DNA of 64,000 bases. Origin: Desulfovibrio sp. UCD-KL4C. Its GTDB lineage: Bacteria; Desulfobacterota; Desulfovibrionia; Desulfovibrionales; Desulfovibrionaceae. The notes below the pieces were generated by a model, which was given only the letters and a program-made list of their open reading frames with translations, had not been told where the DNA came from and searched no databases. Position 1 is the stretch's first letter. Every line of letters starts with the position of its first letter. The stretch is from NCBI RefSeq assembly GCF_006210265.1, contig NZ_VCNC01000003.1, forward strand, positions 496,001 through 560,000, given 5' to 3'. Position numbers and translations under genes: made by a program. This document shows, piece after piece, positions 1 to 64,000 of the stretch.

Positions 1-111
1 AACTTGTTGGACGAAAAATATTCAACAAGAGCGTTTGATATGGGTGGTGAATGGTACGCACGTGCCGGTGATCCATTGACCGTAGGAACAACACTTACTT
101 GTAAATTCTAA
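1..111 (+). CDS. TonB-dependent outer-membrane receptor, C-terminal end only
   Basis: Only the last 36 codons are in the window, ending in TAA at 109-111. The peptide starts NLLDEKYSTR and ends TVGTTLTCKF. An NLxDxxY stretch followed by a final amphipathic strand ending in Phe is the usual C-terminus of TonB-dependent siderophore receptors. The aromatic last residue is the signal for BAM-mediated insertion into the outer membrane. By position, just ahead of a thiazoline metallophore synthesis locus on the same strand, it is probably the cognate receptor, equivalent in role to FyuA or FptA. The plug and most of the barrel lie outside the window, so ligand class cannot be judged. Confidence 0.75.
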   Translation, partial: NLLDEKYSTRAFDMGGEWYARAGDPLTVGTTLTCKF

Positions 112-130
112 GTTCGTTATTATAGCGGTG

Positions 131-180
131 TATGGTTCTTTACTATGTGAACTTGTCTGTCTGCATAGTAAAGAACCATA
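131..180. terminator. Perfect 17-bp inverted repeat after the receptor gene
   Basis: The arms 131-147 and 164-180 are exact reverse complements, separated by 16 bases. The repeat begins 20 bases after the receptor stop codon and 34 bases before the methyltransferase start. No T-run follows the second arm, so it may be a weak terminator, an RNA-processing hairpin within a longer transcript, or an operator. Confidence 0.5.
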
Positions 181-214
181 CGTAAACATGTTAAAATAAA
201 GATGGCAGATTAAT

Positions 215-952
215 ATGCAAAAAGAAATGTATGCTGAAGCAGGTGAGTTCTATGATGTTGTATCGGATGAACAATGGCGGCTGCGCAAGGGGGCTTTTCA
301 GCAGGTTTTGTCGGGGCTGAGTGATTTTGAGGGCGCGGTTCTGGATATTGGGTCAGGAACCGGGCACGGAGTTGTTGCTGCTGCTGAGATCCTTCCCGGT
401 GCGGATATTTTTGCTGTTGAACCATCACCTACTATGCGTACAGCACTCTTATCCCGCATTATGCAGACAGGTGATCTGCGGAAAAGGGTAACGGTAGTGC
501 CATCTACTTGTGAGTCCATAGAGCTTCCCCAATCCTTGCGAGCAGTACTTTTTTTGGGGTGCATAGGGTTCATGGACGATGAGGCAAGACATAATTTTTG
601 GCCGAAACTTGCAACACGTATGTCTCCCGGTAGTTTGATTCTCTTTGATGTAATGATGATCAGCAGTCCGCAATATGTTGAAAAGATGCATCTTGCAGAA
701 ATACCTGTTGGATACAATACCTATCATGTTTGGATTGAAGGTGTTCCTGAGGGAGAACTTTTTGAAAAATGGTTGCTTACATATCAGATGATGAAAGGTG
801 ATGAGATCATTTTAGAGCGTAAAGTGGATTTTTTGTGGCGGACGCTGAGTCTTGAAGATGTCGCACGGGAGGCGGAGCCGCATGGTTTTTCCTTTGAGCC
901 TTTAACTGAGACTCTTATTCCTTCGGGAGTGTTGCGAAAAATAGCTTCCTGA
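215..952 (+). CDS. Class I SAM-dependent methyltransferase of the metallophore locus
   Basis: A 245-aa soluble protein with a class I methyltransferase fold. Motif I is seen at about residues 42-51 (VLDIGSGTG), followed by an acidic strand end (AVEPS) near residue 67 that would bind the ribose of SAM. It probably methylates the metallophore or an intermediate; the substrate is unknown. Yersiniabactin HMWP1 carries methyltransferase domains within the megasynthase, so a free enzyme may replace such a domain here. The ATG has only a weak upstream purine stretch. The stop codon overlaps the next start in TGATG, so the two genes are translationally coupled. Confidence 0.75.
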   Translation: MQKEMYAEAGEFYDVVSDEQWRLRKGAFQQVLSGLSDFEGAVLDIGSGTGHGVVAAAEILPGADIFAVEPSPTMRTALLSRIMQTGDLRKRVTVVPSTCESIELPQSLRAVLFLGCIGFMDDEARHNFWPKLATRMSPGSLILFDVMMISSPQYVEKMHLAEIPVGYNTYHVWIEGVPEGELFEKWLLTYQMMKGDEIILERKVDFLWRTLSLEDVAREAEPHGFSFEPLTETLIPSGVLRKIAS

Positions 953-1644
953 TGAGGTCCACAGGCATAAGGCAGTTTCGGTTTTATCCAGTAGGTAATG
1001 CATGTATTGATATTTTATTTTTTCGGCTCAAAGATGATTTGAAAAAACATGAATTATCTTCGTTTTTTCAGTCTCTTGACGCTACAGAACAGCATGAGGC
1101 CTCGCTCAGAAAAGGGAAGATTAGAAACCGTTACATTCAATCTCATGGATTGCTCAGGCAGATACTGGGCCGGAGCCTTCAAAAGTCTCCGGAAGAGATT
1201 GCTTATGTTCGAAACAGCTACGGTAAACCTGCACTGAAAGAGGGCGAAGTTTTATTTAATATGTCACATTCGGAAAATCTCACTATGATAGGTCTTTCCG
1301 ATAGACTGAGTATAGGGATAGATGTCCAGCGGCATATTCCCATTGATAATATTGAAGCAATAGCTGATGAAATTTTTTCTAATGATGAAAGATTGTTATT
1401 GAAAAGTTTCCCCGCGGAACTGCGTAATGATGAGTTTTTTAATATTTGGGTTCGAAAAGAAGCTTTGCTGAAATGCCTAGGAGTCGGGTTGGCAAGTAAT
1501 CCCCAGTCGTTGGGTGTTCTCCCTCAGGGGGGAAGGTTTGCCGTTGCTATGACTACTAACCATGTGAGGCTTCCCTATAGAATCTACTACGGTGTTGTTA
1601 GAGGTTTTTTTTCATGGAGCGTTGTTTTTACTTCGTATCAATAG
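952..1644 (+). CDS. Sfp-type 4'-phosphopantetheinyl transferase
   Basis: A 230-aa enzyme that transfers phosphopantetheine from coenzyme A to the active Ser of carrier domains, activating the two megasynthases downstream. The family signature is present: IGIDVQ with Asp124 as a Mg ligand, and FNIWVRKEALLK with Trp166, Lys169, Glu170 and Lys174. Its role matches YbtD of the yersiniabactin system. It starts inside the stop of the methyltransferase gene and ends 30 bp before the PKS/NRPS start, so it lies in the biosynthetic operon. The family is clear; that it serves this cluster is inferred from position. Confidence 0.9.
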   Translation: MRSTGIRQFRFYPVGNACIDILFFRLKDDLKKHELSSFFQSLDATEQHEASLRKGKIRNRYIQSHGLLRQILGRSLQKSPEEIAYVRNSYGKPALKEGEVLFNMSHSENLTMIGLSDRLSIGIDVQRHIPIDNIEAIADEIFSNDERLLLKSFPAELRNDEFFNIWVRKEALLKCLGVGLASNPQSLGVLPQGGRFAVAMTTNHVRLPYRIYYGVVRGFFSWSVVFTSYQ

Positions 1645-1674
1645 CGTTTTGTAGGAAAACTTTAGGAGCTTACA

Positions 1675-4600
1675 GTGATAAAGTACGATAATGTTTTGAA
1701 GAGTATTTTAAAAAAGATGGATGTTGGCGGTGATTCCGAACATCCATACGGTGCTGAAACTTCTTTTCTCTCGAAAGGGTTTTCTTCTTTAAAATTAGTG
1801 AAACTGTTGAATGAGGTGAAGCAGGAAACACAGTTGTCGTTTAAAGTCGTTGAAGCTTTTTCCTGCACAACACCAGCTCATTTGGCAGAGTGGATTTGCT
1901 ATCAAGTTAATGATAATGAAAGCCGCTTTCATTGTCATGATAAAAAGGTTTCGGCTCACAGTACTGCGAATAAAGATGTTGCCATTATTGGGGCGAGTTG
2001 TCGGTTCCCAGGGCTCTACGAAGGGGATGGACTGGAGTCTTTCTGGCAGACACTGCAGCAAGGGGTCGACCCTATTACTTCAGTTCCGACAGAACGATGG
2101 GACGTTGATTGGGAAATAAGTAATGGTAACTCCATATTTGGTGGATTCATTAATGACATAGATTGTTTTGATGCTTCATTTTTTCAGATTTCGCCACGCG
2201 AAGCAGCGACAATGGACCCACAGCAACGTGTTGCTTTGGAGCTTTGCTATCATGCTTTGGAGAATGCTGGAATTTCATCTGAACGAATTAGCCGTTCATT
2301 AACAGGTGTATTCTGGGGTGTTGGAGATTCTGAATATGGTCGGTTATTGCTTGAAACCGGCGAATCTCAGAATTTGTATTCTTTTACAGGCTCTTCTCCA
2401 TCATTGATTCCCGGCAGAATTGCTTATCATTTTGATATTCATGGGCCTTGTTTGGGCGTTGATACAGCCAGCTCTGGAGCTCTCCATGCCGTACATCTTG
2501 CGGTACAGGGATTACGTTGTGGTACATGCCGTCAGGCTTTGGTTGGTAGTGTTAATTTATGTATAGCCCCTGAAAAACATCGGATGATGTCCAGTGCTGG
2601 AGTTATGGCAGCAGATGGAAGATGTAAAACGTTTGATGCATCGGCAGATGGCTATGTCCGAGGAGAGGGCGGGGGTGTTCTTGTTTTAAAAAAACTTGAT
2701 GCCGCACTTGAAGATAAAGACAATATTCTAGGGGTTATCCGCGGTACAGCTGTTACACATGATGGTCATAGTAATGGTCTGACAAGCCCCAGTGGTGGTG
2801 CTCAGGCTCTCATGCTGCATTCTGCTCTTGATGATGCAGGGCTGGCTCCTTCAGATGTTGACTACATCGAATGTCATGGTACAGGCACATTTGTCGGGGA
2901 TCCTATTGAGGTTAGTGCTATAGGTTCTGTCTTTAGTGATAGTCATATAGAAAGGAATTTAAAACTAGGGTCTGTTAAGAGCAATATCGGCCATCTGGAG
3001 CAGGCGGCAGGGATTGCAGGGATTATCAAAATTTTGCTTTCTTTTAAGCACAATTCCTTACCTGCAAATTTACATTTCAAACAAGAAAATCCATTGCTTG
3101 AACTTTCATCTATTCCGGCATGCGTGGTTTCCGAGCCTTTGCCGTGGGAGGATGGAGAGCGCAAAAGAATCGCTGGCGTTAGCGGGTTCAGCCTTGCAGG
3201 AGCTAACGCTCATGTCTTGCTTGAGGAGCCTCCGCGGCTGGTTGCAGAACAGGGCCATAATACCGGTTTGGATAAGGATTCATGGCAACTGCTTCCATTC
3301 TCAGCCAGCGCGCCCCAGACTCTGGCTACGGTTAGTGCTAATTTATTTTCTTTTTTACGTGCTGCTGATTCTGCACATGGACAATTTGAATTCACAGAAA
3401 TTTGCCAGGCAGCACAGAGCCGGAGAACTCATTTTGAATGCCGTTCTTTCGGAGTTGGGGACAGTCTTGAGTCTTTAACTGAGTCTATACAAAATGCTGA
3501 TCTTTTGCCTCGATCCGGTCATGAAATCGGCCTTCCAAAGGTAGCCTTTCTTTTTACCGGACAAGGGGCGCAACGCAGTGGCATGGGCAGGGAGTTACTG
3601 AGCAATGTTGTTTTCAAAGATGCTCTTGAGATGTGCTCTGTGTTCATGGATTCCCAGTTAGAGATTCCACTTAAGCAGTTGCTTTTCGATAAAGATGCGG
3701 GTCCCGTTCTTTTGCAGACCGCCAACGCACAACCTGCACTTTTTGCATTTGAATATGCGCTCGCACAAGTTTGGCTGTCGTGGGGCGTTAAGCCTTCTGC
3801 CTTTATCGGACATAGTTTGGGAGAGTATACTGCGGCTTGTCTTGCCGGAGTGTTCTCACTTGAAGATGCTTGTAGATTGGTCGTAGCTCGCGGGCATCTT
3901 ATGCAAAAGACTAGAGCTGGGGAAATGGCTTCGGTTTTTGCAGAGCCCGGCCAAGTCAATGAATTTTTGGATTCATCAAAAGATAGAATCAATGTGGCCG
4001 CAATCAATGGACCTAAGCACACTGTTATCAGTGGGGAAAGTCTTGGCGAAACATTGGAGCGGATGCAAAAAAATGGTTTTAATGTTCACAGTTTGGAGGT
4101 GGCGCAGGCTTTCCATTCACCGCTAATGGATCAGATTCTTGATGAATTTTCTGAAATTGCGTCCGAATTAACCTATCATGCGCCTGCTGTTCCTATCATT
4201 TCCAATTTAACCGGAATGTTGGCGGAAGGTCATGAATTTGATGCCCGTTATTGGCGAGACCATATCCGTAATACTGTGCAGTTTGCGGAAGGCGTGTGTT
4301 CGCTGAGTTCTCTTGGGTGCTCACATATGCTGGAAATCGGTCCGGCTCCTGTTTTATGCAATATGGGGCGGAGGATACTTACAGATCCAAAATTGAAATG
4401 GATTCAATCCATAAATGGTGATGAAAGTGAGTGGCAGAGCATGCTAAATAGTTTGGGGCAGCTCTATTGTGATGGATTTAATCCGGTTTGGTCCGCTGTT
4501 TCGCAGGCGGATGGCAACTCCAACATTTCACTACCTGCTTATCCGTTTGAGAGGCAGCGTTATTGGGCTATCCCCAAGCCGTCAGGTTCTAAGCAGGAGC

Positions 4601-7600
4601 AACCCGAAAGTTCTGCATCTATTTCGGATACGTTTGTAGATATTGAAGAAAAAATAGATACTGTTTCTCTTCCTCTGTACGAAGAACAAGGTTCTGGCAG
4701 CTCAAATAAGGCAGAGCAATATTTGGAGGAAATGATTAAGGAAGTTCTTTGCCTTCCGGATGATACTTCGCTGCATAAGGGGCGCTCCCTTGCTGCCTTT
4801 GGAACAGATTCAATTATGGCTATGGAACTTCTGGTCCGTATAAGGAAGGAGAAAGGTGTTAACCTACAGTTGAAGGATATAATGGGAGGGCAGGGTATCA
4901 GTCAGATAGCTGACCAAATAGAAGCTTGCAATCTTGAATTGGTTAACAATGAATCTATGGAAAAGGACTGCAAGTTCATAGATGGATTTAATGACTTTCC
5001 GACAATCAGCCATGATGCTGAAGCCCGTTATGAACCGTTTCCCTTGACATCTGTTCAGCATGCCTACTGGGTTGGGCGTAATGGCGGATTGGAACTGAGC
5101 GATGTCTCATGTTTTTTGTATGTGGAGATTGATGTTTCCGATTTGGATGTCTCCAGTCTTGAACTTTCTGTTAATGCTCTCATTGCTCGGCATGATACCT
5201 TAAGGACTATTATCCGTTCAGATGGTTTGCAGCAGGTTTTGTCGTATGTCCCGGCTTATGTTGTTGCTGTGGAGGATCTCAGCACTGTCCCACGTTCAGA
5301 GCAAAAAGACCGCTTGGATTCATTACGTAGTGAACTGTCACATCAGAACAGAGACGCCGAAAAATGGCCGCTTTTTGATGTACGTGTCACTAATACTGGG
5401 GGATTTTTCCGCGTGCATGTCGGAATAGATTTGTTGCTCGTGGATGCTTGGAGTTTCGGTATATTGTTACGGGATCTTATTGCTGAATATTCTGGAATCA
5501 ATTCCACACCGAAATCCCGGGTTGTTTTCCGTGATTATGTCATGGGTCAGCAAAATTTTTTGAATTCGGAAGCATATCAATCTGCAAAACGTTATTGGGA
5601 GTTGCAGCTTGACGACCTACCTGCCGGACCTGAGCTTCCCTTGTTGCCAACTCCGGCTAGTCCCTCGGAGACACGTTTTAAGCGTTATACCGGAGGACTT
5701 AATGTTACGCAGTGGCAGAAATTACAAGAGCGAGCCCGCGAGTACGGGATAACCCCATCGGGAGTTTTGCTCGCGGCTTTTTCCACAATCTTATCGCAGT
5801 GGAGCCAGCGGGATAGTTTCAGTCTTATGCTGACTCTTTTTAATCGTCAGCCGATACATGAAGATATCAACGAAGTTGTGGGAGATTTTACTTCATTGCT
5901 GCTCTTGCGTGTTCTGGTCGATGGTAGTCCTTTCTCCTCTTATGCAGAAGCTCTTCAGCAGCAGCTCTGGCAGGATATGGAACACAGGAACGAGTGTGCT
6001 GTTGATGTTCTTCGCATGTTAAAACAGCGGAATAGTGCCGGGAACGGGACGTATGCCCCTGTCGTTTTTACCAGCATGCTGCCGCTTACTGCAGCAGATG
6101 GAAATCTGTCACAGGCTGTTGAAAGTCTTGAGAATGCATTTGGAGATATCCATATTGCCCATTGTATTACTCAGACGCCTCAAGTTCGATTTGACCATCA
6201 GGTTTATGAGCGAAAAGGGGCTCTTTGCTTTAATTGGGATATAGCTCAGGAAGTTTTTCCCGATGGAATGATAGAAGATATGCTGGAAGTATATTCATCA
6301 TTGCTACTCCGGTTGGTTGAAGGTGACAGCGCTTGGGAAAATCCAGTGGAAAGACAACTTCCTAAGCGACAGAGAATAATCCGTGAAAAAGTCAACTCGA
6401 CTAGCAAAGAGTTTGAAGAAACAACTTTGCATGCCGGCTTTATTGAGACTGCAAAATATTCTCCGGAAAGAATTGCCATAATTCTTCCTGAAGAGAAGAA
6501 AAGTTATGGCGAAGTGTTTGCCTTGGCTTCCGGTATTGCTGGCTGGCTTAAGGAAAATGGTCTTGAGCATGGCGGCATGGTTGGTGTTATTTCGGATGGA
6601 TGGCGCAAAATCCCTTCTGTTCTCGGTATACTTATGGCGGGGGGCGTGTATCTGCCGTTGGCACCTGATGCTCCTTCCCGGCGTTCCCTTGATACATTGG
6701 AGCGGGCTGAAGCTCGACATGTTCTGGCTGATCGAGCGGTATTGGAAAGTTTTGGAGATCTTGAACAGGCATCGTTGTCGCTGGAAGACATGACTCCAGC
6801 AGAATCGTTTTCAATGGTCGACGTTTCTCCTCAGGAACCAGCCTACGTCATTTATACTTCAGGTTCTACTGGTAAGCCAAAGGGAGTACTTATTACCCAT
6901 GATGCTGCTTGCAATACCATTCTTGAAATTAATGAACGTAACAATGTGAAGAAAAATGATCGAATTCTGGGTATTTCACGTTTGAATTTTGATCTTTCTG
7001 TATACGATATCTTCGGAGCTTTTCATGCCGGAGCTTCGATCGTAGTTCCTAATCCTGAAGACAGGACAGACCCTGCTCATTGGCTTAAGCTGATGGAAGA
7101 AAACCGTATCAGCGTTTGGGATTCCGTGCCTGCACTGATGTCCATGTTGCTTGATTATACGGAATTGGCGGGAGTTGCGTTACCGGATGATTTGCGCCTC
7201 GTTCTGTTTAGTGGCGACTGGATTCCATTGGATTTGCCGAAGCGACTTTGGGATAAATTATCCCATGTAAAAGTTGTGGCTATGGGGGGAGCGACCGAAG
7301 CTTCCATATGGTCTAATGCTTATGATTTTTCCGAAATCTCTCCACTCTGGAACAGTATTCCCTATGGATTTCCTCTTGCAAACCAAGGTTTTCATGTACT
7401 GGATAGCAGGCTGGAGCACCGTCCTGAGTGGGTTCAGGGCGATTTGTATATTACCGGAAAGGGGTTGGCAGTAGGTTATTTTAAGGAAGCTGAATTAACA
7501 GAAGGGAGTTTCTTCTTTCATCCGGTGACTGGCGAAAGAATGTATAAGACTGGTGATAGAGGACGTTATCTACCGGACGGTTCTCTGGAATTCCTCGGAC

Positions 7601-10600
7601 GTCAGGACACACAGGTAAAAATCCGCGGTCACAGGATTGAACTCGGTGAAATTGAGCATTCATTATGCGATATTCCGGCTTTGAAACAAGCCGTGGCCAA
7701 GGTTGCCGGAGAAGCTCAGTCTATTGTGGCTTATGTCACGGTTGATAAAGATTCATACGGTCCGGAATTAAAGAGACATACCCTTCCTGGTGTAGAATAC
7801 CAGCAGCTTATAAATTCCATAAATGACCTTAGTCTTGAAGAATTTCGCAATGATCGTAATTTGCCTGCCTCTGATGCTGATAAATATATCAGCACTGTTA
7901 ATTCTCTTTCTCTCAACTTTATGCTTCAGGTGCTTGGTGAACTGGGAGCTTTGGATTCACTTAAAGAAGGTGTCGAGCTTTCATCTCTCATGTATAAGTG
8001 CTCCATTGCAGAAGCTTGCCACCCTGTTTTCAGGTCATGGATAAATGACTTGGAAAAGGCAGGAGCAGTAAGTCAAAGTAGCGGTTTGTATCTGTTTGAT
8101 ACTTCATGGAGTGTCCCTGATTATACATCGGAAAAGTTGCATGAAAGCTGGGAGTGCTGCGCAGAAGATGTGACCGTTTATTTGGACAGACTGCTTCCAT
8201 GGGGAGCAAAACTGCTTACTGGAAAAACCGCTCCGCTAGAGGTTTTTTTCAATGAAGAGAACCGCTTGTCTCCGGAAATATTGACTTCTTTGTTTCCGGG
8301 ATATGACAACCGTATTGCATTAGCTGCAGCGGCAATAGACAATTTGTGTGATAAAAGTGAAATACCTTTGGATATCCTTGAAGTAGGAGGACGTACTGGG
8401 CAGGCAACGGAACAGCTTTTGTCCGGTTTAACCTGTAAATCTTATTCATATGTATTGACTGACAACTCGTCCTACTTTGTAGAGAAGCAAAAAGAGAGAT
8501 TGCAGGCAGATTACAGCCAACTGGGATTTATGGTTTTTGATCCATTGCAGCCGTTATATTCGCAAGCTGTTGCCGCTCATTCCAAGGATGTGGTTATTGC
8601 TTCCAGCTATGTCCACAGAACTCCAAAGCCGGAAGAGACTCTTAAAAAGTTAAAAGAGTTGTTACGTCCAGGGGGTATTCTTATTCTGCTGGAGGAAACT
8701 GAGAATACCTTGTTGCAGGATTGTACGGTATCTTTTCTGGAAGAGGGCTTTACCAGATTTACTGACGTTCGTCAGGATACCGGACTGCCGCTTATCTCAA
8801 CTACCACTTGGTCAGCCTACCTAAAGAGTGCCGCATATTTTTATGTTTGCGATTTGAGCGGCCTCATTGATCTATTTGGACAGGCCTGTCTGATAGGTTT
8901 TGCTGAGAATGCGGTTCTGGAGCTTGATAATGATCTGGTGCTGGAGCATCTGGGCCGAACTCTTCCAGAGTATATGATGCCGCAGCATATTATTCAGTTA
9001 GAGGAATTTCCTTTAACCGTTAATGGCAAGATTAATAAAAAAGCTCTTGCTGATCCCTCGGCTGTTCTTAGCTCCCGACCTAAAAGTATTCAACCGCAGA
9101 CTGAAGAAGAACGAGTTATATTTAAGTTATGGCACGAACTTCTGCCTGAAGCACATATCTCAGTTGACGATAATTTCTTTAGTGTAGGCGGAGACTCTTT
9201 GCTTGGTGTGCGTCTTGTTGCCGGGATGCATGCCCATTTCAAAATAGATATCCCATTACGCTGGCTTTTCGAACATCCGACTATTGCAGAGCTGGCCTTA
9301 GCTGTAGTCAAGGCTGCTAAGGATCGTCCGGCTGAGTCTGCCGACCATGTTCCTTTGCAGGTTGAATATGACAAAGAAGCATTGCATGAGCCATTTCCGC
9401 TGACAGATGTCCAGTATGCCTACTGGGTAGGCAAGATGGGAATCTTTTCTTTAGGTGACGTTTCCACTCATTGTTATTTTGAAATTGAAGGAAAAGGTCT
9501 TGATGTCAAACGCCTTACTGCCTGCTGGCAGCGATTGATTGATCAGCATGTCATGATGCGTGCAGTGGTGGCTCCGGATGGTCAAACCCAGCGCATACTT
9601 GAGCAGGTTCCGCTGTTTGAACCCAAGGTCGTTTGCATACCGGAAGAAGCTTCACCTTTGACGGTGGATAAAGCCCTTTCCGAAACGCGTAACAGGTTGT
9701 CCCATCTGGTATTACCTTCCGATGTATGGCCTCTCTTTACTTTTGAAATTACTTGCTACGGCATTGATAATGTCCGCCTGCATGTAGGTTTTGAGAACAT
9801 CATGTTCGATGGCTGGAGTATGCTTCATCTTCTCAGTGAGTGGACACGTTTGTATCAGGATGATCATGCAGTTTTGGAGCCGATTGAATTTTCGTTCCGA
9901 GATTATGTGTTGATGCTTGAATCATCGCGCTCCAGACAGGATTACGCCACAGCTAAAAAGTACTGGCTGGAACGTCTGCCGCAGTTACCGGCTGCTCCTA
10001 AGTTACCCACCAAAAAAGAAGAAGAGATTGTTGCCGGAGAAGGATTTCGCCGTCGCCAGTTCACTTTGGATGCTTCAACATGGATTAATTTTCAGGCAGC
10101 CGTAAGGGAAAACGGGCTTACCCCTGCTGGTGTGTTGCTCGCAGCCTATGCAGAAGTATTGTCCTTATGGAGTCGTGATGATCGTTTTACCATCAATGTG
10201 ACCCTGTTTGACCGGCTGCAGGGACATGTCGATGTGAATCGTCTTATCGGTGATTTCACTACTTTGACATTGCTAGCTGTGGAGATGGGCGGCGTCTCAT
10301 CATTTTTTGAGCGGGCGCGTCGACTTCAGGCTCGACTTTGGGAAGACAGAGATCATGCGGCTTTCAGCGGTGTGGAAATCATGCGTGAGATAAATTCAGG
10401 TTTTGATAATTCAGAGCATAAAATAATGCCTGTTGTTTTTACCAGTGCGCTGGGCGTAGATAGCTCCGGTCCAAATCAGGGACTCACCCTGCCGGGTGAC
10501 TTTATTTATGGAATTTCTCAGACTCCGCAGGTTTGGCTGGATCATCAAGTCTATGAAATGAACGGGGAACTGCTTTTAGTCTGGGATGCCGTAGAAGGTC

Positions 10601-11286
10601 TTTTCCCGGATGGGATGCTCGACCATATGTTCGAAGCATACAAAGCCTTGTTGCCGCGTATTGCGCTGGGGGCTGCCCCGGATGATCCGGCGGTTCTTGT
10701 TCCTGCTGTTGCTATAGCAGGTTCCGAGAAGCGGCTGAAAGTTGAGCCTGAAGTGGAAGCTCGGCTGCGTGATATCGGTGATTTTCCGCTGGATATTGAA
10801 GCATGGCCTTCCCTGAAAGTTCTTAACTCTAATGGCAATGTATGCCCGGACTGGGTTGATGGTGAAATTCATGTCGTACTGTTCGATCAGACTCCACAAC
10901 CAACTGGGGTCTGGGCTCGAAAAACTCCTGACGGAGCTCTGAAGGTCCCTCTCTACAGCAAAGAAGAGATTGATGTTTTATCTTTCAATCAGTTTGAAAA
11001 TACGGCTGAGGATCCCTGGGCGGAGGTAAGCCCCGCAGAACAAGAACTGCTTTATTTATGGAAGCAGCAACTGGAAAACGAGGATTTAGTTTGCACAGAT
11101 AATTTTTTTGCAGCTGGAGGGAACTCTCTGGTCGCGGCACGACTGATGGGGGTTATACGAAAACATTTTCACTGCGAGTTACCGTTACGTCTTCTGTTTG
11201 ATGCTCCGACTGTGCGCACTTTTGCGCCGCATTTAGAGAATTTTATAGGGGATAATACCGAGGAATTCGACGGAGGTATAATATGA
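1675..11286 (+). CDS. Hybrid PKS/NRPS megasynthase (ACP-KS-AT-ACP-Cy-A-PCP-Cy-PCP), HMWP2-like
   Basis: A 3203-aa megasynthase. The GTG start has AGGAG six bases upstream. Domains: N-terminal carrier (about 1-85, GFSSL, Ser38); ketosynthase (101-525) with His401 in ECHGTGT and His440 in NIGHLE, but Ser266 where catalytic Cys is expected (DTASSGAL); acyltransferase (622-915) with GHSLGEY Ser714 and AFHS near 813, as in malonyl-specific ATs; ACP (Ser1046); heterocyclization domain Cy1 (1120-1540) with intact DxxxxDxxS (Asp1252, Asp1257, Ser1260); adenylation domain (1585-2458) with a methyltransferase-like insert (about 2000-2400); PCP1 (Ser2508); Cy2 (2570-2990) with ExxxxDxxS (Glu2707, Asp2712, Ser2715); PCP2 (Ser3151). 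The A domain reads DLYDLSMIWK by eye, two changes from the cysteine code. From Cy1 onward the order equals yersiniabactin HMWP2, where one A domain loads several PCPs with cysteine. Likely role: building two thiazoline rings on a polyketide or acyl starter. Confidence 0.92.
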   Translation: MIKYDNVLKSILKKMDVGGDSEHPYGAETSFLSKGFSSLKLVKLLNEVKQETQLSFKVVEAFSCTTPAHLAEWICYQVNDNESRFHCHDKKVSAHSTANKDVAIIGASCRFPGLYEGDGLESFWQTLQQGVDPITSVPTERWDVDWEISNGNSIFGGFINDIDCFDASFFQISPREAATMDPQQRVALELCYHALENAGISSERISRSLTGVFWGVGDSEYGRLLLETGESQNLYSFTGSSPSLIPGRIAYHFDIHGPCLGVDTASSGALHAVHLAVQGLRCGTCRQALVGSVNLCIAPEKHRMMSSAGVMAADGRCKTFDASADGYVRGEGGGVLVLKKLDAALEDKDNILGVIRGTAVTHDGHSNGLTSPSGGAQALMLHSALDDAGLAPSDVDYIECHGTGTFVGDPIEVSAIGSVFSDSHIERNLKLGSVKSNIGHLEQAAGIAGIIKILLSFKHNSLPANLHFKQENPLLELSSIPACVVSEPLPWEDGERKRIAGVSGFSLAGANAHVLLEEPPRLVAEQGHNTGLDKDSWQLLPFSASAPQTLATVSANLFSFLRAADSAHGQFEFTEICQAAQSRRTHFECRSFGVGDSLESLTESIQNADLLPRSGHEIGLPKVAFLFTGQGAQRSGMGRELLSNVVFKDALEMCSVFMDSQLEIPLKQLLFDKDAGPVLLQTANAQPALFAFEYALAQVWLSWGVKPSAFIGHSLGEYTAACLAGVFSLEDACRLVVARGHLMQKTRAGEMASVFAEPGQVNEFLDSSKDRINVAAINGPKHTVISGESLGETLERMQKNGFNVHSLEVAQAFHSPLMDQILDEFSEIASELTYHAPAVPIISNLTGMLAEGHEFDARYWRDHIRNTVQFAEGVCSLSSLGCSHMLEIGPAPVLCNMGRRILTDPKLKWIQSINGDESEWQSMLNSLGQLYCDGFNPVWSAVSQADGNSNISLPAYPFERQRYWAIPKPSGSKQEQPESSASISDTFVDIEEKIDTVSLPLYEEQGSGSSNKAEQYLEEMIKEVLCLPDDTSLHKGRSLAAFGTDSIMAMELLVRIRKEKGVNLQLKDIMGGQGISQIADQIEACNLELVNNESMEKDCKFIDGFNDFPTISHDAEARYEPFPLTSVQHAYWVGRNGGLELSDVSCFLYVEIDVSDLDVSSLELSVNALIARHDTLRTIIRSDGLQQVLSYVPAYVVAVEDLSTVPRSEQKDRLDSLRSELSHQNRDAEKWPLFDVRVTNTGGFFRVHVGIDLLLVDAWSFGILLRDLIAEYSGINSTPKSRVVFRDYVMGQQNFLNSEAYQSAKRYWELQLDDLPAGPELPLLPTPASPSETRFKRYTGGLNVTQWQKLQERAREYGITPSGVLLAAFSTILSQWSQRDSFSLMLTLFNRQPIHEDINEVVGDFTSLLLLRVLVDGSPFSSYAEALQQQLWQDMEHRNECAVDVLRMLKQRNSAGNGTYAPVVFTSMLPLTAADGNLSQAVESLENAFGDIHIAHCITQTPQVRFDHQVYERKGALCFNWDIAQEVFPDGMIEDMLEVYSSLLLRLVEGDSAWENPVERQLPKRQRIIREKVNSTSKEFEETTLHAGFIETAKYSPERIAIILPEEKKSYGEVFALASGIAGWLKENGLEHGGMVGVISDGWRKIPSVLGILMAGGVYLPLAPDAPSRRSLDTLERAEARHVLADRAVLESFGDLEQASLSLEDMTPAESFSMVDVSPQEPAYVIYTSGSTGKPKGVLITHDAACNTILEINERNNVKKNDRILGISRLNFDLSVYDIFGAFHAGASIVVPNPEDRTDPAHWLKLMEENRISVWDSVPALMSMLLDYTELAGVALPDDLRLVLFSGDWIPLDLPKRLWDKLSHVKVVAMGGATEASIWSNAYDFSEISPLWNSIPYGFPLANQGFHVLDSRLEHRPEWVQGDLYITGKGLAVGYFKEAELTEGSFFFHPVTGERMYKTGDRGRYLPDGSLEFLGRQDTQVKIRGHRIELGEIEHSLCDIPALKQAVAKVAGEAQSIVAYVTVDKDSYGPELKRHTLPGVEYQQLINSINDLSLEEFRNDRNLPASDADKYISTVNSLSLNFMLQVLGELGALDSLKEGVELSSLMYKCSIAEACHPVFRSWINDLEKAGAVSQSSGLYLFDTSWSVPDYTSEKLHESWECCAEDVTVYLDRLLPWGAKLLTGKTAPLEVFFNEENRLSPEILTSLFPGYDNRIALAAAAIDNLCDKSEIPLDILEVGGRTGQATEQLLSGLTCKSYSYVLTDNSSYFVEKQKERLQADYSQLGFMVFDPLQPLYSQAVAAHSKDVVIASSYVHRTPKPEETLKKLKELLRPGGILILLEETENTLLQDCTVSFLEEGFTRFTDVRQDTGLPLISTTTWSAYLKSAAYFYVCDLSGLIDLFGQACLIGFAENAVLELDNDLVLEHLGRTLPEYMMPQHIIQLEEFPLTVNGKINKKALADPSAVLSSRPKSIQPQTEEERVIFKLWHELLPEAHISVDDNFFSVGGDSLLGVRLVAGMHAHFKIDIPLRWLFEHPTIAELALAVVKAAKDRPAESADHVPLQVEYDKEALHEPFPLTDVQYAYWVGKMGIFSLGDVSTHCYFEIEGKGLDVKRLTACWQRLIDQHVMMRAVVAPDGQTQRILEQVPLFEPKVVCIPEEASPLTVDKALSETRNRLSHLVLPSDVWPLFTFEITCYGIDNVRLHVGFENIMFDGWSMLHLLSEWTRLYQDDHAVLEPIEFSFRDYVLMLESSRSRQDYATAKKYWLERLPQLPAAPKLPTKKEEEIVAGEGFRRRQFTLDASTWINFQAAVRENGLTPAGVLLAAYAEVLSLWSRDDRFTINVTLFDRLQGHVDVNRLIGDFTTLTLLAVEMGGVSSFFERARRLQARLWEDRDHAAFSGVEIMREINSGFDNSEHKIMPVVFTSALGVDSSGPNQGLTLPGDFIYGISQTPQVWLDHQVYEMNGELLLVWDAVEGLFPDGMLDHMFEAYKALLPRIALGAAPDDPAVLVPAVAIAGSEKRLKVEPEVEARLRDIGDFPLDIEAWPSLKVLNSNGNVCPDWVDGEIHVVLFDQTPQPTGVWARKTPDGALKVPLYSKEEIDVLSFNQFENTAEDPWAEVSPAEQELLYLWKQQLENEDLVCTDNFFAAGGNSLVAARLMGVIRKHFHCELPLRLLFDAPTVRTFAPHLENFIGDNTEEFDGGII

Positions 11287-14200
11287 CCGCTCTTGAATTG
11301 GTTACATCACTTGGAGAAAAAGGTGTCGTATTGTGGGCCGAAGATGGCGCACTACGTTTTCGTGGACCTAAATCCGCTATCACGTCAGAAATACGTGAGG
11401 AACTTGTGGCCGCCAAACCGGAAATTATAGATATCCTTGATCAGCGTGAACAGGGGCTTCCTATTCTTCATCATAATTCCGAAGATGCAGGAAAACCGTT
11501 TCCTCTTACGGACTTGCAAGGGGCTTATTTTGTAGGCCGTTCGGCTGTCTATGACCATGGTGGAACATCCTGCCACGGATATTTTGAACTGGAGCTTCCC
11601 CGGTTGGATGCGCAAAGACTCACTACTTGCTGGAATAAAATAATTGAAAGGCATCCAATGTTGCGGGCTGTATTTTTGCCCGATGCAACGCAGCAAATTT
11701 TGAGCAAGGTTCCGGTTTATGAAATACTGGAAACAGACTTGTTCGATGAAGAAGAGAGGCATAACAATAAGCTTGATAATATTCGGAATAGGATGTCACA
11801 TCAGCATTTTGATGCAGCGCAATGGCCTCTTTTTGACCTCCATGTGTCCCACAAGACCGATAACTCCATCCTACATGTAAGTGTTGATTTGCTCATTGCC
11901 GACTATTTGAGCATCAGCGTCATCATGGAAGAGCTTGGTATATTATATAATGATTCTCAGGTCGATCTGCCGGATCTGAATATCACATTTCGTGACGTTC
12001 TTATTGCTGAAAGGGAACTTGCTGAGAATGCTGCATGGCAGCAGGACAAGGAGTATTGGAAAAAACGTTTAGCTTCTTTTCCTGATGCACCTGCTTTGCC
12101 TGTAATTAACCGGGATGTTCAACGTCCGCATTTTGTCCGGCGTCATATGGTTCTTAGTGCAGAGCAGTACGAAAGTCTGTCGCAAAAATCTTCTGCGAAA
12201 AGTATGACTCTTGGTGGTACTCTACTGGCTGTTTTTGCAGAAGTTGTAGGTCGCTGGAGTGCATGTAACCATTTTGCATTGAATCTCACAGTGTTGAACC
12301 GTCTACCGTGGCATGAAGATATTATGCGTCTGGTCGGAGATTTTACCTCAGTTAATTTGCTTGAGGTTAATCGTAAAGGCGGAGAGCCTTTTACCAGTTT
12401 TGCCAGAGGATTGCAGGCTCGGTTATGGGAGGATTTGGATCATAGGCTGTTTGGCGGGGTAAGTTTTCTGCGTGAATTAAGCAGGGATAGAGGGGCAACC
12501 GTTCTTATGCCTGTGGTTTTTACCAATACCGTCGGTGTTGGTAATGAACAGGATCAGCGCGGATTTTTCAAGCAGGGTAAAATGATCAAAGGAATCAGTC
12601 AGACTCCGCAAGTATGGTTGGATTGTCAGGTCATGGAAGCTGGCGGAGATCTGCATATCCAGTGGGACTGCCTTGAGGATATATTCCCCGACGGAATGTT
12701 GGACGATATGTTTTCCGCTTTTTGCAATCAGATAAACACTCTTGTTGCAGATGCCTATGCATGGGACACCCCTTTGGATATTCCGTTACCTCAAGAGCAG
12801 ACACAAATCAGGGGCGAGGTTAACAACACTGCTGAAGATTATCAGGTTGAGAATCTTTATGAGCTGTTTGCTCGTCAGGCCCGATTGACTCCTCAATCAA
12901 TGGCTGTGCTGAGTTCTGAAAAAGAGCTGACCTATAGTGAACTTGAATTGCTTAGTGGGGGCATTGCTCAGCATCTTATTAAGCAGGGTATTTCAGCAGG
13001 TGAAAATGTCGCGATTCTTTTGGAAAAGAGTTGGCTGCAGCCAGTCGCAGCTTTAGGGGTTTTGGCTGCTGGAGGCGTTTATATCCCGCTTGATCCAACA
13101 TGGCCTGAAAAGCGTTTGCAGTATATTTTGGAGGAGGCAAATGTTTGCTTTGCTCTCGTTGCAGTAGATCAGATAGAGCGTTTTGCATCATTAAATGATG
13201 TTGCCTTTATTCCGGTTGATAAGGGAGATAAAGCTTCCGTCCCGGATAAGTTAATGCCTGCCGAGACCCCTGCGTATATTATTTATACTTCCGGTTCCAC
13301 TGGGGAACCTAAAGGAGTAATTATCAGCCATGGAGCTGTAGCCAATACGTTGCTGGATATCAATAAACGTTTCAGCATAACCGAAAAGGACCGTATCCTT
13401 GCTGTTTCTAAATTGAGTTTTGACTTATCAGTATATGATATTTTTGGTCCTTTAGCTATTGGTGGAGCTGTAATTATTCCAAAACAGCATAGCGTGACCG
13501 ATCCTGCTGCGTGGGTGGATGCTGCACGTTCTTTTGATGCAACTGTTTGGAATTCCGTTCCTGCCCTGTATGAAATGATGCTGGAATATGGAGAGAACAC
13601 GGGCATACTTCCTGAACATCTGCGTACGGTTCTTTTAAGTGGAGACAAAATTTCACTGTCCTTGCCTGAAAGATCATGGAAAATCCTTCCGCAAGCAGAA
13701 TTGAATAGCCTTGGGGGAGCCACGGAAGCTTCTATCTGGTCCATTCATTTTCCCATCACTGAAGTTTTTACTGAGTGGCTAAGCATCCCTTATGGAAAGC
13801 CTTTAGCCAACCAGACTTTTTATGTCCTGAATGACCTGATGGAACCATGCCCGGATTTTGTCCCCGGAGAATTGTATATTGGGGGGCTGGGTGTTGCAGA
13901 TGGGTATTTCAATGATGCTTTCCGGACAAATGAGTCTTTTGTAACCCATCCTGAAACTGGGCATAGGCTTTACAGAACAGGGGATACCGGATGCATGTTA
14001 CCTGATGGTAATATTCGTTTTCTGGGTCGCATTGATTCACAGATCAAGATACGTGGTCATCGTATTGAACTTGGAGAAATTGAGTCCTGCATTAGCGAGT
14101 GCCCCGGAGTGGATGAGGCTGTTGCGGTTGTTCATCGTGAAGAATCAGGAAATTGCAAACTCATGGCTTTCGCGGTTCCTGAGCGTGATGAAACAGAAGC

Positions 14201-16748
14201 TGACGGTAAACGGTGGGAATCTGTAAATAATGACGCTTCAGCAGTTATAGAAAAGTGGCTGAATGATACCGATGTCAGCCGTATGCATTCATTTTTTGAT
14301 CAAATGGATAAAGGGGCGCTTATGGCCATGCGGGAGTTTTTGAGCCGGCGTGAGGCTTTTCCCGAGGGTAAATGGCGTTCATCTGACAGCTTGATGCTTG
14401 AACTTGGTATACCTGCAAGGCATCAGCAATTGTTCAGGAGGATTCTGGATACCTTGCATATGCAAGGGCTGTTGGAGCAAAGGGGGGCTGATTACGGTAA
14501 GCTGGCTTTTGCAGATAGTGAGATGCTTCTTGGCGCATGGGATGACCTTGCAGTAATACATAAGCACTTTATGTACGGCCAGGAATTGATGGATCTATTG
14601 CGAAAAGGAGCTCTGCATTTTGAGGAGTTGCTCCTTGGTAAGGCTGATCCATTGCAGTTGCTCTACCCGGAAGGGCGTACCGATGTCGCGGTTGCTGTGC
14701 AGTTTAACTACACCAGTAACTTGATGAATAATCTGATTATATCTGCGGTGCAATCTGTAGCAAAAAATTATTCCAGTGATACCCCCATGCGTGTTTTCGA
14801 AGTTGGGGCCGGAGTTGGCGGAACAAGTAATAGCCTGATTCCAGCTTTGCATCGAGAAAAGACCCACTATATATATTCCGACCTTTCTATTTTTTTTCTT
14901 AATGCCGCCCGTGAAAGGTATAAGGCATATCCATTCATGGATTATGTTGCTTTTGATATTAACGATAAGTTGGAAAATCAGGGGATAGCCCGTGGTAAAG
15001 CCAATGTGGTTATTGCCAGCAATGTTTTGCACAATGCTGTAGTGGCTGGTGATGTGCTTCGTAATCTGCGCGGTCTGCTGTCTCCTGGAGGCTGGCTCAT
15101 ATTTATTGAATCGACACGGGATAATCTCAGCGTCATGACTTCTATGGAGTTTCTTAGTGATCTCTATCATTTTGAAGATGAACGCAAAGATAGGAATTCA
15201 CCTTTCCTGCCTGCACGTCGTTGGGCTGAATTGCTTGCTGAAGCCGGTGCAGACCGTGTCTCGTTTTTCCCAGAGGAGGATCACCCGCTCTCACGTGTCG
15301 GACAGACTGTGTTTGTCGCCCGTTTCGGAGGAAGTGAAGCCCTGCCTGCTGAAGATCATATTCTTCAATATGTGCGGGAACATTTGCCGGAATATATGAT
15401 TCCTTCTCATCTTGATATGGTTTCAGCTTTGCCGGTCACCAGTAATGGTAAGATCGACCGGAAAGCACTAACAGCATCTGTCGCCAGCACAGCTGTAGAG
15501 GTAAAGAGTCCTACTGCCTCGCAGGACCCTATAGAGTTGGAACTGATCGAGATGGTAAAGAAAATTCTAGCTGTGGAAAATGTCGGTATAGATGAGGATT
15601 TTTATGCTGCAGGAGGGGACTCCCTGCTTCTTACCCAGTTAGTGGCAAAAATGCGTGATACTTTTGGTGGAGAACTTCTCGGATGGGATGAGACTCTTCG
15701 TTACGCTGTACAAAATTCCAAGATTAAAGATTTGGCTGTGTTGGTCCGGCAGAAACAGGCTGAAGCAGAGTCAGAGAGTTGTGATAATGAAGCAACTCAG
15801 ATGGACGGAGGAGTAAAGGATGTTGTTGAGATAGCTCTCCAGGCAGGTAGTGTCGGTTGTCCGCAATTCTTTTTTATCCCGGATGGAACGGCGACCATAG
15901 CCGGTTTCAGCCCTCTTCTTAATTATCTTGATTCGAGTTTTTCCATCTCTGCACTAACTCCCGCTTCAGTGGATGATTATCTCGCTATTCAGGCAGAAGA
16001 GCTTATTCCCCTGTTGGCGCAGAGAAGTGTGTCCTTGATGGAGAGCAGTGGTTCGCTTTCTCCTTTTGTGTGCGGGTACTGCATGGGAGGGTTGGTTGCA
16101 CTAGAGATTGCTCGGATTATGGAGCAGCGTGGTCAAGCATTGGGAGGAGTTGCGGTTATCAACACTGTAAAGCCTCCGTATACCATCAATGACAGTCTGT
16201 TAACTTATCTAACGTTTATTCAGGAGATAGGGATTAATCCCGCTGCTATGGATATTGATGTCCATGCCATCGGACATGCTGTTGAGAAAATCACTGCTAA
16301 GGGAACGGATATCTTTGAAGGCTCCGTGCTGGAACATTTGCAATTCGATTCAGCAACATATGCCGCAGGCAGGAGCATAACTGCCATGTCTCAGGAAGAG
16401 CGGTTGGCTCGTGCCTTTGAGTTGTACAATCTGTCTTCTAGATACGCCGGAAATATGCCTCGCATCCGTTTGGATGGAATCTACAGAATAGTGGCGCATA
16501 GCATTCAGGGGGTAAACGCTTATAGCCCGCAGAAAATAAATGGCAAGGTGACACTTTTCAGAAGACAGAAAGAGGATGCTTTCCTCATTCCGTTGGGAAG
16601 GTTGATGCAGGAGTTCTGGGGACTTCATGCCCTCGGTGGAGTAGAGGTAGTGGATCTTCCCGGCAATCACTGGACAAGTCTGCGTGAACCCGGTGCAGGT
16701 ATCGTTGCGCAAGGGTTGATCGGTCTTGCACGCAAGGAAAGCTTATGA
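11283..16748 (+). CDS. NRPS with docking domain, Cy-A(MT-like)-PCP-TE, PchF-like
   Basis: An 1821-aa NRPS overlapping the previous gene by ATGA, with GGAGG upstream. Domains: TubC-type N-terminal docking domain (about 1-55, VVLWAEDGALRFRGPK); cyclization domain Cy3 (73-490) with intact DxxxxDxxS (Asp202, Asp207, Ser210); adenylation domain (523-1397) with YTSGSTG near 668 and specificity residues reading DLYNLSLIWK, the known cysteine code; a methyltransferase- or epimerase-like insert (about 1010-1350) with motif I EVGAGVGGT near 1172; PCP (Ser1447); thioesterase (about 1510-1821). The thioesterase elbow is GYCMGG, so the nucleophile is Cys1600 rather than Ser; a histidine in GNHW (His1796) is present. 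The layout equals PchF, which adds, methylates and releases the last ring of pyochelin. Here it should add a third cysteine-derived ring and release the product. Confidence 0.92.
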   Translation: MTALELVTSLGEKGVVLWAEDGALRFRGPKSAITSEIREELVAAKPEIIDILDQREQGLPILHHNSEDAGKPFPLTDLQGAYFVGRSAVYDHGGTSCHGYFELELPRLDAQRLTTCWNKIIERHPMLRAVFLPDATQQILSKVPVYEILETDLFDEEERHNNKLDNIRNRMSHQHFDAAQWPLFDLHVSHKTDNSILHVSVDLLIADYLSISVIMEELGILYNDSQVDLPDLNITFRDVLIAERELAENAAWQQDKEYWKKRLASFPDAPALPVINRDVQRPHFVRRHMVLSAEQYESLSQKSSAKSMTLGGTLLAVFAEVVGRWSACNHFALNLTVLNRLPWHEDIMRLVGDFTSVNLLEVNRKGGEPFTSFARGLQARLWEDLDHRLFGGVSFLRELSRDRGATVLMPVVFTNTVGVGNEQDQRGFFKQGKMIKGISQTPQVWLDCQVMEAGGDLHIQWDCLEDIFPDGMLDDMFSAFCNQINTLVADAYAWDTPLDIPLPQEQTQIRGEVNNTAEDYQVENLYELFARQARLTPQSMAVLSSEKELTYSELELLSGGIAQHLIKQGISAGENVAILLEKSWLQPVAALGVLAAGGVYIPLDPTWPEKRLQYILEEANVCFALVAVDQIERFASLNDVAFIPVDKGDKASVPDKLMPAETPAYIIYTSGSTGEPKGVIISHGAVANTLLDINKRFSITEKDRILAVSKLSFDLSVYDIFGPLAIGGAVIIPKQHSVTDPAAWVDAARSFDATVWNSVPALYEMMLEYGENTGILPEHLRTVLLSGDKISLSLPERSWKILPQAELNSLGGATEASIWSIHFPITEVFTEWLSIPYGKPLANQTFYVLNDLMEPCPDFVPGELYIGGLGVADGYFNDAFRTNESFVTHPETGHRLYRTGDTGCMLPDGNIRFLGRIDSQIKIRGHRIELGEIESCISECPGVDEAVAVVHREESGNCKLMAFAVPERDETEADGKRWESVNNDASAVIEKWLNDTDVSRMHSFFDQMDKGALMAMREFLSRREAFPEGKWRSSDSLMLELGIPARHQQLFRRILDTLHMQGLLEQRGADYGKLAFADSEMLLGAWDDLAVIHKHFMYGQELMDLLRKGALHFEELLLGKADPLQLLYPEGRTDVAVAVQFNYTSNLMNNLIISAVQSVAKNYSSDTPMRVFEVGAGVGGTSNSLIPALHREKTHYIYSDLSIFFLNAARERYKAYPFMDYVAFDINDKLENQGIARGKANVVIASNVLHNAVVAGDVLRNLRGLLSPGGWLIFIESTRDNLSVMTSMEFLSDLYHFEDERKDRNSPFLPARRWAELLAEAGADRVSFFPEEDHPLSRVGQTVFVARFGGSEALPAEDHILQYVREHLPEYMIPSHLDMVSALPVTSNGKIDRKALTASVASTAVEVKSPTASQDPIELELIEMVKKILAVENVGIDEDFYAAGGDSLLLTQLVAKMRDTFGGELLGWDETLRYAVQNSKIKDLAVLVRQKQAEAESESCDNEATQMDGGVKDVVEIALQAGSVGCPQFFFIPDGTATIAGFSPLLNYLDSSFSISALTPASVDDYLAIQAEELIPLLAQRSVSLMESSGSLSPFVCGYCMGGLVALEIARIMEQRGQALGGVAVINTVKPPYTINDSLLTYLTFIQEIGINPAAMDIDVHAIGHAVEKITAKGTDIFEGSVLEHLQFDSATYAAGRSITAMSQEERLARAFELYNLSSRYAGNMPRIRLDGIYRIVAHSIQGVNAYSPQKINGKVTLFRRQKEDAFLIPLGRLMQEFWGLHALGGVEVVDLPGNHWTSLREPGAGIVAQGLIGLARKESL

Positions 16749-17830
16749 GTGCTAAGGCTGTAGTTATAGGCGGAGGAGGCTCGATCGGGCAGGAGCTGGT
16801 TGGCTTTCTTTCGCGAAATGAGCCTGAGTTACAGATTCTCGCTGTAGGTAGAAGTCTCGATAAATTATCGCGAATGCAGGATTTGTATGGCGGTAATGTT
16901 AATATTCAAATTCTGGATTGCAGCGATCCTTCAGCTGTACGCAATGTCCTGCAGGGGAGTGATATTGTCTGCAATTGTGCTGGGCCTTCAGCTATAATGG
17001 GAGGTTCCATTGCACGGGAAAGCCTGCGTGCAGGAATCCCGTATGCAGATCCTTCAGATTCAAGATCAATGCAGGTTGTTTTTGAAAACAATGAAATCGG
17101 GCACATAACAACTCCAGCTCTTTTCGGGGCTGGAGTTGTTCCGGGGCTTTCCGGTGTTGTGCCTTTATGGTTTGAGCAGCACATTAATTCTGACGGAGGC
17201 CCATGGAGCAAAATGGATATTTACTATGTAGGAAAGGATGAATTCAGCAGTGCAGCGGCTTACGATTACGCTGAAAGTGTTCGTATGGCAGCCTTGTCTG
17301 AAACTGAACCAGCTAAACCTTATTTTATAGATGTGCCTGTTTTCGGTCAGACTTTTTTTGCCTTTGCCCACAAATCGGAAGAACACAGCCGCATTAATTG
17401 TCAAATGCATATTCCCTTTTCATATCACAATTGTTTCATCGGAGAGCATATGTTGCGCGCCTTGGGAACAATTGGAGGTCGGCAGGGAGCAGGTTTATCT
17501 CTGGATGATGCCGCAGTCATACTAAGGGAAGCTTCTCAAGCATGTGTTAATCAATATGGGAAAGGTCATTCCTTTTTGTGCAGGGCTGAAAGATCTGACG
17601 GCTTAGTAGACAGTTTGACCGTATTTATTGAGGACGTGAATGTCCTTATGGGAACGACAATGGGGCTGTCTGCTCAAGCTTTGCTTCGGGGCAAGGTTTC
17701 TGGGGCTCACTATTTTGCTGAAGCTCTTGATGCCGCAGAGGTTATCTCAGAGTTGAAGCATTATGGGTGTATTTGCGTGGTTGGGCTGGATAATTCTTTT
17801 TATGACCAGTCTCAAAAAAAGGAGTTGTAA
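16745..17830 (+). CDS. Saccharopine-dehydrogenase-like NAD(P)-dependent oxidoreductase
   Basis: A 361-aa protein with an N-terminal Rossmann fold (VVIGGGGSIGQEL, residues 6-18) and the NCAGPSAIMGG stretch typical of the saccharopine dehydrogenase NADP-binding family. It overlaps the NRPS stop by ATGA and ends 3 bp before the thiazolinyl imine reductase, so it belongs to the biosynthetic operon. It probably reduces or oxidises an assembly-line intermediate or a tailoring substrate; the reaction is not known from sequence. Two reductases side by side could act on different rings, or this one could make an opine-type C-N bond as in staphylopine-like metallophores. Neither is proven. Confidence 0.7.
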   Translation: MSAKAVVIGGGGSIGQELVGFLSRNEPELQILAVGRSLDKLSRMQDLYGGNVNIQILDCSDPSAVRNVLQGSDIVCNCAGPSAIMGGSIARESLRAGIPYADPSDSRSMQVVFENNEIGHITTPALFGAGVVPGLSGVVPLWFEQHINSDGGPWSKMDIYYVGKDEFSSAAAYDYAESVRMAALSETEPAKPYFIDVPVFGQTFFAFAHKSEEHSRINCQMHIPFSYHNCFIGEHMLRALGTIGGRQGAGLSLDDAAVILREASQACVNQYGKGHSFLCRAERSDGLVDSLTVFIEDVNVLMGTTMGLSAQALLRGKVSGAHYFAEALDAAEVISELKHYGCICVVGLDNSFYDQSQKKEL

Positions 17831-17833
17831 GGA

Positions 17834-18940
17834 ATGTCTGAACCACTACCAACTTTGTGTTGCGGCACACGTTTTGGGCGGGCATACATTGAAGGTTTAT
17901 GCCGTTCTTCAAAATTTACGTTGGCCGGTATATTTGCGCGTGGAAGCGATCGTTCGCGGGAAATTGCAGAAAAATATGGTGTGCCGCTTTATACTTCTCT
18001 TGAGCAGATCCCTGATACCATCAAGGCTGCATGTGTCGTAATACGTTCCTCTATTGTCGGAGGCGTCGGGACGAATATAGCCCTTTCGCTTTTGCGGCGT
18101 GGAATTCATGTTATTCAGGAGCATCCTTTGCATCAGCGTGAAGTTGCGATGTGTCAACAGGCAGCCAGTGACTCGGGGTGCGTATACTATCTGAACACCC
18201 ACCATATCCATATCAGTGAAACCCAGCGGTTTTTAAATATTGTTCATGAGCTTAGAAAGGAGCAGCCCATATCTTTCATAAATGCTCTATGCGGTGTGCA
18301 GGTCGTTTGTTCTTTATTGGATATTCTGGGAAGGATGATCGGCTCCGTAACGCCTTATGATTTCGATGAATACAAGCCTATCAATAGCAAAATTCTTGAG
18401 GCATGCGATATCGAGGCCTTTCCTTATGAAGTTTTACGCGGACACATCTCGAATACCCCGACAACTCTTGCGGTTCAGAATTATTATGACCCAGCTGATC
18501 CTGACAACAATGCTGCAATACTGCATCGAATTACGGTTGGATTTCCTTCAGGAAATTTGACTCTGATGAGTGCTTCTGGGCCTGTGACATGGTCAGACAG
18601 ACTGCATTTTCCTAACGAAATATTCAACATGGAAAATTCTTGCCGTGCAGGATGCCCGATTATTCGGGTTTTGGACAGTCAGGAAGAGACATCCTTATCC
18701 AGTCTTGTTGAGCAGGAGTGGCCGCAGGCTGTCACCCATGCTTTGGAAGAATTTCAGTTGAAGATACAAGGACAGGATCCCTTCTCTGATCGAAATAGTT
18801 ATGAACAGGAATTGTGTACTTTGTGGACCGATTGTATGAAGAGGCTTGGTGCTCCCCGGCTGGTGAGTACGCTTGCTCCTCCTGATGTTTTGCCTGAAAT
18901 TATAAAATCTCAATTCGGTAAACCCTCATTAAAGGTTTAG
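17834..18940 (+). CDS. Thiazolinyl imine reductase (Irp3/YbtU/PchG family)
   Basis: A 368-aa NADPH-dependent reductase of the Gfo/Idh/MocA superfamily. Residues 7-19 (TLCCGTRFGRAYI) match the variant nucleotide-binding start of thiazolinyl imine reductases, and the later EHPLH and YYLNTHH segments are also characteristic. In yersiniabactin and pyochelin synthesis the family reduces one enzyme-bound thiazoline to a thiazolidine. Its presence is strong evidence that the locus makes a thiazoline/thiazolidine metallophore. An AAGGA ribosome site lies directly before the ATG and overlaps the end of the previous gene. Confidence 0.88.
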   Translation: MSEPLPTLCCGTRFGRAYIEGLCRSSKFTLAGIFARGSDRSREIAEKYGVPLYTSLEQIPDTIKAACVVIRSSIVGGVGTNIALSLLRRGIHVIQEHPLHQREVAMCQQAASDSGCVYYLNTHHIHISETQRFLNIVHELRKEQPISFINALCGVQVVCSLLDILGRMIGSVTPYDFDEYKPINSKILEACDIEAFPYEVLRGHISNTPTTLAVQNYYDPADPDNNAAILHRITVGFPSGNLTLMSASGPVTWSDRLHFPNEIFNMENSCRAGCPIIRVLDSQEETSLSSLVEQEWPQAVTHALEEFQLKIQGQDPFSDRNSYEQELCTLWTDCMKRLGAPRLVSTLAPPDVLPEIIKSQFGKPSLKV

Positions 18941-18953
18941 TTTTGGAGAAGAA

Positions 18954-19694
18954 ATGAATCCGTTAATAGTTGCAGATGTTGATGTTAAGGCTGATTTAAG
19001 GTTGTTTTGTATGCCTTATGCTGGGGCTGGAGCCTCGTTATATAGAAGATGGAGCAGGAGTTTTCCGCTTTCAATTCAATTATGTCCTGTGCAGTTGCCT
19101 GGCAGGGAAGAGCGTTTGTTGGAGCCTAGCCTTACGAGTATAGAAAGTGTTGTTGCAGCAATTATGAAAACTCTTCCGGCTTATCTCGACAGACCTTATG
19201 CGTTGTTCGGGCACAGTATGGGAGCTAAGATCGTTTTTGAATTATGCCGGGCTATCAAAAAAGCCAGTTATAAACTCCCAGAGTTGCTGCTCGTGTCGGC
19301 TTGCAAAGCCCCTCATATGCCTGAACCTTATCCCATTCACAGTCTGCCGCAACATGAGTTTCTCGAAGGTCTTGAACGCTACTCAGCAGACACAAGTCTT
19401 TTACATGAATATCCTGAGTTACTTGAGCTTCTTTTGCCGTCATTGCGATCTGATTTTCTGCTGGATGAAAGTTATGTCTATCAGGAAGAGGAAGGAGAAG
19501 ATGTTCTGTCTATCCCGATAGAGGCCTTTTACGGGACAGATGATACAGAAGCGACTTTTGATGAAGTTAGTGGTTGGAGTGCGTATACCGAACAATTTTC
19601 ATTAACGGCAGTAGAAGGGGGTCATTTATTCCTTCGCGAAAGAAAACATGAATTTTTAAATCTGCTTAGTTCCAAACTTTGCTGTTTAATCTGA
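18954..19694 (+). CDS. Type II thioesterase (YbtT/Irp4-like)
   Basis: A 246-aa alpha/beta hydrolase. It shows FCMPYAGAGAS near residue 18, the LPGREER stretch, the nucleophile elbow GHSMG with Ser88, and a C-terminal GGHLFL histidine. These are hallmarks of stand-alone type II thioesterases, which remove wrong or stalled acyl groups from carrier domains of NRPS and PKS lines. YbtT has this role in yersiniabactin synthesis. It follows the imine reductase by 13 bp with GGAG before the ATG. Confidence 0.9.
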   Translation: MNPLIVADVDVKADLRLFCMPYAGAGASLYRRWSRSFPLSIQLCPVQLPGREERLLEPSLTSIESVVAAIMKTLPAYLDRPYALFGHSMGAKIVFELCRAIKKASYKLPELLLVSACKAPHMPEPYPIHSLPQHEFLEGLERYSADTSLLHEYPELLELLLPSLRSDFLLDESYVYQEEEGEDVLSIPIEAFYGTDDTEATFDEVSGWSAYTEQFSLTAVEGGHLFLRERKHEFLNLLSSKLCCLI

Positions 19695-19756
19695 TTCGTT
19701 TAAATTTTATACCTTGAAAATACATCATACTGTCATGAGTGTGATGGAGGATTGTC

Positions 19757-21526
19757 ATGAGACAAAAGTCCGATTTCTCACTTCTTATGGAATATGCCGG
19801 TGGATATCGATATTTTACCTACCTTTCGTGGGTCTTGTCGGCAATAAGTGCTCTTTTGGCGCTAGTTCCATTTCTGTATATCTGGAAGATTATTAAAGAA
19901 GTTCTCGATTTTGCCCCCGAATTCAGCAATGCCCATAATCTGATCCCAAACGGGTGGATGGCAGTTGGTTTTGCCGTATTGTCCCTACTGATATATATGT
20001 GTGGATTGCTCTGTTCCCATTTATCTGCATTCAGAGTTGCGTCGAATATGCGCAAAAATGTAATCAGGCATACATTGCAACTTCCACTGGGACAGGTCGA
20101 GAAGATAGGGTCCGGTAAGTTGCGCAAAATTATTAACGATACCAGCGCTGCCACAGAGACATATCTTGCACATCAATTAGTTGATAAATCCGGAGCAATT
20201 GCTACCCCTGTAGGTTTGTTGTTTCTACTTCTGTTTTTTGATTGGAGATTAGGGGTGATCAGTTTGATACCTGTCGGTCTTGGGTTTTGTGCTTTGATGT
20301 TTATGACAGGAAAAGACATGCAAAAGAAGCTTAAAGAATACCAGAATGCACTTGATGATATGTCGAATGAGGCTGTTGAATATGTCCGTGGTATTCCGGT
20401 AATTAAAACATTCGGGCAAACGGTTTTTAGTTTCAAGAGATTCAAAAATTCTATCGATGTTTATTATAGATGGGTTGTGGCGTATAGCCTCCAATGCCGT
20501 AGATCATGGCTCTTTTATATTGTGGGAATTAACAGTGTTTTTGTTTTTATTATCTTTGCTGGGATATTCGCTACCAAGGAAACTGTGACTAATGAAATTA
20601 TATTAAATTTAATGTTTTACATTATTATAACCCCGGCTATTTCAATAACGCTGACAAGAATTGTGCATATGCAAGAAGAGAATATGCTTGTTAATGATGC
20701 GCTCAGGCGTGTTAACAGTATCCTCAATATGCAGCCTTTGAATTCCGTTTTATCAATAGAGATGCCGGTTGATGCTTCAATTGATATTAGGGGAGCCAGT
20801 TACAGTTATGGCGGTGGCGGCAATGCTTTGGAAAATATTAATATGCGAATAGACAGCGGGCAGACCGTTGCTCTCGTGGGTCCTTCCGGTGGCGGTAAGA
20901 CAACTCTTGCCAGTATGGTCTCCCGTTTTTTTGATCCGCAAAAAGGGCAGATCTTGATAGGTGGGGTTGATGTTCGAAGCATCAGTAAGGCCGAGTTGAT
21001 GAAAACTGTCTCATTTGTCTTTCAGGACAGTAAGTTGATTAAGACCAGCATTTTGGAAAATGTGCGCTTAGGAAGGCCGGAAGCCTCACGTGTGAAGGTT
21101 ATGGAAGCTTTGAAGAACGCGCAATGCCTCGATATTATCGATAAATTCTCTGATGGTGTTGATACGGTCGTCGGCACGCAGGGTGTATACCTGTCAGGTG
21201 GGGAACAGCAGAGACTCGCTATTGCCAGAGCTATCCTGATGGATTCTCCTATTGTTGTTCTGGACGAAGCAACTGCATTTGCAGACCCTGATAACGAAAC
21301 ACGTATTCAAGAAGCTTTTGCGGTGCTTTCTGCTGGAAAGACCGTGATTATGATAGCGCACCGTCTTTCTACTGTCATGAATTCTGATCGTATTTTTGTA
21401 TTGAAAGACGGACAAATTGTTGAAGACGGCTCTTTTCAGGAGCTTGAACAGAAGCAAGGCGTGTTCTCACGTATGTGGGATGATTACCAATCATCGGTGC
21501 AATGGAAAGTTGCAAAAGAGGTATAA
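19757..21526 (+). CDS. ABC transporter, fused membrane and ATPase domains (YbtP/Irp6-like)
   Basis: A 589-aa half transporter with an N-terminal six-helix ABC type 1 membrane domain (about 25-310) and a C-terminal ATPase: Walker A GPSGGGKTT (about 374-382), signature LSGGEQQR, Walker B IVVLDEAT and a switch His in IAHR. It pairs with the next gene, as YbtP pairs with YbtQ, where exporter-fold proteins import ferric yersiniabactin across the inner membrane. Export of the apo-metallophore is the alternative and sequence alone does not decide. The start was chosen for the ATGGAGG ribosome site about 10 bp upstream. It lies 62 bp after the thioesterase with no clear terminator between. Confidence 0.9.
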   Translation: MRQKSDFSLLMEYAGGYRYFTYLSWVLSAISALLALVPFLYIWKIIKEVLDFAPEFSNAHNLIPNGWMAVGFAVLSLLIYMCGLLCSHLSAFRVASNMRKNVIRHTLQLPLGQVEKIGSGKLRKIINDTSAATETYLAHQLVDKSGAIATPVGLLFLLLFFDWRLGVISLIPVGLGFCALMFMTGKDMQKKLKEYQNALDDMSNEAVEYVRGIPVIKTFGQTVFSFKRFKNSIDVYYRWVVAYSLQCRRSWLFYIVGINSVFVFIIFAGIFATKETVTNEIILNLMFYIIITPAISITLTRIVHMQEENMLVNDALRRVNSILNMQPLNSVLSIEMPVDASIDIRGASYSYGGGGNALENINMRIDSGQTVALVGPSGGGKTTLASMVSRFFDPQKGQILIGGVDVRSISKAELMKTVSFVFQDSKLIKTSILENVRLGRPEASRVKVMEALKNAQCLDIIDKFSDGVDTVVGTQGVYLSGGEQQRLAIARAILMDSPIVVLDEATAFADPDNETRIQEAFAVLSAGKTVIMIAHRLSTVMNSDRIFVLKDGQIVEDGSFQELEQKQGVFSRMWDDYQSSVQWKVAKEV

Positions 21527-21529
21527 GTC

Positions 21530-23257
21530 ATGATTAATATGCTACAAAAAAAATTTGCCTTATCAGAACAAGGTGCGAAAGATTTGGTAGTAGGTTCTCT
21601 AGCTTGTCTATTTCATAATATATCACTTATGCTTCCGGTCGGACTTTTATATTATTTTATTTGTGAACTCGTGGTAGATGGGAGCACCAATAGAGCATTC
21701 TTTTATATGGGATGTAGTGTGATATGTCTCATCCTGATTGCCATAACTTCATTTTTTCAATATAATTTAACATACTTACCACCGTATAATGAAAGTTGTA
21801 TCCGTAGGATTTCTCTTGCGGAACAATTACGAAAGCTTCCCTTATCTTTCTTTGCTCGGAAAGACCTTTCTGACTTAACCAGCGTGATCATGTCTGATTG
21901 TTCTTTTCTGGAAAGAGTTTTCTCTCATTTTATCCCGCAGTTGGTCGGTTCAATCCTTTCAACTGTGCTGATCGGCATAAGTCTGTTCTTTATTGATTGG
22001 CGTATGGGCATAGCTGCAATGTGGGGAGTTCCTATTGCATTCATTATTATCGCAATGTCTTCCAAGGTGCAGGACCGGTTACAAGAAAAGCAGATGGACG
22101 CCAAAATGGCATGTGCTGACGGTATACAGGAATGCATAGAAACTGTGCGAGATTTAAAGGCTTGCAATGCAGAGGAAGAGTATCTCAAGGAGTTGGATAA
22201 AAAAATTGATGCTGTCGAAAGCAGAGCTGTTTTCTCTGAGTTTGGAACAGCTGTGTTTGTAGTTTCATCTGGATTACTTTTGAAACTGGGGATTGCCACA
22301 GTTGCTCTTGCCGGATCTCTTTTATTGGTAGAAGGGCAAATTGATCTGTTGACATTTTTTATGTTTTTACTGGTAGCATCTCGTTTATATGATCCTTTAC
22401 AGGAATCTTTACATAATCTTATGGGAATTATTCTTGCCCGAACTAATATTTCAAGAACAAAAAATATATTGGAACATCCAAAGCAAAGCGGAGTTCCTCA
22501 ACTGACAAACAAAGGATATGATGTTGTTCTGCATGATGTCGGCTTTTCATACAATGACAGCAACTATGTTTTAAATGATGTCTCGCTGACGATAAATCAG
22601 GGCGACGTTACAGCTCTTGTCGGACCGTCCGGCGGTGGTAAAACAACTGTATCCCGCCTTGTTGCGAGGTTTTGGGAGGTAAATAAAGGGAGTATTACTA
22701 TCGGTGGCATGGATATCTCGAATATTGATCCTGAACGGCTGTTCTCCTTATTCGCAATTGTCTTTCAGGATGTCACCCTTTTTAATGATACTATCATGGA
22801 AAATATTCGTGTTGGTAAGCATGATGCAACAGATGAAGAAGTTCTGGCTGCTGCGAAGCATGCATATTGTGATAAGATTGCATCAAAATTGCCTGATGGT
22901 TGGAATACTATGATTGGTGAAAATGGCTGCACCCTTTCCGGTGGAGAGCGTCAACGGATATCAATTGCCAGAGCCTTTCTTAAAAATGCCCCGATCCTTT
23001 TATTAGATGAAGCAACAGCTTCGCTTGATGTGGAAAATGAAACGCTTATTCAGACAGCTCTTTCACGACTCATAAAGGATAAGACCGTGCTTGTCATTGC
23101 ACACCGTATGAGAACTGTAGCCGGGGCAGATAAAATTGTCGTTCTGGCAGAAGGTTCCGTAGTTGAGGAAGGCTCGCCTGCAGAGTTAATAGAGAAAGAC
23201 AGTGTCTACCGCCATATGGTTGAGCTTCAGACACAGGGGCAGGAGTGGAGCATTTAG
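21530..23257 (+). CDS. ABC transporter, fused membrane and ATPase domains (YbtQ/Irp7-like)
   Basis: A 575-aa half transporter with the same layout as its upstream neighbour: membrane domain (about 20-300), Walker A GPSGGGKTT (about 364), signature LSGGERQR, Walker B ILLLDEATAS and IAHR. It starts 3 bp after the previous stop, with GAGG upstream, so the two are co-translated and very likely form a heterodimer. It is the last clear gene of the metallophore operon; a strong hairpin terminator follows at about 23400. Confidence 0.9.
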   Translation: MINMLQKKFALSEQGAKDLVVGSLACLFHNISLMLPVGLLYYFICELVVDGSTNRAFFYMGCSVICLILIAITSFFQYNLTYLPPYNESCIRRISLAEQLRKLPLSFFARKDLSDLTSVIMSDCSFLERVFSHFIPQLVGSILSTVLIGISLFFIDWRMGIAAMWGVPIAFIIIAMSSKVQDRLQEKQMDAKMACADGIQECIETVRDLKACNAEEEYLKELDKKIDAVESRAVFSEFGTAVFVVSSGLLLKLGIATVALAGSLLLVEGQIDLLTFFMFLLVASRLYDPLQESLHNLMGIILARTNISRTKNILEHPKQSGVPQLTNKGYDVVLHDVGFSYNDSNYVLNDVSLTINQGDVTALVGPSGGGKTTVSRLVARFWEVNKGSITIGGMDISNIDPERLFSLFAIVFQDVTLFNDTIMENIRVGKHDATDEEVLAAAKHAYCDKIASKLPDGWNTMIGENGCTLSGGERQRISIARAFLKNAPILLLDEATASLDVENETLIQTALSRLIKDKTVLVIAHRMRTVAGADKIVVLAEGSVVEEGSPAELIEKDSVYRHMVELQTQGQEWSI

Positions 23258-23290
23258 AGTGCTTGAAAGTAGAGTGAATAAGGTAAATTA

Positions 23291-23383
23291 TTGGCGTCTG
23301 CTTCAAAGGAAGAAAAAGAAGCTATCGATGAAATTGAACACTATAAAATGAAGATGGGAAATAGGGCTAATGCCGCGAGTTAG
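23291..23383 (+). pseudogene. Short coding-like remnant (about 30 aa)
   Basis: After an in-frame TAA this frame reads from a TTG as LASASKEEKEAIDEIEHYKM and on to a TAG at 23381-23383. Its charged, helical composition looks like the C-terminal tail of a real protein, but no longer frame exists upstream. It may be the trace of a deleted gene or a very small protein. No family was recognised. Confidence 0.25.
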
Positions 23384-23398
23384 CTTTCACATTTTATA

Positions 23399-23441
23399 AA
23401 AATTAAGCCCCCCTTAAAATCTCAAGGAGGGCTTAATTTTT
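23399..23441. terminator. Bidirectional terminator between the metallophore and nqr operons
   Basis: A GC-rich hairpin, AAATTAAGCCC... pairing with ...GGGCTTAATTT, followed by T residues on the + strand and A residues before it. It lies between the converging ABC transporter gene (+) and the ferritin-like gene (-), so it can serve both. Confidence 0.8.
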
Positions 23442-23455
23442 ACGAATACCGAAAA

Positions 23456-23914
23456 CTACATACTGTCAATTTTGAGGGCATTCTTAGCGAGCTTGATTTT
23501 TTCGTTCTTTTCCATTTCGAGAAGTCCTCGAAAAACATCACGAACTTCATCAGAAATTTCATTTTGGAGGATTCCTTCGTAGGTATCTAAGAGGCATTGG
23601 TCAAAATCTACGGCAATCTCAATTACCTGCTGGGCTGTCATATCCGGGTTAATAGAAGCGGAGAAAAAAGGGCTTAGGTCGCATTTTTTATTAACAAACA
23701 TGAACCATGTGTCCAGAACACGTTCTGATATTTCAGATTCATAATCGTCTAAAATTGCAGCCAGATTTTCATGGTGCCTGCTCATATATTCAAGAAGGAT
23801 TTTGACTCTTTCTTTTTCAACATTATCGGACAAATTGTCGTAAAAATCTGCAAGTTTCCTGTGAAAAAATTTGGTCTGTTCAATAACATCCTTGGCAGTC
23901 TGGACTTTTGTCAT
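23456..23914 (-). CDS. Ferritin-like helical protein of unknown function
   Basis: A 152-aa, almost wholly helical, acidic protein. Helical segments carry Glu/His pairs such as RHHENLAAI (near residues 46-54) and LLEMEKNEKIK near the C-terminus, as in ferritin-like or rubrerythrin-like four-helix bundles, but a full diiron ligand set (two ExxH) is not evident. It is the last gene of the nqr operon, 18 bp after nqrM, so a role in iron or redox housekeeping for NQR is possible. The family assignment is by general appearance only. Confidence 0.55.
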   Translation of the reverse strand: MTKVQTAKDVIEQTKFFHRKLADFYDNLSDNVEKERVKILLEYMSRHHENLAAILDDYESEISERVLDTWFMFVNKKCDLSPFFSASINPDMTAQQVIEIAVDFDQCLLDTYEGILQNEISDEVRDVFRGLLEMEKNEKIKLAKNALKIDSM

Positions 23915-23932
23915 AGCATTTCTCCTGACCTT

Positions 23933-24133
23933 TTATAGCGGTCTTATTGAATCAGTTTTATCGGTACATTTTTTGTCAAAGTCATACTTGCCGCATTTGC
24001 ATCCTGATCCGTCTTCTGCTTGCAGTGAACCTCGGCAGGAGCCACGGAGACAGCTGCGTTTGAAAATAACTCCGACAGCAAGGCCTAGGAAGGCAACTAT
24101 GAAAATAGCTCCAGTCAGCATTAGTGTTTGCAT
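23933..24133 (-). CDS. nqrM: NqrM, Na+-NQR maturation protein
   Basis: A 66-aa protein with one N-terminal membrane helix (about 5-25) followed by a cysteine-rich tail (Cys at KRSC, RGSC, SGCKC, KKC). This is the layout of NqrM (DUF539), which is needed to insert the iron site into the NqrD/NqrE core of Na+-NQR. It follows apbE by 11 bp in the nqr operon, its usual position. Confidence 0.88.
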   Translation of the reverse strand: MQTLMLTGAIFIVAFLGLAVGVIFKRSCLRGSCRGSLQAEDGSGCKCGKYDFDKKCTDKTDSIRPL

Positions 24134-24144
24134 GATATATATCC

Positions 24145-25179
24145 TCAGTTCAGTTTTTCGTGTTTTGGGAAATTACCGGTTGCAGTTTCAACAAGTCCAT
24201 CCGCTGTTTTTACAATGAAAAATGCGGAAAGATTATTTTTTTTAGCCAACTTGATACCACGCTTAGGTCCAAGCACAGTCAGGCCTGTTGCCAATGCATC
24301 CGCGCGGGCGCAGGTGTTAGCCATAACGCTGACCGAGACTAACGTGTGTGTTATCGGGCGGCCCGTTGTCGGGTCGAGAATATGGGAGTAACGTTTACCG
24401 TCCACTTCAAAATAGTTGCGGTAATCGCCGGATGTGGCCATAGCCTTGTCGGTAAAAGCAATAACAGCCTGAACCGCACGTTCTATGCTGACAGGTTTTT
24501 CCACAGCAATACGCCACGGTTCACCATTTGGCTTTTTGCCTTTAGTCCTGATTTCTCCACCGATTTCTACCATAAAGGTTTTTATCTTCTGACTTGTAAG
24601 CCAATTGCTCACAGCGTCCACACAGTAACCTTTGGCTATGGCAGCCAGATCAATGGTAATGGTCGGCTTAAGTTTTTTCAGCTCCGGAGGGTTCGTGCTA
24701 ACTTCAACAAACGTAGATCCTACATTGCTCAACTTTTCCTTGATCTCGGCATCATTTGGAACAATGTCGGTCTGTTTGTCATGACCGAATCCCCATAAGT
24801 TTACCAACGGAGCGATTGTTATATCAAATGCTCCATCCGTCATTTTGTTGATTTCTTTAGCCGTCTTGACGACTTCGGCTAACTCTTTGGATACGGGAAA
24901 CCAGTCAGAGCCCTTATAATCGTTAAACTGTGACAATTCTGACTCAGGTTTGAACAGAGACATTGCCGAGTTCACTTTTCCCACAACCTGCTCAATGCCA
25001 TTGTTTAAGGTCTCAGGTGACAAGTTGTTTGGAAGATCATAGATTACGATAGAGTACGTTGTGCCTAGTGCTTTACCCTTAAGTTGAACGGGTTTGGATT
25101 CGCCGCCGCACCCACCTAAGATGAGTGTCAGAATGAGTAATCCAGTGAATTTTTTAAGCGACCCCGAAAACCACTCCAT
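24145..25179 (-). CDS. apbE: ApbE-type FAD:protein FMN transferase (lipoprotein)
   Basis: A 344-aa periplasmic lipoprotein that attaches FMN through a phosphoester bond to Thr of NqrB and NqrC. A lipoprotein signal peptide with lipobox LILGGC ends near residue 25. The core shows the family stretches GTTYSI, LAAIAKGY (near 185), GGEIRTKG and SHILDPTTG. The start at 25179 was preferred over an upstream start twelve codons earlier because AAGGAT lies six bases before it and the signal peptide then begins properly. It lies between nqrF and nqrM. Confidence 0.93.
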   Translation of the reverse strand: MEWFSGSLKKFTGLLILTLILGGCGGESKPVQLKGKALGTTYSIVIYDLPNNLSPETLNNGIEQVVGKVNSAMSLFKPESELSQFNDYKGSDWFPVSKELAEVVKTAKEINKMTDGAFDITIAPLVNLWGFGHDKQTDIVPNDAEIKEKLSNVGSTFVEVSTNPPELKKLKPTITIDLAAIAKGYCVDAVSNWLTSQKIKTFMVEIGGEIRTKGKKPNGEPWRIAVEKPVSIERAVQAVIAFTDKAMATSGDYRNYFEVDGKRYSHILDPTTGRPITHTLVSVSVMANTCARADALATGLTVLGPKRGIKLAKKNNLSAFFIVKTADGLVETATGNFPKHEKLN

Positions 25180-25235
25180 ATATCTTATCCTTGTAATATG
25201 AACCGCAAAGGGCAATTTATTTGTTTTTTAGAAAG

Positions 25236-25270
25236 TGCTCGTGGCCGGAAAGGTTTTTCCGGCCCGAGCA
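25236..25270 (-). promoter_or_regulatory. Long GC-rich hairpin between nqrF and apbE
   Basis: Bases 25236-25251 pair with 25256-25270 around a four-base loop, giving a near-perfect stem of about 15 bp with one bulge. On the operon strand it is not followed by a clean T-run. It may be a partial terminator or an mRNA-processing element lowering apbE-nqrM output relative to nqrA-F. Confidence 0.5.
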
Positions 25271-25297
25271 TTTTATTTGTATTTTGCTTCAGCCTTA

Positions 25298-26524
25298 TTA
25301 TGCACCGAAGTTGTCATACATAATGTTTTCTTTTTCCACGCCCTGCGAGATGAGCATGTTTTCTACTGCGGATGCCATCATTGGCGGACCGCACATATAG
25401 AATTCACAATCTTCCGGCGCTTGATGATCCTTAATATAGTTCTCAAAGAGAACGTTATGGATGAATCCGGTATGTCCAGTCCAATTGTCTTCCGGCAGTG
25501 GATCAGACAAGGCTACATGCCAAGTGAAGTTCGGGAACTCTTCGGCAAGTTGATTGAACTCTTCCACGTAGAACATTTCGCGTAGACTGCGAGCTCCATA
25601 CCAGAAGCTGATTTTACGTTTAGTCCCTAACCTTCTCAGCTGATCAAAGATGTGCGAGCGCATGGGAGCCATACCCGCTCCACCGCCGATAAAGATCATT
25701 TCCGTGTCCGTATCACGGGCGAAGAATTCGCCGTACGGGCCGGAGATAGTTACTTTATCTCCTGGTTTGAGACTGTAGATGTACGACGACATCTGCCCGG
25801 GAGGAGCGTCCGGAGCAAATGGAGGAGGCGGGCAAACGCGGACGTTAAGCATTATGATGCCTTTTTCATCGGGGTAGTTAGCCATTGAGTACGCACGTAC
25901 TATGGGTTCTTTAACCACCGATGTGTAACGCCACAGGTTGAATTTATCCCAATCTTCCTTGAACTGGTCGCCAACTTCAAAGTCTTTGTAGTCAACGGTA
26001 TGAGCAGGGGCTTCTATCTGAATGTAACCTCCGGCACGGAAGTCCACATTTTCCCCTTCAGGAAGTTGAATTGTGAATTCTTTGATAAACGTAGCACGTG
26101 GAATATTGGATTTAACCGTACATTCCCATTTTTTTATATCGAAGATTTCGGCCGGAACCTGAATTTTCATATCCTGCTTAACGTTTACCTGACAGGCTAG
26201 GCGAGTCCCTTCACGGGCTTCACGCTTGCTTATGTGCGCGGTTTCAGTTGGCAGAATATCTCCACCACCGGCATGAACTTGACATTTACATTGACCGCAT
26301 GAACCACCGCCACCACAGGCGGATGGTACATATATTTCCTTTTCAGCCAATGCGTTAAGGAGTTTTGTCCCGGGTCTGATCACAATGGATTTTTTCGGGT
26401 CTCCGTTGATTTCAATGTTAACCTCTCCGCTCGGGACAAGTTTGGCCCGGGCGAGCAGGATGAACACACATAGCGCAAGAACTACGCCGGTAAACATCAC
26501 TACACCGAGTATAATTTCAACCAT
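25298..26524 (-). CDS. nqrF: Na+-NQR subunit F, NADH-oxidising FAD and [2Fe-2S] subunit
   Basis: A 408-aa subunit taking electrons from NADH. It has one N-terminal membrane helix (about 3-25), a ferredoxin domain with cluster ligands Cys70, Cys76, Cys79 and Cys111, then a ferredoxin-reductase-like half with the FAD-binding RAYSMANYP motif, the NADH-binding [12 protein letters not shown] segment and a C-terminal CGPPMM. Length matches the family. NqrF is specific to Na+-NQR and has no counterpart in Rnf, which settles the identity of the operon. Confidence 0.96.
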
Positions 26525-26588
26525 GGTTCTTCACTTCCCATAGTTTGATGGTTCGTAAATAAAAAGGCGCAATCAGCCACCTTTGCAA

Positions 26589-27197
26589 CTACATCTGTAT
26601 TCCTGAAAATGACAGAAATCCGAATGACATAAGACCGACCACGATAAACGTTATGCCCAGTCCCTGAAGTCCTTCAGGTACATTCGAATATTTCATTTTC
26701 TCGCGGATACCGGCCAGAACAACTATGGCAAGTGCCCAGCCGATGCCGGAACCGAAACCGAAAGTAAGGGATTCTGCGAAGTTGTAATCACGTTCAACCA
26801 TAAACAGAGAAGCTCCCAAAATGGCGCAGTTAACAGTGATCAGGGGTAAAAATATACCTAGAGCATTGTAAAGAGACGGCACATATTTATCGAGAGCCAT
26901 TTCCATAATTTGAACGATAGCTGCGATAACTCCGATGTATGAAATCAGACCGACAAATGTGAGGTCCACATTGCCGAATCCGGCCCATGCCAGAGCTCCT
27001 TCGCGTAGGAAGTAGTTGTAAAGCAGGTTATTGACCGGAACTGTGATAGTCATGACCACAACAACGGCCACACCAAGTCCTAGAGCAGTTGCCACCTTTT
27101 TGGACACAGCCAGAAAGGTACACATGCCAAGGAAGAAGGCCAGCGCCATATTTTCGATAAAAATCGATTTGACGAAGATATTAAGTAGATGTTCCAT
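26589..27197 (-). CDS. nqrE: Na+-NQR subunit E
   Basis: A 202-aa integral membrane protein with six predicted helices, homologous to RnfA. The conserved segments [18 protein letters not shown] and [12 protein letters not shown] carry the two cysteines (in MCTF and NCAI) that, with those of NqrD, hold the iron site in the membrane core. It lies 10 bp after nqrD and 64 bp before nqrF. Confidence 0.95.
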
Positions 27198-27207
27198 GGC
27201 TCACTCC

Positions 27208-27828
27208 TTATGGCTTAGCGTTTTTACGCTTTTCGTAAGCATTCACGGACCAGATGAGCAATCCGATGATGAAGAACGCACTCGGGGGTAGAAGCATGAG
27301 CCCGTTCGGCTCGTACCAGCCGCCTTCAGACGTTAGTTTGAACACGCTAAGCCCGAAGATTTTACCGGAGCCTAATAACTCGCGCAGGAAGGCCACGATA
27401 AGAAGAACAAGTCCGTATCCCAAGCCATTACCAATACCATCGGCAAGACTCAGACTTGGTGAATTCTTCATAGCATAAGCTTCAGCTCGTCCCATGACGA
27501 TGCAGTTAGTTATGATAAGCCCGACGAACACGGATAGCTGTTTGCTGATTCCGTAGGCAAACGCTTTAAGGAACTGATCGACGATTATAACCAGTGTCGC
27601 GATGATGGTCATCATGACGATAATGCGGATGCTTGAAGGAATATGTTTACGAATAGAACTGATCGACATGTTTGATGCTGCCGTAACAAAAATAACAGCA
27701 AGACTCATAACGAATGCCGTTTCAAGTTTGGTGGTAACGGCCAGAGCTGAACAAATCCCGAGGATCTGAACGGCGATGGGGTTGTCCTCCAGAAGCGGTT
27801 TGAGTAAAACTTCTCTGAATTTAGCCAT
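27208..27828 (-). CDS. nqrD: Na+-NQR subunit D
   Basis: A 206-aa integral membrane protein homologous to RnfE, with six predicted helices. Cysteines in [10 protein letters not shown] and [10 protein letters not shown] are the expected iron-site ligands partnering NqrE. The ATG at 27828 was chosen over a GTG three codons upstream because AAGG then lies eight bases before the start. It overlaps the end of nqrC by 8 bp, suggesting translational coupling. Confidence 0.94.
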
Positions 27829-28600
27829 TTTGATCACCTTCCTCGATAGCCAGTTGCTTTAGGTAGAGTTCAAATCCACCTTTGCCCAGCCAGTAATGCA
27901 CCAGATTGGTAACACCACGTGATGTCAGCGTGGCCCCAGCCAGTCCATCTACTTCGTGGATAGCCATTGGGTCTGATGGGTTGACTGTTCCTTTAATAAC
28001 GTCAAGAACAGGTACCCCTTCGTTGTTATAGACCTTTTTGTCTATCCACTTTGCTTTCCAGTTAGGATTATCAACTTCGCCGCCGAGTCCTGGAGTTTCA
28101 CCGTGTTCATAGAAACCGAAGTTCTTTACGGTGGTTAAGTCAGGAGCAAGAGCTATGAAGCCGTACATCGTTGACCACAACCCTTTGCCGTGGATAGGCA
28201 GTATCACACGTTTAAGGGTTTTACCGTCTTTAAGCAGATAGACATTGGCATATTTGGAACGGTGTCCGATACCTGCCTGATCTCCATCGGCTGGAATAGT
28301 GATACTTGATGACGGGTCTTTGGCCGCTTTACGCTGATCAAAGGTATCCGCATTTATGTCCACATATTTACCGGTAGATAAGTCAACAACTTTGGATTCG
28401 ATTTGTTTATATAATTCTGCAATCGGAACATCTTTATTATAGATGCCGGCAGCTTTCAGAATGTTTTCTTTACGCGCCAAAGATTTGTTTTCTTCCTGAA
28501 TGGATTTCAAACCTACTGCTGCCGCTGATACCAGAAGCGAGCAGACGAGGCACAGAGAAAACGCCACAACAAATACTTTTTTCGTTGAATCGTTAGACAC
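27821..28600 (-). CDS. nqrC: Na+-NQR subunit C, periplasmic FMN-carrying subunit
   Basis: A 259-aa subunit with one N-terminal membrane helix (about 8-30) and a periplasmic FMN-binding domain. The flavinylation motif is [11 protein letters not shown] with Thr224 as acceptor. Position 221 is Ala where NqrC proteins usually have Ser or Thr (SGAT), a small deviation. It overlaps nqrB by 8 bp and nqrD by 8 bp. Confidence 0.94.
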
Positions 28601-29792
28601 TGCGCACCTTCCTTCGCTTGATATTACCCCTCATGACAAAATGGTCGATGATCGGAGCAAACACGTTACCGAAGAGGATCGCCAGCATGACGCCTTCGGG
28701 GTAGGCCGGATTAACCGTACGTATCAGAATAATCATGATTCCGATAAGTGCCCCGTAATAGTATTGTCCTTTTGGAGTCATTGACGATGATACCGGATCA
28801 GTTGCCATGTATACCATACCGAAGGCTAAACCACCCATGACCAGATGCCACAGAGGGCTGATCGTCATCATCGGGTTGGTTGCGCTTCCTATTGTATTGA
28901 ACACAATTGCTACAATAGAAGCTCCGGCAATGATGGAGAGCATAATACGCCATGAGGCTATACCTGTTATGATCAGAACGACTGCTCCGATTAAACACGC
29001 AAGTGTTGAAGTTTCCCCGATTGAACCAGGGATGGTTCCCATAAAGCAATCCCACCATGAGTATTTGGCCATGACTGCTGTTATGCCTCCCCCTGAAGCA
29101 AGGGCCAGTGGAGTTGCTCCTGAATACCCATCAACTGCAACCCATGCTGCGTTTCCGGAGATATGAGCGGGATAGGCAAAAAACAGGAACGCACGGGCCA
29201 GAAGTGCCGGGTTAAGGATATTCTTACCAGTGCCTCCGAATATTTCTTTACCGATAACCACACCGAAGCTTGTAGCGAGAGCCACCTGCCATAGCGGAAT
29301 CTGAGGTGGAAGAATAAGCGGAATGAGTGATCCCGTAACGAGGAATCCTTCGTTTATTTCATGTTTGCGGACAACTGCAAAAAGCGTTTCCCAAAAACCG
29401 CCTACGATGTTGCAGACAATATAGATCGGGAAAAAGTAGAGTGCACCTAAAATGATATTAGCTCCAAAGTTTTCCGGATTAGCCGAAAGACCCAAAAGCT
29501 TCATCACCCCCCATTGCCAGCCTGTTCCAGCTTCAAGTCCCAGGGCTGAAAGTGCAGTGTTGGCTTGATATCCCGTATTCCACATTGCCATATAAAAACA
29601 AGGTATAAGAGCGAAAACCACGGTGATCATGACTCGTTTTAGATCAATAGCATCGCGGACGTGAGGGGCTCCTGAACTTGTTTCACTTGGCGAAAGCAGA
29701 AAGGTATCTATCATCTCGTAGATCGGGTAGTACTTTTTGTACTTTCCATCTCCGGTGACAGCATCCTGTATTTTATTAAGTAAAGTTCCCAT
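28593..29792 (-). CDS. nqrB: Na+-NQR subunit B, Na+-channel and FMN/riboflavin subunit
   Basis: A 399-aa polytopic subunit homologous to RnfD. It carries the covalent-FMN motif DGYSGATPLA with acceptor Thr227, and the segments GKNILNPALLARAFLFFAYP and TDPVSSSMTPKGQ typical of NqrB. It forms the Na+-conducting core and the quinone-side flavin site. It starts 5 bp after nqrA. Confidence 0.95.
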   Translation of the reverse strand: MGTLLNKIQDAVTGDGKYKKYYPIYEMIDTFLLSPSETSSGAPHVRDAIDLKRVMITVVFALIPCFYMAMWNTGYQANTALSALGLEAGTGWQWGVMKLLGLSANPENFGANIILGALYFFPIYIVCNIVGGFWETLFAVVRKHEINEGFLVTGSLIPLILPPQIPLWQVALATSFGVVIGKEIFGGTGKNILNPALLARAFLFFAYPAHISGNAAWVAVDGYSGATPLALASGGGITAVMAKYSWWDCFMGTIPGSIGETSTLACLIGAVVLIITGIASWRIMLSIIAGASIVAIVFNTIGSATNPMMTISPLWHLVMGGLAFGMVYMATDPVSSSMTPKGQYYYGALIGIMIILIRTVNPAYPEGVMLAILFGNVFAPIIDHFVMRGNIKRRKVRSV

Positions 29793-29797
29793 AATTC

Positions 29798-31141
29798 TTA
29801 TCCTTCCTTCTCGATAAGAGTGAGGACTTCACGCAGCATGAACCCGAAATCGTTCTTGCCGCAGTCCACAAAGGACAACAAGGCGAGGTCTTCCTCATCG
29901 AGTTCCAAGCAACCGAGTGCCTGAGCTTCATCCGTGTCCATAACAGCCATAGCTCTTACAAGGTACGTCGGCAGGATATCCATCGGCATGACTTCGTCAA
30001 ATGCTCCCGTGGGGAAAATAGCCCTATGACTTCCGCCTAAGAGCGTATTGAGAGCAAACTTTTTTCCTTTCTTGCAGAATGCTGACAGATATACTGACTT
30101 TTCGGAGAACTTGTTTAATCCCAGTCCCATCCATCCCAAAAGTTCGCGCTTGCCTCCTTCGGCAATTGCTGAAATCTGGTTGTGGAAGCGACCAAGATAA
30201 CCAAGCGGGCCTTCAGCTTTAAAGCCGGAAAGCACTGATCCTGAAACGATACGGACATCGCCTTTAAGGATTTTTCCATCGAGCACTTCGTCTAAGCAAG
30301 CGCCCATTCTTGTCTTGAGGATACACGGCCGCTTAACCATAGGGCCGCCAAGGGCGATGAAACGCTCTGTAGCAATCCTACCAGTGGTGAAAAGCTTTCC
30401 GATAGCAATGACGTCCTGATAGCCAAGATGCCAAACGGTTTTTTCAGGGCCGACTGGATCAATAAAATGAATGTGAGTCCCAGCCAGACCTGCAGGGTGA
30501 GGTCCTGAAAAGAGCTGAGTTTTCACCTCTTGAAGAAGTGGCAGGGCTTTGCCATCTGACGCGCAGACATTGATATCGCCTTCGGTTAGTCTAGTGAGTA
30601 TGCGAAGACCGTCTTGCCATGCTTCAGATTCCTGCCAGATGATTGGAGTTGGGTCCGCAGCCAGTGGATTGGTATCCATAGCCGTTACAAAAATGGAATG
30701 CGGAATAGAATCTATTTCCGGGGTTTTGCTGAAAGGGCGTGTGCGAAGCGAAGTCCACATGCCGGATGTTACGAGGTTATCAACAATTTTTTGGCGATCA
30801 AGGCTAAGCAGTTTTTCCGAACTGTATTTTGGAAAATCCACCTCTCCCGCGGTTTCATCGAGTTCAATGACCACAGATTGTAAAACCCGTCGATCACCTC
30901 TGTTAATTGCGATGACTTTGCCTGCTCCGGGAGCTGTGAAGACTACGCCTTCAATTTTTTTGTCTTTAAAGATAGCTTGGCCTAGTTTGACCGTATCCCC
31001 TACTGCAACGGACATACTCGGTTTCATGCCGACATAGTCGCCACCGAGCACCGCTACAGTCTTAGGAGGACTTTCCTCGAATAGTTCCAACTCAGGTTCA
31101 CCCGAGATAGGAATGTCGAGTCCTTTCTTGAGTTTTATCAT
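29798..31141 (-). CDS. nqrA: Na+-NQR subunit A, cytoplasmic quinone-site subunit
   Basis: A 447-aa soluble subunit opening the operon. The start MIKLKKGLDIPISG and the segments VFTAPGAGKVIAINRG, FSGPHPAGLAGTHIHFIDPV and GRIATERFIALGGP are typical of NqrA. Unlike RnfC it has no CxxCxxCxxxCP cluster motifs, which supports Na+-NQR rather than Rnf. The 276 bp upstream, shared with the MFS gene's 3' end, should hold the operon promoter; no clear -35/-10 pair was recognised. Confidence 0.95.
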   Translation of the reverse strand: MIKLKKGLDIPISGEPELELFEESPPKTVAVLGGDYVGMKPSMSVAVGDTVKLGQAIFKDKKIEGVVFTAPGAGKVIAINRGDRRVLQSVVIELDETAGEVDFPKYSSEKLLSLDRQKIVDNLVTSGMWTSLRTRPFSKTPEIDSIPHSIFVTAMDTNPLAADPTPIIWQESEAWQDGLRILTRLTEGDINVCASDGKALPLLQEVKTQLFSGPHPAGLAGTHIHFIDPVGPEKTVWHLGYQDVIAIGKLFTTGRIATERFIALGGPMVKRPCILKTRMGACLDEVLDGKILKGDVRIVSGSVLSGFKAEGPLGYLGRFHNQISAIAEGGKRELLGWMGLGLNKFSEKSVYLSAFCKKGKKFALNTLLGGSHRAIFPTGAFDEVMPMDILPTYLVRAMAVMDTDEAQALGCLELDEEDLALLSFVDCGKNDFGFMLREVLTLIEKEG

Positions 31142-31417
31142 AAAGAGTACACCTTATCCCTATAAGCTTTTACGGACAGTAATTTGGGTGCAACAAGACA
31201 ACGCGCTTAGGCATTTGCGCCTTAGCGTATCCTGAGAAGGGTGGGTTTAAATCATGACAATTTCCGATGCGCACTTGGGAGGCTCTGGTTTGAGCAGGAA
31301 AAGGCACGGAAATTTTTGCGTTGGACTTATTACGTAACTGTTAAACTATAACCCGTCAACCGCTTGTGTAAAATTTCTCAAGAAGTGGTTCAGAAATAGA
31401 GTTACCTACTAAAATTA

Positions 31418-32623
31418 TTAAGTATACAATCTTTTACTCATCAGTATAAACGTTGGGAGAAGGCATAATCCGCTGAAAAGTGCGCTTAGTTCAAACGCGT
31501 CAGCTATGCTTCCATTTTCGGCTGCGAATCCTGCGAGGCTTGGCCCGAGAACAAATCCTAAGTTGGCTGTTCCGAGAAAGATTCCCATGACGGCCCCTTT
31601 CGCAGCCCCCATATCAGCAGCCAGAGACATTGAAGCAGGCAGTGAAAGAGCTGATCCGAGTCCCATTATCACTGCAAGGCATGCAAATCCCCACATGGGC
31701 AGCGGCATGCTGAAGCAGAATAGACAGGCTGCACAGATGCCCATGCCCAAAAATGTCAGCCCTGTTTTATCACGTATATCAGCCCATCTACTAGTTAAAG
31801 GCATGCCTAAAATGATGGCGATATTGGGAAGAGCGAAAAGAATTCCGGCAATAATCCCGCTAAGTCCGAAACGTTCATTGATGAGCCTTGGTAAAAAAGT
31901 AATGATTACGGATGCTCCAACCGTGCGCCCCATGACTGCTAAAAGCAGGGCTAGAAAGGTATGATTGCGCCATGGAGCTCTTGTTTTAGCTATTTTTATC
32001 TTTGCTGAATGAGCATGTGAAGACTTTTTAGCACGTAAGAAAAACAGAAAAGTAAGCCCCATCCCGATACTTGGTAATGCTAGAGATAATGGTCCGATAC
32101 CTTTTTGAATATTGATAGCCAAGCCTCCGGCTAACGGCCCGATAATTAAAGCTGTATATAAGCAGGTGTTGTAGGCTCCAAATAATCGCCCACGTTTACT
32201 TTTAGGTACACATTCTCCTAGAAGGGACATAGTTACGGGTTTTACTACGCCTGAACAAAAACCTAATAAAATCTGAATAATACCGAGTATTTCTGAAGAT
32301 TGAGAAAATGAGTAAAGAGTAGGAATGATGGTTCCTGCTCCTGTTGCAGCAAGAATAAGAGGGATAGGTCCGATAAAATCTGCACCGTAACCAGCGATAG
32401 GTGCAAGGATTAGGCGGGCAAGGAAGTAACCTGAGAAAGCCAGCCCGAGCCATGCAGGTGAAAGCCCTGACGACTGGGCGTTGACAGACATGGCAAACGT
32501 GAAAGCTCCAACTCCGAAAGTTGAAAAAAATGCTGCCCCGAGAACTCCTTGAGTGATTCGTTTATCAGCCTTGGAACATTCCAACAGGCTTTCACGCCAG
32601 AAAAGATCAAATTTTCGTTTCAC
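31418..32623 (-). CDS. Major facilitator superfamily transporter
   Basis: A 401-aa membrane protein with twelve predicted helices and the MFS loop signatures SKRGRLFGAYN (loop between helices 4 and 5) and SRWADIRDKTG (central loop). The substrate is unknown; MFS proteins of this type export drugs or small metabolites. It starts with GTG, with GAGGAT ten bases upstream. A 19-bp palindrome about 105 bp upstream is a likely operator. Its neighbours are unrelated, so it appears to be a single-gene unit. Confidence 0.85.
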   Translation of the reverse strand: MKRKFDLFWRESLLECSKADKRITQGVLGAAFFSTFGVGAFTFAMSVNAQSSGLSPAWLGLAFSGYFLARLILAPIAGYGADFIGPIPLILAATGAGTIIPTLYSFSQSSEILGIIQILLGFCSGVVKPVTMSLLGECVPKSKRGRLFGAYNTCLYTALIIGPLAGGLAINIQKGIGPLSLALPSIGMGLTFLFFLRAKKSSHAHSAKIKIAKTRAPWRNHTFLALLLAVMGRTVGASVIITFLPRLINERFGLSGIIAGILFALPNIAIILGMPLTSRWADIRDKTGLTFLGMGICAACLFCFSMPLPMWGFACLAVIMGLGSALSLPASMSLAADMGAAKGAVMGIFLGTANLGFVLGPSLAGFAAENGSIADAFELSALFSGLCLLPTFILMSKRLYT

Positions 32624-33304
32624 GTCGAAATATCCTCGTAAAGGGGGTTCCGCATTTATTGGTATTTTGTCTTTGCAGCAATCTCATATCTCTAAAATGC
32701 TGTCTATGGTGAGGTGTAAAATTTATACGTGTCATTTTGACACGTTTTGGTGTATTGTGTGGGTCAAAATCTCCTTTTTTGCTTAACGTACTGAAATATT
32801 GGAGTAAGTTTTAATTTGTTGGTTTGCATTATGCTGTAATGGGATTTTAATCCATTTAATACAAACCAATTAGCCGCACATAAAATGTTTTTAAAAGACT
32901 TAACTGTATAATATTTAAGCTAAAAATTTTTGGTTCGTATCTTGCTGTTAAATATTGAAAACCTGCGTTGGGTGGGTTGTTGGCTGTAGAATCTTGGCTA
33001 TGGACGCAATTTATATTTAAATAAGATAAGTTAACGGAGTGTAAAATCAAATTAAGTTTATTATATTAAAGTTTTTAAATCATTCTTCTCTTTTTAAAAA
33101 AGCTTTGAATAGATTCTGGATGAGTATAAAATATTCAGAGTAATTTATTACAAGAACTGTTGTATTCTTGTGATATAAGAGATTGGTTTACTATATATTG
33201 GACTGTCTTTCTTTAAACTATGTGTAGTCGAAAGATAGTGTTGCGGGTATGTTTTGCCTTAGAAAAAAATAATTAGGATGTATTTTTATTTATACTCCTG
33301 AAAA
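32624..33304. other. AT-rich region of about 680 bp without a recognised gene
   Basis: Besides the palindrome at 32727-32745, this stretch holds no convincing coding frame. It ends in a very strong terminator at 33305-33346 that does not follow any protein gene on the + strand. A + strand small RNA ending there is possible; TTACAA and GATATA spaced by about 18 bp near 33147-33176 could be its promoter, but this is weak. Confidence 0.4.
32727..32745. promoter_or_regulatory. Perfect palindrome, candidate operator of the MFS gene
   Basis: ACGTGTCA and TGACACGT are exact inverted repeats separated by TTT. The site lies 104 bp upstream of the MFS start, in its promoter region. The shape suits a dimeric repressor or activator; the protein is unknown and no regulator gene is adjacent. 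Confidence 0.5.
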
Positions 33305-33346
33305 AAGAAAAGGGCTTACACTTCGTTTAGTGTAAGCCCTTTTCTT
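33305..33346 (+). terminator. Strong orphan intrinsic terminator
   Basis: An 18-bp perfect stem (33305-33322 with 33329-33346), a six-base loop TCGTTT, and a T-rich end of the second arm. It lies 183 bp before the aldehyde dehydrogenase start with no protein gene before it on the same strand. It is symmetric enough to act on the - strand too. Confidence 0.75.
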
Positions 33347-33528
33347 ATCGATATATTTACGAAAATATTTCTGAAAAGTGGGGCTAAGCCTAATTGATCC
33401 GTGTACTGTAAGGGCGTAGACTGTCATCAACAAAAGAGCTAAAGACGATATGGAAAAATCTTTCTATTTGAGAATTTTAATCTCGTATAAGCAAAATTCA
33501 TTTAGATATAAATAAAAGGAACCTTTTT

Positions 33529-34893
33529 ATGAGTATTCAGAGTCTTAACCCGGCTACCGAAGAAGTTGTCGCCTCTTTTAATCCGTTATCTGAAGGTGAT
33601 CTGCAGAACGTTCTTAACTCTACGGCGGAGTCTTGGACCGGGTGGAAATCGAAGAGTTTCAGTGAACGTGCCGGACTCTTGAAAAAAGCAGCAGAGCAGT
33701 TACGCGCTCAGAGTGAAGAACTTGCTGAAATTATGGCTATAGAAATGGGTAAACCAATTCGCATGGGTAAAGAAGAAGCTTTAAAATGTGCTGCGGTATG
33801 TGACTATTACGCTGATGAAGGCGAATCCATGCTTGCACCTATCCCTGTAGATGGCGTGGGGAGTAAGGCGTCAGTTACTTTTGAGCCGCTTGGTACAGTG
33901 CTGACCGTTATGCCGTGGAATTTTCCTTTCTGGCAGGTGTTCCGCATAGCTGCTCCTTCGCTTATGGCTGGTAATACAGTCGTTCTTAAGCACGCCTCCA
34001 ATGTTCCTCAGTGTGCTTTGGCTATTGAAAAAATATTTATAGATGCGGGGTTTCCTGCGAATGTATTCAGAACACTGCTTATCGGGGCAAGTCAGGTTGA
34101 AACTGTTTTGGATCACGAATCCGTGTTTGCAGTAAGCCTCACCGGAAGTGCTGCTGCCGGGCGGAAAGTGGCTTCTGCCGCTGGAGCAAGACTTAAAAAA
34201 TCAGTTATGGAGTTAGGGGGAAGTGATCCTCTGGTAGTGCTTGCCGATGCCGATATTGAAGAAGCCGCTGAAGTTGCAGCCAAATCAAGGTGCCGTAACA
34301 CTGGACAAACCTGTATTTCTGCAAAACGGTTTATCGTAATGGATGAAGTTTACGATGAATTTGTATCCGGTATTACCAAGTGTATGTCCAAACTGGTAAT
34401 GGGTGATCCGTTTGACTCTAAAACGGATATGGGGCCAATGGCATCAGGGAATTTGCGTGTAGAGTTGCAGAGCCAGGTTGATCGCTGTGTTGAAGCTGGC
34501 GGAAAAATTTTAACCGGCGGGAGTATTCCAAAACGTACAGGTTATTATTATCCGCCAACGATAATTACTGATATCCCATCAAGCGCCGACGTTTGCAAAG
34601 AGGAATTGTTCGGACCGGTAGCTCTGGTTTTTCGCGTGCATTCTGTCGACGAAGCGGTGGCAGTTGCAAACGATACTCCATTCGGCCTTGGCGGGTCAGT
34701 CTGGTCTAAGGATAAGGACGTGGCGGCAAAGGTTGCGGCCCGTATCAGAACCGGTTGTGTCTATATCAACAGCCTTGTCCGCAGTAACATGCATTTGCCG
34801 TTTGGCGGAATAGGTAGTTCAGGCTATGGACGTGAACTCGGAAGCTACGGAATCCGCGAATTTGTTAATGTGAAACCTGTTTGTATCGGCTGA
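33529..34893 (+). CDS. NAD(P)+-dependent succinate-semialdehyde dehydrogenase (YneI/Sad type)
   Basis: A 454-aa aldehyde dehydrogenase. The catalytic Cys262 is in NTGQTCISAKRF and the general base Glu228 in MELGGSDP; PWNFPFWQ and PTIITDIP are further family motifs. The short N-terminus and overall sequence fit the Sad/YneI branch, which oxidises succinate semialdehyde to succinate. The window also encodes glutamate decarboxylase and a glutamate:GABA antiporter about 18 kb away, so it may complete GABA degradation if a GABA transaminase exists elsewhere. It has AAAGGA nine bases upstream and its own terminator, so it is a single-gene unit. Other small aldehydes are possible substrates. Confidence 0.85.
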   Translation: MSIQSLNPATEEVVASFNPLSEGDLQNVLNSTAESWTGWKSKSFSERAGLLKKAAEQLRAQSEELAEIMAIEMGKPIRMGKEEALKCAAVCDYYADEGESMLAPIPVDGVGSKASVTFEPLGTVLTVMPWNFPFWQVFRIAAPSLMAGNTVVLKHASNVPQCALAIEKIFIDAGFPANVFRTLLIGASQVETVLDHESVFAVSLTGSAAAGRKVASAAGARLKKSVMELGGSDPLVVLADADIEEAAEVAAKSRCRNTGQTCISAKRFIVMDEVYDEFVSGITKCMSKLVMGDPFDSKTDMGPMASGNLRVELQSQVDRCVEAGGKILTGGSIPKRTGYYYPPTIITDIPSSADVCKEELFGPVALVFRVHSVDEAVAVANDTPFGLGGSVWSKDKDVAAKVAARIRTGCVYINSLVRSNMHLPFGGIGSSGYGRELGSYGIREFVNVKPVCIG

Positions 34894-34957
34894 GTTTAGA
34901 TTCGTTTCTTTCTGGATAAATGAAATCGGTTTGATTTCAATATACAAATTCAAAATC

Positions 34958-34987
34958 AAAAAGCCCCTGACCAAGTCAGGGGCTTTT
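34958..34987 (+). terminator. Intrinsic terminator after the aldehyde dehydrogenase
   Basis: AAAAAGCCCCTGAC pairs with GTCAGGGGCTTTT around a short loop, with a T-run at the end. It lies 65 bp after the stop codon and can also serve the converging dipeptidase gene. Confidence 0.85.
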
Positions 34988-35035
34988 CTCACCTAAAGCA
35001 TCTACATCAACGAAAATTGACAATATAATCTATCA

Positions 35036-35836
35036 TCAACCTCCGGCACTGACTAAGGTCGTAATGCCAGCGTTAAATGACGGAACAAATGCGGCAAATG
35101 AATTGAGGGTTATGATCTTAGGGCCATATAAAGCATGGTCTTTTTTTTGGGTATAAGCCCACCGCTGTGTGCCGTATTCAAAATGCCACCATTCGCCGTG
35201 ATAGTTAACAAATCCGGCGCGCGTCATAACATCATATAGTAATCTACGGTTCTTCATTGAAGTCACTTCAATGTCGGTCAGTGTTTCACCTCGTTCAAGA
35301 CGTTCTTCAAAATACCTAGTGTTGGAAACGGCTCCGGGATAATCAAAAGCCGCTCCGAAAAAGAGCGGTTCGCCTTCTGTTGTGGCAATAGTCAGATCAA
35401 CCGCTCCCCCTGTTGCATGAGGTGAGGGGTGAGCTGGATCCAAACTCGGTGTTGCTACAAATTCAGAGGCCATTTTATTAATGGTTTTTTCATCTTTGTC
35501 AGGATGAACTTTCATAAGAGCCGCTACGCATTCGTTAAATAGGGCTGTTTGAGTTTCTTTGCTGCGCCATGAATCCAGAATGATTAGGCGTAAACCTTTG
35601 GGGAGAAACCCGTTTGCTTTGAGCAGCATTTTCCTTATCTTGTCCCTAGCATAGCATTCCGGCAGGGCTTTAGTAATTCCTGCGTAAAAGTATGCAGGTC
35701 GGACTAGAAAGTGATTTTCCGCCAATGATAAGGGCACGAGCTTTTCAGTGTTCTCCTTTATTTCAATCGAATAAACAGCTTTCCATGACGGGGTAACAGT
35801 TTGAGGTATAGCGGGAGAATCTATGTGATATGACAT
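35036..35836 (-). CDS. D-alanyl-D-alanine dipeptidase (VanX/DdpX family, M15D)
   Basis: A 266-aa zinc peptidase. Zinc ligands are His140 and Asp147 in SPHATGGAVD and His218 in EWWHFEYG, with catalytic Glu215 in the latter; Arg91 in DSWRSKET matches the transition-state Arg. VanX and DdpX cleave free D-Ala-D-Ala; DdpX salvages it as a nutrient. The start at 35836 was chosen because GGAG then lies six bases upstream; an ATG four codons earlier overlaps that site. No signal peptide is visible, so it acts in the cytoplasm. It follows the TRAP large permease by 30 bp, so it is likely the last gene of the TRAP operon and handles what the transporter imports. Confidence 0.85.
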   Translation of the reverse strand: MSYHIDSPAIPQTVTPSWKAVYSIEIKENTEKLVPLSLAENHFLVRPAYFYAGITKALPECYARDKIRKMLLKANGFLPKGLRLIILDSWRSKETQTALFNECVAALMKVHPDKDEKTINKMASEFVATPSLDPAHPSPHATGGAVDLTIATTEGEPLFFGAAFDYPGAVSNTRYFEERLERGETLTDIEVTSMKNRRLLYDVMTRAGFVNYHGEWWHFEYGTQRWAYTQKKDHALYGPKIITLNSFAAFVPSFNAGITTLVSAGG

Positions 35837-35866
35837 TCTTAACTCCATATAATAATGTCTTATTCG

Positions 35867-37150
35867 TTAATATCCCAACATGCGTGGCAGCCAGAGCGAA
35901 ATCGAAGGGAATGCTATCAGCATAAACTGACAGGCTATGGCTACACAGACAAAGGGCCAGATGTGTTTAAACATTTTTTCAAGAGGAACAGATCCTATTG
36001 ATGAAACTATGTAAACACATGCTCCCATGGGCGGAGTGATTAGCGCGATGGTAATATTTAGTGTCATTACGATTCCGAAATGCAGAGGATCAATTCCAGC
36101 CGCGACAGCAAGGGGTGCAAAGACCGGAGTCAGTAAAACAAGTGCTGCTATTTCTTCCATGAACATACCAACGATGAAAATAATCAGACTCATGAAAAGC
36201 AGAACCATGAAAGGTGTCTTGGCATATTCTAAAATTATTGGAGCAAGCTTCTGAGGAATCTGCTCTGAAGCAAGAATCCAACCTACAATTGTTGCCGCGC
36301 CGATAACAACGAAAATGACACTTGTAAGCCTGACTGTATTGCCGAGTGCTTTCTTTACATCTTTCCATGTCAGTTCGCGTGTCCATAGAAAGCCGACTGC
36401 AAGAACGTATAGGCTGGCAATTGCACCTGATTCCGTGGGAGTCATGAACCCGAAAAGAATGCCTCCGATAATGATGCCCGGAGCGACTAAAGAGGTAATG
36501 GCCCCGCCTGTAGCAGTAAGGAGTTTAGAAAAAGAAAACTCTGAGTTTACAGTAGGAAGGTTAAGCTTATAAGCACTGATTCTGTGCATGACCATAAAAG
36601 CTATGCCTAGCAACATACCGGGCAAAACTCCTGCCATAAATAAGGCTCCGACATTAGTCTTTGTCATTGCTCCGAACAGAATCATAAAAATGCTTGGTGG
36701 AATAATCGGTCCGATCAGTGAACTTCCGGCTGTAAGGCCTGCCGCGTAGGACGGAGGATATCCACCTTTTTTCATGGCTGGAATCATGATGGAACCAACA
36801 GCAGAAGCATCCGCAGCTGCGGACCCGTTAACCCCGGCGAATATAATACTGGCAACAACGGTTACGTAGCCGAGCCCGCCCTTGAAGTGTCCGACCAGAG
36901 CTTCGGCAAAAGTAAGCAGACGGTTGGTAAGTCCGGCACTTCCCATGAGTTCACCGACTAAAATGAAATAGGGAATTGCCAGTAAGGAGAAAGGCTCCAT
37001 GCCGCCATAAAACTGTTGAATCATGATGCGGAACTGTGAAAAATCACCGATTAAAGCAAATCCGCTAATCGCTGTTGCCAGCATTGCAGCAAAAAGAGGT
37101 AGCCCGCAAATCAGCGCTGCAAAGAAAATTCCGAGGAGAGCTAAACTCAT
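35867..37150 (-). CDS. dctM: TRAP transporter large permease (DctM)
   Basis: A 427-aa membrane protein with about twelve hydrophobic segments and DctM-family stretches such as AIPYFILVGELMGSAGLTNRL, GVNGSAAADASAVGSIMIPAM and LIGPIIPPSIFMILFG. It is the ion-coupled transport subunit of a TRAP system. It overlaps the DctQ stop by ATGA. Confidence 0.94.
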   Translation of the reverse strand: MSLALLGIFFAALICGLPLFAAMLATAISGFALIGDFSQFRIMIQQFYGGMEPFSLLAIPYFILVGELMGSAGLTNRLLTFAEALVGHFKGGLGYVTVVASIIFAGVNGSAAADASAVGSIMIPAMKKGGYPPSYAAGLTAGSSLIGPIIPPSIFMILFGAMTKTNVGALFMAGVLPGMLLGIAFMVMHRISAYKLNLPTVNSEFSFSKLLTATGGAITSLVAPGIIIGGILFGFMTPTESGAIASLYVLAVGFLWTRELTWKDVKKALGNTVRLTSVIFVVIGAATIVGWILASEQIPQKLAPIILEYAKTPFMVLLFMSLIIFIVGMFMEEIAALVLLTPVFAPLAVAAGIDPLHFGIVMTLNITIALITPPMGACVYIVSSIGSVPLEKMFKHIWPFVCVAIACQFMLIAFPSISLWLPRMLGY

Positions 37151-37650
37151 GAGCGGTCCTCCTTACATGTCTCGTCATTTGAGATCGGTATAAATTGCTG
37201 CAATATGTATTGAATCAGCATAAGCCCCATGCCGGTCGGTATAGACATAAGTGAGACACTCTTTTTTATTCCAAGAGTCATGATGGTGAACATATGTAAT
37301 TTTTGGGCATAATTGTAGCCATATATTAGCATGAAGATGAGAATTGCCGCGAAAACGATACGCCTAATAATAGTTACTATCATTCTAGGTGTTTCGGGCA
37401 GTCTGTCTACAATGATGCGGATGACCATATGTTCTCCGCGTTTCAGTGCCGGAGCAGCTCCAAGCATAACCATCCAGACTAAAGTTATTCTAGCTAAATC
37501 AGTGGTCCACATTGGCGGGCGGTAAAAACGCCCAAAAACTCCAAGCATGACATCAAGTAAGTTGATGATGAGGAGAGCCCCTGCCCCGATCAGGCAGAGG
37601 TTCTCTAGTGTGTCAGAGGCTTTTTTGCAAAAACAAGTGACAGATTCCAT
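37147..37650 (-). CDS. dctQ: TRAP transporter small permease (DctQ)
   Basis: A 167-aa protein with four predicted helices and the DctQ core (RRPPMWTTDLARITLVWMVMLGAA region near 42-64). It joins DctM in the membrane. It starts 2 bp after the DctP stop. A short N-terminal stretch with Cys5 and Cys7 is not a family hallmark. Confidence 0.9.
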   Translation of the reverse strand: MESVTCFCKKASDTLENLCLIGAGALLIINLLDVMLGVFGRFYRPPMWTTDLARITLVWMVMLGAAPALKRGEHMVIRIIVDRLPETPRMIVTIIRRIVFAAILIFMLIYGYNYAQKLHMFTIMTLGIKKSVSLMSIPTGMGLMLIQYILQQFIPISNDETCKEDRS

Positions 37651-37652
37651 TT

Positions 37653-38672
37653 TTATTTTGCTCCCAGAGCATTAGCTTTTGCAGCGTCTTTGATGGCAAG
37701 ATCGATCCATGAATTATCAACCTGATCTTTTAACCAGTTGATATATGAAGGGCTGCCTAGTTTTTTGAACTGAGCTAATTCCTCAGGCGTCGGGGTGTAG
37801 CTGGTCATTCCTTTGTCTTCGAGGAACTTAACGCGGTCCTGAACTTGTGATTCGACGAAATCACGGGTTTTTATATTTGCTTCGTGAGCAGCTTTTTTAA
37901 TGGCGGCACGTTCTTTTTTAGTGAGAGACTTGAGCAGTTCGCCATTCATAAGCAGGAACTGGTCAGAGTATTGAACATTTGCAAGAGCCAGATATTTCTG
38001 AACTTCGTACAGGCTACCCATAATAATGTAAGTAGGAGGATTCATTTGACCGTCAGCAACGCCTGTTTTCAAAGCAAGGTATACTTCAGTCCAAGGGATA
38101 GGCATTCCGGAAGCTCCGAATGATTCGTACATGGCAACTTGACTGGTATCCATCGCGCGGAATTTCATGCCTTTGAAGTCCGCAGGTGAGTGGATCGGTT
38201 TATCGCTTGTAAATGCTAGGAATCCGCCTTCTTCAACTACTTCAAGCAGTTCTATACCGGTACGTTCAAGTAGTTCTTTACGTGCTTTTTCCATAAAACT
38301 GCTCTTATCAAAGAATTCATGTGCAGCTTTATAATTATCGAAAAGGAAAGGAATGTTTGTAGCGAACATTTCAGGGAATACAGTCTGCAAGCCGCCGTAG
38401 GAAGCAACATTGATTTGCGGACTGCTCATAACCTGCTCCATGCGCTGTTCTTCATTACCTAGCTGGCTGTTAGGAAAAAGTTTGAGATCAATATCATTGC
38501 CGATTTCTTTTTTCAGCAAATCTTGAAATGTTACAGCAAAGTAGTGCACAGCATTGTCACTCTTATTTGGCGGGCCATTGTAGCTCATTTTAATTGTTGT
38601 CGCAGCTAAAGAGCTTCCGGGGATTGCCATTGCCAGCATCAGCATCAGACAAAAAAGATTAAGACGTTTCAT
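37653..38672 (-). CDS. dctP: TRAP transporter solute-binding protein (DctP)
   Basis: A 339-aa periplasmic binding protein. The start at 38672 gives MKRLNLFCLMLMLAMAIPGS, a typical signal peptide cleaved near SLAA, with GAGGA eight bases upstream; an in-frame start 20 codons earlier lacks these. DctP features include FPNSQLGNEEQRMEQV near 75-90 and KFRAMDTSQVAMYESFGASG around 165-185, where an Arg usually binds the ligand carboxylate. The ligand is unknown. It heads the dctP-dctQ-dctM-dipeptidase operon, divergent from an IclR regulator. Confidence 0.92.
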   Translation of the reverse strand: MKRLNLFCLMLMLAMAIPGSSLAATTIKMSYNGPPNKSDNAVHYFAVTFQDLLKKEIGNDIDLKLFPNSQLGNEEQRMEQVMSSPQINVASYGGLQTVFPEMFATNIPFLFDNYKAAHEFFDKSSFMEKARKELLERTGIELLEVVEEGGFLAFTSDKPIHSPADFKGMKFRAMDTSQVAMYESFGASGMPIPWTEVYLALKTGVADGQMNPPTYIIMGSLYEVQKYLALANVQYSDQFLLMNGELLKSLTKKERAAIKKAAHEANIKTRDFVESQVQDRVKFLEDKGMTSYTPTPEELAQFKKLGSPSYINWLKDQVDNSWIDLAIKDAAKANALGAK

Positions 38673-39152
38673 AATGTCCTCTTCGGGGATGAAGGTTAGA
38701 AAATGACAAATGGCAGACATCCTGTATGTCATGTATCGTCATTTGCTTTTTCAAATATTTTCAAAATAACTATTGAGTTGGAAGTCTTCTATATCATGCT
38801 GTAAAACTTGAGTAAAATATAAAAAAATATTTATTATTTCTACTCATATACCTTAGCTTAACTGTTTATTTATACTTTTTATAGTCATTTTTAGTATTAA
38901 ATATCGCATTGCAATAACTTCTACCTAATTCCAATACTTGACTTATGAATGACCGGTCAAGCTTTTTTGACAAAAAAGTGTTTAGTAGAAAAAATATTTA
39001 TATAAAAACAATGTTAAAATACAAAAATGTTACTTTGGTCTTGATTTCTGTGAAATGGGAATAGTATTTTATGAAAAAAGCAAAAATAGATTTACGCGAG
39101 TCTTCTTATAAGTAACTGGACTGAATCTTAAAGAAAATGTATCTATGTTATT
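38673..39152. promoter_or_regulatory. Divergent dctP/iclR promoter region with a candidate operator
   Basis: This 480-bp AT-rich gap contains no coding frame of note. At 38937-38961 CTTGAC and GTCAAG are inverted repeats 13 bp apart, enclosing most of the 10-bp palindrome TGACCGGTCA (38950-38959). Being the most symmetrical GC-containing element between the divergent genes, it is a candidate binding site for the IclR regulator. Confidence 0.45.
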
Positions 39153-39929
39153 ATGGTGGATAAAATTAAAAATAAGAGAAATAACCCTCTGTTTGTGGGG
39201 TCTATTGAAAAAGGAATGCAAGTGCTTGAAGCCTTTGACGAAGGGAACAGGCAGCTTGGTCTCAACGCTATTGTCGAACTAACTGGTCTTAATCGAAGTG
39301 CTGTTCAGCGATTTTTACATACTTGGGAATCTCTAGGATACCTTTATAAAGATGCAGCTACCAAACAATTCAGATTGACTCCTAAAGTCATGAGCCTCAG
39401 TTATAATTTTTTGAGGGGAGAGCGGCTCATAGAAGTTGCAACACCTTTCTTGCTGGATGCTCGTGAACGGACTGGCAATTCTGTTTATCTCGGAACTCTT
39501 TACGACACTTCTATAATTTATTTGATCCGTTTACCGCAGCGGTTGTTTATACTGGAAGGCACTCTTCCTGGGCGGAGTGTGCCGGCATTTTGTGGGGGAC
39601 GTGCGTTTCTTTCGTGTTTGGATGATTCAGATATTTTAAGTATTTTAGAGCGTTCAGATCGCAGTACGATTACACCTTATACAATCTCAGATATTGATGA
39701 GATTATGCGCGAAATTGCTCAAATCAGAGAAAGAGGGTTTTGTATTTCTGAGCAGGAGCAACTGGTCGGCGAGATTGCCGTATCTGCTCCGGTGCTTGAT
39801 ATGCATGGTGTTCCTCGCGCTTCGGTGTATATCTCAGCTAGAGTTGCAGATTGGACAGCAAAGAGAGTTGAAGAAGAATTAGCGCCTATTGTTCTTGAAA
39901 CTGCAGGAATGATAAGGGCGCAGTTGTAA
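39153..39929 (+). CDS. IclR-family transcriptional regulator
   Basis: A 258-aa regulator with an N-terminal winged helix (about 12-75; GSIEKGMQVLEAFDEG and GLNRSAVQRFLHTWESLGYL) and a C-terminal effector-binding domain (about 90-258; LPGRSVPAFCGGRAFLS, ERGFCISEQE, ISAPVLD-like VSAPVLD). It is divergent from the TRAP/dipeptidase operon and most likely controls it in response to the imported compound or its product (inference from context). Confidence 0.92.
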   Translation: MVDKIKNKRNNPLFVGSIEKGMQVLEAFDEGNRQLGLNAIVELTGLNRSAVQRFLHTWESLGYLYKDAATKQFRLTPKVMSLSYNFLRGERLIEVATPFLLDARERTGNSVYLGTLYDTSIIYLIRLPQRLFILEGTLPGRSVPAFCGGRAFLSCLDDSDILSILERSDRSTITPYTISDIDEIMREIAQIRERGFCISEQEQLVGEIAVSAPVLDMHGVPRASVYISARVADWTAKRVEEELAPIVLETAGMIRAQL

Positions 39930-39977
39930 ATTTAAGAATTAGATATAGTAAATTTTTACAGGATTAACTCTGTAAAT

Positions 39978-40011
39978 AAAAAGCCCTTCACATAATAGTG
40001 AAGGGCTTTTT
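39978..40011. terminator. Intrinsic terminator between iclR and nhaB
   Basis: AAAAAGCCCTTCAC pairs with GTGAAGGGCTTTTT around ATAATA, followed by more T residues. It serves iclR on the + strand and can also end the converging nhaB transcript. Confidence 0.87.
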
Positions 40012-40096
40012 ATTTTAATTTTTCAGGTCCAGTAGAAGTTGGAAATCAACTACGGGTCCGGTGATGCTGCCAGATTCAGTAGCAGCATACTGTTAA

Positions 40097-41719
40097 CTAC
40101 AATAAGTAGTTAACAGCCACAAGGCCCATGATTGACATGGTAATGGTGTAAGGTAAGGCTAGAAGCACCATCCGTCCGTATGAAAGGCGGATAACAGGTG
40201 CAAGAGCTGAAGTCAGTAGGAATAGGAAAGCTGCCTGACCGTTAGGAGTCGCTACACTTGGAATGTTAGTTCCGGTGTTAATAGCAACTGCAAGTTTGTC
40301 TAGGTTTCTCATGATATCGAGAGCCTGAGTTGCTGCTGCTTGAGGAAGACCTGCTACCGCGTCAACTCTTGCCATATGAGGATCAGTAAGTTTGTCCATC
40401 AAAGCTTGTCCGGTCATACCTATGTTTGGAATAGCACCGAGCAGATTGACGAAATGAATTTTCGTTTCTGAAATGTAAACAGTTGCAACAAATACGTTGT
40501 CAGAAATTGCTGAAAGCACTCCGTTCGCAATGTAATATGCTACAAGCTGAGTTTGTCCATGCAGGCTGAGTACAAAATTGATGATTGGGTGGAAAAGACC
40601 TTGATCATGAATTACAGCGACAACGGAGAAGAATACTACGAGAAGAGCGGTAAATGGTAATGCTTCTTCAAAAGCTTTACCTAAATGATGTTCTTCAATT
40701 ACGCCGTTCATAGCTGTTAGAATAATAATTACCGATAACCCTACAATACCTACCGCGGCAAGGTGGAAAGCCAAAGCAACAACAAGCCAGAGGCCTGTCA
40801 AAGCTTGAATAATTAATTTAACTTTACCTTTATTACCCTGTTTTTCTTCCATCTGAATTGCGGTTTCAAGCAGATGTGAACGGATATTACCTGGTAATTT
40901 TGCGCCGTATGTAAACAGGTGGAAGTATTCAACAGTAATACAGGTAATAAGTCCGGTGGCGAGAACCGGTAATGATACAGGCATAACTTCAAGGAAAAAT
41001 TCTATGAAGTGCCAGCCCATTTCTCCACCGATGAGAAGGTTCTGCGGTTCACCTACAAGCGTGCAAACTCCTCCGAGAGCTGTACCAACTGCACCGTGCA
41101 TCATAAGGTTTCTCAGGAATGCACGAAATTCTTTTAAGTCCTCGCGGTTCTTTTCTATAACAGCCTGATCGTTGCAAAGGTCATGATCGCTCTGCAATGA
41201 TTTACCAGACGCAAAGCGATGGTAGATGTTATAGAAACCGTAGGCAACAGCGATAATAACTGCTGTTACTGTAAGAGCGTCAAGGAATGCAGATAAAACC
41301 GCTCCAGCAAGGCAGAAGAGAACAGAGATTGTAATTTTAGACTGAACCCTTACAAGAATACGAGTGAAGGTAAACTGAAGGAAATCCTTCATGAAGTAAA
41401 TACCGGCAACCATGAAAATCAGAAGCAGTATTACTTCAAAATTTTTAATAGCTTCATGATAGATAGTTTCTGTTGAAGTCATGCCCAGAAAGACTGCTTC
41501 AAACGCTAACAATCCACCTGCGGGAAGCGGGTAGCATTTTAGTGCCATAGCTAATGTAAAAATGAATTCTGCGATAAGTGCCCAGCCTGCGATAAACGGT
41601 CCAGCTGTAAACATCAGACATGGATTTAAAATTAAGAAAAATAATATAGTTAGCTTGTACCATTTTGGGGCAGACCCAAGAAAGTTGCTCCCTACTGATT
41701 GTAACATTGATGGTTGCAT
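40097..41719 (-). CDS. nhaB: Na+/H+ antiporter NhaB
   Basis: A 540-aa membrane protein close to the family's usual length, with about twelve hydrophobic segments. Recognisable NhaB segments are [33 protein letters not shown] and [14 protein letters not shown]. It expels Na+ in exchange for H+, keeping internal pH and Na+ low, which fits a marine cell that also pumps Na+ through NQR. A separate terminator (41833-41865) divides it from the upstream SLC13 gene, so it is likely its own unit. Confidence 0.93.
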
Positions 41720-41832
41720 TAAGTTTTCCTCATTTGTGTACTATTGTATTTGTTTAAGACTCAATAGGTTAATATTGGGGACAATATGAATATTTATCGG
41801 CTATAAACTAGTTTTTAAAGTAGAGCACGTAA

Positions 41833-41865
41833 AAATGCCAAGGAAAAAAAATCTCCTTGGCATTT
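41833..41865 (-). terminator. Intrinsic terminator after the SLC13 permease gene
   Basis: On the - strand AAATGCCAAGGA pairs with TCCTTGGCATTT and runs directly into further T residues. It lies 12 bp after the SLC13 stop codon and upstream of nhaB. Confidence 0.85.
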
Positions 41866-41876
41866 CATTGTGTTGG

Positions 41877-43676
41877 TTAATAAAGAAACATTAATGCTGG
41901 TATCATTACAAACATATAAATAATGGTCATTCCTGCTCCAGCCCGTACGTAATCGATGGTCTTGTAGCCACCGGGCCGCATGATAAGAGCGTTAACCTGA
42001 TGAGTAGGCAGAACAAAAGTGTTTGATGCGGCAACTGCAACAGTCAAAGCTGCAATACGCGGATCAACGCCTGCACTGAGTGCCATATTCATCGAGAGTG
42101 GAACCAGTAAAACTGTTGCTCCAACATTGGATGCAACCAAAGTGAAAAAGGAAGTCAATATTCCGATTGCGGTCAGTAAAATCACAGGAGTTGGATGCCC
42201 AAGTGCCGCCATGAGAGTGTCAGCAATGAATTTCGCGGCGCCCGTGTTTTCAAATGCCATTCCGAGTGGAATAAGACCACCTAGAAGGAAGACTGTCATC
42301 CAGTCTACAGATTGATATGCTTCGTCAATACTAAGAACTTTTGTAAGAATCATGCCGAGAGCCCCAGCAAGTAGTGCAATGGATAGCTGAACATGAAATC
42401 CTAAGATCATTATGAGCGAAATAGCTAGCCACATTAATGCCACTTTAGCTTTTTCTGTGCGAAGAATTTCACCTTTGACTTCTTCAGTGAAGACAAAGTC
42501 AGGACGATCTTTTAGCAGATGGAACATTTCCCAGCGACCATGCAATAGTAACGCGTCACCGGATTCAAGTTTTATGCCTGTAAGGCCGCTTACAAAAAGT
42601 TTTTCTCCGCGGAAAATAGCCAATGGAGAAACTTTGAAGCGATCACGGATGCGTAGTTTAGTTAAAGTCTTCCCAACAAGTTCAGAACGCGGAGTGATAA
42701 GGCCTTCCATGATTCCTGCATTGTTAGGGGAGAGTTCTTCTGCAAAAGTTTTCAGCTCATCCTGCATTTCCCATCCAAGGTCTTCAGCCATGCTAAGTGC
42801 AAATTCCTTAGGTCCAACAACAGCTAAATGATCACCTGGCAGGATATCTTCCATTGCATCAGGAGCAAATAGATGTGTTGTACCGTCATCTCTGGCAATA
42901 GCGACAACTGTTGAAAAGTAAATGGGACGTAATTCAAGAGCGTGCAGGCTGTTTTCATTTTTCCATGTTTCAGGAACATGCAATTCGAATAAAGAGCCTA
43001 CACCTCCGTAAGTGTCGGTAAGAAGGTTGGACATTGGTCCAGAGTTTTCGTCGACACTTTTGTTGGGGAGTATGAACCGTCCAAAAAGAATAAAATAAAC
43101 AAGAGCGGCTGCAATAAGCAGAAGTCCTATAGGAGTAACTCCGAATAAGCCAAATGGTTCGTAATGCTTGCCGCCGACTACCATAAGGTCATTTAGCAGA
43201 ATCAGAGGGCTGGACCCGACAAGAGTTAAGCATCCCCCGATAATTGCACAGAAGCCCATTGGCATAAGCAAGCGTCCGATTGGAACGCCAGTTTGATTAC
43301 CAATACGTTTAGCCGCAGGCATAAATAAAGCTGCGGCCCCGATATTTTGCATGAATCCTGAAATGATGGCAACAGTTCCTGCTATCATTGTCATAATTCT
43401 GGTTTCGCTTTTTCCGGCAAAACGTAGAATTATTCGAGCCATAGTATTCATGACGCCGGTTTTGTCCAAACCGGCGCCAATGATGATTACAGCAATAATG
43501 GAAACAACGGCATTACTACTTAGTCCACTGATAGCCTGCTTTGGTGTTACAAGGCCAAGCAGAGGGAGTAATACCATCATTATGATGCCAACAACATCAA
43601 CTCTAACCCATTCAAATATAAATAATAAGACTGCGAATGCGAGAACAGCCATAACTAACATAATCTCAGGAGTCAT
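41877..43676 (-). CDS. SLC13-type anion permease with two RCK_C (TrkA-C) domains
   Basis: A 599-aa membrane protein. Helical halves (about 1-200 and 400-599) flank a cytoplasmic region with two RCK_C domains: one ending near DHLAVVGPKEFAL and one near ESGDALLLHGRWEM. Family stretches include GFMQNIGAAALFMP, GGCLTLVGSSPLILLND and GATVLLVPLSM. Related proteins move sulfate, dicarboxylates or other anions with Na+; sulfate uptake would suit a sulfate reducer, but the substrate is not fixed by sequence. It follows the UspA-like gene by 48 bp, so the two are probably co-transcribed. Confidence 0.88.
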   Translation of the reverse strand: MTPEIMLVMAVLAFAVLLFIFEWVRVDVVGIIMMVLLPLLGLVTPKQAISGLSSNAVVSIIAVIIIGAGLDKTGVMNTMARIILRFAGKSETRIMTMIAGTVAIISGFMQNIGAAALFMPAAKRIGNQTGVPIGRLLMPMGFCAIIGGCLTLVGSSPLILLNDLMVVGGKHYEPFGLFGVTPIGLLLIAAALVYFILFGRFILPNKSVDENSGPMSNLLTDTYGGVGSLFELHVPETWKNENSLHALELRPIYFSTVVAIARDDGTTHLFAPDAMEDILPGDHLAVVGPKEFALSMAEDLGWEMQDELKTFAEELSPNNAGIMEGLITPRSELVGKTLTKLRIRDRFKVSPLAIFRGEKLFVSGLTGIKLESGDALLLHGRWEMFHLLKDRPDFVFTEEVKGEILRTEKAKVALMWLAISLIMILGFHVQLSIALLAGALGMILTKVLSIDEAYQSVDWMTVFLLGGLIPLGMAFENTGAAKFIADTLMAALGHPTPVILLTAIGILTSFFTLVASNVGATVLLVPLSMNMALSAGVDPRIAALTVAVAASNTFVLPTHQVNALIMRPGGYKTIDYVRAGAGMTIIYMFVMIPALMFLY

Positions 43677-43724
43677 AATATACCTTATAGTGTATAAGAG
43701 AGCAAAGCAGAGGTTTTTCTACCT

Positions 43725-44336
43725 CTATTTCACCCGTAGCATTGCATGTGTATATACAGGGATTGCCTGCCGTTTTGTTTGATTTGTAGCGACATCTTCC
43801 ATTACGTATCTGAATTCTTTGTCGTTGCTGTGAAGTTCTGCAACCACTGAATCTTCTGCTCCGGTTTTAACCAGATGTGCAAAGAGTAGTCCTGCTTCTG
43901 ATGCTTTAGCAGAGAAGCTGGCTATGTTGCCTTCACATTCATTTCGGAAATTATTGAAGTTTGTTCCTTTTTCATCAAGGTTTAGCGCAACCAAACTGCT
44001 TTTGGTTTTAGCGGCCATTTCAACTGCGTAGCTTACTACATTTCCGGAGAAAGCAGATCCTTTGCTGACAACAAGAATTTTGCAGCCAGGGCGGGTTGAT
44101 TCTGAAATAGCACTGACGATTTTATCGTTTTCAACTTGTGCTGTTGTAGAATTTTGGTCTTTGGTCCGAAAACGGTTTAGAAATGTTTTCAAGAAAAACC
44201 CCCTTTCTTTATTATCACATAATGACTGGTTACGATTGATGGCCCATGCTCCTACATTACAGGTGTTACATTGATTTTCGACCATTGCCTTGTAGTGCCT
44301 GTCCAAAAAACATTTTACATTCTGTACTGTAGCCAT
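43725..44336 (-). CDS. UspA-like protein with an unusual Cys-containing N-terminus
   Basis: A 203-aa protein. From about residue 80 it resembles a universal stress protein domain (CKILVVSKGSAFSGNVVSYA and the ending AIPVYTHAML). The first 46 residues are unrelated, with Cys9, the pair CNTC and one more Cys, and may bind metal. Two starts are possible: the ATG at 44336 with GGAGGG upstream, used here, or a TTG 48 codons later preceded by AAAGGGGG, which would give a plain UspA-like protein. It lies upstream of the SLC13 gene in the same orientation, as stress proteins often do next to ion transporters. Confidence 0.6.
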   Translation of the reverse strand: MATVQNVKCFLDRHYKAMVENQCNTCNVGAWAINRNQSLCDNKERGFFLKTFLNRFRTKDQNSTTAQVENDKIVSAISESTRPGCKILVVSKGSAFSGNVVSYAVEMAAKTKSSLVALNLDEKGTNFNNFRNECEGNIASFSAKASEAGLLFAHLVKTGAEDSVVAELHSNDKEFRYVMEDVATNQTKRQAIPVYTHAMLRVK

Positions 44337-44883
44337 GTTCCCTCCTCATTTTAAGATCATTGACGTCGTAATCGTATAACTATCAAAACTCATGCCAAGT
44401 ATTCTTTTAAGTGTAATACCCTGAAATTATTAAATCTTTATTAAAATAGCATTGACCGCTCACACGCGTGTGTTGCAAATAGAAACAAACTTATTAACAA
44501 ATACTTCATAGTAGTTATAAATACGGTGTTAACGCTTGTTTTTGTGGTGTTGCTTTATGCAATACTAGTTCATTTATTCACAATATTATTTGGTATAAAA
44601 GATCAATTTATAGATTATTAATATGTAGTTAAAATATAAATATGTACTTAAAGCAGTTAAATTTAATTTTTTTTTAATATTATATTAAGATGTTAAATGA
44701 ATATTTGTTTTTACTAGTTTTTTTAAAAAAACTATTGATCTAAGTGTGTTTCATAATGCAACGTTAACACTCTAACTGATTAATGTTATTTTAAAATAAA
44801 GATTTTACAAGAGATTTTTTCGATGTATTTATATGCAAATGGCACTATTTAGCAGCTTGCATCAAGGTAGGAGAAATAAAAAA
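44337..44883. promoter_or_regulatory. AT-rich divergent region between the UspA-like and Lon genes
   Basis: A stretch of 547 bp with no credible gene. It contains the 12-bp palindrome CACACGCGTGTG at 44461-44472 and two copies of GTGTTAACG in opposite orientation (44526-44534 on +, 44762-44770 on -). These may be regulator sites for the Lon gene or the UspA-SLC13 unit. No canonical promoter was recognised. Confidence 0.4.
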
Positions 44884-46932
44884 ATGAAGTGGTTTCGTAA
44901 AAAGAATGCTGAAGAATCAACGCCTGAGCCTGAATCTTCTTCTGATAGTAAAGAACAAGTTGAATTTAAAGACCCCGTCATAGAAAATTTGCACAAGCGC
45001 ATTGAAGAAGCCTCTCTTCCTGATCATATTCTTCCCGTGGCGCGGGATGAATATGAAAGGTTGATCAAGACTGATAAGTCTTCACCTGAATTTGCTATCG
45101 GGCAGAATTACCTTGAATTTATTCTTTCTCTGCCCTGGAATTCTACTACTAAAGATGATCTAGATTTGACACGTGCAAAAGAAGTTTTGGATACGCGTCA
45201 TTATGGCTTAAGCCCAGTTAAAGAGCGCATTCTAGAGTTTTTAGCCGTTAAGAGTCTGCATAGTCGCCAGCAGGCTAAGATCCTGCTTGCCGATGATGAA
45301 GTTATAGCGCGTGAAAATCTTTCGATAATTTTTGAGCAGGACGGTTTTGCTGTTCGGGCTGTTGCAAATGGTCTTGAAGCAGTGGCCGCTATGGAAAATG
45401 ATCCTGCTGATATTTTAGTTACCGACTTGAAAATGGACGGGATGGACGGGCTTCAACTTTTGCAGGAAGTCCGTAGACGCTGGCCGGACACCGGCGTAAT
45501 TATGCTTACCGGATACGCTACTGTTAAATCTGCTGTCACTGCTATGATGAAAGGGGCGGATCAATATCTCGGAAAGCCGGTAAATCTGACGAAGCTTCGT
45601 GATTACGTAATGGAACTGCTTACTAAAAATCAGCGCATCCAGCATTTGCGTGGTCCGGTTCTATGTTTCTCCGGCCCTCCCGGTACAGGTAAAACTTCTA
45701 TTGGCAAGGCGATAGCAGAGGCTATGGGGCGTAAATTTTTCCGTCTGTCACTTGCTGGTCTGCGAGATGAAGCGGAACTGCGCGGACATCGGCGCACATA
45801 TGTCGGTGCAATGGCTGGAAGAATTATGCTGGGAATCGAGAAAGCTGGAGTTCGTAATCCTGTTATAATGCTGGATGAAATGGATAAGGTTATTCAGGAT
45901 TTTAAAGGTGATGCAACCTCCGTTCTACTTGAATTGCTTGATCCTGAACAAAACAGTGCCTTTGTAGATAATTATCTTGGACTTCCATTTGATCTTTCCG
46001 GGGTCCTTTTTATTGCAACCGCAAACATGGTTGAACGTCTTCCTGCTCCACTGCGCGACAGAATGGAGGAAATTGAATTTTCCAGTTATACACTGAGTGA
46101 AAAGCAACAAATAACCACACGTTTTTTGATCCCTGAGCAGCTCAAGCAGCATGGGCTTAATCCAAAGGACTTTGATCTGCTTCCAGAAGCGGTGCGTAGT
46201 CTGATTGTTGATTATACTCGTGAAGCAGGACTTCGTGGCTTAGAAAAGCAAGTAGCTTCACTTTGTCGTAAATTAGCAAGGAGGACGCTTGCTGACGGTG
46301 AAGGGGCTGGCGTCCTGACTGTTGAAGCTGCTGATGTTAAAGAAATCATGGGAGCTACTCCTCATTTTAATACTGCGGCTAAGACCGAACCTAAAGTGGG
46401 GCTTGCTACAGGGCTGGTCTGGACAGAGAACGGCGGAGAAATATTATTTGTTGAAGCTGTGAAAATGAAAGGTAACAAACAGCTGATTCTTACCGGATCG
46501 CTAGGTGAAGTTTTGCGTGAATCAGCACAGACCTCTTTGAGCTTTTTACGCAGTAATGCTGAGAGATTCAATCTTGAGCCTGATTTTTTTGAGGCTTCAG
46601 ATATACATGTCCATTTACCTGCCGGAGCGGTGACGAAAGAAGGTCCGTCAGCGGGGATTACTATAGCTGTTGCCATTCTTTCAATGCTTACGGATCGCCC
46701 CGTCAGACCTGACGTGGCTTTCAGCGGAGAAATCTCGCTGCTTGGGGAAGTTTTGCCTGTCGCAGGCGTACGGGAAAAGGTTATGGCTGCGTCTCGGGCA
46801 GGTATTAAAACGGTTATTCTGCCGAAGCAGTGTGAATCTGCAGTACGTAGTATCGAACAAGAAGTGCTTGAAAATATTGAAATCAGGCTTGTCGGTAGAC
46901 TGGGCGAAGTGGTAGAGTTAGCACTGCTTTAG
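44884..46932 (+). CDS. Lon-type ATP-dependent protease with an inserted receiver (REC) domain
   Basis: A 682-aa hybrid protease. Residues about 30-128 match the helical region preceding the Lon ATPase (SLPWNSTTKDDLDLTRAKEV, LDTRHYGLSPVKERI). Residues about 131-250 form a complete response-regulator receiver domain: acidic pair Asp137/Asp138, phospho-acceptor Asp181 (VTDLKM), Thr in LTGY and Lys in GKPV. The AAA+ domain follows with Walker A GPPGTGKTS (Lys270) and Walker B VIMLDEMDK. The Lon protease domain has Ser589 in EGPSAG and Lys632, 43 residues apart as in E. coli Lon. The usual N-terminal LON substrate domain is missing. The start has AGGTAGGAG upstream; another ATG 17 codons earlier is less well placed. 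It meets the NtrC-like gene tail-to-tail with a 4-bp overlap. Phosphorylation may control proteolysis (inference). Confidence 0.93.
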   Translation: MKWFRKKNAEESTPEPESSSDSKEQVEFKDPVIENLHKRIEEASLPDHILPVARDEYERLIKTDKSSPEFAIGQNYLEFILSLPWNSTTKDDLDLTRAKEVLDTRHYGLSPVKERILEFLAVKSLHSRQQAKILLADDEVIARENLSIIFEQDGFAVRAVANGLEAVAAMENDPADILVTDLKMDGMDGLQLLQEVRRRWPDTGVIMLTGYATVKSAVTAMMKGADQYLGKPVNLTKLRDYVMELLTKNQRIQHLRGPVLCFSGPPGTGKTSIGKAIAEAMGRKFFRLSLAGLRDEAELRGHRRTYVGAMAGRIMLGIEKAGVRNPVIMLDEMDKVIQDFKGDATSVLLELLDPEQNSAFVDNYLGLPFDLSGVLFIATANMVERLPAPLRDRMEEIEFSSYTLSEKQQITTRFLIPEQLKQHGLNPKDFDLLPEAVRSLIVDYTREAGLRGLEKQVASLCRKLARRTLADGEGAGVLTVEAADVKEIMGATPHFNTAAKTEPKVGLATGLVWTENGGEILFVEAVKMKGNKQLILTGSLGEVLRESAQTSLSFLRSNAERFNLEPDFFEASDIHVHLPAGAVTKEGPSAGITIAVAILSMLTDRPVRPDVAFSGEISLLGEVLPVAGVREKVMAASRAGIKTVILPKQCESAVRSIEQEVLENIEIRLVGRLGEVVELALL

Positions 46933-48275
46933 TTGTCTTCATTAACCATATTATGGCGTTTCATTTTTCGCCATAGTGAAACTCTGTCTATGCCCAGAAT
47001 TTTAGCGGCTTGTGTTTTGTTGCCTCCGGTGGCTAGCATGACTTTTTCAATATGCCGATGTTCCATTTCCTCGAGAGTCTGTAGCGGATTTTCCACCGGA
47101 ATATTGCGTACATCATATGGAAGCAGGTCTGGAGTGAAAACAGTTCCTTTTGCAAGGGCCAGTGCCCGTTGCGCAATGTTTTCTAGTTCGCGTACGTTTC
47201 CGGGAAAGTCATGGTTCATCAGGATATCCAGAGTTTCCTGTGATATGCTTGTAATTGTCTGCTCCGGAGTCCTATGCTGTTCAAGAAAATGGCCCACAAG
47301 TACCGGAATATCTTCCCTATGTTTTCTAAGTGGTGGTGCGGACAAGGTAACAACGTTTAAGCGATAAAATAAGTCCTGACGGAAGGTTCCTTTTTCAACA
47401 TTTTCTTTGAGGTCACAGTTTGTCGCAGAAATAATACGGATGTTAACTGGTATTTCTTGCGTTCCGCCAACTCGCAAAAAGGTGCGTTCCTGTAGAACTC
47501 GCAGCAGTTTAACCTGCATGTTAAGCGGCAGTTCACTCATTTCATCAAAGAAGACTGTTCCGCCATCTGCAACTTCAAGAATCCCTTTTTGTCCGCGTTG
47601 AGCTCCGGTGAAGGCTTCTCTCTCATGACCGAATAACTCTTTGTCCATGAGTTCAGCGGTGAATGTACCGCAGTTGATGGCCATAAACCTTTCGTGTGAT
47701 CTGTCACTGAGCATGTGAATGCCTCGGGCAATTAGCTCTTTACCGGTTCCTGTTTCACCTTGAATAAGAACATTGCAGTTCATGGTGGCAAGCTGTTGGA
47801 CAGTTTTTTTCATCCGAAGTATGGATTCACTTTGACCTACTAACGGAAAATCCTGTTTACCCTGAGCTATAACCTGTCTGAGGCGTAATACTTCAACAGA
47901 TAGAGCTCGCTGCTCCAGAGCCTTGCGCACCTGCATGCGGAGTTCATCAAGGTTGAACGGTTTGGCTATGTAAGAATGAGCTCCTTTTTGCATAGCAGTA
48001 ACAGCTGTTGATACAGTGGCATGTCCCGTAATCACAATAACTTCGGTTGTTGGCTGCATTTCCTTGATGTGTTCAAGGATTTGGATACCGTTCATTCTCG
48101 GCATCATCAAATCGGTCAGAACCAGTTCGTACTCGTCTTTTTCCATTTGCTGCAGAGCTGCCATACCGGATTCAACAGCTACAGCATGGTATCCTTCTTC
48201 TGTCAGGACATGTACAAGATTTTCGCGTGCAATACGTTCGTCATCAACAATAAGAATATTCGCATGACTGATCAT
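46929..48275 (-). CDS. NtrC-family sigma-54 response regulator
   Basis: A 448-aa regulator: receiver domain (1-120, phospho-acceptor Asp55 in LTDLMMP), sigma-54 AAA+ activator domain (about 140-375; Walker A GETGTGKE) and a Fis-type helix-turn-helix (about 405-445; NKTQAAKILGIDRVSLWRKMKR). The sigma-54-contacting loop, normally GAFTGA, reads EAFTGA here (Glu220). Its receiver closely resembles the one inside the adjacent Lon protease, sharing the IARENL segment. It overlaps the kinase gene by ATGA and is its cognate regulator. Target genes are unknown; a possible sigma-54 site near the Lon gene was examined and not accepted. Confidence 0.94.
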   Translation of the reverse strand: MISHANILIVDDERIARENLVHVLTEEGYHAVAVESGMAALQQMEKDEYELVLTDLMMPRMNGIQILEHIKEMQPTTEVIVITGHATVSTAVTAMQKGAHSYIAKPFNLDELRMQVRKALEQRALSVEVLRLRQVIAQGKQDFPLVGQSESILRMKKTVQQLATMNCNVLIQGETGTGKELIARGIHMLSDRSHERFMAINCGTFTAELMDKELFGHEREAFTGAQRGQKGILEVADGGTVFFDEMSELPLNMQVKLLRVLQERTFLRVGGTQEIPVNIRIISATNCDLKENVEKGTFRQDLFYRLNVVTLSAPPLRKHREDIPVLVGHFLEQHRTPEQTITSISQETLDILMNHDFPGNVRELENIAQRALALAKGTVFTPDLLPYDVRNIPVENPLQTLEEMEHRHIEKVMLATGGNKTQAAKILGIDRVSLWRKMKRHNMVNEDN

Positions 48276-49690
48276 ATTAAGGAATCCTTTGCCAACGGCA
48301 GGTGAATAAAGAAGGTTGTGCCGTTGCCGGGGGTACTTTCAGTGCGGATACGTCCCTTATGTTTTTCAATAATACCGTATACTATGTAGAGTCCGAGTCC
48401 TGTGCCTTGTCCGACTTCCTTGGTTGAGAAGAACGGATCGAAAATGCGCTCTAATGTTTCAGTATCCATGCCTATTCCGGAGTCCTGTACAGTGATCAAG
48501 GCTTCGTCTTTTTCAATTGTTCCACTGATAAAGATAGATCCGGCATTGGTGTCGATGGCCTGAACCGCATTAATGATAAGGTTGATAAATGCTTCCTGCA
48601 ATCGTTGACGATCGGCTTGTATTAAAATTTTATCCGAGATGTCAGTTTTTATTGAAATATCTGATGGAATTTGACTGGATACAAGGCGTACGGCTGAAGT
48701 CACTACAACATCAAGATGAGTTGGAGCAGGTGAATATTCTCGTTCGCGTGAAAATTCAAGTAACCCTTTGACTATGTCACGTGCTCTTAATGTTTCCTGT
48801 TCTATATTGTGCATCATTTTATCTGCAAGTACATCTTTACCTTGTGTGTTTTCCGTTAGAATCTGGCAGGAAGTAGAAATATTGTTAAGTGGATTGTTTA
48901 ACTGGTGAGCTATGCCTGAAGCCAGCGTTCCTATAGAAGAAAGTTTTTGAGCCTGAACCAGCTGTCTGCGCCGTTTTGTTAATTGCTCAACCATAGAGTT
49001 AAGTGCGACAAAAACCTGCTGCACTTCATCGTGTGCATTTTTGATGGGAAGAGCTTCAAACGTACCAAGTGAGATGCGCTTAGTAGCCTCTTGCACCAGA
49101 CGAAGCGGCAGAAGAATGTTTGAACTGACAAAGATAACCAATATTAAAACAACAATCGCCAGTGCTACTATGGAAATTGCCAGATTGGTACGTAAATCAT
49201 TGTTGATATTTAAAATGTTTTCACGTTCAAAACGGGATATAGCTCGAGAGTGTTCAACTATTGCCTGTCCATATTCACGAAGGAGAGTCGGTTCTTCACT
49301 TAGTTTGTAAGTTTTGCTTGTTTTAATCTCATAAGAAATTTTATCAATTAATTCACGGTAATTGATTAAATCTTTACTAAGTAAAGCCCCGTGTTGTTTA
49401 ACTTCCGGCTGAGTGAAATCCGCCATGAGTGATTGCAGTAGAGTTTCAGCTCGTTCAAGATACTCAATCCCCTGTGAAAATACGGTAGAGTCGTGGTACA
49501 GAAATAGATTCTTTTCTGCTCTGCGCACTTCAAGGATCAGGTTGCTTAAGTCGTCAACACGCTCAATCAGCAATACTTCCCGTTCCAGATGAATAGTATT
49601 TGTATATGAAAGTATGCCTATGCATCCAAAACAAATGGAAAAAATAGCGATACCGATCACAATCTTTTGTCGAATATTTAATTTGAACAT
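48272..49690 (-). CDS. Membrane sensor histidine kinase
   Basis: A 472-aa kinase with two membrane helices (about 10-28 and 169-190) around a helical periplasmic sensor (30-168), then a HAMP linker (about 190-245), a HisKA domain with phospho-acceptor His262 (GIAHQLNNPL) and an HATPase domain (NLIINAVQAI, DSGIGMD, GTGLGLYIV). The signal is unknown. It forms an operon with the NtrC-family regulator and may also phosphorylate the receiver domain within the Lon protease, since the two receivers are alike (inference). Confidence 0.94.
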   Translation of the reverse strand: MFKLNIRQKIVIGIAIFSICFGCIGILSYTNTIHLEREVLLIERVDDLSNLILEVRRAEKNLFLYHDSTVFSQGIEYLERAETLLQSLMADFTQPEVKQHGALLSKDLINYRELIDKISYEIKTSKTYKLSEEPTLLREYGQAIVEHSRAISRFERENILNINNDLRTNLAISIVALAIVVLILVIFVSSNILLPLRLVQEATKRISLGTFEALPIKNAHDEVQQVFVALNSMVEQLTKRRRQLVQAQKLSSIGTLASGIAHQLNNPLNNISTSCQILTENTQGKDVLADKMMHNIEQETLRARDIVKGLLEFSREREYSPAPTHLDVVVTSAVRLVSSQIPSDISIKTDISDKILIQADRQRLQEAFINLIINAVQAIDTNAGSIFISGTIEKDEALITVQDSGIGMDTETLERIFDPFFSTKEVGQGTGLGLYIVYGIIEKHKGRIRTESTPGNGTTFFIHLPLAKDSLI

Positions 49691-49814
49691 TAGATCTGCT
49701 TTTTAGAGGTCGTATTAAAAAATATTAATCCTGATTAGTTACCTAGACTGATCGTTTCAATGTAAGGGTTGTTTTGTAAAAAGGCAATTGGGCTCGAGAT
49801 AAATAAAGGGAGAA

Positions 49815-50144
49815 TTAGCAAGGAGTTTGGTAGTTCTTAAGCAAATCTTGGACACAATTTCTTCTTGTTTGTTCATCATCAGCTAATAAAATGTAGTTGC
49901 AGTTCCAGCATTCATCAGTAATGCATTTTAGTTGCGTAGGGGTAGAAAGAGCTTTGTTCAAGTTTTCAGTTTGGCCGATGTATAAAGGGTGTGCTTCAAA
50001 TCCGGCAAGATGTCCGCGCGGGTGTGTGTAAGAAAATATGAATATACCACCGGATGCAGGGAGGGTGGAACTTTTCTTTTTAATTTCAAAAAAATATTCA
50101 GTCCCTGAGCCTCCTGTAAAAGACCACTTTTCTTGCTTGAACAT
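49815..50144 (-). CDS. Small GIY-YIG-like protein, probably not a nuclease
   Basis: A 109-aa protein. GGIFIFSYTHP and PLYIGQTENL, spaced by about 20 residues, resemble the two halves of the GIY-YIG fold. The conserved Arg that should follow the second strand is absent (NLNKALSTP), so nuclease activity is doubtful. The C-terminal half contains ECWNCNY and two further Cys. The start has no strong ribosome site. It lies on the kinase strand, 124 bp upstream of it, with no evident link. Confidence 0.55.
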   Translation of the reverse strand: MFKQEKWSFTGGSGTEYFFEIKKKSSTLPASGGIFIFSYTHPRGHLAGFEAHPLYIGQTENLNKALSTPTQLKCITDECWNCNYILLADDEQTRRNCVQDLLKNYQTPC

Positions 50145-50246
50145 GCTAACCCTTATGTAATGATTAAATAATTTGTGTTAATTTAATGACAGAAACTTAC
50201 ATTCTATTTGGGGAATGTCTAGGGTGAGCTAATATTTATTACACCA

Positions 50247-50282
50247 AAAAAAGCCCCCAGCATAACAGCTGAGGGCTTTTTA
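50247..50282 (-). terminator. Intrinsic terminator after rubrerythrin
   Basis: AAAAAGCCCCCAGC pairs, with one mismatch, with GCTGAGGGCTTTTT around ATAACA. T-runs are present on both strands; on the - strand it ends the rubrerythrin gene 37 bp after its stop. Confidence 0.82.
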
Positions 50283-50319
50283 TTCCCGAATAGATGAACG
50301 CTCGTATTCAGTAAAACTA

Positions 50320-50817
50320 TTAGTCTACTTTTTTGTATGCTTTAGGTGCTGCGCCACAGATAGGACACTTTTCAGTTGCTGGGCCGTCCTGAGTGTGACC
50401 ACAGACTGAACAGATGTAGAATTCTGCATCAGAAAATTTGTCGCCGTCAGCTTCCAGTGCTTCGGTGTAAAGTTCTGCGTGAATTTTTTCAGCTTCGTTA
50501 GCAAAACCGAAGTAGCGAAGTACTGCGTTTTCGCCTTCAGCTTTAGCATCTTCAATCATACCTGGGTACATAGATTTGAATTCAAATGTTTCGCCTTCGA
50601 TGGCTTCTTTGAGGTTTTCTTCAGTAGAACCGATTCCTTTCAGAAGGCGAAGGTGTGCATGTGCGTGAATGGTTTCTGCTGCAGCAGCTGCGCGGAAAAG
50701 CTTCGCTACGCCTGGTTTTCCTTCGGAATCAGCTTTTTCTGCAAAAGCAAGATATTTACGGTTGGCCTGTGATTCTCCAGCAAAAGCGTCCTGCAAGTTT
50801 TTAGTAGTCTTAGTCAT
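50320..50817 (-). CDS. rbr: Rubrerythrin
   Basis: A 165-aa cytoplasmic protein that reduces hydrogen peroxide in anaerobes. The N-terminal ferritin-like domain (1-130) supplies diiron ligands such as Glu in AGESQAN and the pairs ETIHAH and NEAEKIH. The C-terminal rubredoxin-like domain has CSVCG and CPICG, binding a single iron. The length is that of the compact rubrerythrin type. A strong AAGGAG site precedes the ATG. A PerR/Fur-like box lies about 75-90 bp upstream, suggesting peroxide-responsive control. Confidence 0.95.
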   Translation of the reverse strand: MTKTTKNLQDAFAGESQANRKYLAFAEKADSEGKPGVAKLFRAAAAAETIHAHAHLRLLKGIGSTEENLKEAIEGETFEFKSMYPGMIEDAKAEGENAVLRYFGFANEAEKIHAELYTEALEADGDKFSDAEFYICSVCGHTQDGPATEKCPICGAAPKAYKKVD

Positions 50818-50889
50818 TTGAATTCTCCTTAAAGTTTAGGGTGTAGTGAATAGTGGTATAGTGAATTTGGGTAAACTCGTTTCGTTGAA

Positions 50890-50908
50890 GATAGTAGTAA
50901 CTATTATC
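50890..50908. promoter_or_regulatory. PerR/Fur-like box upstream of rubrerythrin
   Basis: The 19-bp element GATAGTAGTAACTATTATC is a near-palindrome and matches 14 of 19 positions of the classical Fur-box consensus; PerR boxes are closely related. It lies 73 bp upstream of the rubrerythrin start, in the place expected for a repressor site. Confidence 0.5.
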
Positions 50909-51241
50909 GTTAAGGCTGGCAAGCAAAAAATAAAATAAATGTAATCTTTTTTTCTTAGATCATTTTATTCCTCCTTTTTATTATTTCTCCTACATATAAA
51001 AAGAAGCTAACAGTCTAAATAAAAAAGCTCCAGATTATCTTAGAAATTAATGACTAAAAATGTATTTATTAATTTTTAATAATTACTCCGTATACCGGTA
51101 ATTATGTAATTAGTTCATATTAATATTACGCACTAAGTTAACTCTTAAGCTATACCTGATGTCTATAATATGATTTATTGCTATAAGTGGTATTTAAAAT
51201 CCGGCAAAAGGCTTATCCTTTAAATTCAGGAGCTGCTTCTT
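50909..51241. other. AT-rich gap between rubrerythrin and the glutamate:GABA antiporter
   Basis: This stretch of about 330 bp holds no convincing coding frame. It should contain the antiporter promoter. No clear -35/-10 pair, operator or riboswitch was recognised. Confidence 0.4.
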
Positions 51242-52693
51242 ATGGCAAAATCTAAAAAAATGTCTGTTTTCACATTAAGTATGATGACTGTAGCGGCAGT
51301 TGTTAGTCTGCGAGGACTTCCTATGATGGCTAAAGAAGGGCTATCAATGATATTCTATATCCTTTTTGCCACAGTGATGTTCCTGATACCTGCTTCACTG
51401 GTTGCCGCTGAACTTGGCGGAGCATTCAGTGCTAAAGGCGGAGGTGTTTATACTTGGATCAAAGAAGCATTCGGTTCCAGGTGGGGATTCACTGCTATAT
51501 GGCTGCAATGGATTCAAAATGTTGTCTGGTATCCTACAGTACTTGCTTTTGCAGCCAGTGCATTAGCATATTTGTTCATGGATCCTTCCTTGGCGGATAA
51601 CGGCGTATATACCGGAATAGTCATTCTTGTTTGTTATTGGGCTGCAACATTTGTGACTATGGCCGGAGCAGATGTTGCAAGCTCAGTTACTAAGTATGGA
51701 GTTTTACTTGGAACTTTGCTTCCTGGAGTGTTTATTATAATTTTAGGTGCTGTCTGGATAGTGCAGGGTAATCCTATCCAATTTCTTGAGCCGAGCACCG
51801 CAGTTGTTGCTGCCGAAAAACTCATGGATCAAGCTCCTCATGTACGGTTCTTTCCATATATTACAGGGTTAGGTAGTGTGGCTTTTTTAGCGGGAATTGT
51901 ACTTCTTTTCGCTGGGGTGGAAGTTCAGGCTGTTCACGCTACTGATCTTGAAGATCCAGCTAAACAATTTCCTGAAAGTATGTTTCTTGCGGCTGCTATA
52001 ATTTTTGGATTGTTTATTTTAGGTTCACTCGCTGTCGCAACAGTAATTCCGATATCAGAAATTAGTCTTACTGCCGGTTTGATGCAGGCATTTAAACAGT
52101 TGCTTGATGCATTTCATCTCGGGTTCATTACTCCGATAATCGGATTATTGGCAGCTTTTGGAGCCATCGGCGGAGTTATGTCATGGGTAGGTGGACCAAG
52201 CCGAGGACTTTTGCATACAGCCCGACAGGGTGAAATTCCGCCATTTATGGCAAAAGTTAATAAGAATGGAATTCAGGTTAATATTTTGCTGATTCAAGCA
52301 GTGATTGTCACCATATTGGCTTCGCTTTATTTTATTATGGATAATGTAAGTGTAGCTTTTTTTGTGCTTTCGGCAATTACGGTAACCCTCTATCTGGTTA
52401 TGTATATTCTTATGTATGCAGCAGCTATTAAATTGCGCATTACTCGTCCTGATCTACCTCGTTCATATAAAGTTCCTGGTGGAGCTTTTGGAATGTGTCT
52501 GGTTGCCGGAATTGGTCTGATTGGTGTCGGGTTTGCGTTGCTTGTAGGATTTTTTCCTCCGTCTAATCTTCCGGTTGGTAATCCTACACTTTATGTTTGT
52601 TTGGTCGCATCTGGTATGGTTGTTTTCATTGGATTGCCTATGCTTATTCATGCAATGAAAAAGCCTGAGTGGAAGCAGATTTCTGAAGACTAG
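51242..52693 (+). CDS. gadC: Glutamate:GABA antiporter (GadC-like APC permease)
   Basis: A 483-aa membrane protein of the amino acid-polyamine-organocation superfamily with about twelve hydrophobic segments. GLPMMAKEGLSM in the first helix, AELGGAFSAKGGGVYTWIKE and the PSRGLLHTARQGEIPPF loop fit the GadC subgroup. It exchanges external glutamate for internal GABA, exporting a proton equivalent together with GadB and so resisting acid. AGGAG precedes the ATG by nine bases. It is followed by gadB after 26 bp. Confidence 0.88.
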   Translation: MAKSKKMSVFTLSMMTVAAVVSLRGLPMMAKEGLSMIFYILFATVMFLIPASLVAAELGGAFSAKGGGVYTWIKEAFGSRWGFTAIWLQWIQNVVWYPTVLAFAASALAYLFMDPSLADNGVYTGIVILVCYWAATFVTMAGADVASSVTKYGVLLGTLLPGVFIIILGAVWIVQGNPIQFLEPSTAVVAAEKLMDQAPHVRFFPYITGLGSVAFLAGIVLLFAGVEVQAVHATDLEDPAKQFPESMFLAAAIIFGLFILGSLAVATVIPISEISLTAGLMQAFKQLLDAFHLGFITPIIGLLAAFGAIGGVMSWVGGPSRGLLHTARQGEIPPFMAKVNKNGIQVNILLIQAVIVTILASLYFIMDNVSVAFFVLSAITVTLYLVMYILMYAAAIKLRITRPDLPRSYKVPGGAFGMCLVAGIGLIGVGFALLVGFFPPSNLPVGNPTLYVCLVASGMVVFIGLPMLIHAMKKPEWKQISED

Positions 52694-52719
52694 AAATTTA
52701 AAAAAAGGAGAAATATAAG

Positions 52720-54117
52720 ATGGCATTACACAATAAGAATTCAGTCAAAGAAAACTTGCTGGATGATGTATACGCTTCAACCGATATGTCGGTGCGTATG
52801 CCCAAATATGTATTTCCTGCTGATGAGCACGATCCTCGTCACGCTTATCAGGTAGTGCATGATGAATTGATGCTGGACGGTAATTCTCGTCAGAACATGG
52901 CGACTTTCTGCCAGACCTGGGTAGATCCGGAAGTTCACAAGCTAATGGATGAATGTGTAGATAAAAATATGATCGATAAGGATGAATATCCTCAGACTGC
53001 TGAACTTGAAGCACGTTGCGTGCATATGCTTGCAGATCTTTGGAATTCGCCAGATGCCGTTAACACTTTGGGGTGTTCCACTACTGGTTCAAGTGAGGCA
53101 GCTATGCTTGGTGGTATGGCATTAAAGTGGCGTTGGCGTGATAAAATGAAAAAAGAAGGCAAGCCTACAGACAGACCGAATATGATATGCGGTCCAGTTC
53201 AGATTTGCTGGCATAAATTTGCCCGTTATTGGGATATTGAATTACGCGAAATTCCAATGGAGAAAGATCGTTTGATTATGACTCCAGAAGAAGTAATCAA
53301 ACGTTGTGATGAAAATACTATCGGCGTTATTCCTACGCTTGGTGTGACCTTCACTTGTCAGTATGAGCCTGTCAAAGCTGTTTGTGAAGCTCTGGATAAA
53401 CTTCAAGCTGAGACGGGACTTGATATTCCTGTTCATGTTGATGGTGCTAGTGGCGGTTTTCTGGCTCCGTTTGTGGAACCGGAATTGGAATGGGATTTTC
53501 GTCTTGAGCGCGTAAAATCAATTAATGCCTCGGGTCATAAATTCGGATTGTCTCCGCTTGGCGTCGGGTGGGTTATCTGGCGTGACAAGGAAGATTTGCC
53601 CGAAGATTTGATATTTAGCGTAAATTATTTAGGCGGAGATATTCCAACATTCGCTCTTAATTTTTCGCGTCCCGGTGGTCAAATTGTGGCGCAATATTAC
53701 AATTTCTTACGACTAGGTAGGGAAGGGTATCGTAAGATACATCAGGCTTGCTATGATACGGCGCAAGCCCTTGCTGATAAAATCACTGAGATGGGGCCGT
53801 TTGAAATTATTTATAATGGAAAAGGCGGTATTCCTGCGCTTAGCTGGAAATTGAAAGAAGGAGTTGATCACGGCTTCTCGCTGTACGATCTATCCGACCG
53901 CATGCGTAGTCGAGGATGGCAGGTTCCAGCTTATTCCATGCCTGCTAATCGTGAAGATTTAGTCATTATGCGTATGCTTGTTCGGCATGGGGTCAGTCGC
54001 GATCTCGGAGAGTTATTATTGGCTGATATGCAACGTTGTCTTGATTTCTTGAAAAAGAATCCGATGACTGTGCCTTTGTCAGAAGAAGATGCCGGAGGAT
54101 TTAGTCACTCCAAGTAA
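52720..54117 (+). CDS. gadB: Glutamate decarboxylase
   Basis: A 465-aa PLP enzyme converting glutamate to GABA and CO2. The PLP-binding Lys274 is in [25 protein letters not shown] holds the Asp that contacts the cofactor ring nitrogen, and [12 protein letters not shown] the phosphate-binding part. Length and N-terminus ([13 protein letters not shown]) match bacterial GadA/GadB. The long C-terminal part retains HGVSRD..LL. It is co-transcribed with gadC and followed by its own terminator. Confidence 0.96.
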
Positions 54118-54142
54118 GTATAAAATTTATTTAATCTCTTTT

Positions 54143-54170
54143 GCCCTGCCTGATATATTTTAGGCAGGGC
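54143..54170 (+). terminator. Terminator after gadB
   Basis: GCCCTGCCT pairs exactly with AGGCAGGGC around a ten-base AT loop, followed by TTCTT. It lies 25 bp after the gadB stop. Confidence 0.75.
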
Positions 54171-54321
54171 TTCTTAGTTGGTAACTCGCTTAACACTGGT
54201 TTTGACTTGTTATTTTAATTATTTAAAAAAATGCTTGACTGATTTAGGTATTGTTAGAATTCTAAAGATTGTTACAAAGAGGTTCTTTTTTTGTTAAAAT
54301 TTAGTGTGCTTGTGGTGAATA

Positions 54322-57321
54322 ATGAAATTTTTTTTTGATAATCAAGACTATGAACTGCTCGGGATTGTCCGGGATATTCTCAATCGCGATGTTGCTGCAA
54401 GCGAAGATCGGTATCTCCTTGCGCCACATTTAAGTCCGCATGGAATAAGAGAGCTGGTTGGGTCGCGTGGGCTAAGAATAGCTTATTCTGTGGCACATTT
54501 GTTAAGTTCTTTGGAAACTGGTGGGGTTTCAGGGAGATTGTCTGCCCTGCGCTCATTGCATGACGAAGTTCTAGCAATGCCTAAAGGCGCGCTCCGCATG
54601 AACACTGCGCGTGTGCTTATTCAGATAATGAAAAGGCTTGTCCGTTCGGTTGACGATGAAGAGTTATGCCTTGAACTTGCCCACAATTTTCATGAGGCTG
54701 CAACTGGTAAGCCTCGTATTATCCGAGAATTTCTTGATAGTTATTATTTGCTTGAGATGCCTGAAGAGTGGAATCATATCTCATTTGACCACCGCGTTCA
54801 TGATGCAAACAGCAAAGGGCGCAAATCTCCTACTCATTTGATAATGGATGCCTGGATAAAGGGCATTAGAAGTTTAACGGTTGTATATTATAACCATGTC
54901 GGTGTAGTCGAGTCCCGTGAGCTTTATGAAGCTGCAAGAATTATGGATATCGAGGTTAAAGTCGGCATTGAGTATCAGGTCCGCTGGCAGAATCGTTCGG
55001 TAGGACTTATCTGGACATTGGATGGTTTTGATAACGGGCGTGATTTTGAGAGATTTATTCAATCAAAAGAGGTTGTTAGTTTTTTAGAAGAAGGGCGTGA
55101 AGTTGTTCTGTGGCAGCAAAAACAGGTGGTTCAAAGTCTGGAGAATTTTAACAGACATCAGCGGGAAAGACTTGGAGATATGTTCGGGGTTATTTGTCCC
55201 GAAGTATGTGAAGCTGATTTTTTAGCATTTGTCGGTACAGGGCAGCCTTCATTTTTACACATGGGTCGCTTTATTCTTGAATTGCTCATGCCCGTGTTAA
55301 AAAAACGAGTTAAAGAGCTCAAAGTTCAGTATAAAAATGCTGATGAGACTAAGCGGGCAGAGATTGAGAGTATTGTTGACTCCATAAATAAATTTGATGT
55401 TGAAACAATTCTTGAACAATTCATGTGTTCTGATGTTGCGTGTTCAATTGACGGACGTATAGTTCATTCAGAACTGAGCGATTTTCCGGAACTTATGACT
55501 CTTTCGCCAGAGGAATTTGTACAACGAATTCGCAAAATAGCATCGCAGAAAAGAATAACTCTTGTTCCTGACGGACTTACCATCGCAGATATCATCTGTA
55601 TCCTGTATAAATGCGGCGGAACAATCCGATATATTGAAGAGTTTAATCTCAAACGTATTTCTTTAGGCACGGCTAAAATTGCGAAAGAAGTTCATGCCTT
55701 GCGTCAGGTACTTAATGAACGGAATTTACTTGAACTCAAAAATATTATTTCTCGGGCAATTCATGAACTTGAATATATGGGAACAGTTGCGGAAAGCGAA
55801 GTTCTAGAATGTTTGCACCATGTTCTATCACACATGGGAACGTTCAGTTACATGTATGGAGGTTCCAGATTGCAAGCCCGTATCGGAAGCGGGTCTTCCG
55901 GAATTATTGCCCGCACTCGCGGTATGGGGATGGTTGTTGCTGACACATTACCCAGCCACGCTGCAAAAAAAGTTTTTATAGAGCTTGAGCAGGGGGAGTG
56001 TCCTATTCCCGCTAGAGCCGAAGTTTGTCTTGATATTACTTTGACTCCGAAATCATCGGACAGCACACTGTATAATCGGTCGATGAGGTTTTTACGTACA
56101 CTTCCGTTGATTCGTGGATTTGGATATAAAAAATCAGAGGACTGGCGTTTAACCAGATTTACAGCATGTCCAAAAAATAAAACAAATATAGCAATGCTTG
56201 GTGGTCTCAGTGAGACTGTGAATAATTTTACTTTGGACCATGTGCACGGAAATAAAAAATCACGTTCGTTTAGATATATGAATTCCTGGTTCAAGAACGG
56301 GGTTAAGATTTTACTTGGTTTTATTCCTGCCTTTTTAACTTTTGCCCTGACTAAAGATTGGTGGATTTTACGTTTCTTCGGTGCTTTTATCTGGTTCGGG
56401 ATTACTGGCTGGCGTAATATTACACAGGCCGTGCTCGGCGGAGGTGGGTTCATCCGTTCGCCTCTGTCACGTTGGAATGACTATATCAGCTGGAGCAGGA
56501 TTTCAGATTCGTTGTTGTTTACCGGATTCTCAGTTCCGTTGCTTGACTATTTTGTTAAAACCTTACTCCTAGATCAGGGATTTGGCATAAACACGCACAC
56601 TAATCCTGTAATGCTTTACGGTGTTATGGGGCTGGCAAACGGACTTTATATTTTCAGCCATAATATATTTAGAGGGCTGCCTAGAAGTGCTGCGTTCTGG
56701 AATCTGTTGAGGTCCATATTCACTGTGCCGCTTGCTATAGGTCTTAGCAGTGGGATCGGTGCAGTGCTTGGAATTGCAGGAGTTGCTTCAGTTGAAATGG
56801 TACTTCAGAGATGGGCAGCAGTTATATCAAAGCTGGCATCGGATATGGTCGGTGGAATTATTGAGGGACTGGCTGATCGTCACGAGAATATCCGCATGAG
56901 ATTGTGGGATTATGAAAGAACTATCAAAAGTGTTTTTGACTGCTATACACAGCTTGAAATGATGTTTCCTGAACGAAACGGACGTGACATGCTGTCTGAC
57001 CCGGAAGAGTTTATTGCAAAAATGAAAAGCACAGGTAGCGATCTTGAAAAAATATTTATAATTAATGCGCTTGATCTTTTGAGATTCTGGATGTTTCAGC
57101 CGCGAGCTCGTACAGCTCTTAGGGTAAGTTTAAAGCTCATGAGTAATGAAGAAAAGTCTATTTTCCTTGCATCACAAAATGTTTTATTCGCAGAAAAAGA
57201 AATAAGTAGATTACTCGTTGATGGCTTGATTGGGAAGAACTTTGGCCGACCGTTGGCTTTTTATCTAGACTATGGAAAAGATTATCTTGGGGCTATGGAG
57301 AAAGAAGTTATAGTTGCGTAG
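54322..57321 (+). CDS. Large uncharacterised membrane protein with a degenerate PHP-like region
   Basis: A 999-aa protein of unknown function. The N-terminal part is soluble. Residues about 155-220 read FDHRVHDANSKG, then SPTHLIMDAWIKGI, VVYYNHVGV and VKVGIEYQ, in the order and spacing of a PHP phosphoesterase core (DxHxH, SDG, TDHN, GxE) but with key metal ligands changed. Residues about 350-640 are mixed charged and hydrophobic. Four to five membrane segments lie at about 661-850, then a soluble helical tail. The start ATG has only a weak ribosome site. It stands alone with its own promoter region. Its size and layout suggest a conserved, lineage-restricted membrane protein; no function is proposed. 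Confidence 0.8.
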   Translation: MKFFFDNQDYELLGIVRDILNRDVAASEDRYLLAPHLSPHGIRELVGSRGLRIAYSVAHLLSSLETGGVSGRLSALRSLHDEVLAMPKGALRMNTARVLIQIMKRLVRSVDDEELCLELAHNFHEAATGKPRIIREFLDSYYLLEMPEEWNHISFDHRVHDANSKGRKSPTHLIMDAWIKGIRSLTVVYYNHVGVVESRELYEAARIMDIEVKVGIEYQVRWQNRSVGLIWTLDGFDNGRDFERFIQSKEVVSFLEEGREVVLWQQKQVVQSLENFNRHQRERLGDMFGVICPEVCEADFLAFVGTGQPSFLHMGRFILELLMPVLKKRVKELKVQYKNADETKRAEIESIVDSINKFDVETILEQFMCSDVACSIDGRIVHSELSDFPELMTLSPEEFVQRIRKIASQKRITLVPDGLTIADIICILYKCGGTIRYIEEFNLKRISLGTAKIAKEVHALRQVLNERNLLELKNIISRAIHELEYMGTVAESEVLECLHHVLSHMGTFSYMYGGSRLQARIGSGSSGIIARTRGMGMVVADTLPSHAAKKVFIELEQGECPIPARAEVCLDITLTPKSSDSTLYNRSMRFLRTLPLIRGFGYKKSEDWRLTRFTACPKNKTNIAMLGGLSETVNNFTLDHVHGNKKSRSFRYMNSWFKNGVKILLGFIPAFLTFALTKDWWILRFFGAFIWFGITGWRNITQAVLGGGGFIRSPLSRWNDYISWSRISDSLLFTGFSVPLLDYFVKTLLLDQGFGINTHTNPVMLYGVMGLANGLYIFSHNIFRGLPRSAAFWNLLRSIFTVPLAIGLSSGIGAVLGIAGVASVEMVLQRWAAVISKLASDMVGGIIEGLADRHENIRMRLWDYERTIKSVFDCYTQLEMMFPERNGRDMLSDPEEFIAKMKSTGSDLEKIFIINALDLLRFWMFQPRARTALRVSLKLMSNEEKSIFLASQNVLFAEKEISRLLVDGLIGKNFGRPLAFYLDYGKDYLGAMEKEVIVA

Positions 57322-57341
57322 CAGTTCTATTCAATTTTATT

Positions 57342-57380
57342 CAGGGTAGAACCCGGTGGTCAGTCCGGGATTCTAACCTG
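57342..57380. terminator. Hairpin downstream of the 999-aa gene
   Basis: Bases 57342-57356 pair with 57365-57380 around an eight-base loop, with one bulge and one G-T pair. No T-run follows on either strand. It lies between converging genes, so a terminator role is likely but not certain. Confidence 0.5.
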
Positions 57381-57402
57381 AACAGGCGTATTAAGTTCCT
57401 TT

Positions 57403-57612
57403 TTATGTTTTAACGTTTGCAATTGCACCCTTGCCCGCAAAGTATGCGCCAAGAACACTTTTCTGGAAATCATAATCACTGTTGGTCGATGACGATGTTT
57501 GACTGGAATTCAGATAGTCTAGAGTCTTGGTGACAACCTGTGCTCCGAACAATTGTTTCTCGGTTGCAGCCGAGATCGTAAAATCGCCTGAATTAATTGC
57601 TGATATGTCCAT
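57403..57612 (-). CDS. Small putative motility protein (YjfB-like)
   Basis: A 69-aa protein with AAAGGGGG five bases before its ATG. The start MDISAINSG and the EKQLFGAQVVTKTLDYLNS stretch resemble the short YjfB-type family of putative motility proteins (MDI..., then a VxxKxLD helix). The role is unknown. It is a single gene with no related neighbour. Confidence 0.6.
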   Translation of the reverse strand: MDISAINSGDFTISAATEKQLFGAQVVTKTLDYLNSSQTSSSTNSDYDFQKSVLGAYFAGKGAIANVKT

Positions 57613-57696
57613 AAAAACCCCCTTTAGATTAAGGGTACTATCAACGCCTATCTGTCTAATCGGTAAAAGTGTAATTAACTTTAGGGTAAAAAAAGA

Positions 57697-57733
57697 AAAA
57701 ACCTCAGTTCAAAATAATTGGACTGAGGTTTTT
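57697..57733 (-). terminator. Intrinsic terminator after mazG
   Basis: AAAACCTCAGT and ACTGAGGTTTT form a stem around a short AT loop; on the - strand it is followed by a long T-rich run. It lies about 35 bp after the mazG stop. Confidence 0.85.
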
Positions 57734-57767
57734 AGTCTTTTAACTAAAAAAAAGTTTATTTTGTCTG

Positions 57768-58535
57768 CTATTTAATTTTATTCCACAGCTCATTGAGTTC
57801 AGAAAGTTCCATTTCAGAAACGTCTTTATTTTGGTCTCGTGCGAGATCTTCCATTTTAGAAAATCTTTCTAAAAATTTAATGTTTGTTCTATCAAGAGCA
57901 CTGTTTGCTTTAATTCCTTTTCTGCGCCCAAGCTCAACCAGTGCAAACATGTAGTCGCCGAATTCTTCTTCAGATTTAGAAATATCACCTGAATTAAGTG
58001 CTTCAATCCATTCTTTCCATTCACTCTCAAGCTGCTGTGTGCATTGCTCATCTGATTCAAACGTGAAGCCAGCTCGTGCAGCCTTGGAGTTGATGCGGTA
58101 GGACTTGAGAAGTGGTGGCAGTCCTTTAGGTAATGAGTCGAAAATCTTATTCGAAGCATCTTTTTCACTGCGTTTAATCTTTTCCCAGTTGCGGAGTAAT
58201 TCTGACTGATTTTCGAATTTGGTTTCAGCAAAAACATGTGGATGTCTTCTGATCATCTTAGCTGAGCTGGAATCAAGAGCGTCTTCAAGAGTGAAGGACC
58301 CTTTTTTTTCGTATAAATCAGCTATAAAAAGAAGAAGAAACATTACATCGCCTAATTCTTCCATTGCTTCTTTTGGGTCGTCTGCTCTAATAGCTTCGAC
58401 CATTTCAAAAGCTTCTTCAACTACATAGTCGCAAAGTGAAAGAGGAGTCTGCTCTTTGTCCCATGGACAACCTTCAGGGCCGAGGAGAGCGGAGATAACC
58501 CCGCGTAATTTTGTGAGAGATTTTGAATTATTCAT
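57768..58535 (-). CDS. mazG: Nucleoside triphosphate pyrophosphohydrolase MazG
   Basis: A 255-aa enzyme hydrolysing NTPs to NMP and pyrophosphate. It contains two MazG units: the first with VEEAFEMVEAI and EELGDVMFLLLF (metal-binding EExxE and ExxD), near residues 33-70, the second around EEFGDYMFALVELGRRKGI near 190-215. The WDKEQTPLSL start region is typical. It begins one base after the cvpA stop and so is coupled to it. Confidence 0.94.
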   Translation of the reverse strand: MNNSKSLTKLRGVISALLGPEGCPWDKEQTPLSLCDYVVEEAFEMVEAIRADDPKEAMEELGDVMFLLLFIADLYEKKGSFTLEDALDSSSAKMIRRHPHVFAETKFENQSELLRNWEKIKRSEKDASNKIFDSLPKGLPPLLKSYRINSKAARAGFTFESDEQCTQQLESEWKEWIEALNSGDISKSEEEFGDYMFALVELGRRKGIKANSALDRTNIKFLERFSKMEDLARDQNKDVSEMELSELNELWNKIK

Positions 58536-58536
58536 T

Positions 58537-59097
58537 TTACATTATGTCTTTGATTTGATTATTGAGTAGAGATTGTTCAGGAAGCATAGATTTAATATCC
58601 AATGATTCTAAAACATTATCCGGTGCAAAACTAATAAAAAAGCTTGCTGTGGATATTACTTTCGGTGCTAATTTTGATTTGGTTAAAAATTCTGCATTAG
58701 GCGTAAAACTGTTAAGAATAATAATAAGTATTCCGCCAACTAATACCGCTTCAACCAGTCCTAAAAAACCGCCTAGAACTTGATCGGCCCAGCCCAGCAT
58801 TGTTATTGTAAGAATTTTCTTAATAACTATTCCGAGCATTGCAGAAACAAGAACCGTTGCAGCGATTATCGAAAGATAACTGAAAGCTTTTACTGTGCCG
58901 GGGCCATCAAAAAAATTACTGAAATAAGGCATGAGGTTCTGGTGATACCTTGCAGCCAGATAAAATCCTAAAATAAGGGAAAAAACTGAAATTGCTTCCC
59001 GCACTATTCCGCGGAGAAGGCCTCTGAAAATTAATCCTGCAGCAATAACTATAAGAATAATATCTAGCGCATTTAAAGCTAATCCAGCTGTATTCAT
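58537..59097 (-). CDS. cvpA: CvpA-family membrane protein
   Basis: A 186-aa protein with four predicted membrane helices in the first 130 residues and the CvpA features ALDIILIVIAAGLIFRGLLRG and GWADQVLGGFLGLVEAVLVGG. In E. coli CvpA is needed for colicin V production and envelope robustness; the molecular role is unclear. It forms a two-gene unit with mazG. Confidence 0.87.
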   Translation of the reverse strand: MNTAGLALNALDIILIVIAAGLIFRGLLRGIVREAISVFSLILGFYLAARYHQNLMPYFSNFFDGPGTVKAFSYLSIIAATVLVSAMLGIVIKKILTITMLGWADQVLGGFLGLVEAVLVGGILIIILNSFTPNAEFLTKSKLAPKVISTASFFISFAPDNVLESLDIKSMLPEQSLLNNQIKDIM

Positions 59098-59352
59098 TTG
59101 CTATTCCGATGTTTAATGGTTGGTTTGTAGACTGACGATAAAATTATCCGAGCAGCTTTAACCTGTTGATTTCCAGCTACGGATATCAGACAGCGCCTAA
59201 AATGTGAATAAGGAGGATTGAGTAACAATAAATAATAAATATTCAACTCAACTGAAAAATGAGGTTGTGTCCTTTTGATAACTCGGTTAATTCTCATTTA
59301 ATTTTATGTGACATTTTGTTTTAAATTGGGTGACTTCCCTTTGGAGGGGTGA

Positions 59353-59904
59353 ATGAATTTGGTTGAGACTAAGTTTCCAGGGGTTTTTATTCTTGAACCT
59401 AAGGTTTTTCGGGATGAACGAGGCTTTTTTCTGGAAAGTTTTAATAAGTTTTTTTTTGAAGAAAAAGGATTTTCTGTAGATTTTATTCAAGATAATCATG
59501 CGTACTCAAAAGGGCAGGGAGTGCTGCGTGGATTGCATTTTCAACTACCGCCGTTTGCACAGACTAAACTTGTCTGGGTTACAAGAGGGGCGGTAATTGA
59601 TGTGGTTGTAGATTTGCGCAAAGGATCTCCAACTTATTTGCAGTCATTCAAAATTGAACTTTCGTCTGAAAATTTCCGCAGGCTGTTCATCCCTAAAGGG
59701 TTTGCACACGGTTATGAAACATTAACCGATGAAAGTGAGTTTATGTATAAAGTTGATGCAGGGTATTCACCTTCGAGCGAAGCCGGGATTCGTTGGGATG
59801 ACAAAGATCTTGCAATTGGTTGGAAAACGCAAAATCCGATTCTTTCTGAAAAAGATAATAGTCTACCATCGCTGGATCAGTTTGATTCACCGTTTGAGTT
59901 TTAG
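59353..59904 (+). CDS. rfbC: dTDP-4-dehydrorhamnose 3,5-epimerase
   Basis: A 183-aa cupin-fold epimerase of the dTDP-L-rhamnose pathway. The catalytic His62 lies in RGLHFQ, and DVVVDLRKGSPT, PKGFAHGYETL and YSPSSEAGIRWDD are family segments. Length is as usual. The start has GGAGGGG just upstream. No other rhamnose genes (rfbA, rfbB, rfbD) are adjacent, so it stands alone here. Confidence 0.95.
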   Translation: MNLVETKFPGVFILEPKVFRDERGFFLESFNKFFFEEKGFSVDFIQDNHAYSKGQGVLRGLHFQLPPFAQTKLVWVTRGAVIDVVVDLRKGSPTYLQSFKIELSSENFRRLFIPKGFAHGYETLTDESEFMYKVDAGYSPSSEAGIRWDDKDLAIGWKTQNPILSEKDNSLPSLDQFDSPFEF

Positions 59905-60094
59905 CTTAATTCTTACCATAATGGTCTAAAGTTACCAACATACTCGTGGTAATAGTATAGAGTGTTTTTATGTGTTTGGAAACTTTGTGAAAAGTTTCAT
60001 ATTCTCTTGACATAGAAAGATTCTCTATTTTAGAAGATATGGCGTTAATAGGTTGTTTATGTTTCACAAAACTTAAGGAGTGTGGGGCGAGGTT

Positions 60095-60646
60095 ATGGAG
60101 GAGAAAAGAGCATCGAAGCAATGTGGAGGAGTCTTTCCTTTCTTCATCGGTGTCCTTGCGAGTTTGGTAATTGGTTGGTGGGTTTTCCCTCAGGTGCTTT
60201 ACAGTCAGAAAACTCAGCCTTTCAATTTCAGTCACAAGGTTCACGTAGAAGATGAAGGAATGGAATGTGAGTCATGTCACACGTTTTTGGAGGATGGATC
60301 TTTTGCAGGGCTTCCTTCAAATGAAAAGTGTGCTGAATGTCATGAAGACGTCCTTGGTGAGACAAAGGACGAAGAAATCTTTGTGACTCAGTACGTTCAA
60401 AAGGACGTTGAGGTTCCGTGGTTGGTTTATCAATATCAACCTGACAACGTATACTTTTCACACATGGCGCACAAAGGCTTCGAGTGTACAGAATGCCATC
60501 CCGACGTTGGCAATGGGGACACCCTGCCGACGTATTACGAAAACAGGATAAGCGGTTACAGCAAGCAGACCATGAAGATGTGGCAGTGTGAACGCTGTCA
60601 TGCGGAAGTTGGTACCAGCAACGCATGTTACGTCTGCCATAAGTAA
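60095..60646 (+). CDS. qrcA: QrcA, multihaem c-type cytochrome of the Qrc complex
   Basis: A 183-aa membrane-anchored cytochrome. One N-terminal helix (about 12-34) is followed by a periplasmic domain with five CxxCH motifs (CESCH, CAECH, CTECH, CERCH, CYVCH). QrcA of Desulfovibrio is described as hexahaem, so the sixth site is not evident as a standard motif. It receives electrons from periplasmic cytochrome c3 and passes them toward menaquinone. The ATG at 60095 was preferred over a GTG five codons upstream that sits directly on the AAGGAG. It heads qrcABCD. Confidence 0.93.
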   Translation: MEEKRASKQCGGVFPFFIGVLASLVIGWWVFPQVLYSQKTQPFNFSHKVHVEDEGMECESCHTFLEDGSFAGLPSNEKCAECHEDVLGETKDEEIFVTQYVQKDVEVPWLVYQYQPDNVYFSHMAHKGFECTECHPDVGNGDTLPTYYENRISGYSKQTMKMWQCERCHAEVGTSNACYVCHK

Positions 60647-60659
60647 GTGAGGGACTGCA

Positions 60660-62732
60660 ATGGGTATTGATCGCAGAACTTTTATTCAATTGGTTACAGG
60701 TGGTGTTGTAGGTTCACTCTTCACTCCTGTTATTTGGAAATCTTTGGATGATGCCGCTATTTGGTCTCAGAACTGGTCTTGGATTCCACGACTTAAGTAC
60801 GGAGAGATCACTGAGCAGGCAACATTGTCCAAATTTGGACCTTCCCCCTGTTCTTTGACGGTAAAATCCGTCGGAGGCAGTCCTTACGTAGTAAAGGGGA
60901 ATGTTGAAAATGAAATGAGCAAAGGCGGCGTCGACGCAATAAGCGCGGGCGGTGCACAGCTTCTTTACAGTCCTTCCCGTGTAAATGGACCTATGAAAAA
61001 GGTCGCTGACGGTAAGTATGAGTCTATCTCCTGGGAAGAAGCTGAGAAAATGCTCTCAGAAAAACTTTCTGCCGTTAAAGGGCAGGCCGGAAAATTCGCC
61101 ATCGTAAGCGGTGATGCTACCGGAACTTCCAGCGAAGTGTTGTCTGCATTTGCTGCAGGTATGGGAAGCAAAGATTGCTACCTGATGCCGGGTAATGAGC
61201 AGGCTGCAGCTGTTGCGCTGGACAATATGGGCGGTAGCGGACAGATCGGTTACGATCTGGACAATGCTGATTTTGTTCTGTTCATAGGGGCAGATGCAAT
61301 GAACTCTTGGGGTTCAGTTGTAAGAAACCAGCGTGTATTTTCCGATATGCGTCCTACCGGTGAAGACGTAAAGAGTGTGTACGTTTATGCCGGACCTTTT
61401 CTTAACAGCACAGCATCTTCAAGCGATAAGTGGATTCCTGTAGCTCCTGGTGCAGGAGCTATATTTAGCCTCGGTCTTGCATATCATATGCTTAATGCCG
61501 GAGCTTCCGCTTCCGCTTCTGATTTCGCTGATTTTAAAACTCTGGTTATGTCCAGATTTACTCCTGATAAGGTTGAAAAAGCAATCGGTGTAACTCCAGG
61601 AGTTATGGCTGGACTCGCTAAGCAGCTTATGTCTGCTTCTACACCGCTTGTTATTTCCGGTTCTGAATTTGGACAGGGCGCAGGCGGAGCTGATATCATA
61701 GCAGCTTCTGCACTCAATATGCTTCTCGGTAGAGTCGGTAAGAAGGGCGGAATGATGCTCCTCGCTGATCTTCCTGTTGCAGTTGAGTCCGCTATCAGTC
61801 GTGCAGAACTTACCCGCAGAGATTTTGCCGGTTATCTTGCAGCAGTAGCTTCAGAAAAAGTTAATGGACCTGCAGTGCTCTTGGCTTACGAAGCGAATCC
61901 GGTGTATGCAATGCCACAGGCCGAAACAATGGCTTCCGCAATTGCTAAAGTGCCTTTCCTTGTAAGTTTCAGCACATGGATGGATGAAACAGCTTCTAAA
62001 GCTGACTTGATTATGCCTAACCCGCATAGTTTTGAGCGTTTTGACGATGCACAGACTCCTTACGGAGTAGGTTCTGTAATGCTCAGCGCATGTGCTCCGG
62101 TTATCGAGCCTCTATACAACAGCAAGTCAACAATTGATGTTATTCTTGGCGTTGCAAATATACTCGGTATTGATCTTGGATATGAATCAGCTGAAGCGGT
62201 TTTGCAGGCTAAGGCCGAAAAAGCCGGTGCAGACTGGGATTCACTTATTGGTGGGGCGGCTTTTGTTTCTGATTCTACAGAATCAGATTCGCTCAAGTTT
62301 GCTGCATCCTTACTTTCCAAGGCTGTTGCTATGCCTAAGGGGGGAGAATTGGCACTAGCTCCTTATGCTAAGCTCAACGTCGGATCCTCTACAATGGCAA
62401 TTCCGCCATTGAACTGTGTGACAATCAGCAAGTTCGAGCTGCTAGGCAATGACCTCTTCGTTCAGATTAATGGCGTAACTGCAAAGAAACTTAATGTTTC
62501 CGAAGGTTCTAAAATTAAGCTTAATGGAACAGGTGGAGAGTGTGTTGCCAGAGTCCACATCAACGAAGGCGTAATGAATGATGTGATTGCCGCACCTCTT
62601 GGTTTCGGTCATACCGCTTGGGATGCTTTTTCCCGCGGAAAAGGCGATAACATCTTCAAAATTATCACTGTTAGCACTGAGTCCGGCTCCGATATGGCCG
62701 TCTGGACCAGTTCTGTCGTGAGCATCGCCTAA
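60660..62732 (+). CDS. qrcB: QrcB, molybdopterin-oxidoreductase-like subunit without cofactor
   Basis: A 690-aa periplasmic subunit related to molybdopterin oxidoreductases. It begins MGIDRRTFIQLV, a Tat-like twin-arginine signal. The expected N-terminal CxxCxxxC cluster motif of this superfamily is missing, which agrees with the known QrcB, a structural member lacking Mo and Fe-S cofactors. Segments such as GGVDAISAGGAQLLYSPSR and LIMPNPHSFERFDD retain the superfamily pattern. It lies 13 bp after qrcA and 23 bp before qrcC. Confidence 0.93.
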   Translation: MGIDRRTFIQLVTGGVVGSLFTPVIWKSLDDAAIWSQNWSWIPRLKYGEITEQATLSKFGPSPCSLTVKSVGGSPYVVKGNVENEMSKGGVDAISAGGAQLLYSPSRVNGPMKKVADGKYESISWEEAEKMLSEKLSAVKGQAGKFAIVSGDATGTSSEVLSAFAAGMGSKDCYLMPGNEQAAAVALDNMGGSGQIGYDLDNADFVLFIGADAMNSWGSVVRNQRVFSDMRPTGEDVKSVYVYAGPFLNSTASSSDKWIPVAPGAGAIFSLGLAYHMLNAGASASASDFADFKTLVMSRFTPDKVEKAIGVTPGVMAGLAKQLMSASTPLVISGSEFGQGAGGADIIAASALNMLLGRVGKKGGMMLLADLPVAVESAISRAELTRRDFAGYLAAVASEKVNGPAVLLAYEANPVYAMPQAETMASAIAKVPFLVSFSTWMDETASKADLIMPNPHSFERFDDAQTPYGVGSVMLSACAPVIEPLYNSKSTIDVILGVANILGIDLGYESAEAVLQAKAEKAGADWDSLIGGAAFVSDSTESDSLKFAASLLSKAVAMPKGGELALAPYAKLNVGSSTMAIPPLNCVTISKFELLGNDLFVQINGVTAKKLNVSEGSKIKLNGTGGECVARVHINEGVMNDVIAAPLGFGHTAWDAFSRGKGDNIFKIITVSTESGSDMAVWTSSVVSIA

Positions 62733-62755
62733 ATTAAAGTCAGGGGATTCACGTT

Positions 62756-63514
62756 ATGCACCATATTGAATTTGATACTAAATGGACCATGGTAGTAGAT
62801 CTAGACAAGTGTACCGGTTGCGGTGCTTGTATGGTTTCATGCCAGGCAGAAAATAATATAGCACCAATGGAAGAAGGTTCTAATAAACTGAAAACTCTTA
62901 CTTGGTTGCTTGTTTATGAACTTAATAATGGAAAGGATTTCCCTGAAAGGGAAACAGCATACTTGCCAAGACCTTGTATGCAGTGTGGAAAACCTGCTTG
63001 TGTTCCTGTCTGTCCAGTAGTTGCTACTACTAAGGATGAAGAAGGCGGAATCGTCAGTCAGATTTATCCTCGCTGTATCGGTTGCCGGTACTGTATGGCT
63101 GCGTGTCCTTACCACGCTCGTTACTTTGGTTGGTTAGATCCAGTCTGGCCTGAAGGTATGGATAAAGCTCTTTCTCCTTCAACCTCTACGCGTCCTCGCG
63201 GTGTTGTTGAAAAATGTAACTTTTGTCATACCAGATTGCTTAATGCCCGTACGCGTGCACGTGCTGAAGGAATGGATCCTAAAAATCTTCCTGACGGTTG
63301 GTATAAACCGGCTTGTCTTGAAGCCTGCCCTACAGGCGCAATCTCTTTCGGAGACTCAAAGAATCCAGAACATAAGGTCCATGATCTTATTAAGGATAAA
63401 AATGCTTTCCGTCTTCTTGAAAGTATCGGCATGGACCCTCAGGTCTATTATATCAGCCGTCGTGATTGGGTGCGTGAGCAGAGTGATAACCACTTGCCTA
63501 ACGACAAGCACTAG
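62756..63514 (+). CDS. qrcC: QrcC, periplasmic iron-sulfur subunit
   Basis: A 252-aa ferredoxin-like subunit of the PsrB/DmsB kind. Cys groups are seen at CTGCGACMVSC, CMQCGKPACVPVC, CIGCRYCMAACPYHA and CNFCHTRL with CLEACP, enough for four clusters. It wires electrons from QrcA to the membrane subunit QrcD. It has no signal peptide and probably travels to the periplasm with QrcB. The GGGA ribosome site is close to the ATG. Confidence 0.94.
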   Translation: MHHIEFDTKWTMVVDLDKCTGCGACMVSCQAENNIAPMEEGSNKLKTLTWLLVYELNNGKDFPERETAYLPRPCMQCGKPACVPVCPVVATTKDEEGGIVSQIYPRCIGCRYCMAACPYHARYFGWLDPVWPEGMDKALSPSTSTRPRGVVEKCNFCHTRLLNARTRARAEGMDPKNLPDGWYKPACLEACPTGAISFGDSKNPEHKVHDLIKDKNAFRLLESIGMDPQVYYISRRDWVREQSDNHLPNDKH

Positions 63515-63528
63515 GAGGGAGGTCAGTA

Positions 63529-64000
63529 ATGGATAGAAATCTCTTCCCCGAAGGCGTAACTCGCTGTGGATTGCCAAAGTTCTCCATATGGATGGCTTTT
63601 GTTGCAATATTCTTACTCTGGGGTGTCTATGCCGCTGTGAAAATATTCGCAAACGGTATCGGCGTAACAGGTTTAGATAACTACTTCGGGTTCGGACTGT
63701 GGATTACTTTTGACCTTGCGGTTATCGCACTTGGAGCCGGTGCATTTTTCACCGGATTTCTTAAGTACATACTCAAGATCGATCAACTGAAAAATATTGT
63801 TAACTTAGCTGTTATACTTGGATTCTTGTGCTACTCGGGCGCAATGCTTATCCTTACTATGGATATCGGTCAGCCGATTCGTGCATGGTTCGGTTACTGG
63901 CATCCTAATGTGCACTCCATGCTAACAGAAGTTATCTTTTGTATTACTTGCTACTGTGCCGTCTTGGTCATCGAATTTATTCCGTTGATCCTTGAGCAGA
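63529..64000 (+). CDS. qrcD: QrcD, NrfD-type membrane subunit (N-terminal part)
   Basis: The first 157 residues of the integral membrane subunit, cut by the window end. GGAGGGAGG precedes the ATG. Hydrophobic segments at about 20-42, 55-80, 90-112 and 135-155 and the motifs GLWITFDLAVIALGAGAFFTG and DIGQPIRAWFGYWHPN are typical of NrfD/PsrC-like quinone-reactive proteins. It reduces menaquinone with electrons arriving through QrcA and QrcC. Confidence 0.93.
   Translation, partial: MDRNLFPEGVTRCGLPKFSIWMAFVAIFLLWGVYAAVKIFANGIGVTGLDNYFGFGLWITFDLAVIALGAGAFFTGFLKYILKIDQLKNIVNLAVILGFLCYSGAMLILTMDIGQPIRAWFGYWHPNVHSMLTEVIFCITCYCAVLVIEFIPLILEQ

What the first reader, a model, noticed from the sequence alone, without database searches (positions are those of the whole stretch)
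1..23257. Thiazoline-metallophore locus in a sulfate reducer with a PKS front end instead of an aryl-loading module
The gene set (receptor, PPTase, HMWP2-like and PchF-like synthases, thiazolinyl imine reductase, type II thioesterase, YbtP/YbtQ-like pair) marks a yersiniabactin/pyochelin-class system. But the salicyl-loaded carrier of HMWP2/PchE is replaced by ACP-KS-AT-ACP, and no salicylate synthase or aryl-AMP ligase is present. The expected product has up to three cysteine-derived rings on a non-aryl or polyketide starter, which I do not match to a described compound. Such a compound could serve metal uptake in sulfidic habitats, where free metals precipitate.
Basis: partly seen in the sequence, partly recalled or inferred. 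Interest (0 to 1): 0.88.

Follow-up and report, generated by a model that had tools for sequence, protein, structure and literature searches.

The report
Metallophore line with decarboxylating acetyl loader
A sulfate-reducing bacterium carries genes for a cysteine-ring metal-scavenging molecule that seems to start from a two-carbon acetyl piece instead of the usual salicylate, so the likely product is an unusual metal binder that searches for salicylate genes would miss.

Summary
A 3203-aa synthase reads ACP-KS-AT-ACP-Cy-A-PCP-Cy-PCP and an 1821-aa synthase reads Cy-A-PCP-TE, with thiazolinyl imine reductase, saccharopine-dehydrogenase-like protein, PPTase, methyltransferase, type II thioesterase, ABC pair and TonB receptor. 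No salicylate synthase or salicyl/dihydroxybenzoyl-AMP ligase scores over its cut-off anywhere in the 99.9%-complete genome.

One reading changes. The KS active-site cysteine is serine (Ser266), also in both orthologous clusters found (59-66% identity), with both catalytic histidines kept. Such serine KS domains are described as malonyl-decarboxylating loaders (natamycin, nystatin). So the "PKS front end" is most likely a starter loader, not an extender: acetyl, then three cysteine rings. The back end (SacDH, reductase, Cys-nucleophile TE, methyltransferase) matches coelibactin/sorangibactin; the front resembles micacocidin's MicC without FAAL and KR.

Of 288 genomes of the family searched, three have the reductase; all three carry the Ser-KS. 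My searches found no described compound with this layout. It is a new variant of a known kind. Acetyl starter, bound metal and final structure are inferred, not shown; the conserved N-terminal carrier leaves room for a Ser-KS that still condenses.

The parts
1..111 (+). 3' end of TonB-dependent receptor (714 aa; starts at L003:17967, i.e. G000:C3:493967)
   Evidence: orthologues head the same gene row in G002 and G046
215..952 (+). free-standing SAM methyltransferase (245 aa)
   Evidence: Pfam Methyltransf_25; 34% identical to the methyltransferase of the Streptomyces sp. SAT1 cluster
952..1644 (+). 4'-phosphopantetheinyl transferase
   Evidence: Pfam ACPS; NCBIfam HetI/AcpT-like below cut-off
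1675..11286 (+). NRPS1 (3203 aa): ACP-KS(Ser)-AT-ACP-Cy-A(stuffed MT-like)-PCP-Cy-PCP
   Evidence: Pfam; orthologues 66% (G002) and 59% (G046) identical over nearly full length
1750..1896 (+). N-terminal ACP (Ser of GFSSL kept)
   Evidence: Pfam PP-binding 30.9 bits, over cut-off; 39/38% identity to the two orthologues against 76/72% for the KS
1972..3078 (+). KS domain; active-site codon 2470-2472 is AGC (Ser266) in place of Cys
3547..4380 (+). AT domain, GHSLGE and QAFH motifs (malonyl type)
   Evidence: Pfam; motifs
4705..4929 (+). second ACP (ends approximate)
   Evidence: GTDSI motif; Pfam PP-binding, four stretches in the protein
5041..6321 (+). Cy1, DLLLVD motif
   Evidence: Pfam Condensation; motif
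6445..9084 (+). A1, code DLYDLSMI(W), with inserted methyltransferase-like domain (motif I EVGGRTG, degenerate); end approximate
9121..9300 (+). PCP1
   Evidence: Pfam PP-binding
9412..10674 (+). Cy2, ENIMFD motif (DNIMFD in G046); ends approximate
11056..11235 (+). PCP2 (no A domain of its own, as in HMWP2)
   Evidence: GGNSL motif
11283..16748 (+). NRPS2 (1821 aa): TubC docking-Cy-A(stuffed MT)-PCP-TE
   Evidence: Pfam; orthologues 71% (G002) and 64-66% (G046) identical
15870..16682 (+). TE domain; nucleophile codon 16080-16082 is Cys (GYCMG); ends approximate
16745..17830 (+). saccharopine-dehydrogenase-like oxidoreductase (361 aa)
   Evidence: Pfam PF03435 42.9 bits, over cut-off
17834..18940 (+). 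thiazolinyl imine reductase
   Evidence: TIGR01761 325 bits, cut-off 188.8; aligns with Irp3/YbtU structures
18954..19694 (+). type II thioesterase
   Evidence: Pfam PF00975
19757..21526 (+). ABC transporter, membrane + ATPase half 1
   Evidence: Pfam; 74% identical to the gene in G002
21530..23257 (+). ABC transporter, membrane + ATPase half 2
   Evidence: NCBIfam MsbA-like, below cut-off; 76% identical to the gene in G002

Best explanation
The locus makes and moves a cysteine-ring metallophore whose assembly line starts from acetate. The AT loads malonyl onto an ACP of the front end; the KS, with Ser266 for Cys but both histidines kept, removes CO2 instead of condensing and leaves acetyl-ACP; Cy1 condenses acetyl with cysteine to a 2-methylthiazoline; A1 also charges PCP2 and Cy2 adds a second ring; NRPS2 adds a third, and its inner methyltransferase, whose SAM motif is intact, N-methylates a reduced ring; the thiazolinyl imine reductase and the SacDH-like enzyme each reduce or tailor a ring; the Cys-nucleophile TE releases the chain. 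The TonB receptor takes the metal complex back through the outer membrane and the ABC pair handles the inner membrane. Shown by sequence: gene set, domain order, Ser-KS, malonyl-type AT motifs, cysteine-type codes, Cys-TE. Inferred: decarboxylation, acetyl starter, charging of PCP2 by A1, which rings are reduced or methylated, the metal, and transport direction.
For: Ser at the KS active site in the window, G002 and G046, and in the less similar G010 synthase. In 97 relative loci, 140 of 144 KS stretches keep Cys, 1 has Gln, and the 3 Ser are G002, G046 and G010 (window not counted). Both catalytic His kept in the three orthologues and in G010 (read). AT motifs of malonyl type (HAFH = malonyl in PMC7242659, passages). 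PMC12843615 (passages) describes natamycin's CAL-ACP-KS-AT-ACP loader, with inactive ligase and a Cys-to-Ser KS that only decarboxylates: the same ACP-KS(Ser)-AT-ACP order as here. No KR, DH or ER was reported in the front end. No salicylate synthase or aryl-AMP ligase over cut-off in the genome. The N-ACP diverges at 39/38% between orthologues, near the KS-AT and post-AT linkers (33-41%) and below the KS (76/72%) and the other carriers (ACP2 59/44%, PCP2 79/63%, PCP3 75/64%), as expected of a relic. Back end as in coelibactin/sorangibactin (PMC10127202 section 7).
Against: The attachment Ser of the N-ACP is kept in 5 of 5 sequences and 5 of 5 score as carriers, which a pure relic would not need. 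Ser-KS domains are said to have reduced, not zero, condensing activity. An acetyl cap lacks the phenolate that aryl members of the class use to bind iron, so metal affinity is uncertain. A1 has Asp at 278 in the window (Asn in G002 and G046), and in sorangibactin a domain predicted to load Cys is thought to load Ser. No Fur-type box beyond chance was found left of the receptor in the window.
Confidence: 0.6

Rival explanations
1. The Ser-KS still condenses. Acetyl (or another acyl) on the N-ACP is extended with malonyl once to acetoacetyl, giving a beta-keto (enaminone) thiazoline head, or several times to an orsellinate-like ring, as micacocidin's front end builds an alkylsalicylate ring. Either would restore an oxygen ligand next to the ring nitrogen.
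For: N-ACP carrier Ser kept in 5 of 5, PP-binding in 5 of 5. The related G051 synthase has an intact Cys KS with the same ACP-KS-AT-ACP front and no KR reported by Pfam. Micacocidin/massiliachelin have FAAL, ACP, KS, AT and KR domains and a phenol ring in the product (PMC6604713 section 4 read; the exact MicC domain order is recalled). Reduced but not absent condensation is stated for Ser-KS.
Against: Loss of the active-site Cys in three orthologues and in G010; no FAAL, KR or cyclase domain reported; no chain-activating ligase in the cluster or 20 kb to the left. The ACP-KS(Ser)-AT-ACP precedent only decarboxylates.
Confidence: 0.2
2. A starter (aryl or acyl) is loaded on the N-ACP in trans by a ligase encoded elsewhere, or taken up from outside, and the KS merely hands it on.
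For: The N-ACP sits where HMWP2/EqbE have their aryl carrier; equibactin lacks a salicylate synthase and needs added salicylate in defined medium (PMC3672683, passages); general acyl-CoA and PaaK-like ligases exist in the genome.
Against: No dihydroxybenzoyl/salicyl-AMP ligase over cut-off in the genome (best 196.6 of 723.55 bits); equibactin has its ligase EqbD in the cluster, this locus has none there or in the 20 kb to the left. An AT with malonyl motifs would have no use.
Confidence: 0.1
3. The product is a thiazoline peptide with another role (for example an antibacterial), not a metal carrier.
For: Bilothiazoles from a Bilophila cluster, also thiazole NRPS products, showed antibacterial activity for some members (PMC11934131, abstract).
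Against: A TonB-dependent receptor heads the gene row in 3 of 3 orthologous clusters; a FeoB gene lies beside the cluster in G002 and G046; AraC-type regulator genes lie nearby in both (read by eye).
Confidence: 0.1

Closest known systems
Coelibactin / sorangibactin clusters (Streptomyces, Sorangiineae)
   Same: Two NRPSs with three Cy modules, SacDH-like enzyme, thiazolinyl imine reductase, TE with Cys nucleophile, methyltransferase(s), TEII, ABC pair; gene order NRPS1-NRPS2-SacDH-reductase as in Streptomyces sp. SAT1, which I label coelibactin-like from its gene set (PMC10127202 passages and section 7)
   Different: Those load salicylate (salicylate synthase and AMP ligase in the cluster) and have a P450; here neither, and the aryl carrier is replaced by ACP-KS(Ser)-AT-ACP
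Equibactin (Streptococcus equi) and related Clostridium kluyveri and C. difficile clusters
   Same: EqbE/EqbG with four carriers, three Cy domains, one A, one epimerase-like, one MT and a TE; reductase EqbF, saccharopine-dehydrogenase-family EqbM, PPTase; EqbE has Asp278 as window A1 (PMC3672683 passages and section 7; PMC6814731 passages)
   Different: Salicyl-AMP ligase EqbD loads an aryl carrier; single A domain; no polyketide part
Micacocidin / massiliachelin (MicC type)
   Same: PKS front before the cysteine modules, single-A MicC with epimerase-like domain (PMC6604713 section 4; domain order recalled); window NRPS1 aa 23-491 is 41% identical to the first synthase protein of a similar Undibacterium cluster
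   Different: FAAL and KR present, Cys KS in Undibacterium, alkylsalicylate head, the line continues with PKS modules
Natamycin/nystatin Ser-KS loading modules
   Same: ACP-KS(Ser)-AT-ACP behind an inactive ligase domain (natamycin); malonyl unit decarboxylated (PMC12843615 passages)
   Different: They start modular polyketides, not cysteine rings
Epothilone EpoA-EpoB (recalled, not tested)
   Same: Altered-KS loader gives acetyl, Cy domain makes a 2-methyl ring with cysteine
   Different: KS has Tyr, extra ER, oxidase makes thiazole, macrolide product
Bilothiazoles (bil cluster, Bilophila, Desulfovibrionia)
   Same: Irp2-like thiazoline NRPS line in a sulfide-producing bacterium (PMC11934131 outline and sections 5 and 7); kinship of Bilophila to the window's unnamed family was not tested
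   Different: 2,3-dihydroxybenzoate starter, PKS in the middle; the words saccharopine and thiazolinyl do not occur in its main text

Membership tests
Aryl-capped thiazoline siderophores (yersiniabactin/pyochelin) | salicylate synthase and salicyl-AMP ligase | tested here: not met
   none in the cluster or 20 kb left; genome-wide models below cut-off
Aryl-capped thiazoline siderophores (yersiniabactin/pyochelin) | N-terminal aryl carrier directly before Cy1 | tested here: not met
   ACP-KS-AT-ACP lies before Cy1; whether the N-ACP descends from an aryl carrier was not tested
Aryl-capped thiazoline siderophores (yersiniabactin/pyochelin) | Cy domains with cysteine A domains and thiazolinyl imine reductase | tested here: met
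   three Cy; A2 8 of 8 positions as PchF, A1 near-cysteine; TIGR01761 over cut-off
Coelibactin/sorangibactin-like | SacDH-like enzyme plus reductase plus methyltransferase | tested here: met
   SacDH only 23% identical to that of SAT1
Coelibactin/sorangibactin-like | TE with Cys nucleophile | tested here: met
   GYCMG in 3 of 3 orthologues, GYCLG in SAT1
Coelibactin/sorangibactin-like | salicylate start and P450 | tested here: not met
   no such gene among those read in 1-23257 and in 20 kb left
Ser-KS decarboxylative loading module | KS Cys replaced by Ser, two His kept, malonyl AT, ACP follows | tested here: met
Ser-KS decarboxylative loading module | malonyl-ACP decarboxylated to acetyl-ACP | not testable with these tools
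   needs purified protein
Micacocidin (MicC) type | FAAL and KR in the front end | tested here: not met
   not reported by Pfam
Micacocidin (MicC) type | KS from a FAAL-ACP-KS lineage | tested here: inconclusive
   Undibacterium KS joins the clade at support 0.37 only
Metallophore | binds and delivers a metal; induced by metal limitation | not testable with these tools
   TonB receptor in 3 of 3, FeoB beside 2 of 3; Fur-box search negative in the window

The most novel reading that the evidence does not exclude
A metallophore class with no salicylate-type head: an acetate-started tris-(thiazoline/thiazolidine), or, if the Ser-KS still condenses once, an acetoacetyl-derived enaminone-thiazoline head that mimics the phenol-thiazoline chelate with a polyketide oxygen. 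Either would be a new head group for this class, evolved by stripping a MicC-like front end and changing one KS residue.
Probability: 0.6. Interest if true: 0.72.

Novelty: new variant of a known kind. Interest (0 to 1): 0.62.

Why it matters
Thiazoline siderophores are mostly recognised through salicylate synthesis and loading. The antiSMASH metallophore rule described in PMC12971057 (passages) rests on chelator genes, and the paper says NRPS-made thiazol(id)ines could not be detected without many false positives, so a cluster like this one is likely to be missed (inferred; antiSMASH was not run). That paper lists 5 of 847 Desulfobacterota genomes with a detected region; whether the window's genome is of that phylum was not tested. 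If the acetyl start is right, one cluster gives a compact case of how an aryl-type line loses its head group (ligase gone, KR gone, KS Cys to Ser, N-ACP left over), parallel to the route proposed for polyene loaders. It would also show what a metal carrier without phenolate looks like in sulfidic habitats.

Tried and rejected
A hidden aryl ligase or salicylate synthase in the genome: models TIGR02275 and TIGR03494 stay far below cut-off (added while checking this report). One search listed families only at E up to 1e-90; one AMP-binding match (L049) was not classified.

KS change as a sequencing error: rejected, Ser is present in independent genomes G002 and G046.

Wider search for the Ser-KS: the scan of genome contigs gave 78 loci (best 80 of 351 relatives); none of their KS stretches has Ser. 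Records near the window's own genome may be left out there. Viral contigs: none. The other genome over the reductase cut-off in the phylum sample, G598, has a 5218-aa synthase that begins with a carrier and Cy, and a KS-AT stretch on a separate 803-aa ORF, so not this layout. The eight matches below cut-off in that sample were not followed.

Regulation: the recalled Desulfovibrio Fur motif with up to 3 mismatches gave 4 matches in L003 against 4.2 expected and 9 in the window against 10.3 expected; the classical 19-bp Fur box gave none in L003. More than chance in L028 (G046; 9 against 3.0) and L037 (G002; 14 against 3.2), 5 against 2.9 in L034. Inconclusive, not used.

SacDH: no PDB match better than E 0.1. 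KS tree: supports beyond the three orthologues are 0.84 with G010, 0.58 with G051, 0.37 with Undibacterium; the first tree call failed at display. The A-domain pattern misread positions 299/301 of NRPS2; that code was then read by eye. Position 517 (Lys) was assumed, not checked. GrsA position numbers are recalled; eight were compared with Table 1 of PMC3672683. Lusichelins (PMC12210259, passages) were considered and dropped: salicyl-capped.

Structure prediction and fold search were not run: they would not settle KS activity.

Full report
What is there. The window is G000:C3:496001-560000 of a 3.93 Mb genome (99.91% complete) that carries dsrA over its curated cut-off, so 'sulfate reducer' is sound; no call names the organism. 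From the left flank into the window runs one row of genes on the + strand: a TonB-dependent receptor (714 aa, start L003:17967, stop at window 109-111), a methyltransferase, a PPTase, NRPS1 (3203 aa), NRPS2 (1821 aa), a saccharopine-dehydrogenase-like protein, a thiazolinyl imine reductase (325 bits against a cut-off of 188.8), a type II thioesterase and two ABC half-transporters.

Domain order. Pfam and motifs give NRPS1 as ACP-KS-AT-ACP-Cy-A-PCP-Cy-PCP with a methyltransferase-like domain inside A, and NRPS2 as docking-Cy-A-PCP-TE, again with a methyltransferase inside A. No KR, DH or ER was reported. A2 reads DLYNLSLI at the eight positions tabulated for PchF, BacA and BlmIV; A1 reads DLYDLSMI, with the Asp278 also seen in EqbE, while G002 and G046 have Asn there. 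The inner methyltransferase of NRPS2 keeps the SAM motif (EVGAGVG) and aligns with CurJ at 123 bits; that of NRPS1 is degenerate (EVGGRTG) and scores 80 bits. This resembles the methyltransferase-like epimerase of PchE, micacocidin and yersiniabactin lines that sets a D-thiazoline (PMC6604713 section 4 read), though epimerase activity was not tested here.

The key residue. The KS active site reads DTASSG, not DTACSS: codon 2470-2472 is AGC, Ser266. The same Ser is in the two orthologous clusters found, G002 (same genus, 66% identity over NRPS1) and G046 (same family, 59%), and in the less similar G010 synthase, while G051 keeps Cys. In 97 relative loci, 144 KS stretches gave 140 Cys, 1 Gln and 3 Ser, the three being G002, G046 and G010. 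Both catalytic histidines are kept (G010 read). Such a KS is described: PMC12843615 (passages) states that in natamycin's CAL-ACP-KS-AT-ACP loader the ligase is inactive, the KS has Ser for Cys and only decarboxylates the extender unit, and that nystatin and amphotericin use the same subtype; elsewhere it says the subtype has reduced condensing activity. I recall, but did not fetch, the nystatin NysA and epothilone EpoA work. The AT has GHSLGE and QAFH/QGFH, near the malonyl pattern HAFH. The simplest reading is therefore an acetyl loader, then a 2-methylthiazoline from Cy1.

What speaks against it. The N-terminal ACP keeps its attachment Ser in 5 of 5 sequences and scores as a carrier in 5 of 5. 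Its identity between orthologues is 39/38%, against 76/72% for the KS, 59/44% for ACP2 and 33-41% for the KS-AT and post-AT linkers: fast-evolving, as a relic would be, but not dead. If it is loaded, the KS may still condense, and an acetoacetyl or aromatic head becomes possible; I give that 0.2. Trans-loading of an aryl acid is less likely because no salicylate synthase (171.9 of 325.15 bits) or dihydroxybenzoyl-AMP ligase (196.6 of 723.55 bits) reaches its cut-off in the genome.

Relatives and history. Of 288 genomes of the family, 3 have the reductase: this one, G002 and G046; all three have the Ser-KS front. Of 395 genomes drawn from the phylum, 10 match at E up to 1e-10 and 2 are over the cut-off, this one and G598, which has another layout. 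Within the sampled genus, 2 of 17 genomes carry the cluster. The window and G002 share left-flank genes (Der-like GTPase, LuxR-type regulator) as read. G002 has extra genes beside the cluster: FeoB, an alpha/beta hydrolase and a PLP enzyme that looks like cysteine synthase (Pfam), then an AraC-type regulator and TonB/ExbB/ExbD-like genes by reading; G046 has a FeoB 64% identical to it. These point to iron, but none was seen beside the cluster in the window; the best match to the G002 FeoB in the window's genome is 35% identical and on another contig.

Comparison with known systems. Gene order and tailoring set match a cluster of Streptomyces sp. SAT1 that I label coelibactin-like (AMP ligase, NRPS1-NRPS2-SacDH-reductase-P450-TEII-methyltransferase-ABC-ABC, salicylate synthase; identities 23-39%), including the Cys-nucleophile TE that PMC10127202 reports for sorangibactin and coelibactin. 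There, deletion of SrbE/F/G (SacDH-like and methyltransferases) or SrbI (reductase), or mutation of the TE Cys, abolished sorangibactin A (section 7 read). Equibactin has the same ring-forming plan, and its product was lost without the SacDH-like EqbM (PMC3672683, passages and section 7). The front end resembles micacocidin/massiliachelin without FAAL and KR (PMC6604713; MicC domain order recalled; Undibacterium protein 41% identical over ACP-KS). Membership: it fails the aryl features of the yersiniabactin/pyochelin, coelibactin and equibactin groups and the FAAL/KR features of micacocidin, so it is not filed as a member of any, but it works like them from ring 1 onward.

Not in print, as far as searched: the listings (thiazoline + yersiniabactin + sulfate-reducing, 0 papers), 40, 53, 55, 74, 75 and 88 and the papers opened from them gave no described cluster with this layout; a thiazoline line from a related kind of bacterium is the aryl-started bil cluster of Bilophila (PMC11934131). 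Only open-licence papers were searchable, and antiSMASH and MIBiG were not available.

Verdict. Real and conserved in three genomes; a new variant of a known kind. The most interesting claim, a metallophore of this class with no salicylate-type head, is likely but rests on one residue plus precedent and on absent genes, and on no chemistry.

Noticed in passing
L031 and L033 (G010), L030 and L032 (G051): A second, related cluster type in the family: ACP-KS-AT-ACP-Cy-A-PCP-Cy-A-PCP next to a KS-containing synthase, with TonB receptor and type II thioesterase homologues. G010 has the Ser-KS, G051 the Cys-KS: a natural pair for testing what the change does.
   Followed up: partly
L037:12465-14441, 7758-8828, 6766-7674 (G002): FeoB, an alpha/beta hydrolase and a PLP enzyme that looks like cysteine synthase beside the orthologous cluster; equibactin (EqbN) and sorangibactin (SrbA) clusters also have an alpha/beta hydrolase.
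   Followed up: partly
L003:17694-17705 and 17728-17739: Perfect 12-base inverted repeat (TTGCATCAAATT / AATTTGATGCAA) about 230 bases before the receptor start (read): possible operator or terminator.
   Followed up: no
L003:14786-15973 and 15995-16507: Bcr/CflA-like MFS transporter and MarR-like regulator between the flank and the receptor (read by eye); could be an exporter of the product.
   Followed up: no
L029, about 8312-9616: A gene that looks like an IS256-type transposase after the G046 cluster (read by eye), a hint of mobility.
   Followed up: no
window:24148-31141: Gene row that looks like an Rnf complex with an ApbE-like protein, on the - strand (read by eye).
   Followed up: no
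window:60080-64000: Gene row that looks like the Qrc quinone reductase complex of sulfate reducers (read by eye).
   Followed up: no
L142/L143 (G598:C19): A 5218-aa single-chain synthase with four Cy-A-like repeats and a separate 803-aa KS-AT ORF beside a thiazolinyl imine reductase, in another family of the phylum.
   Followed up: no
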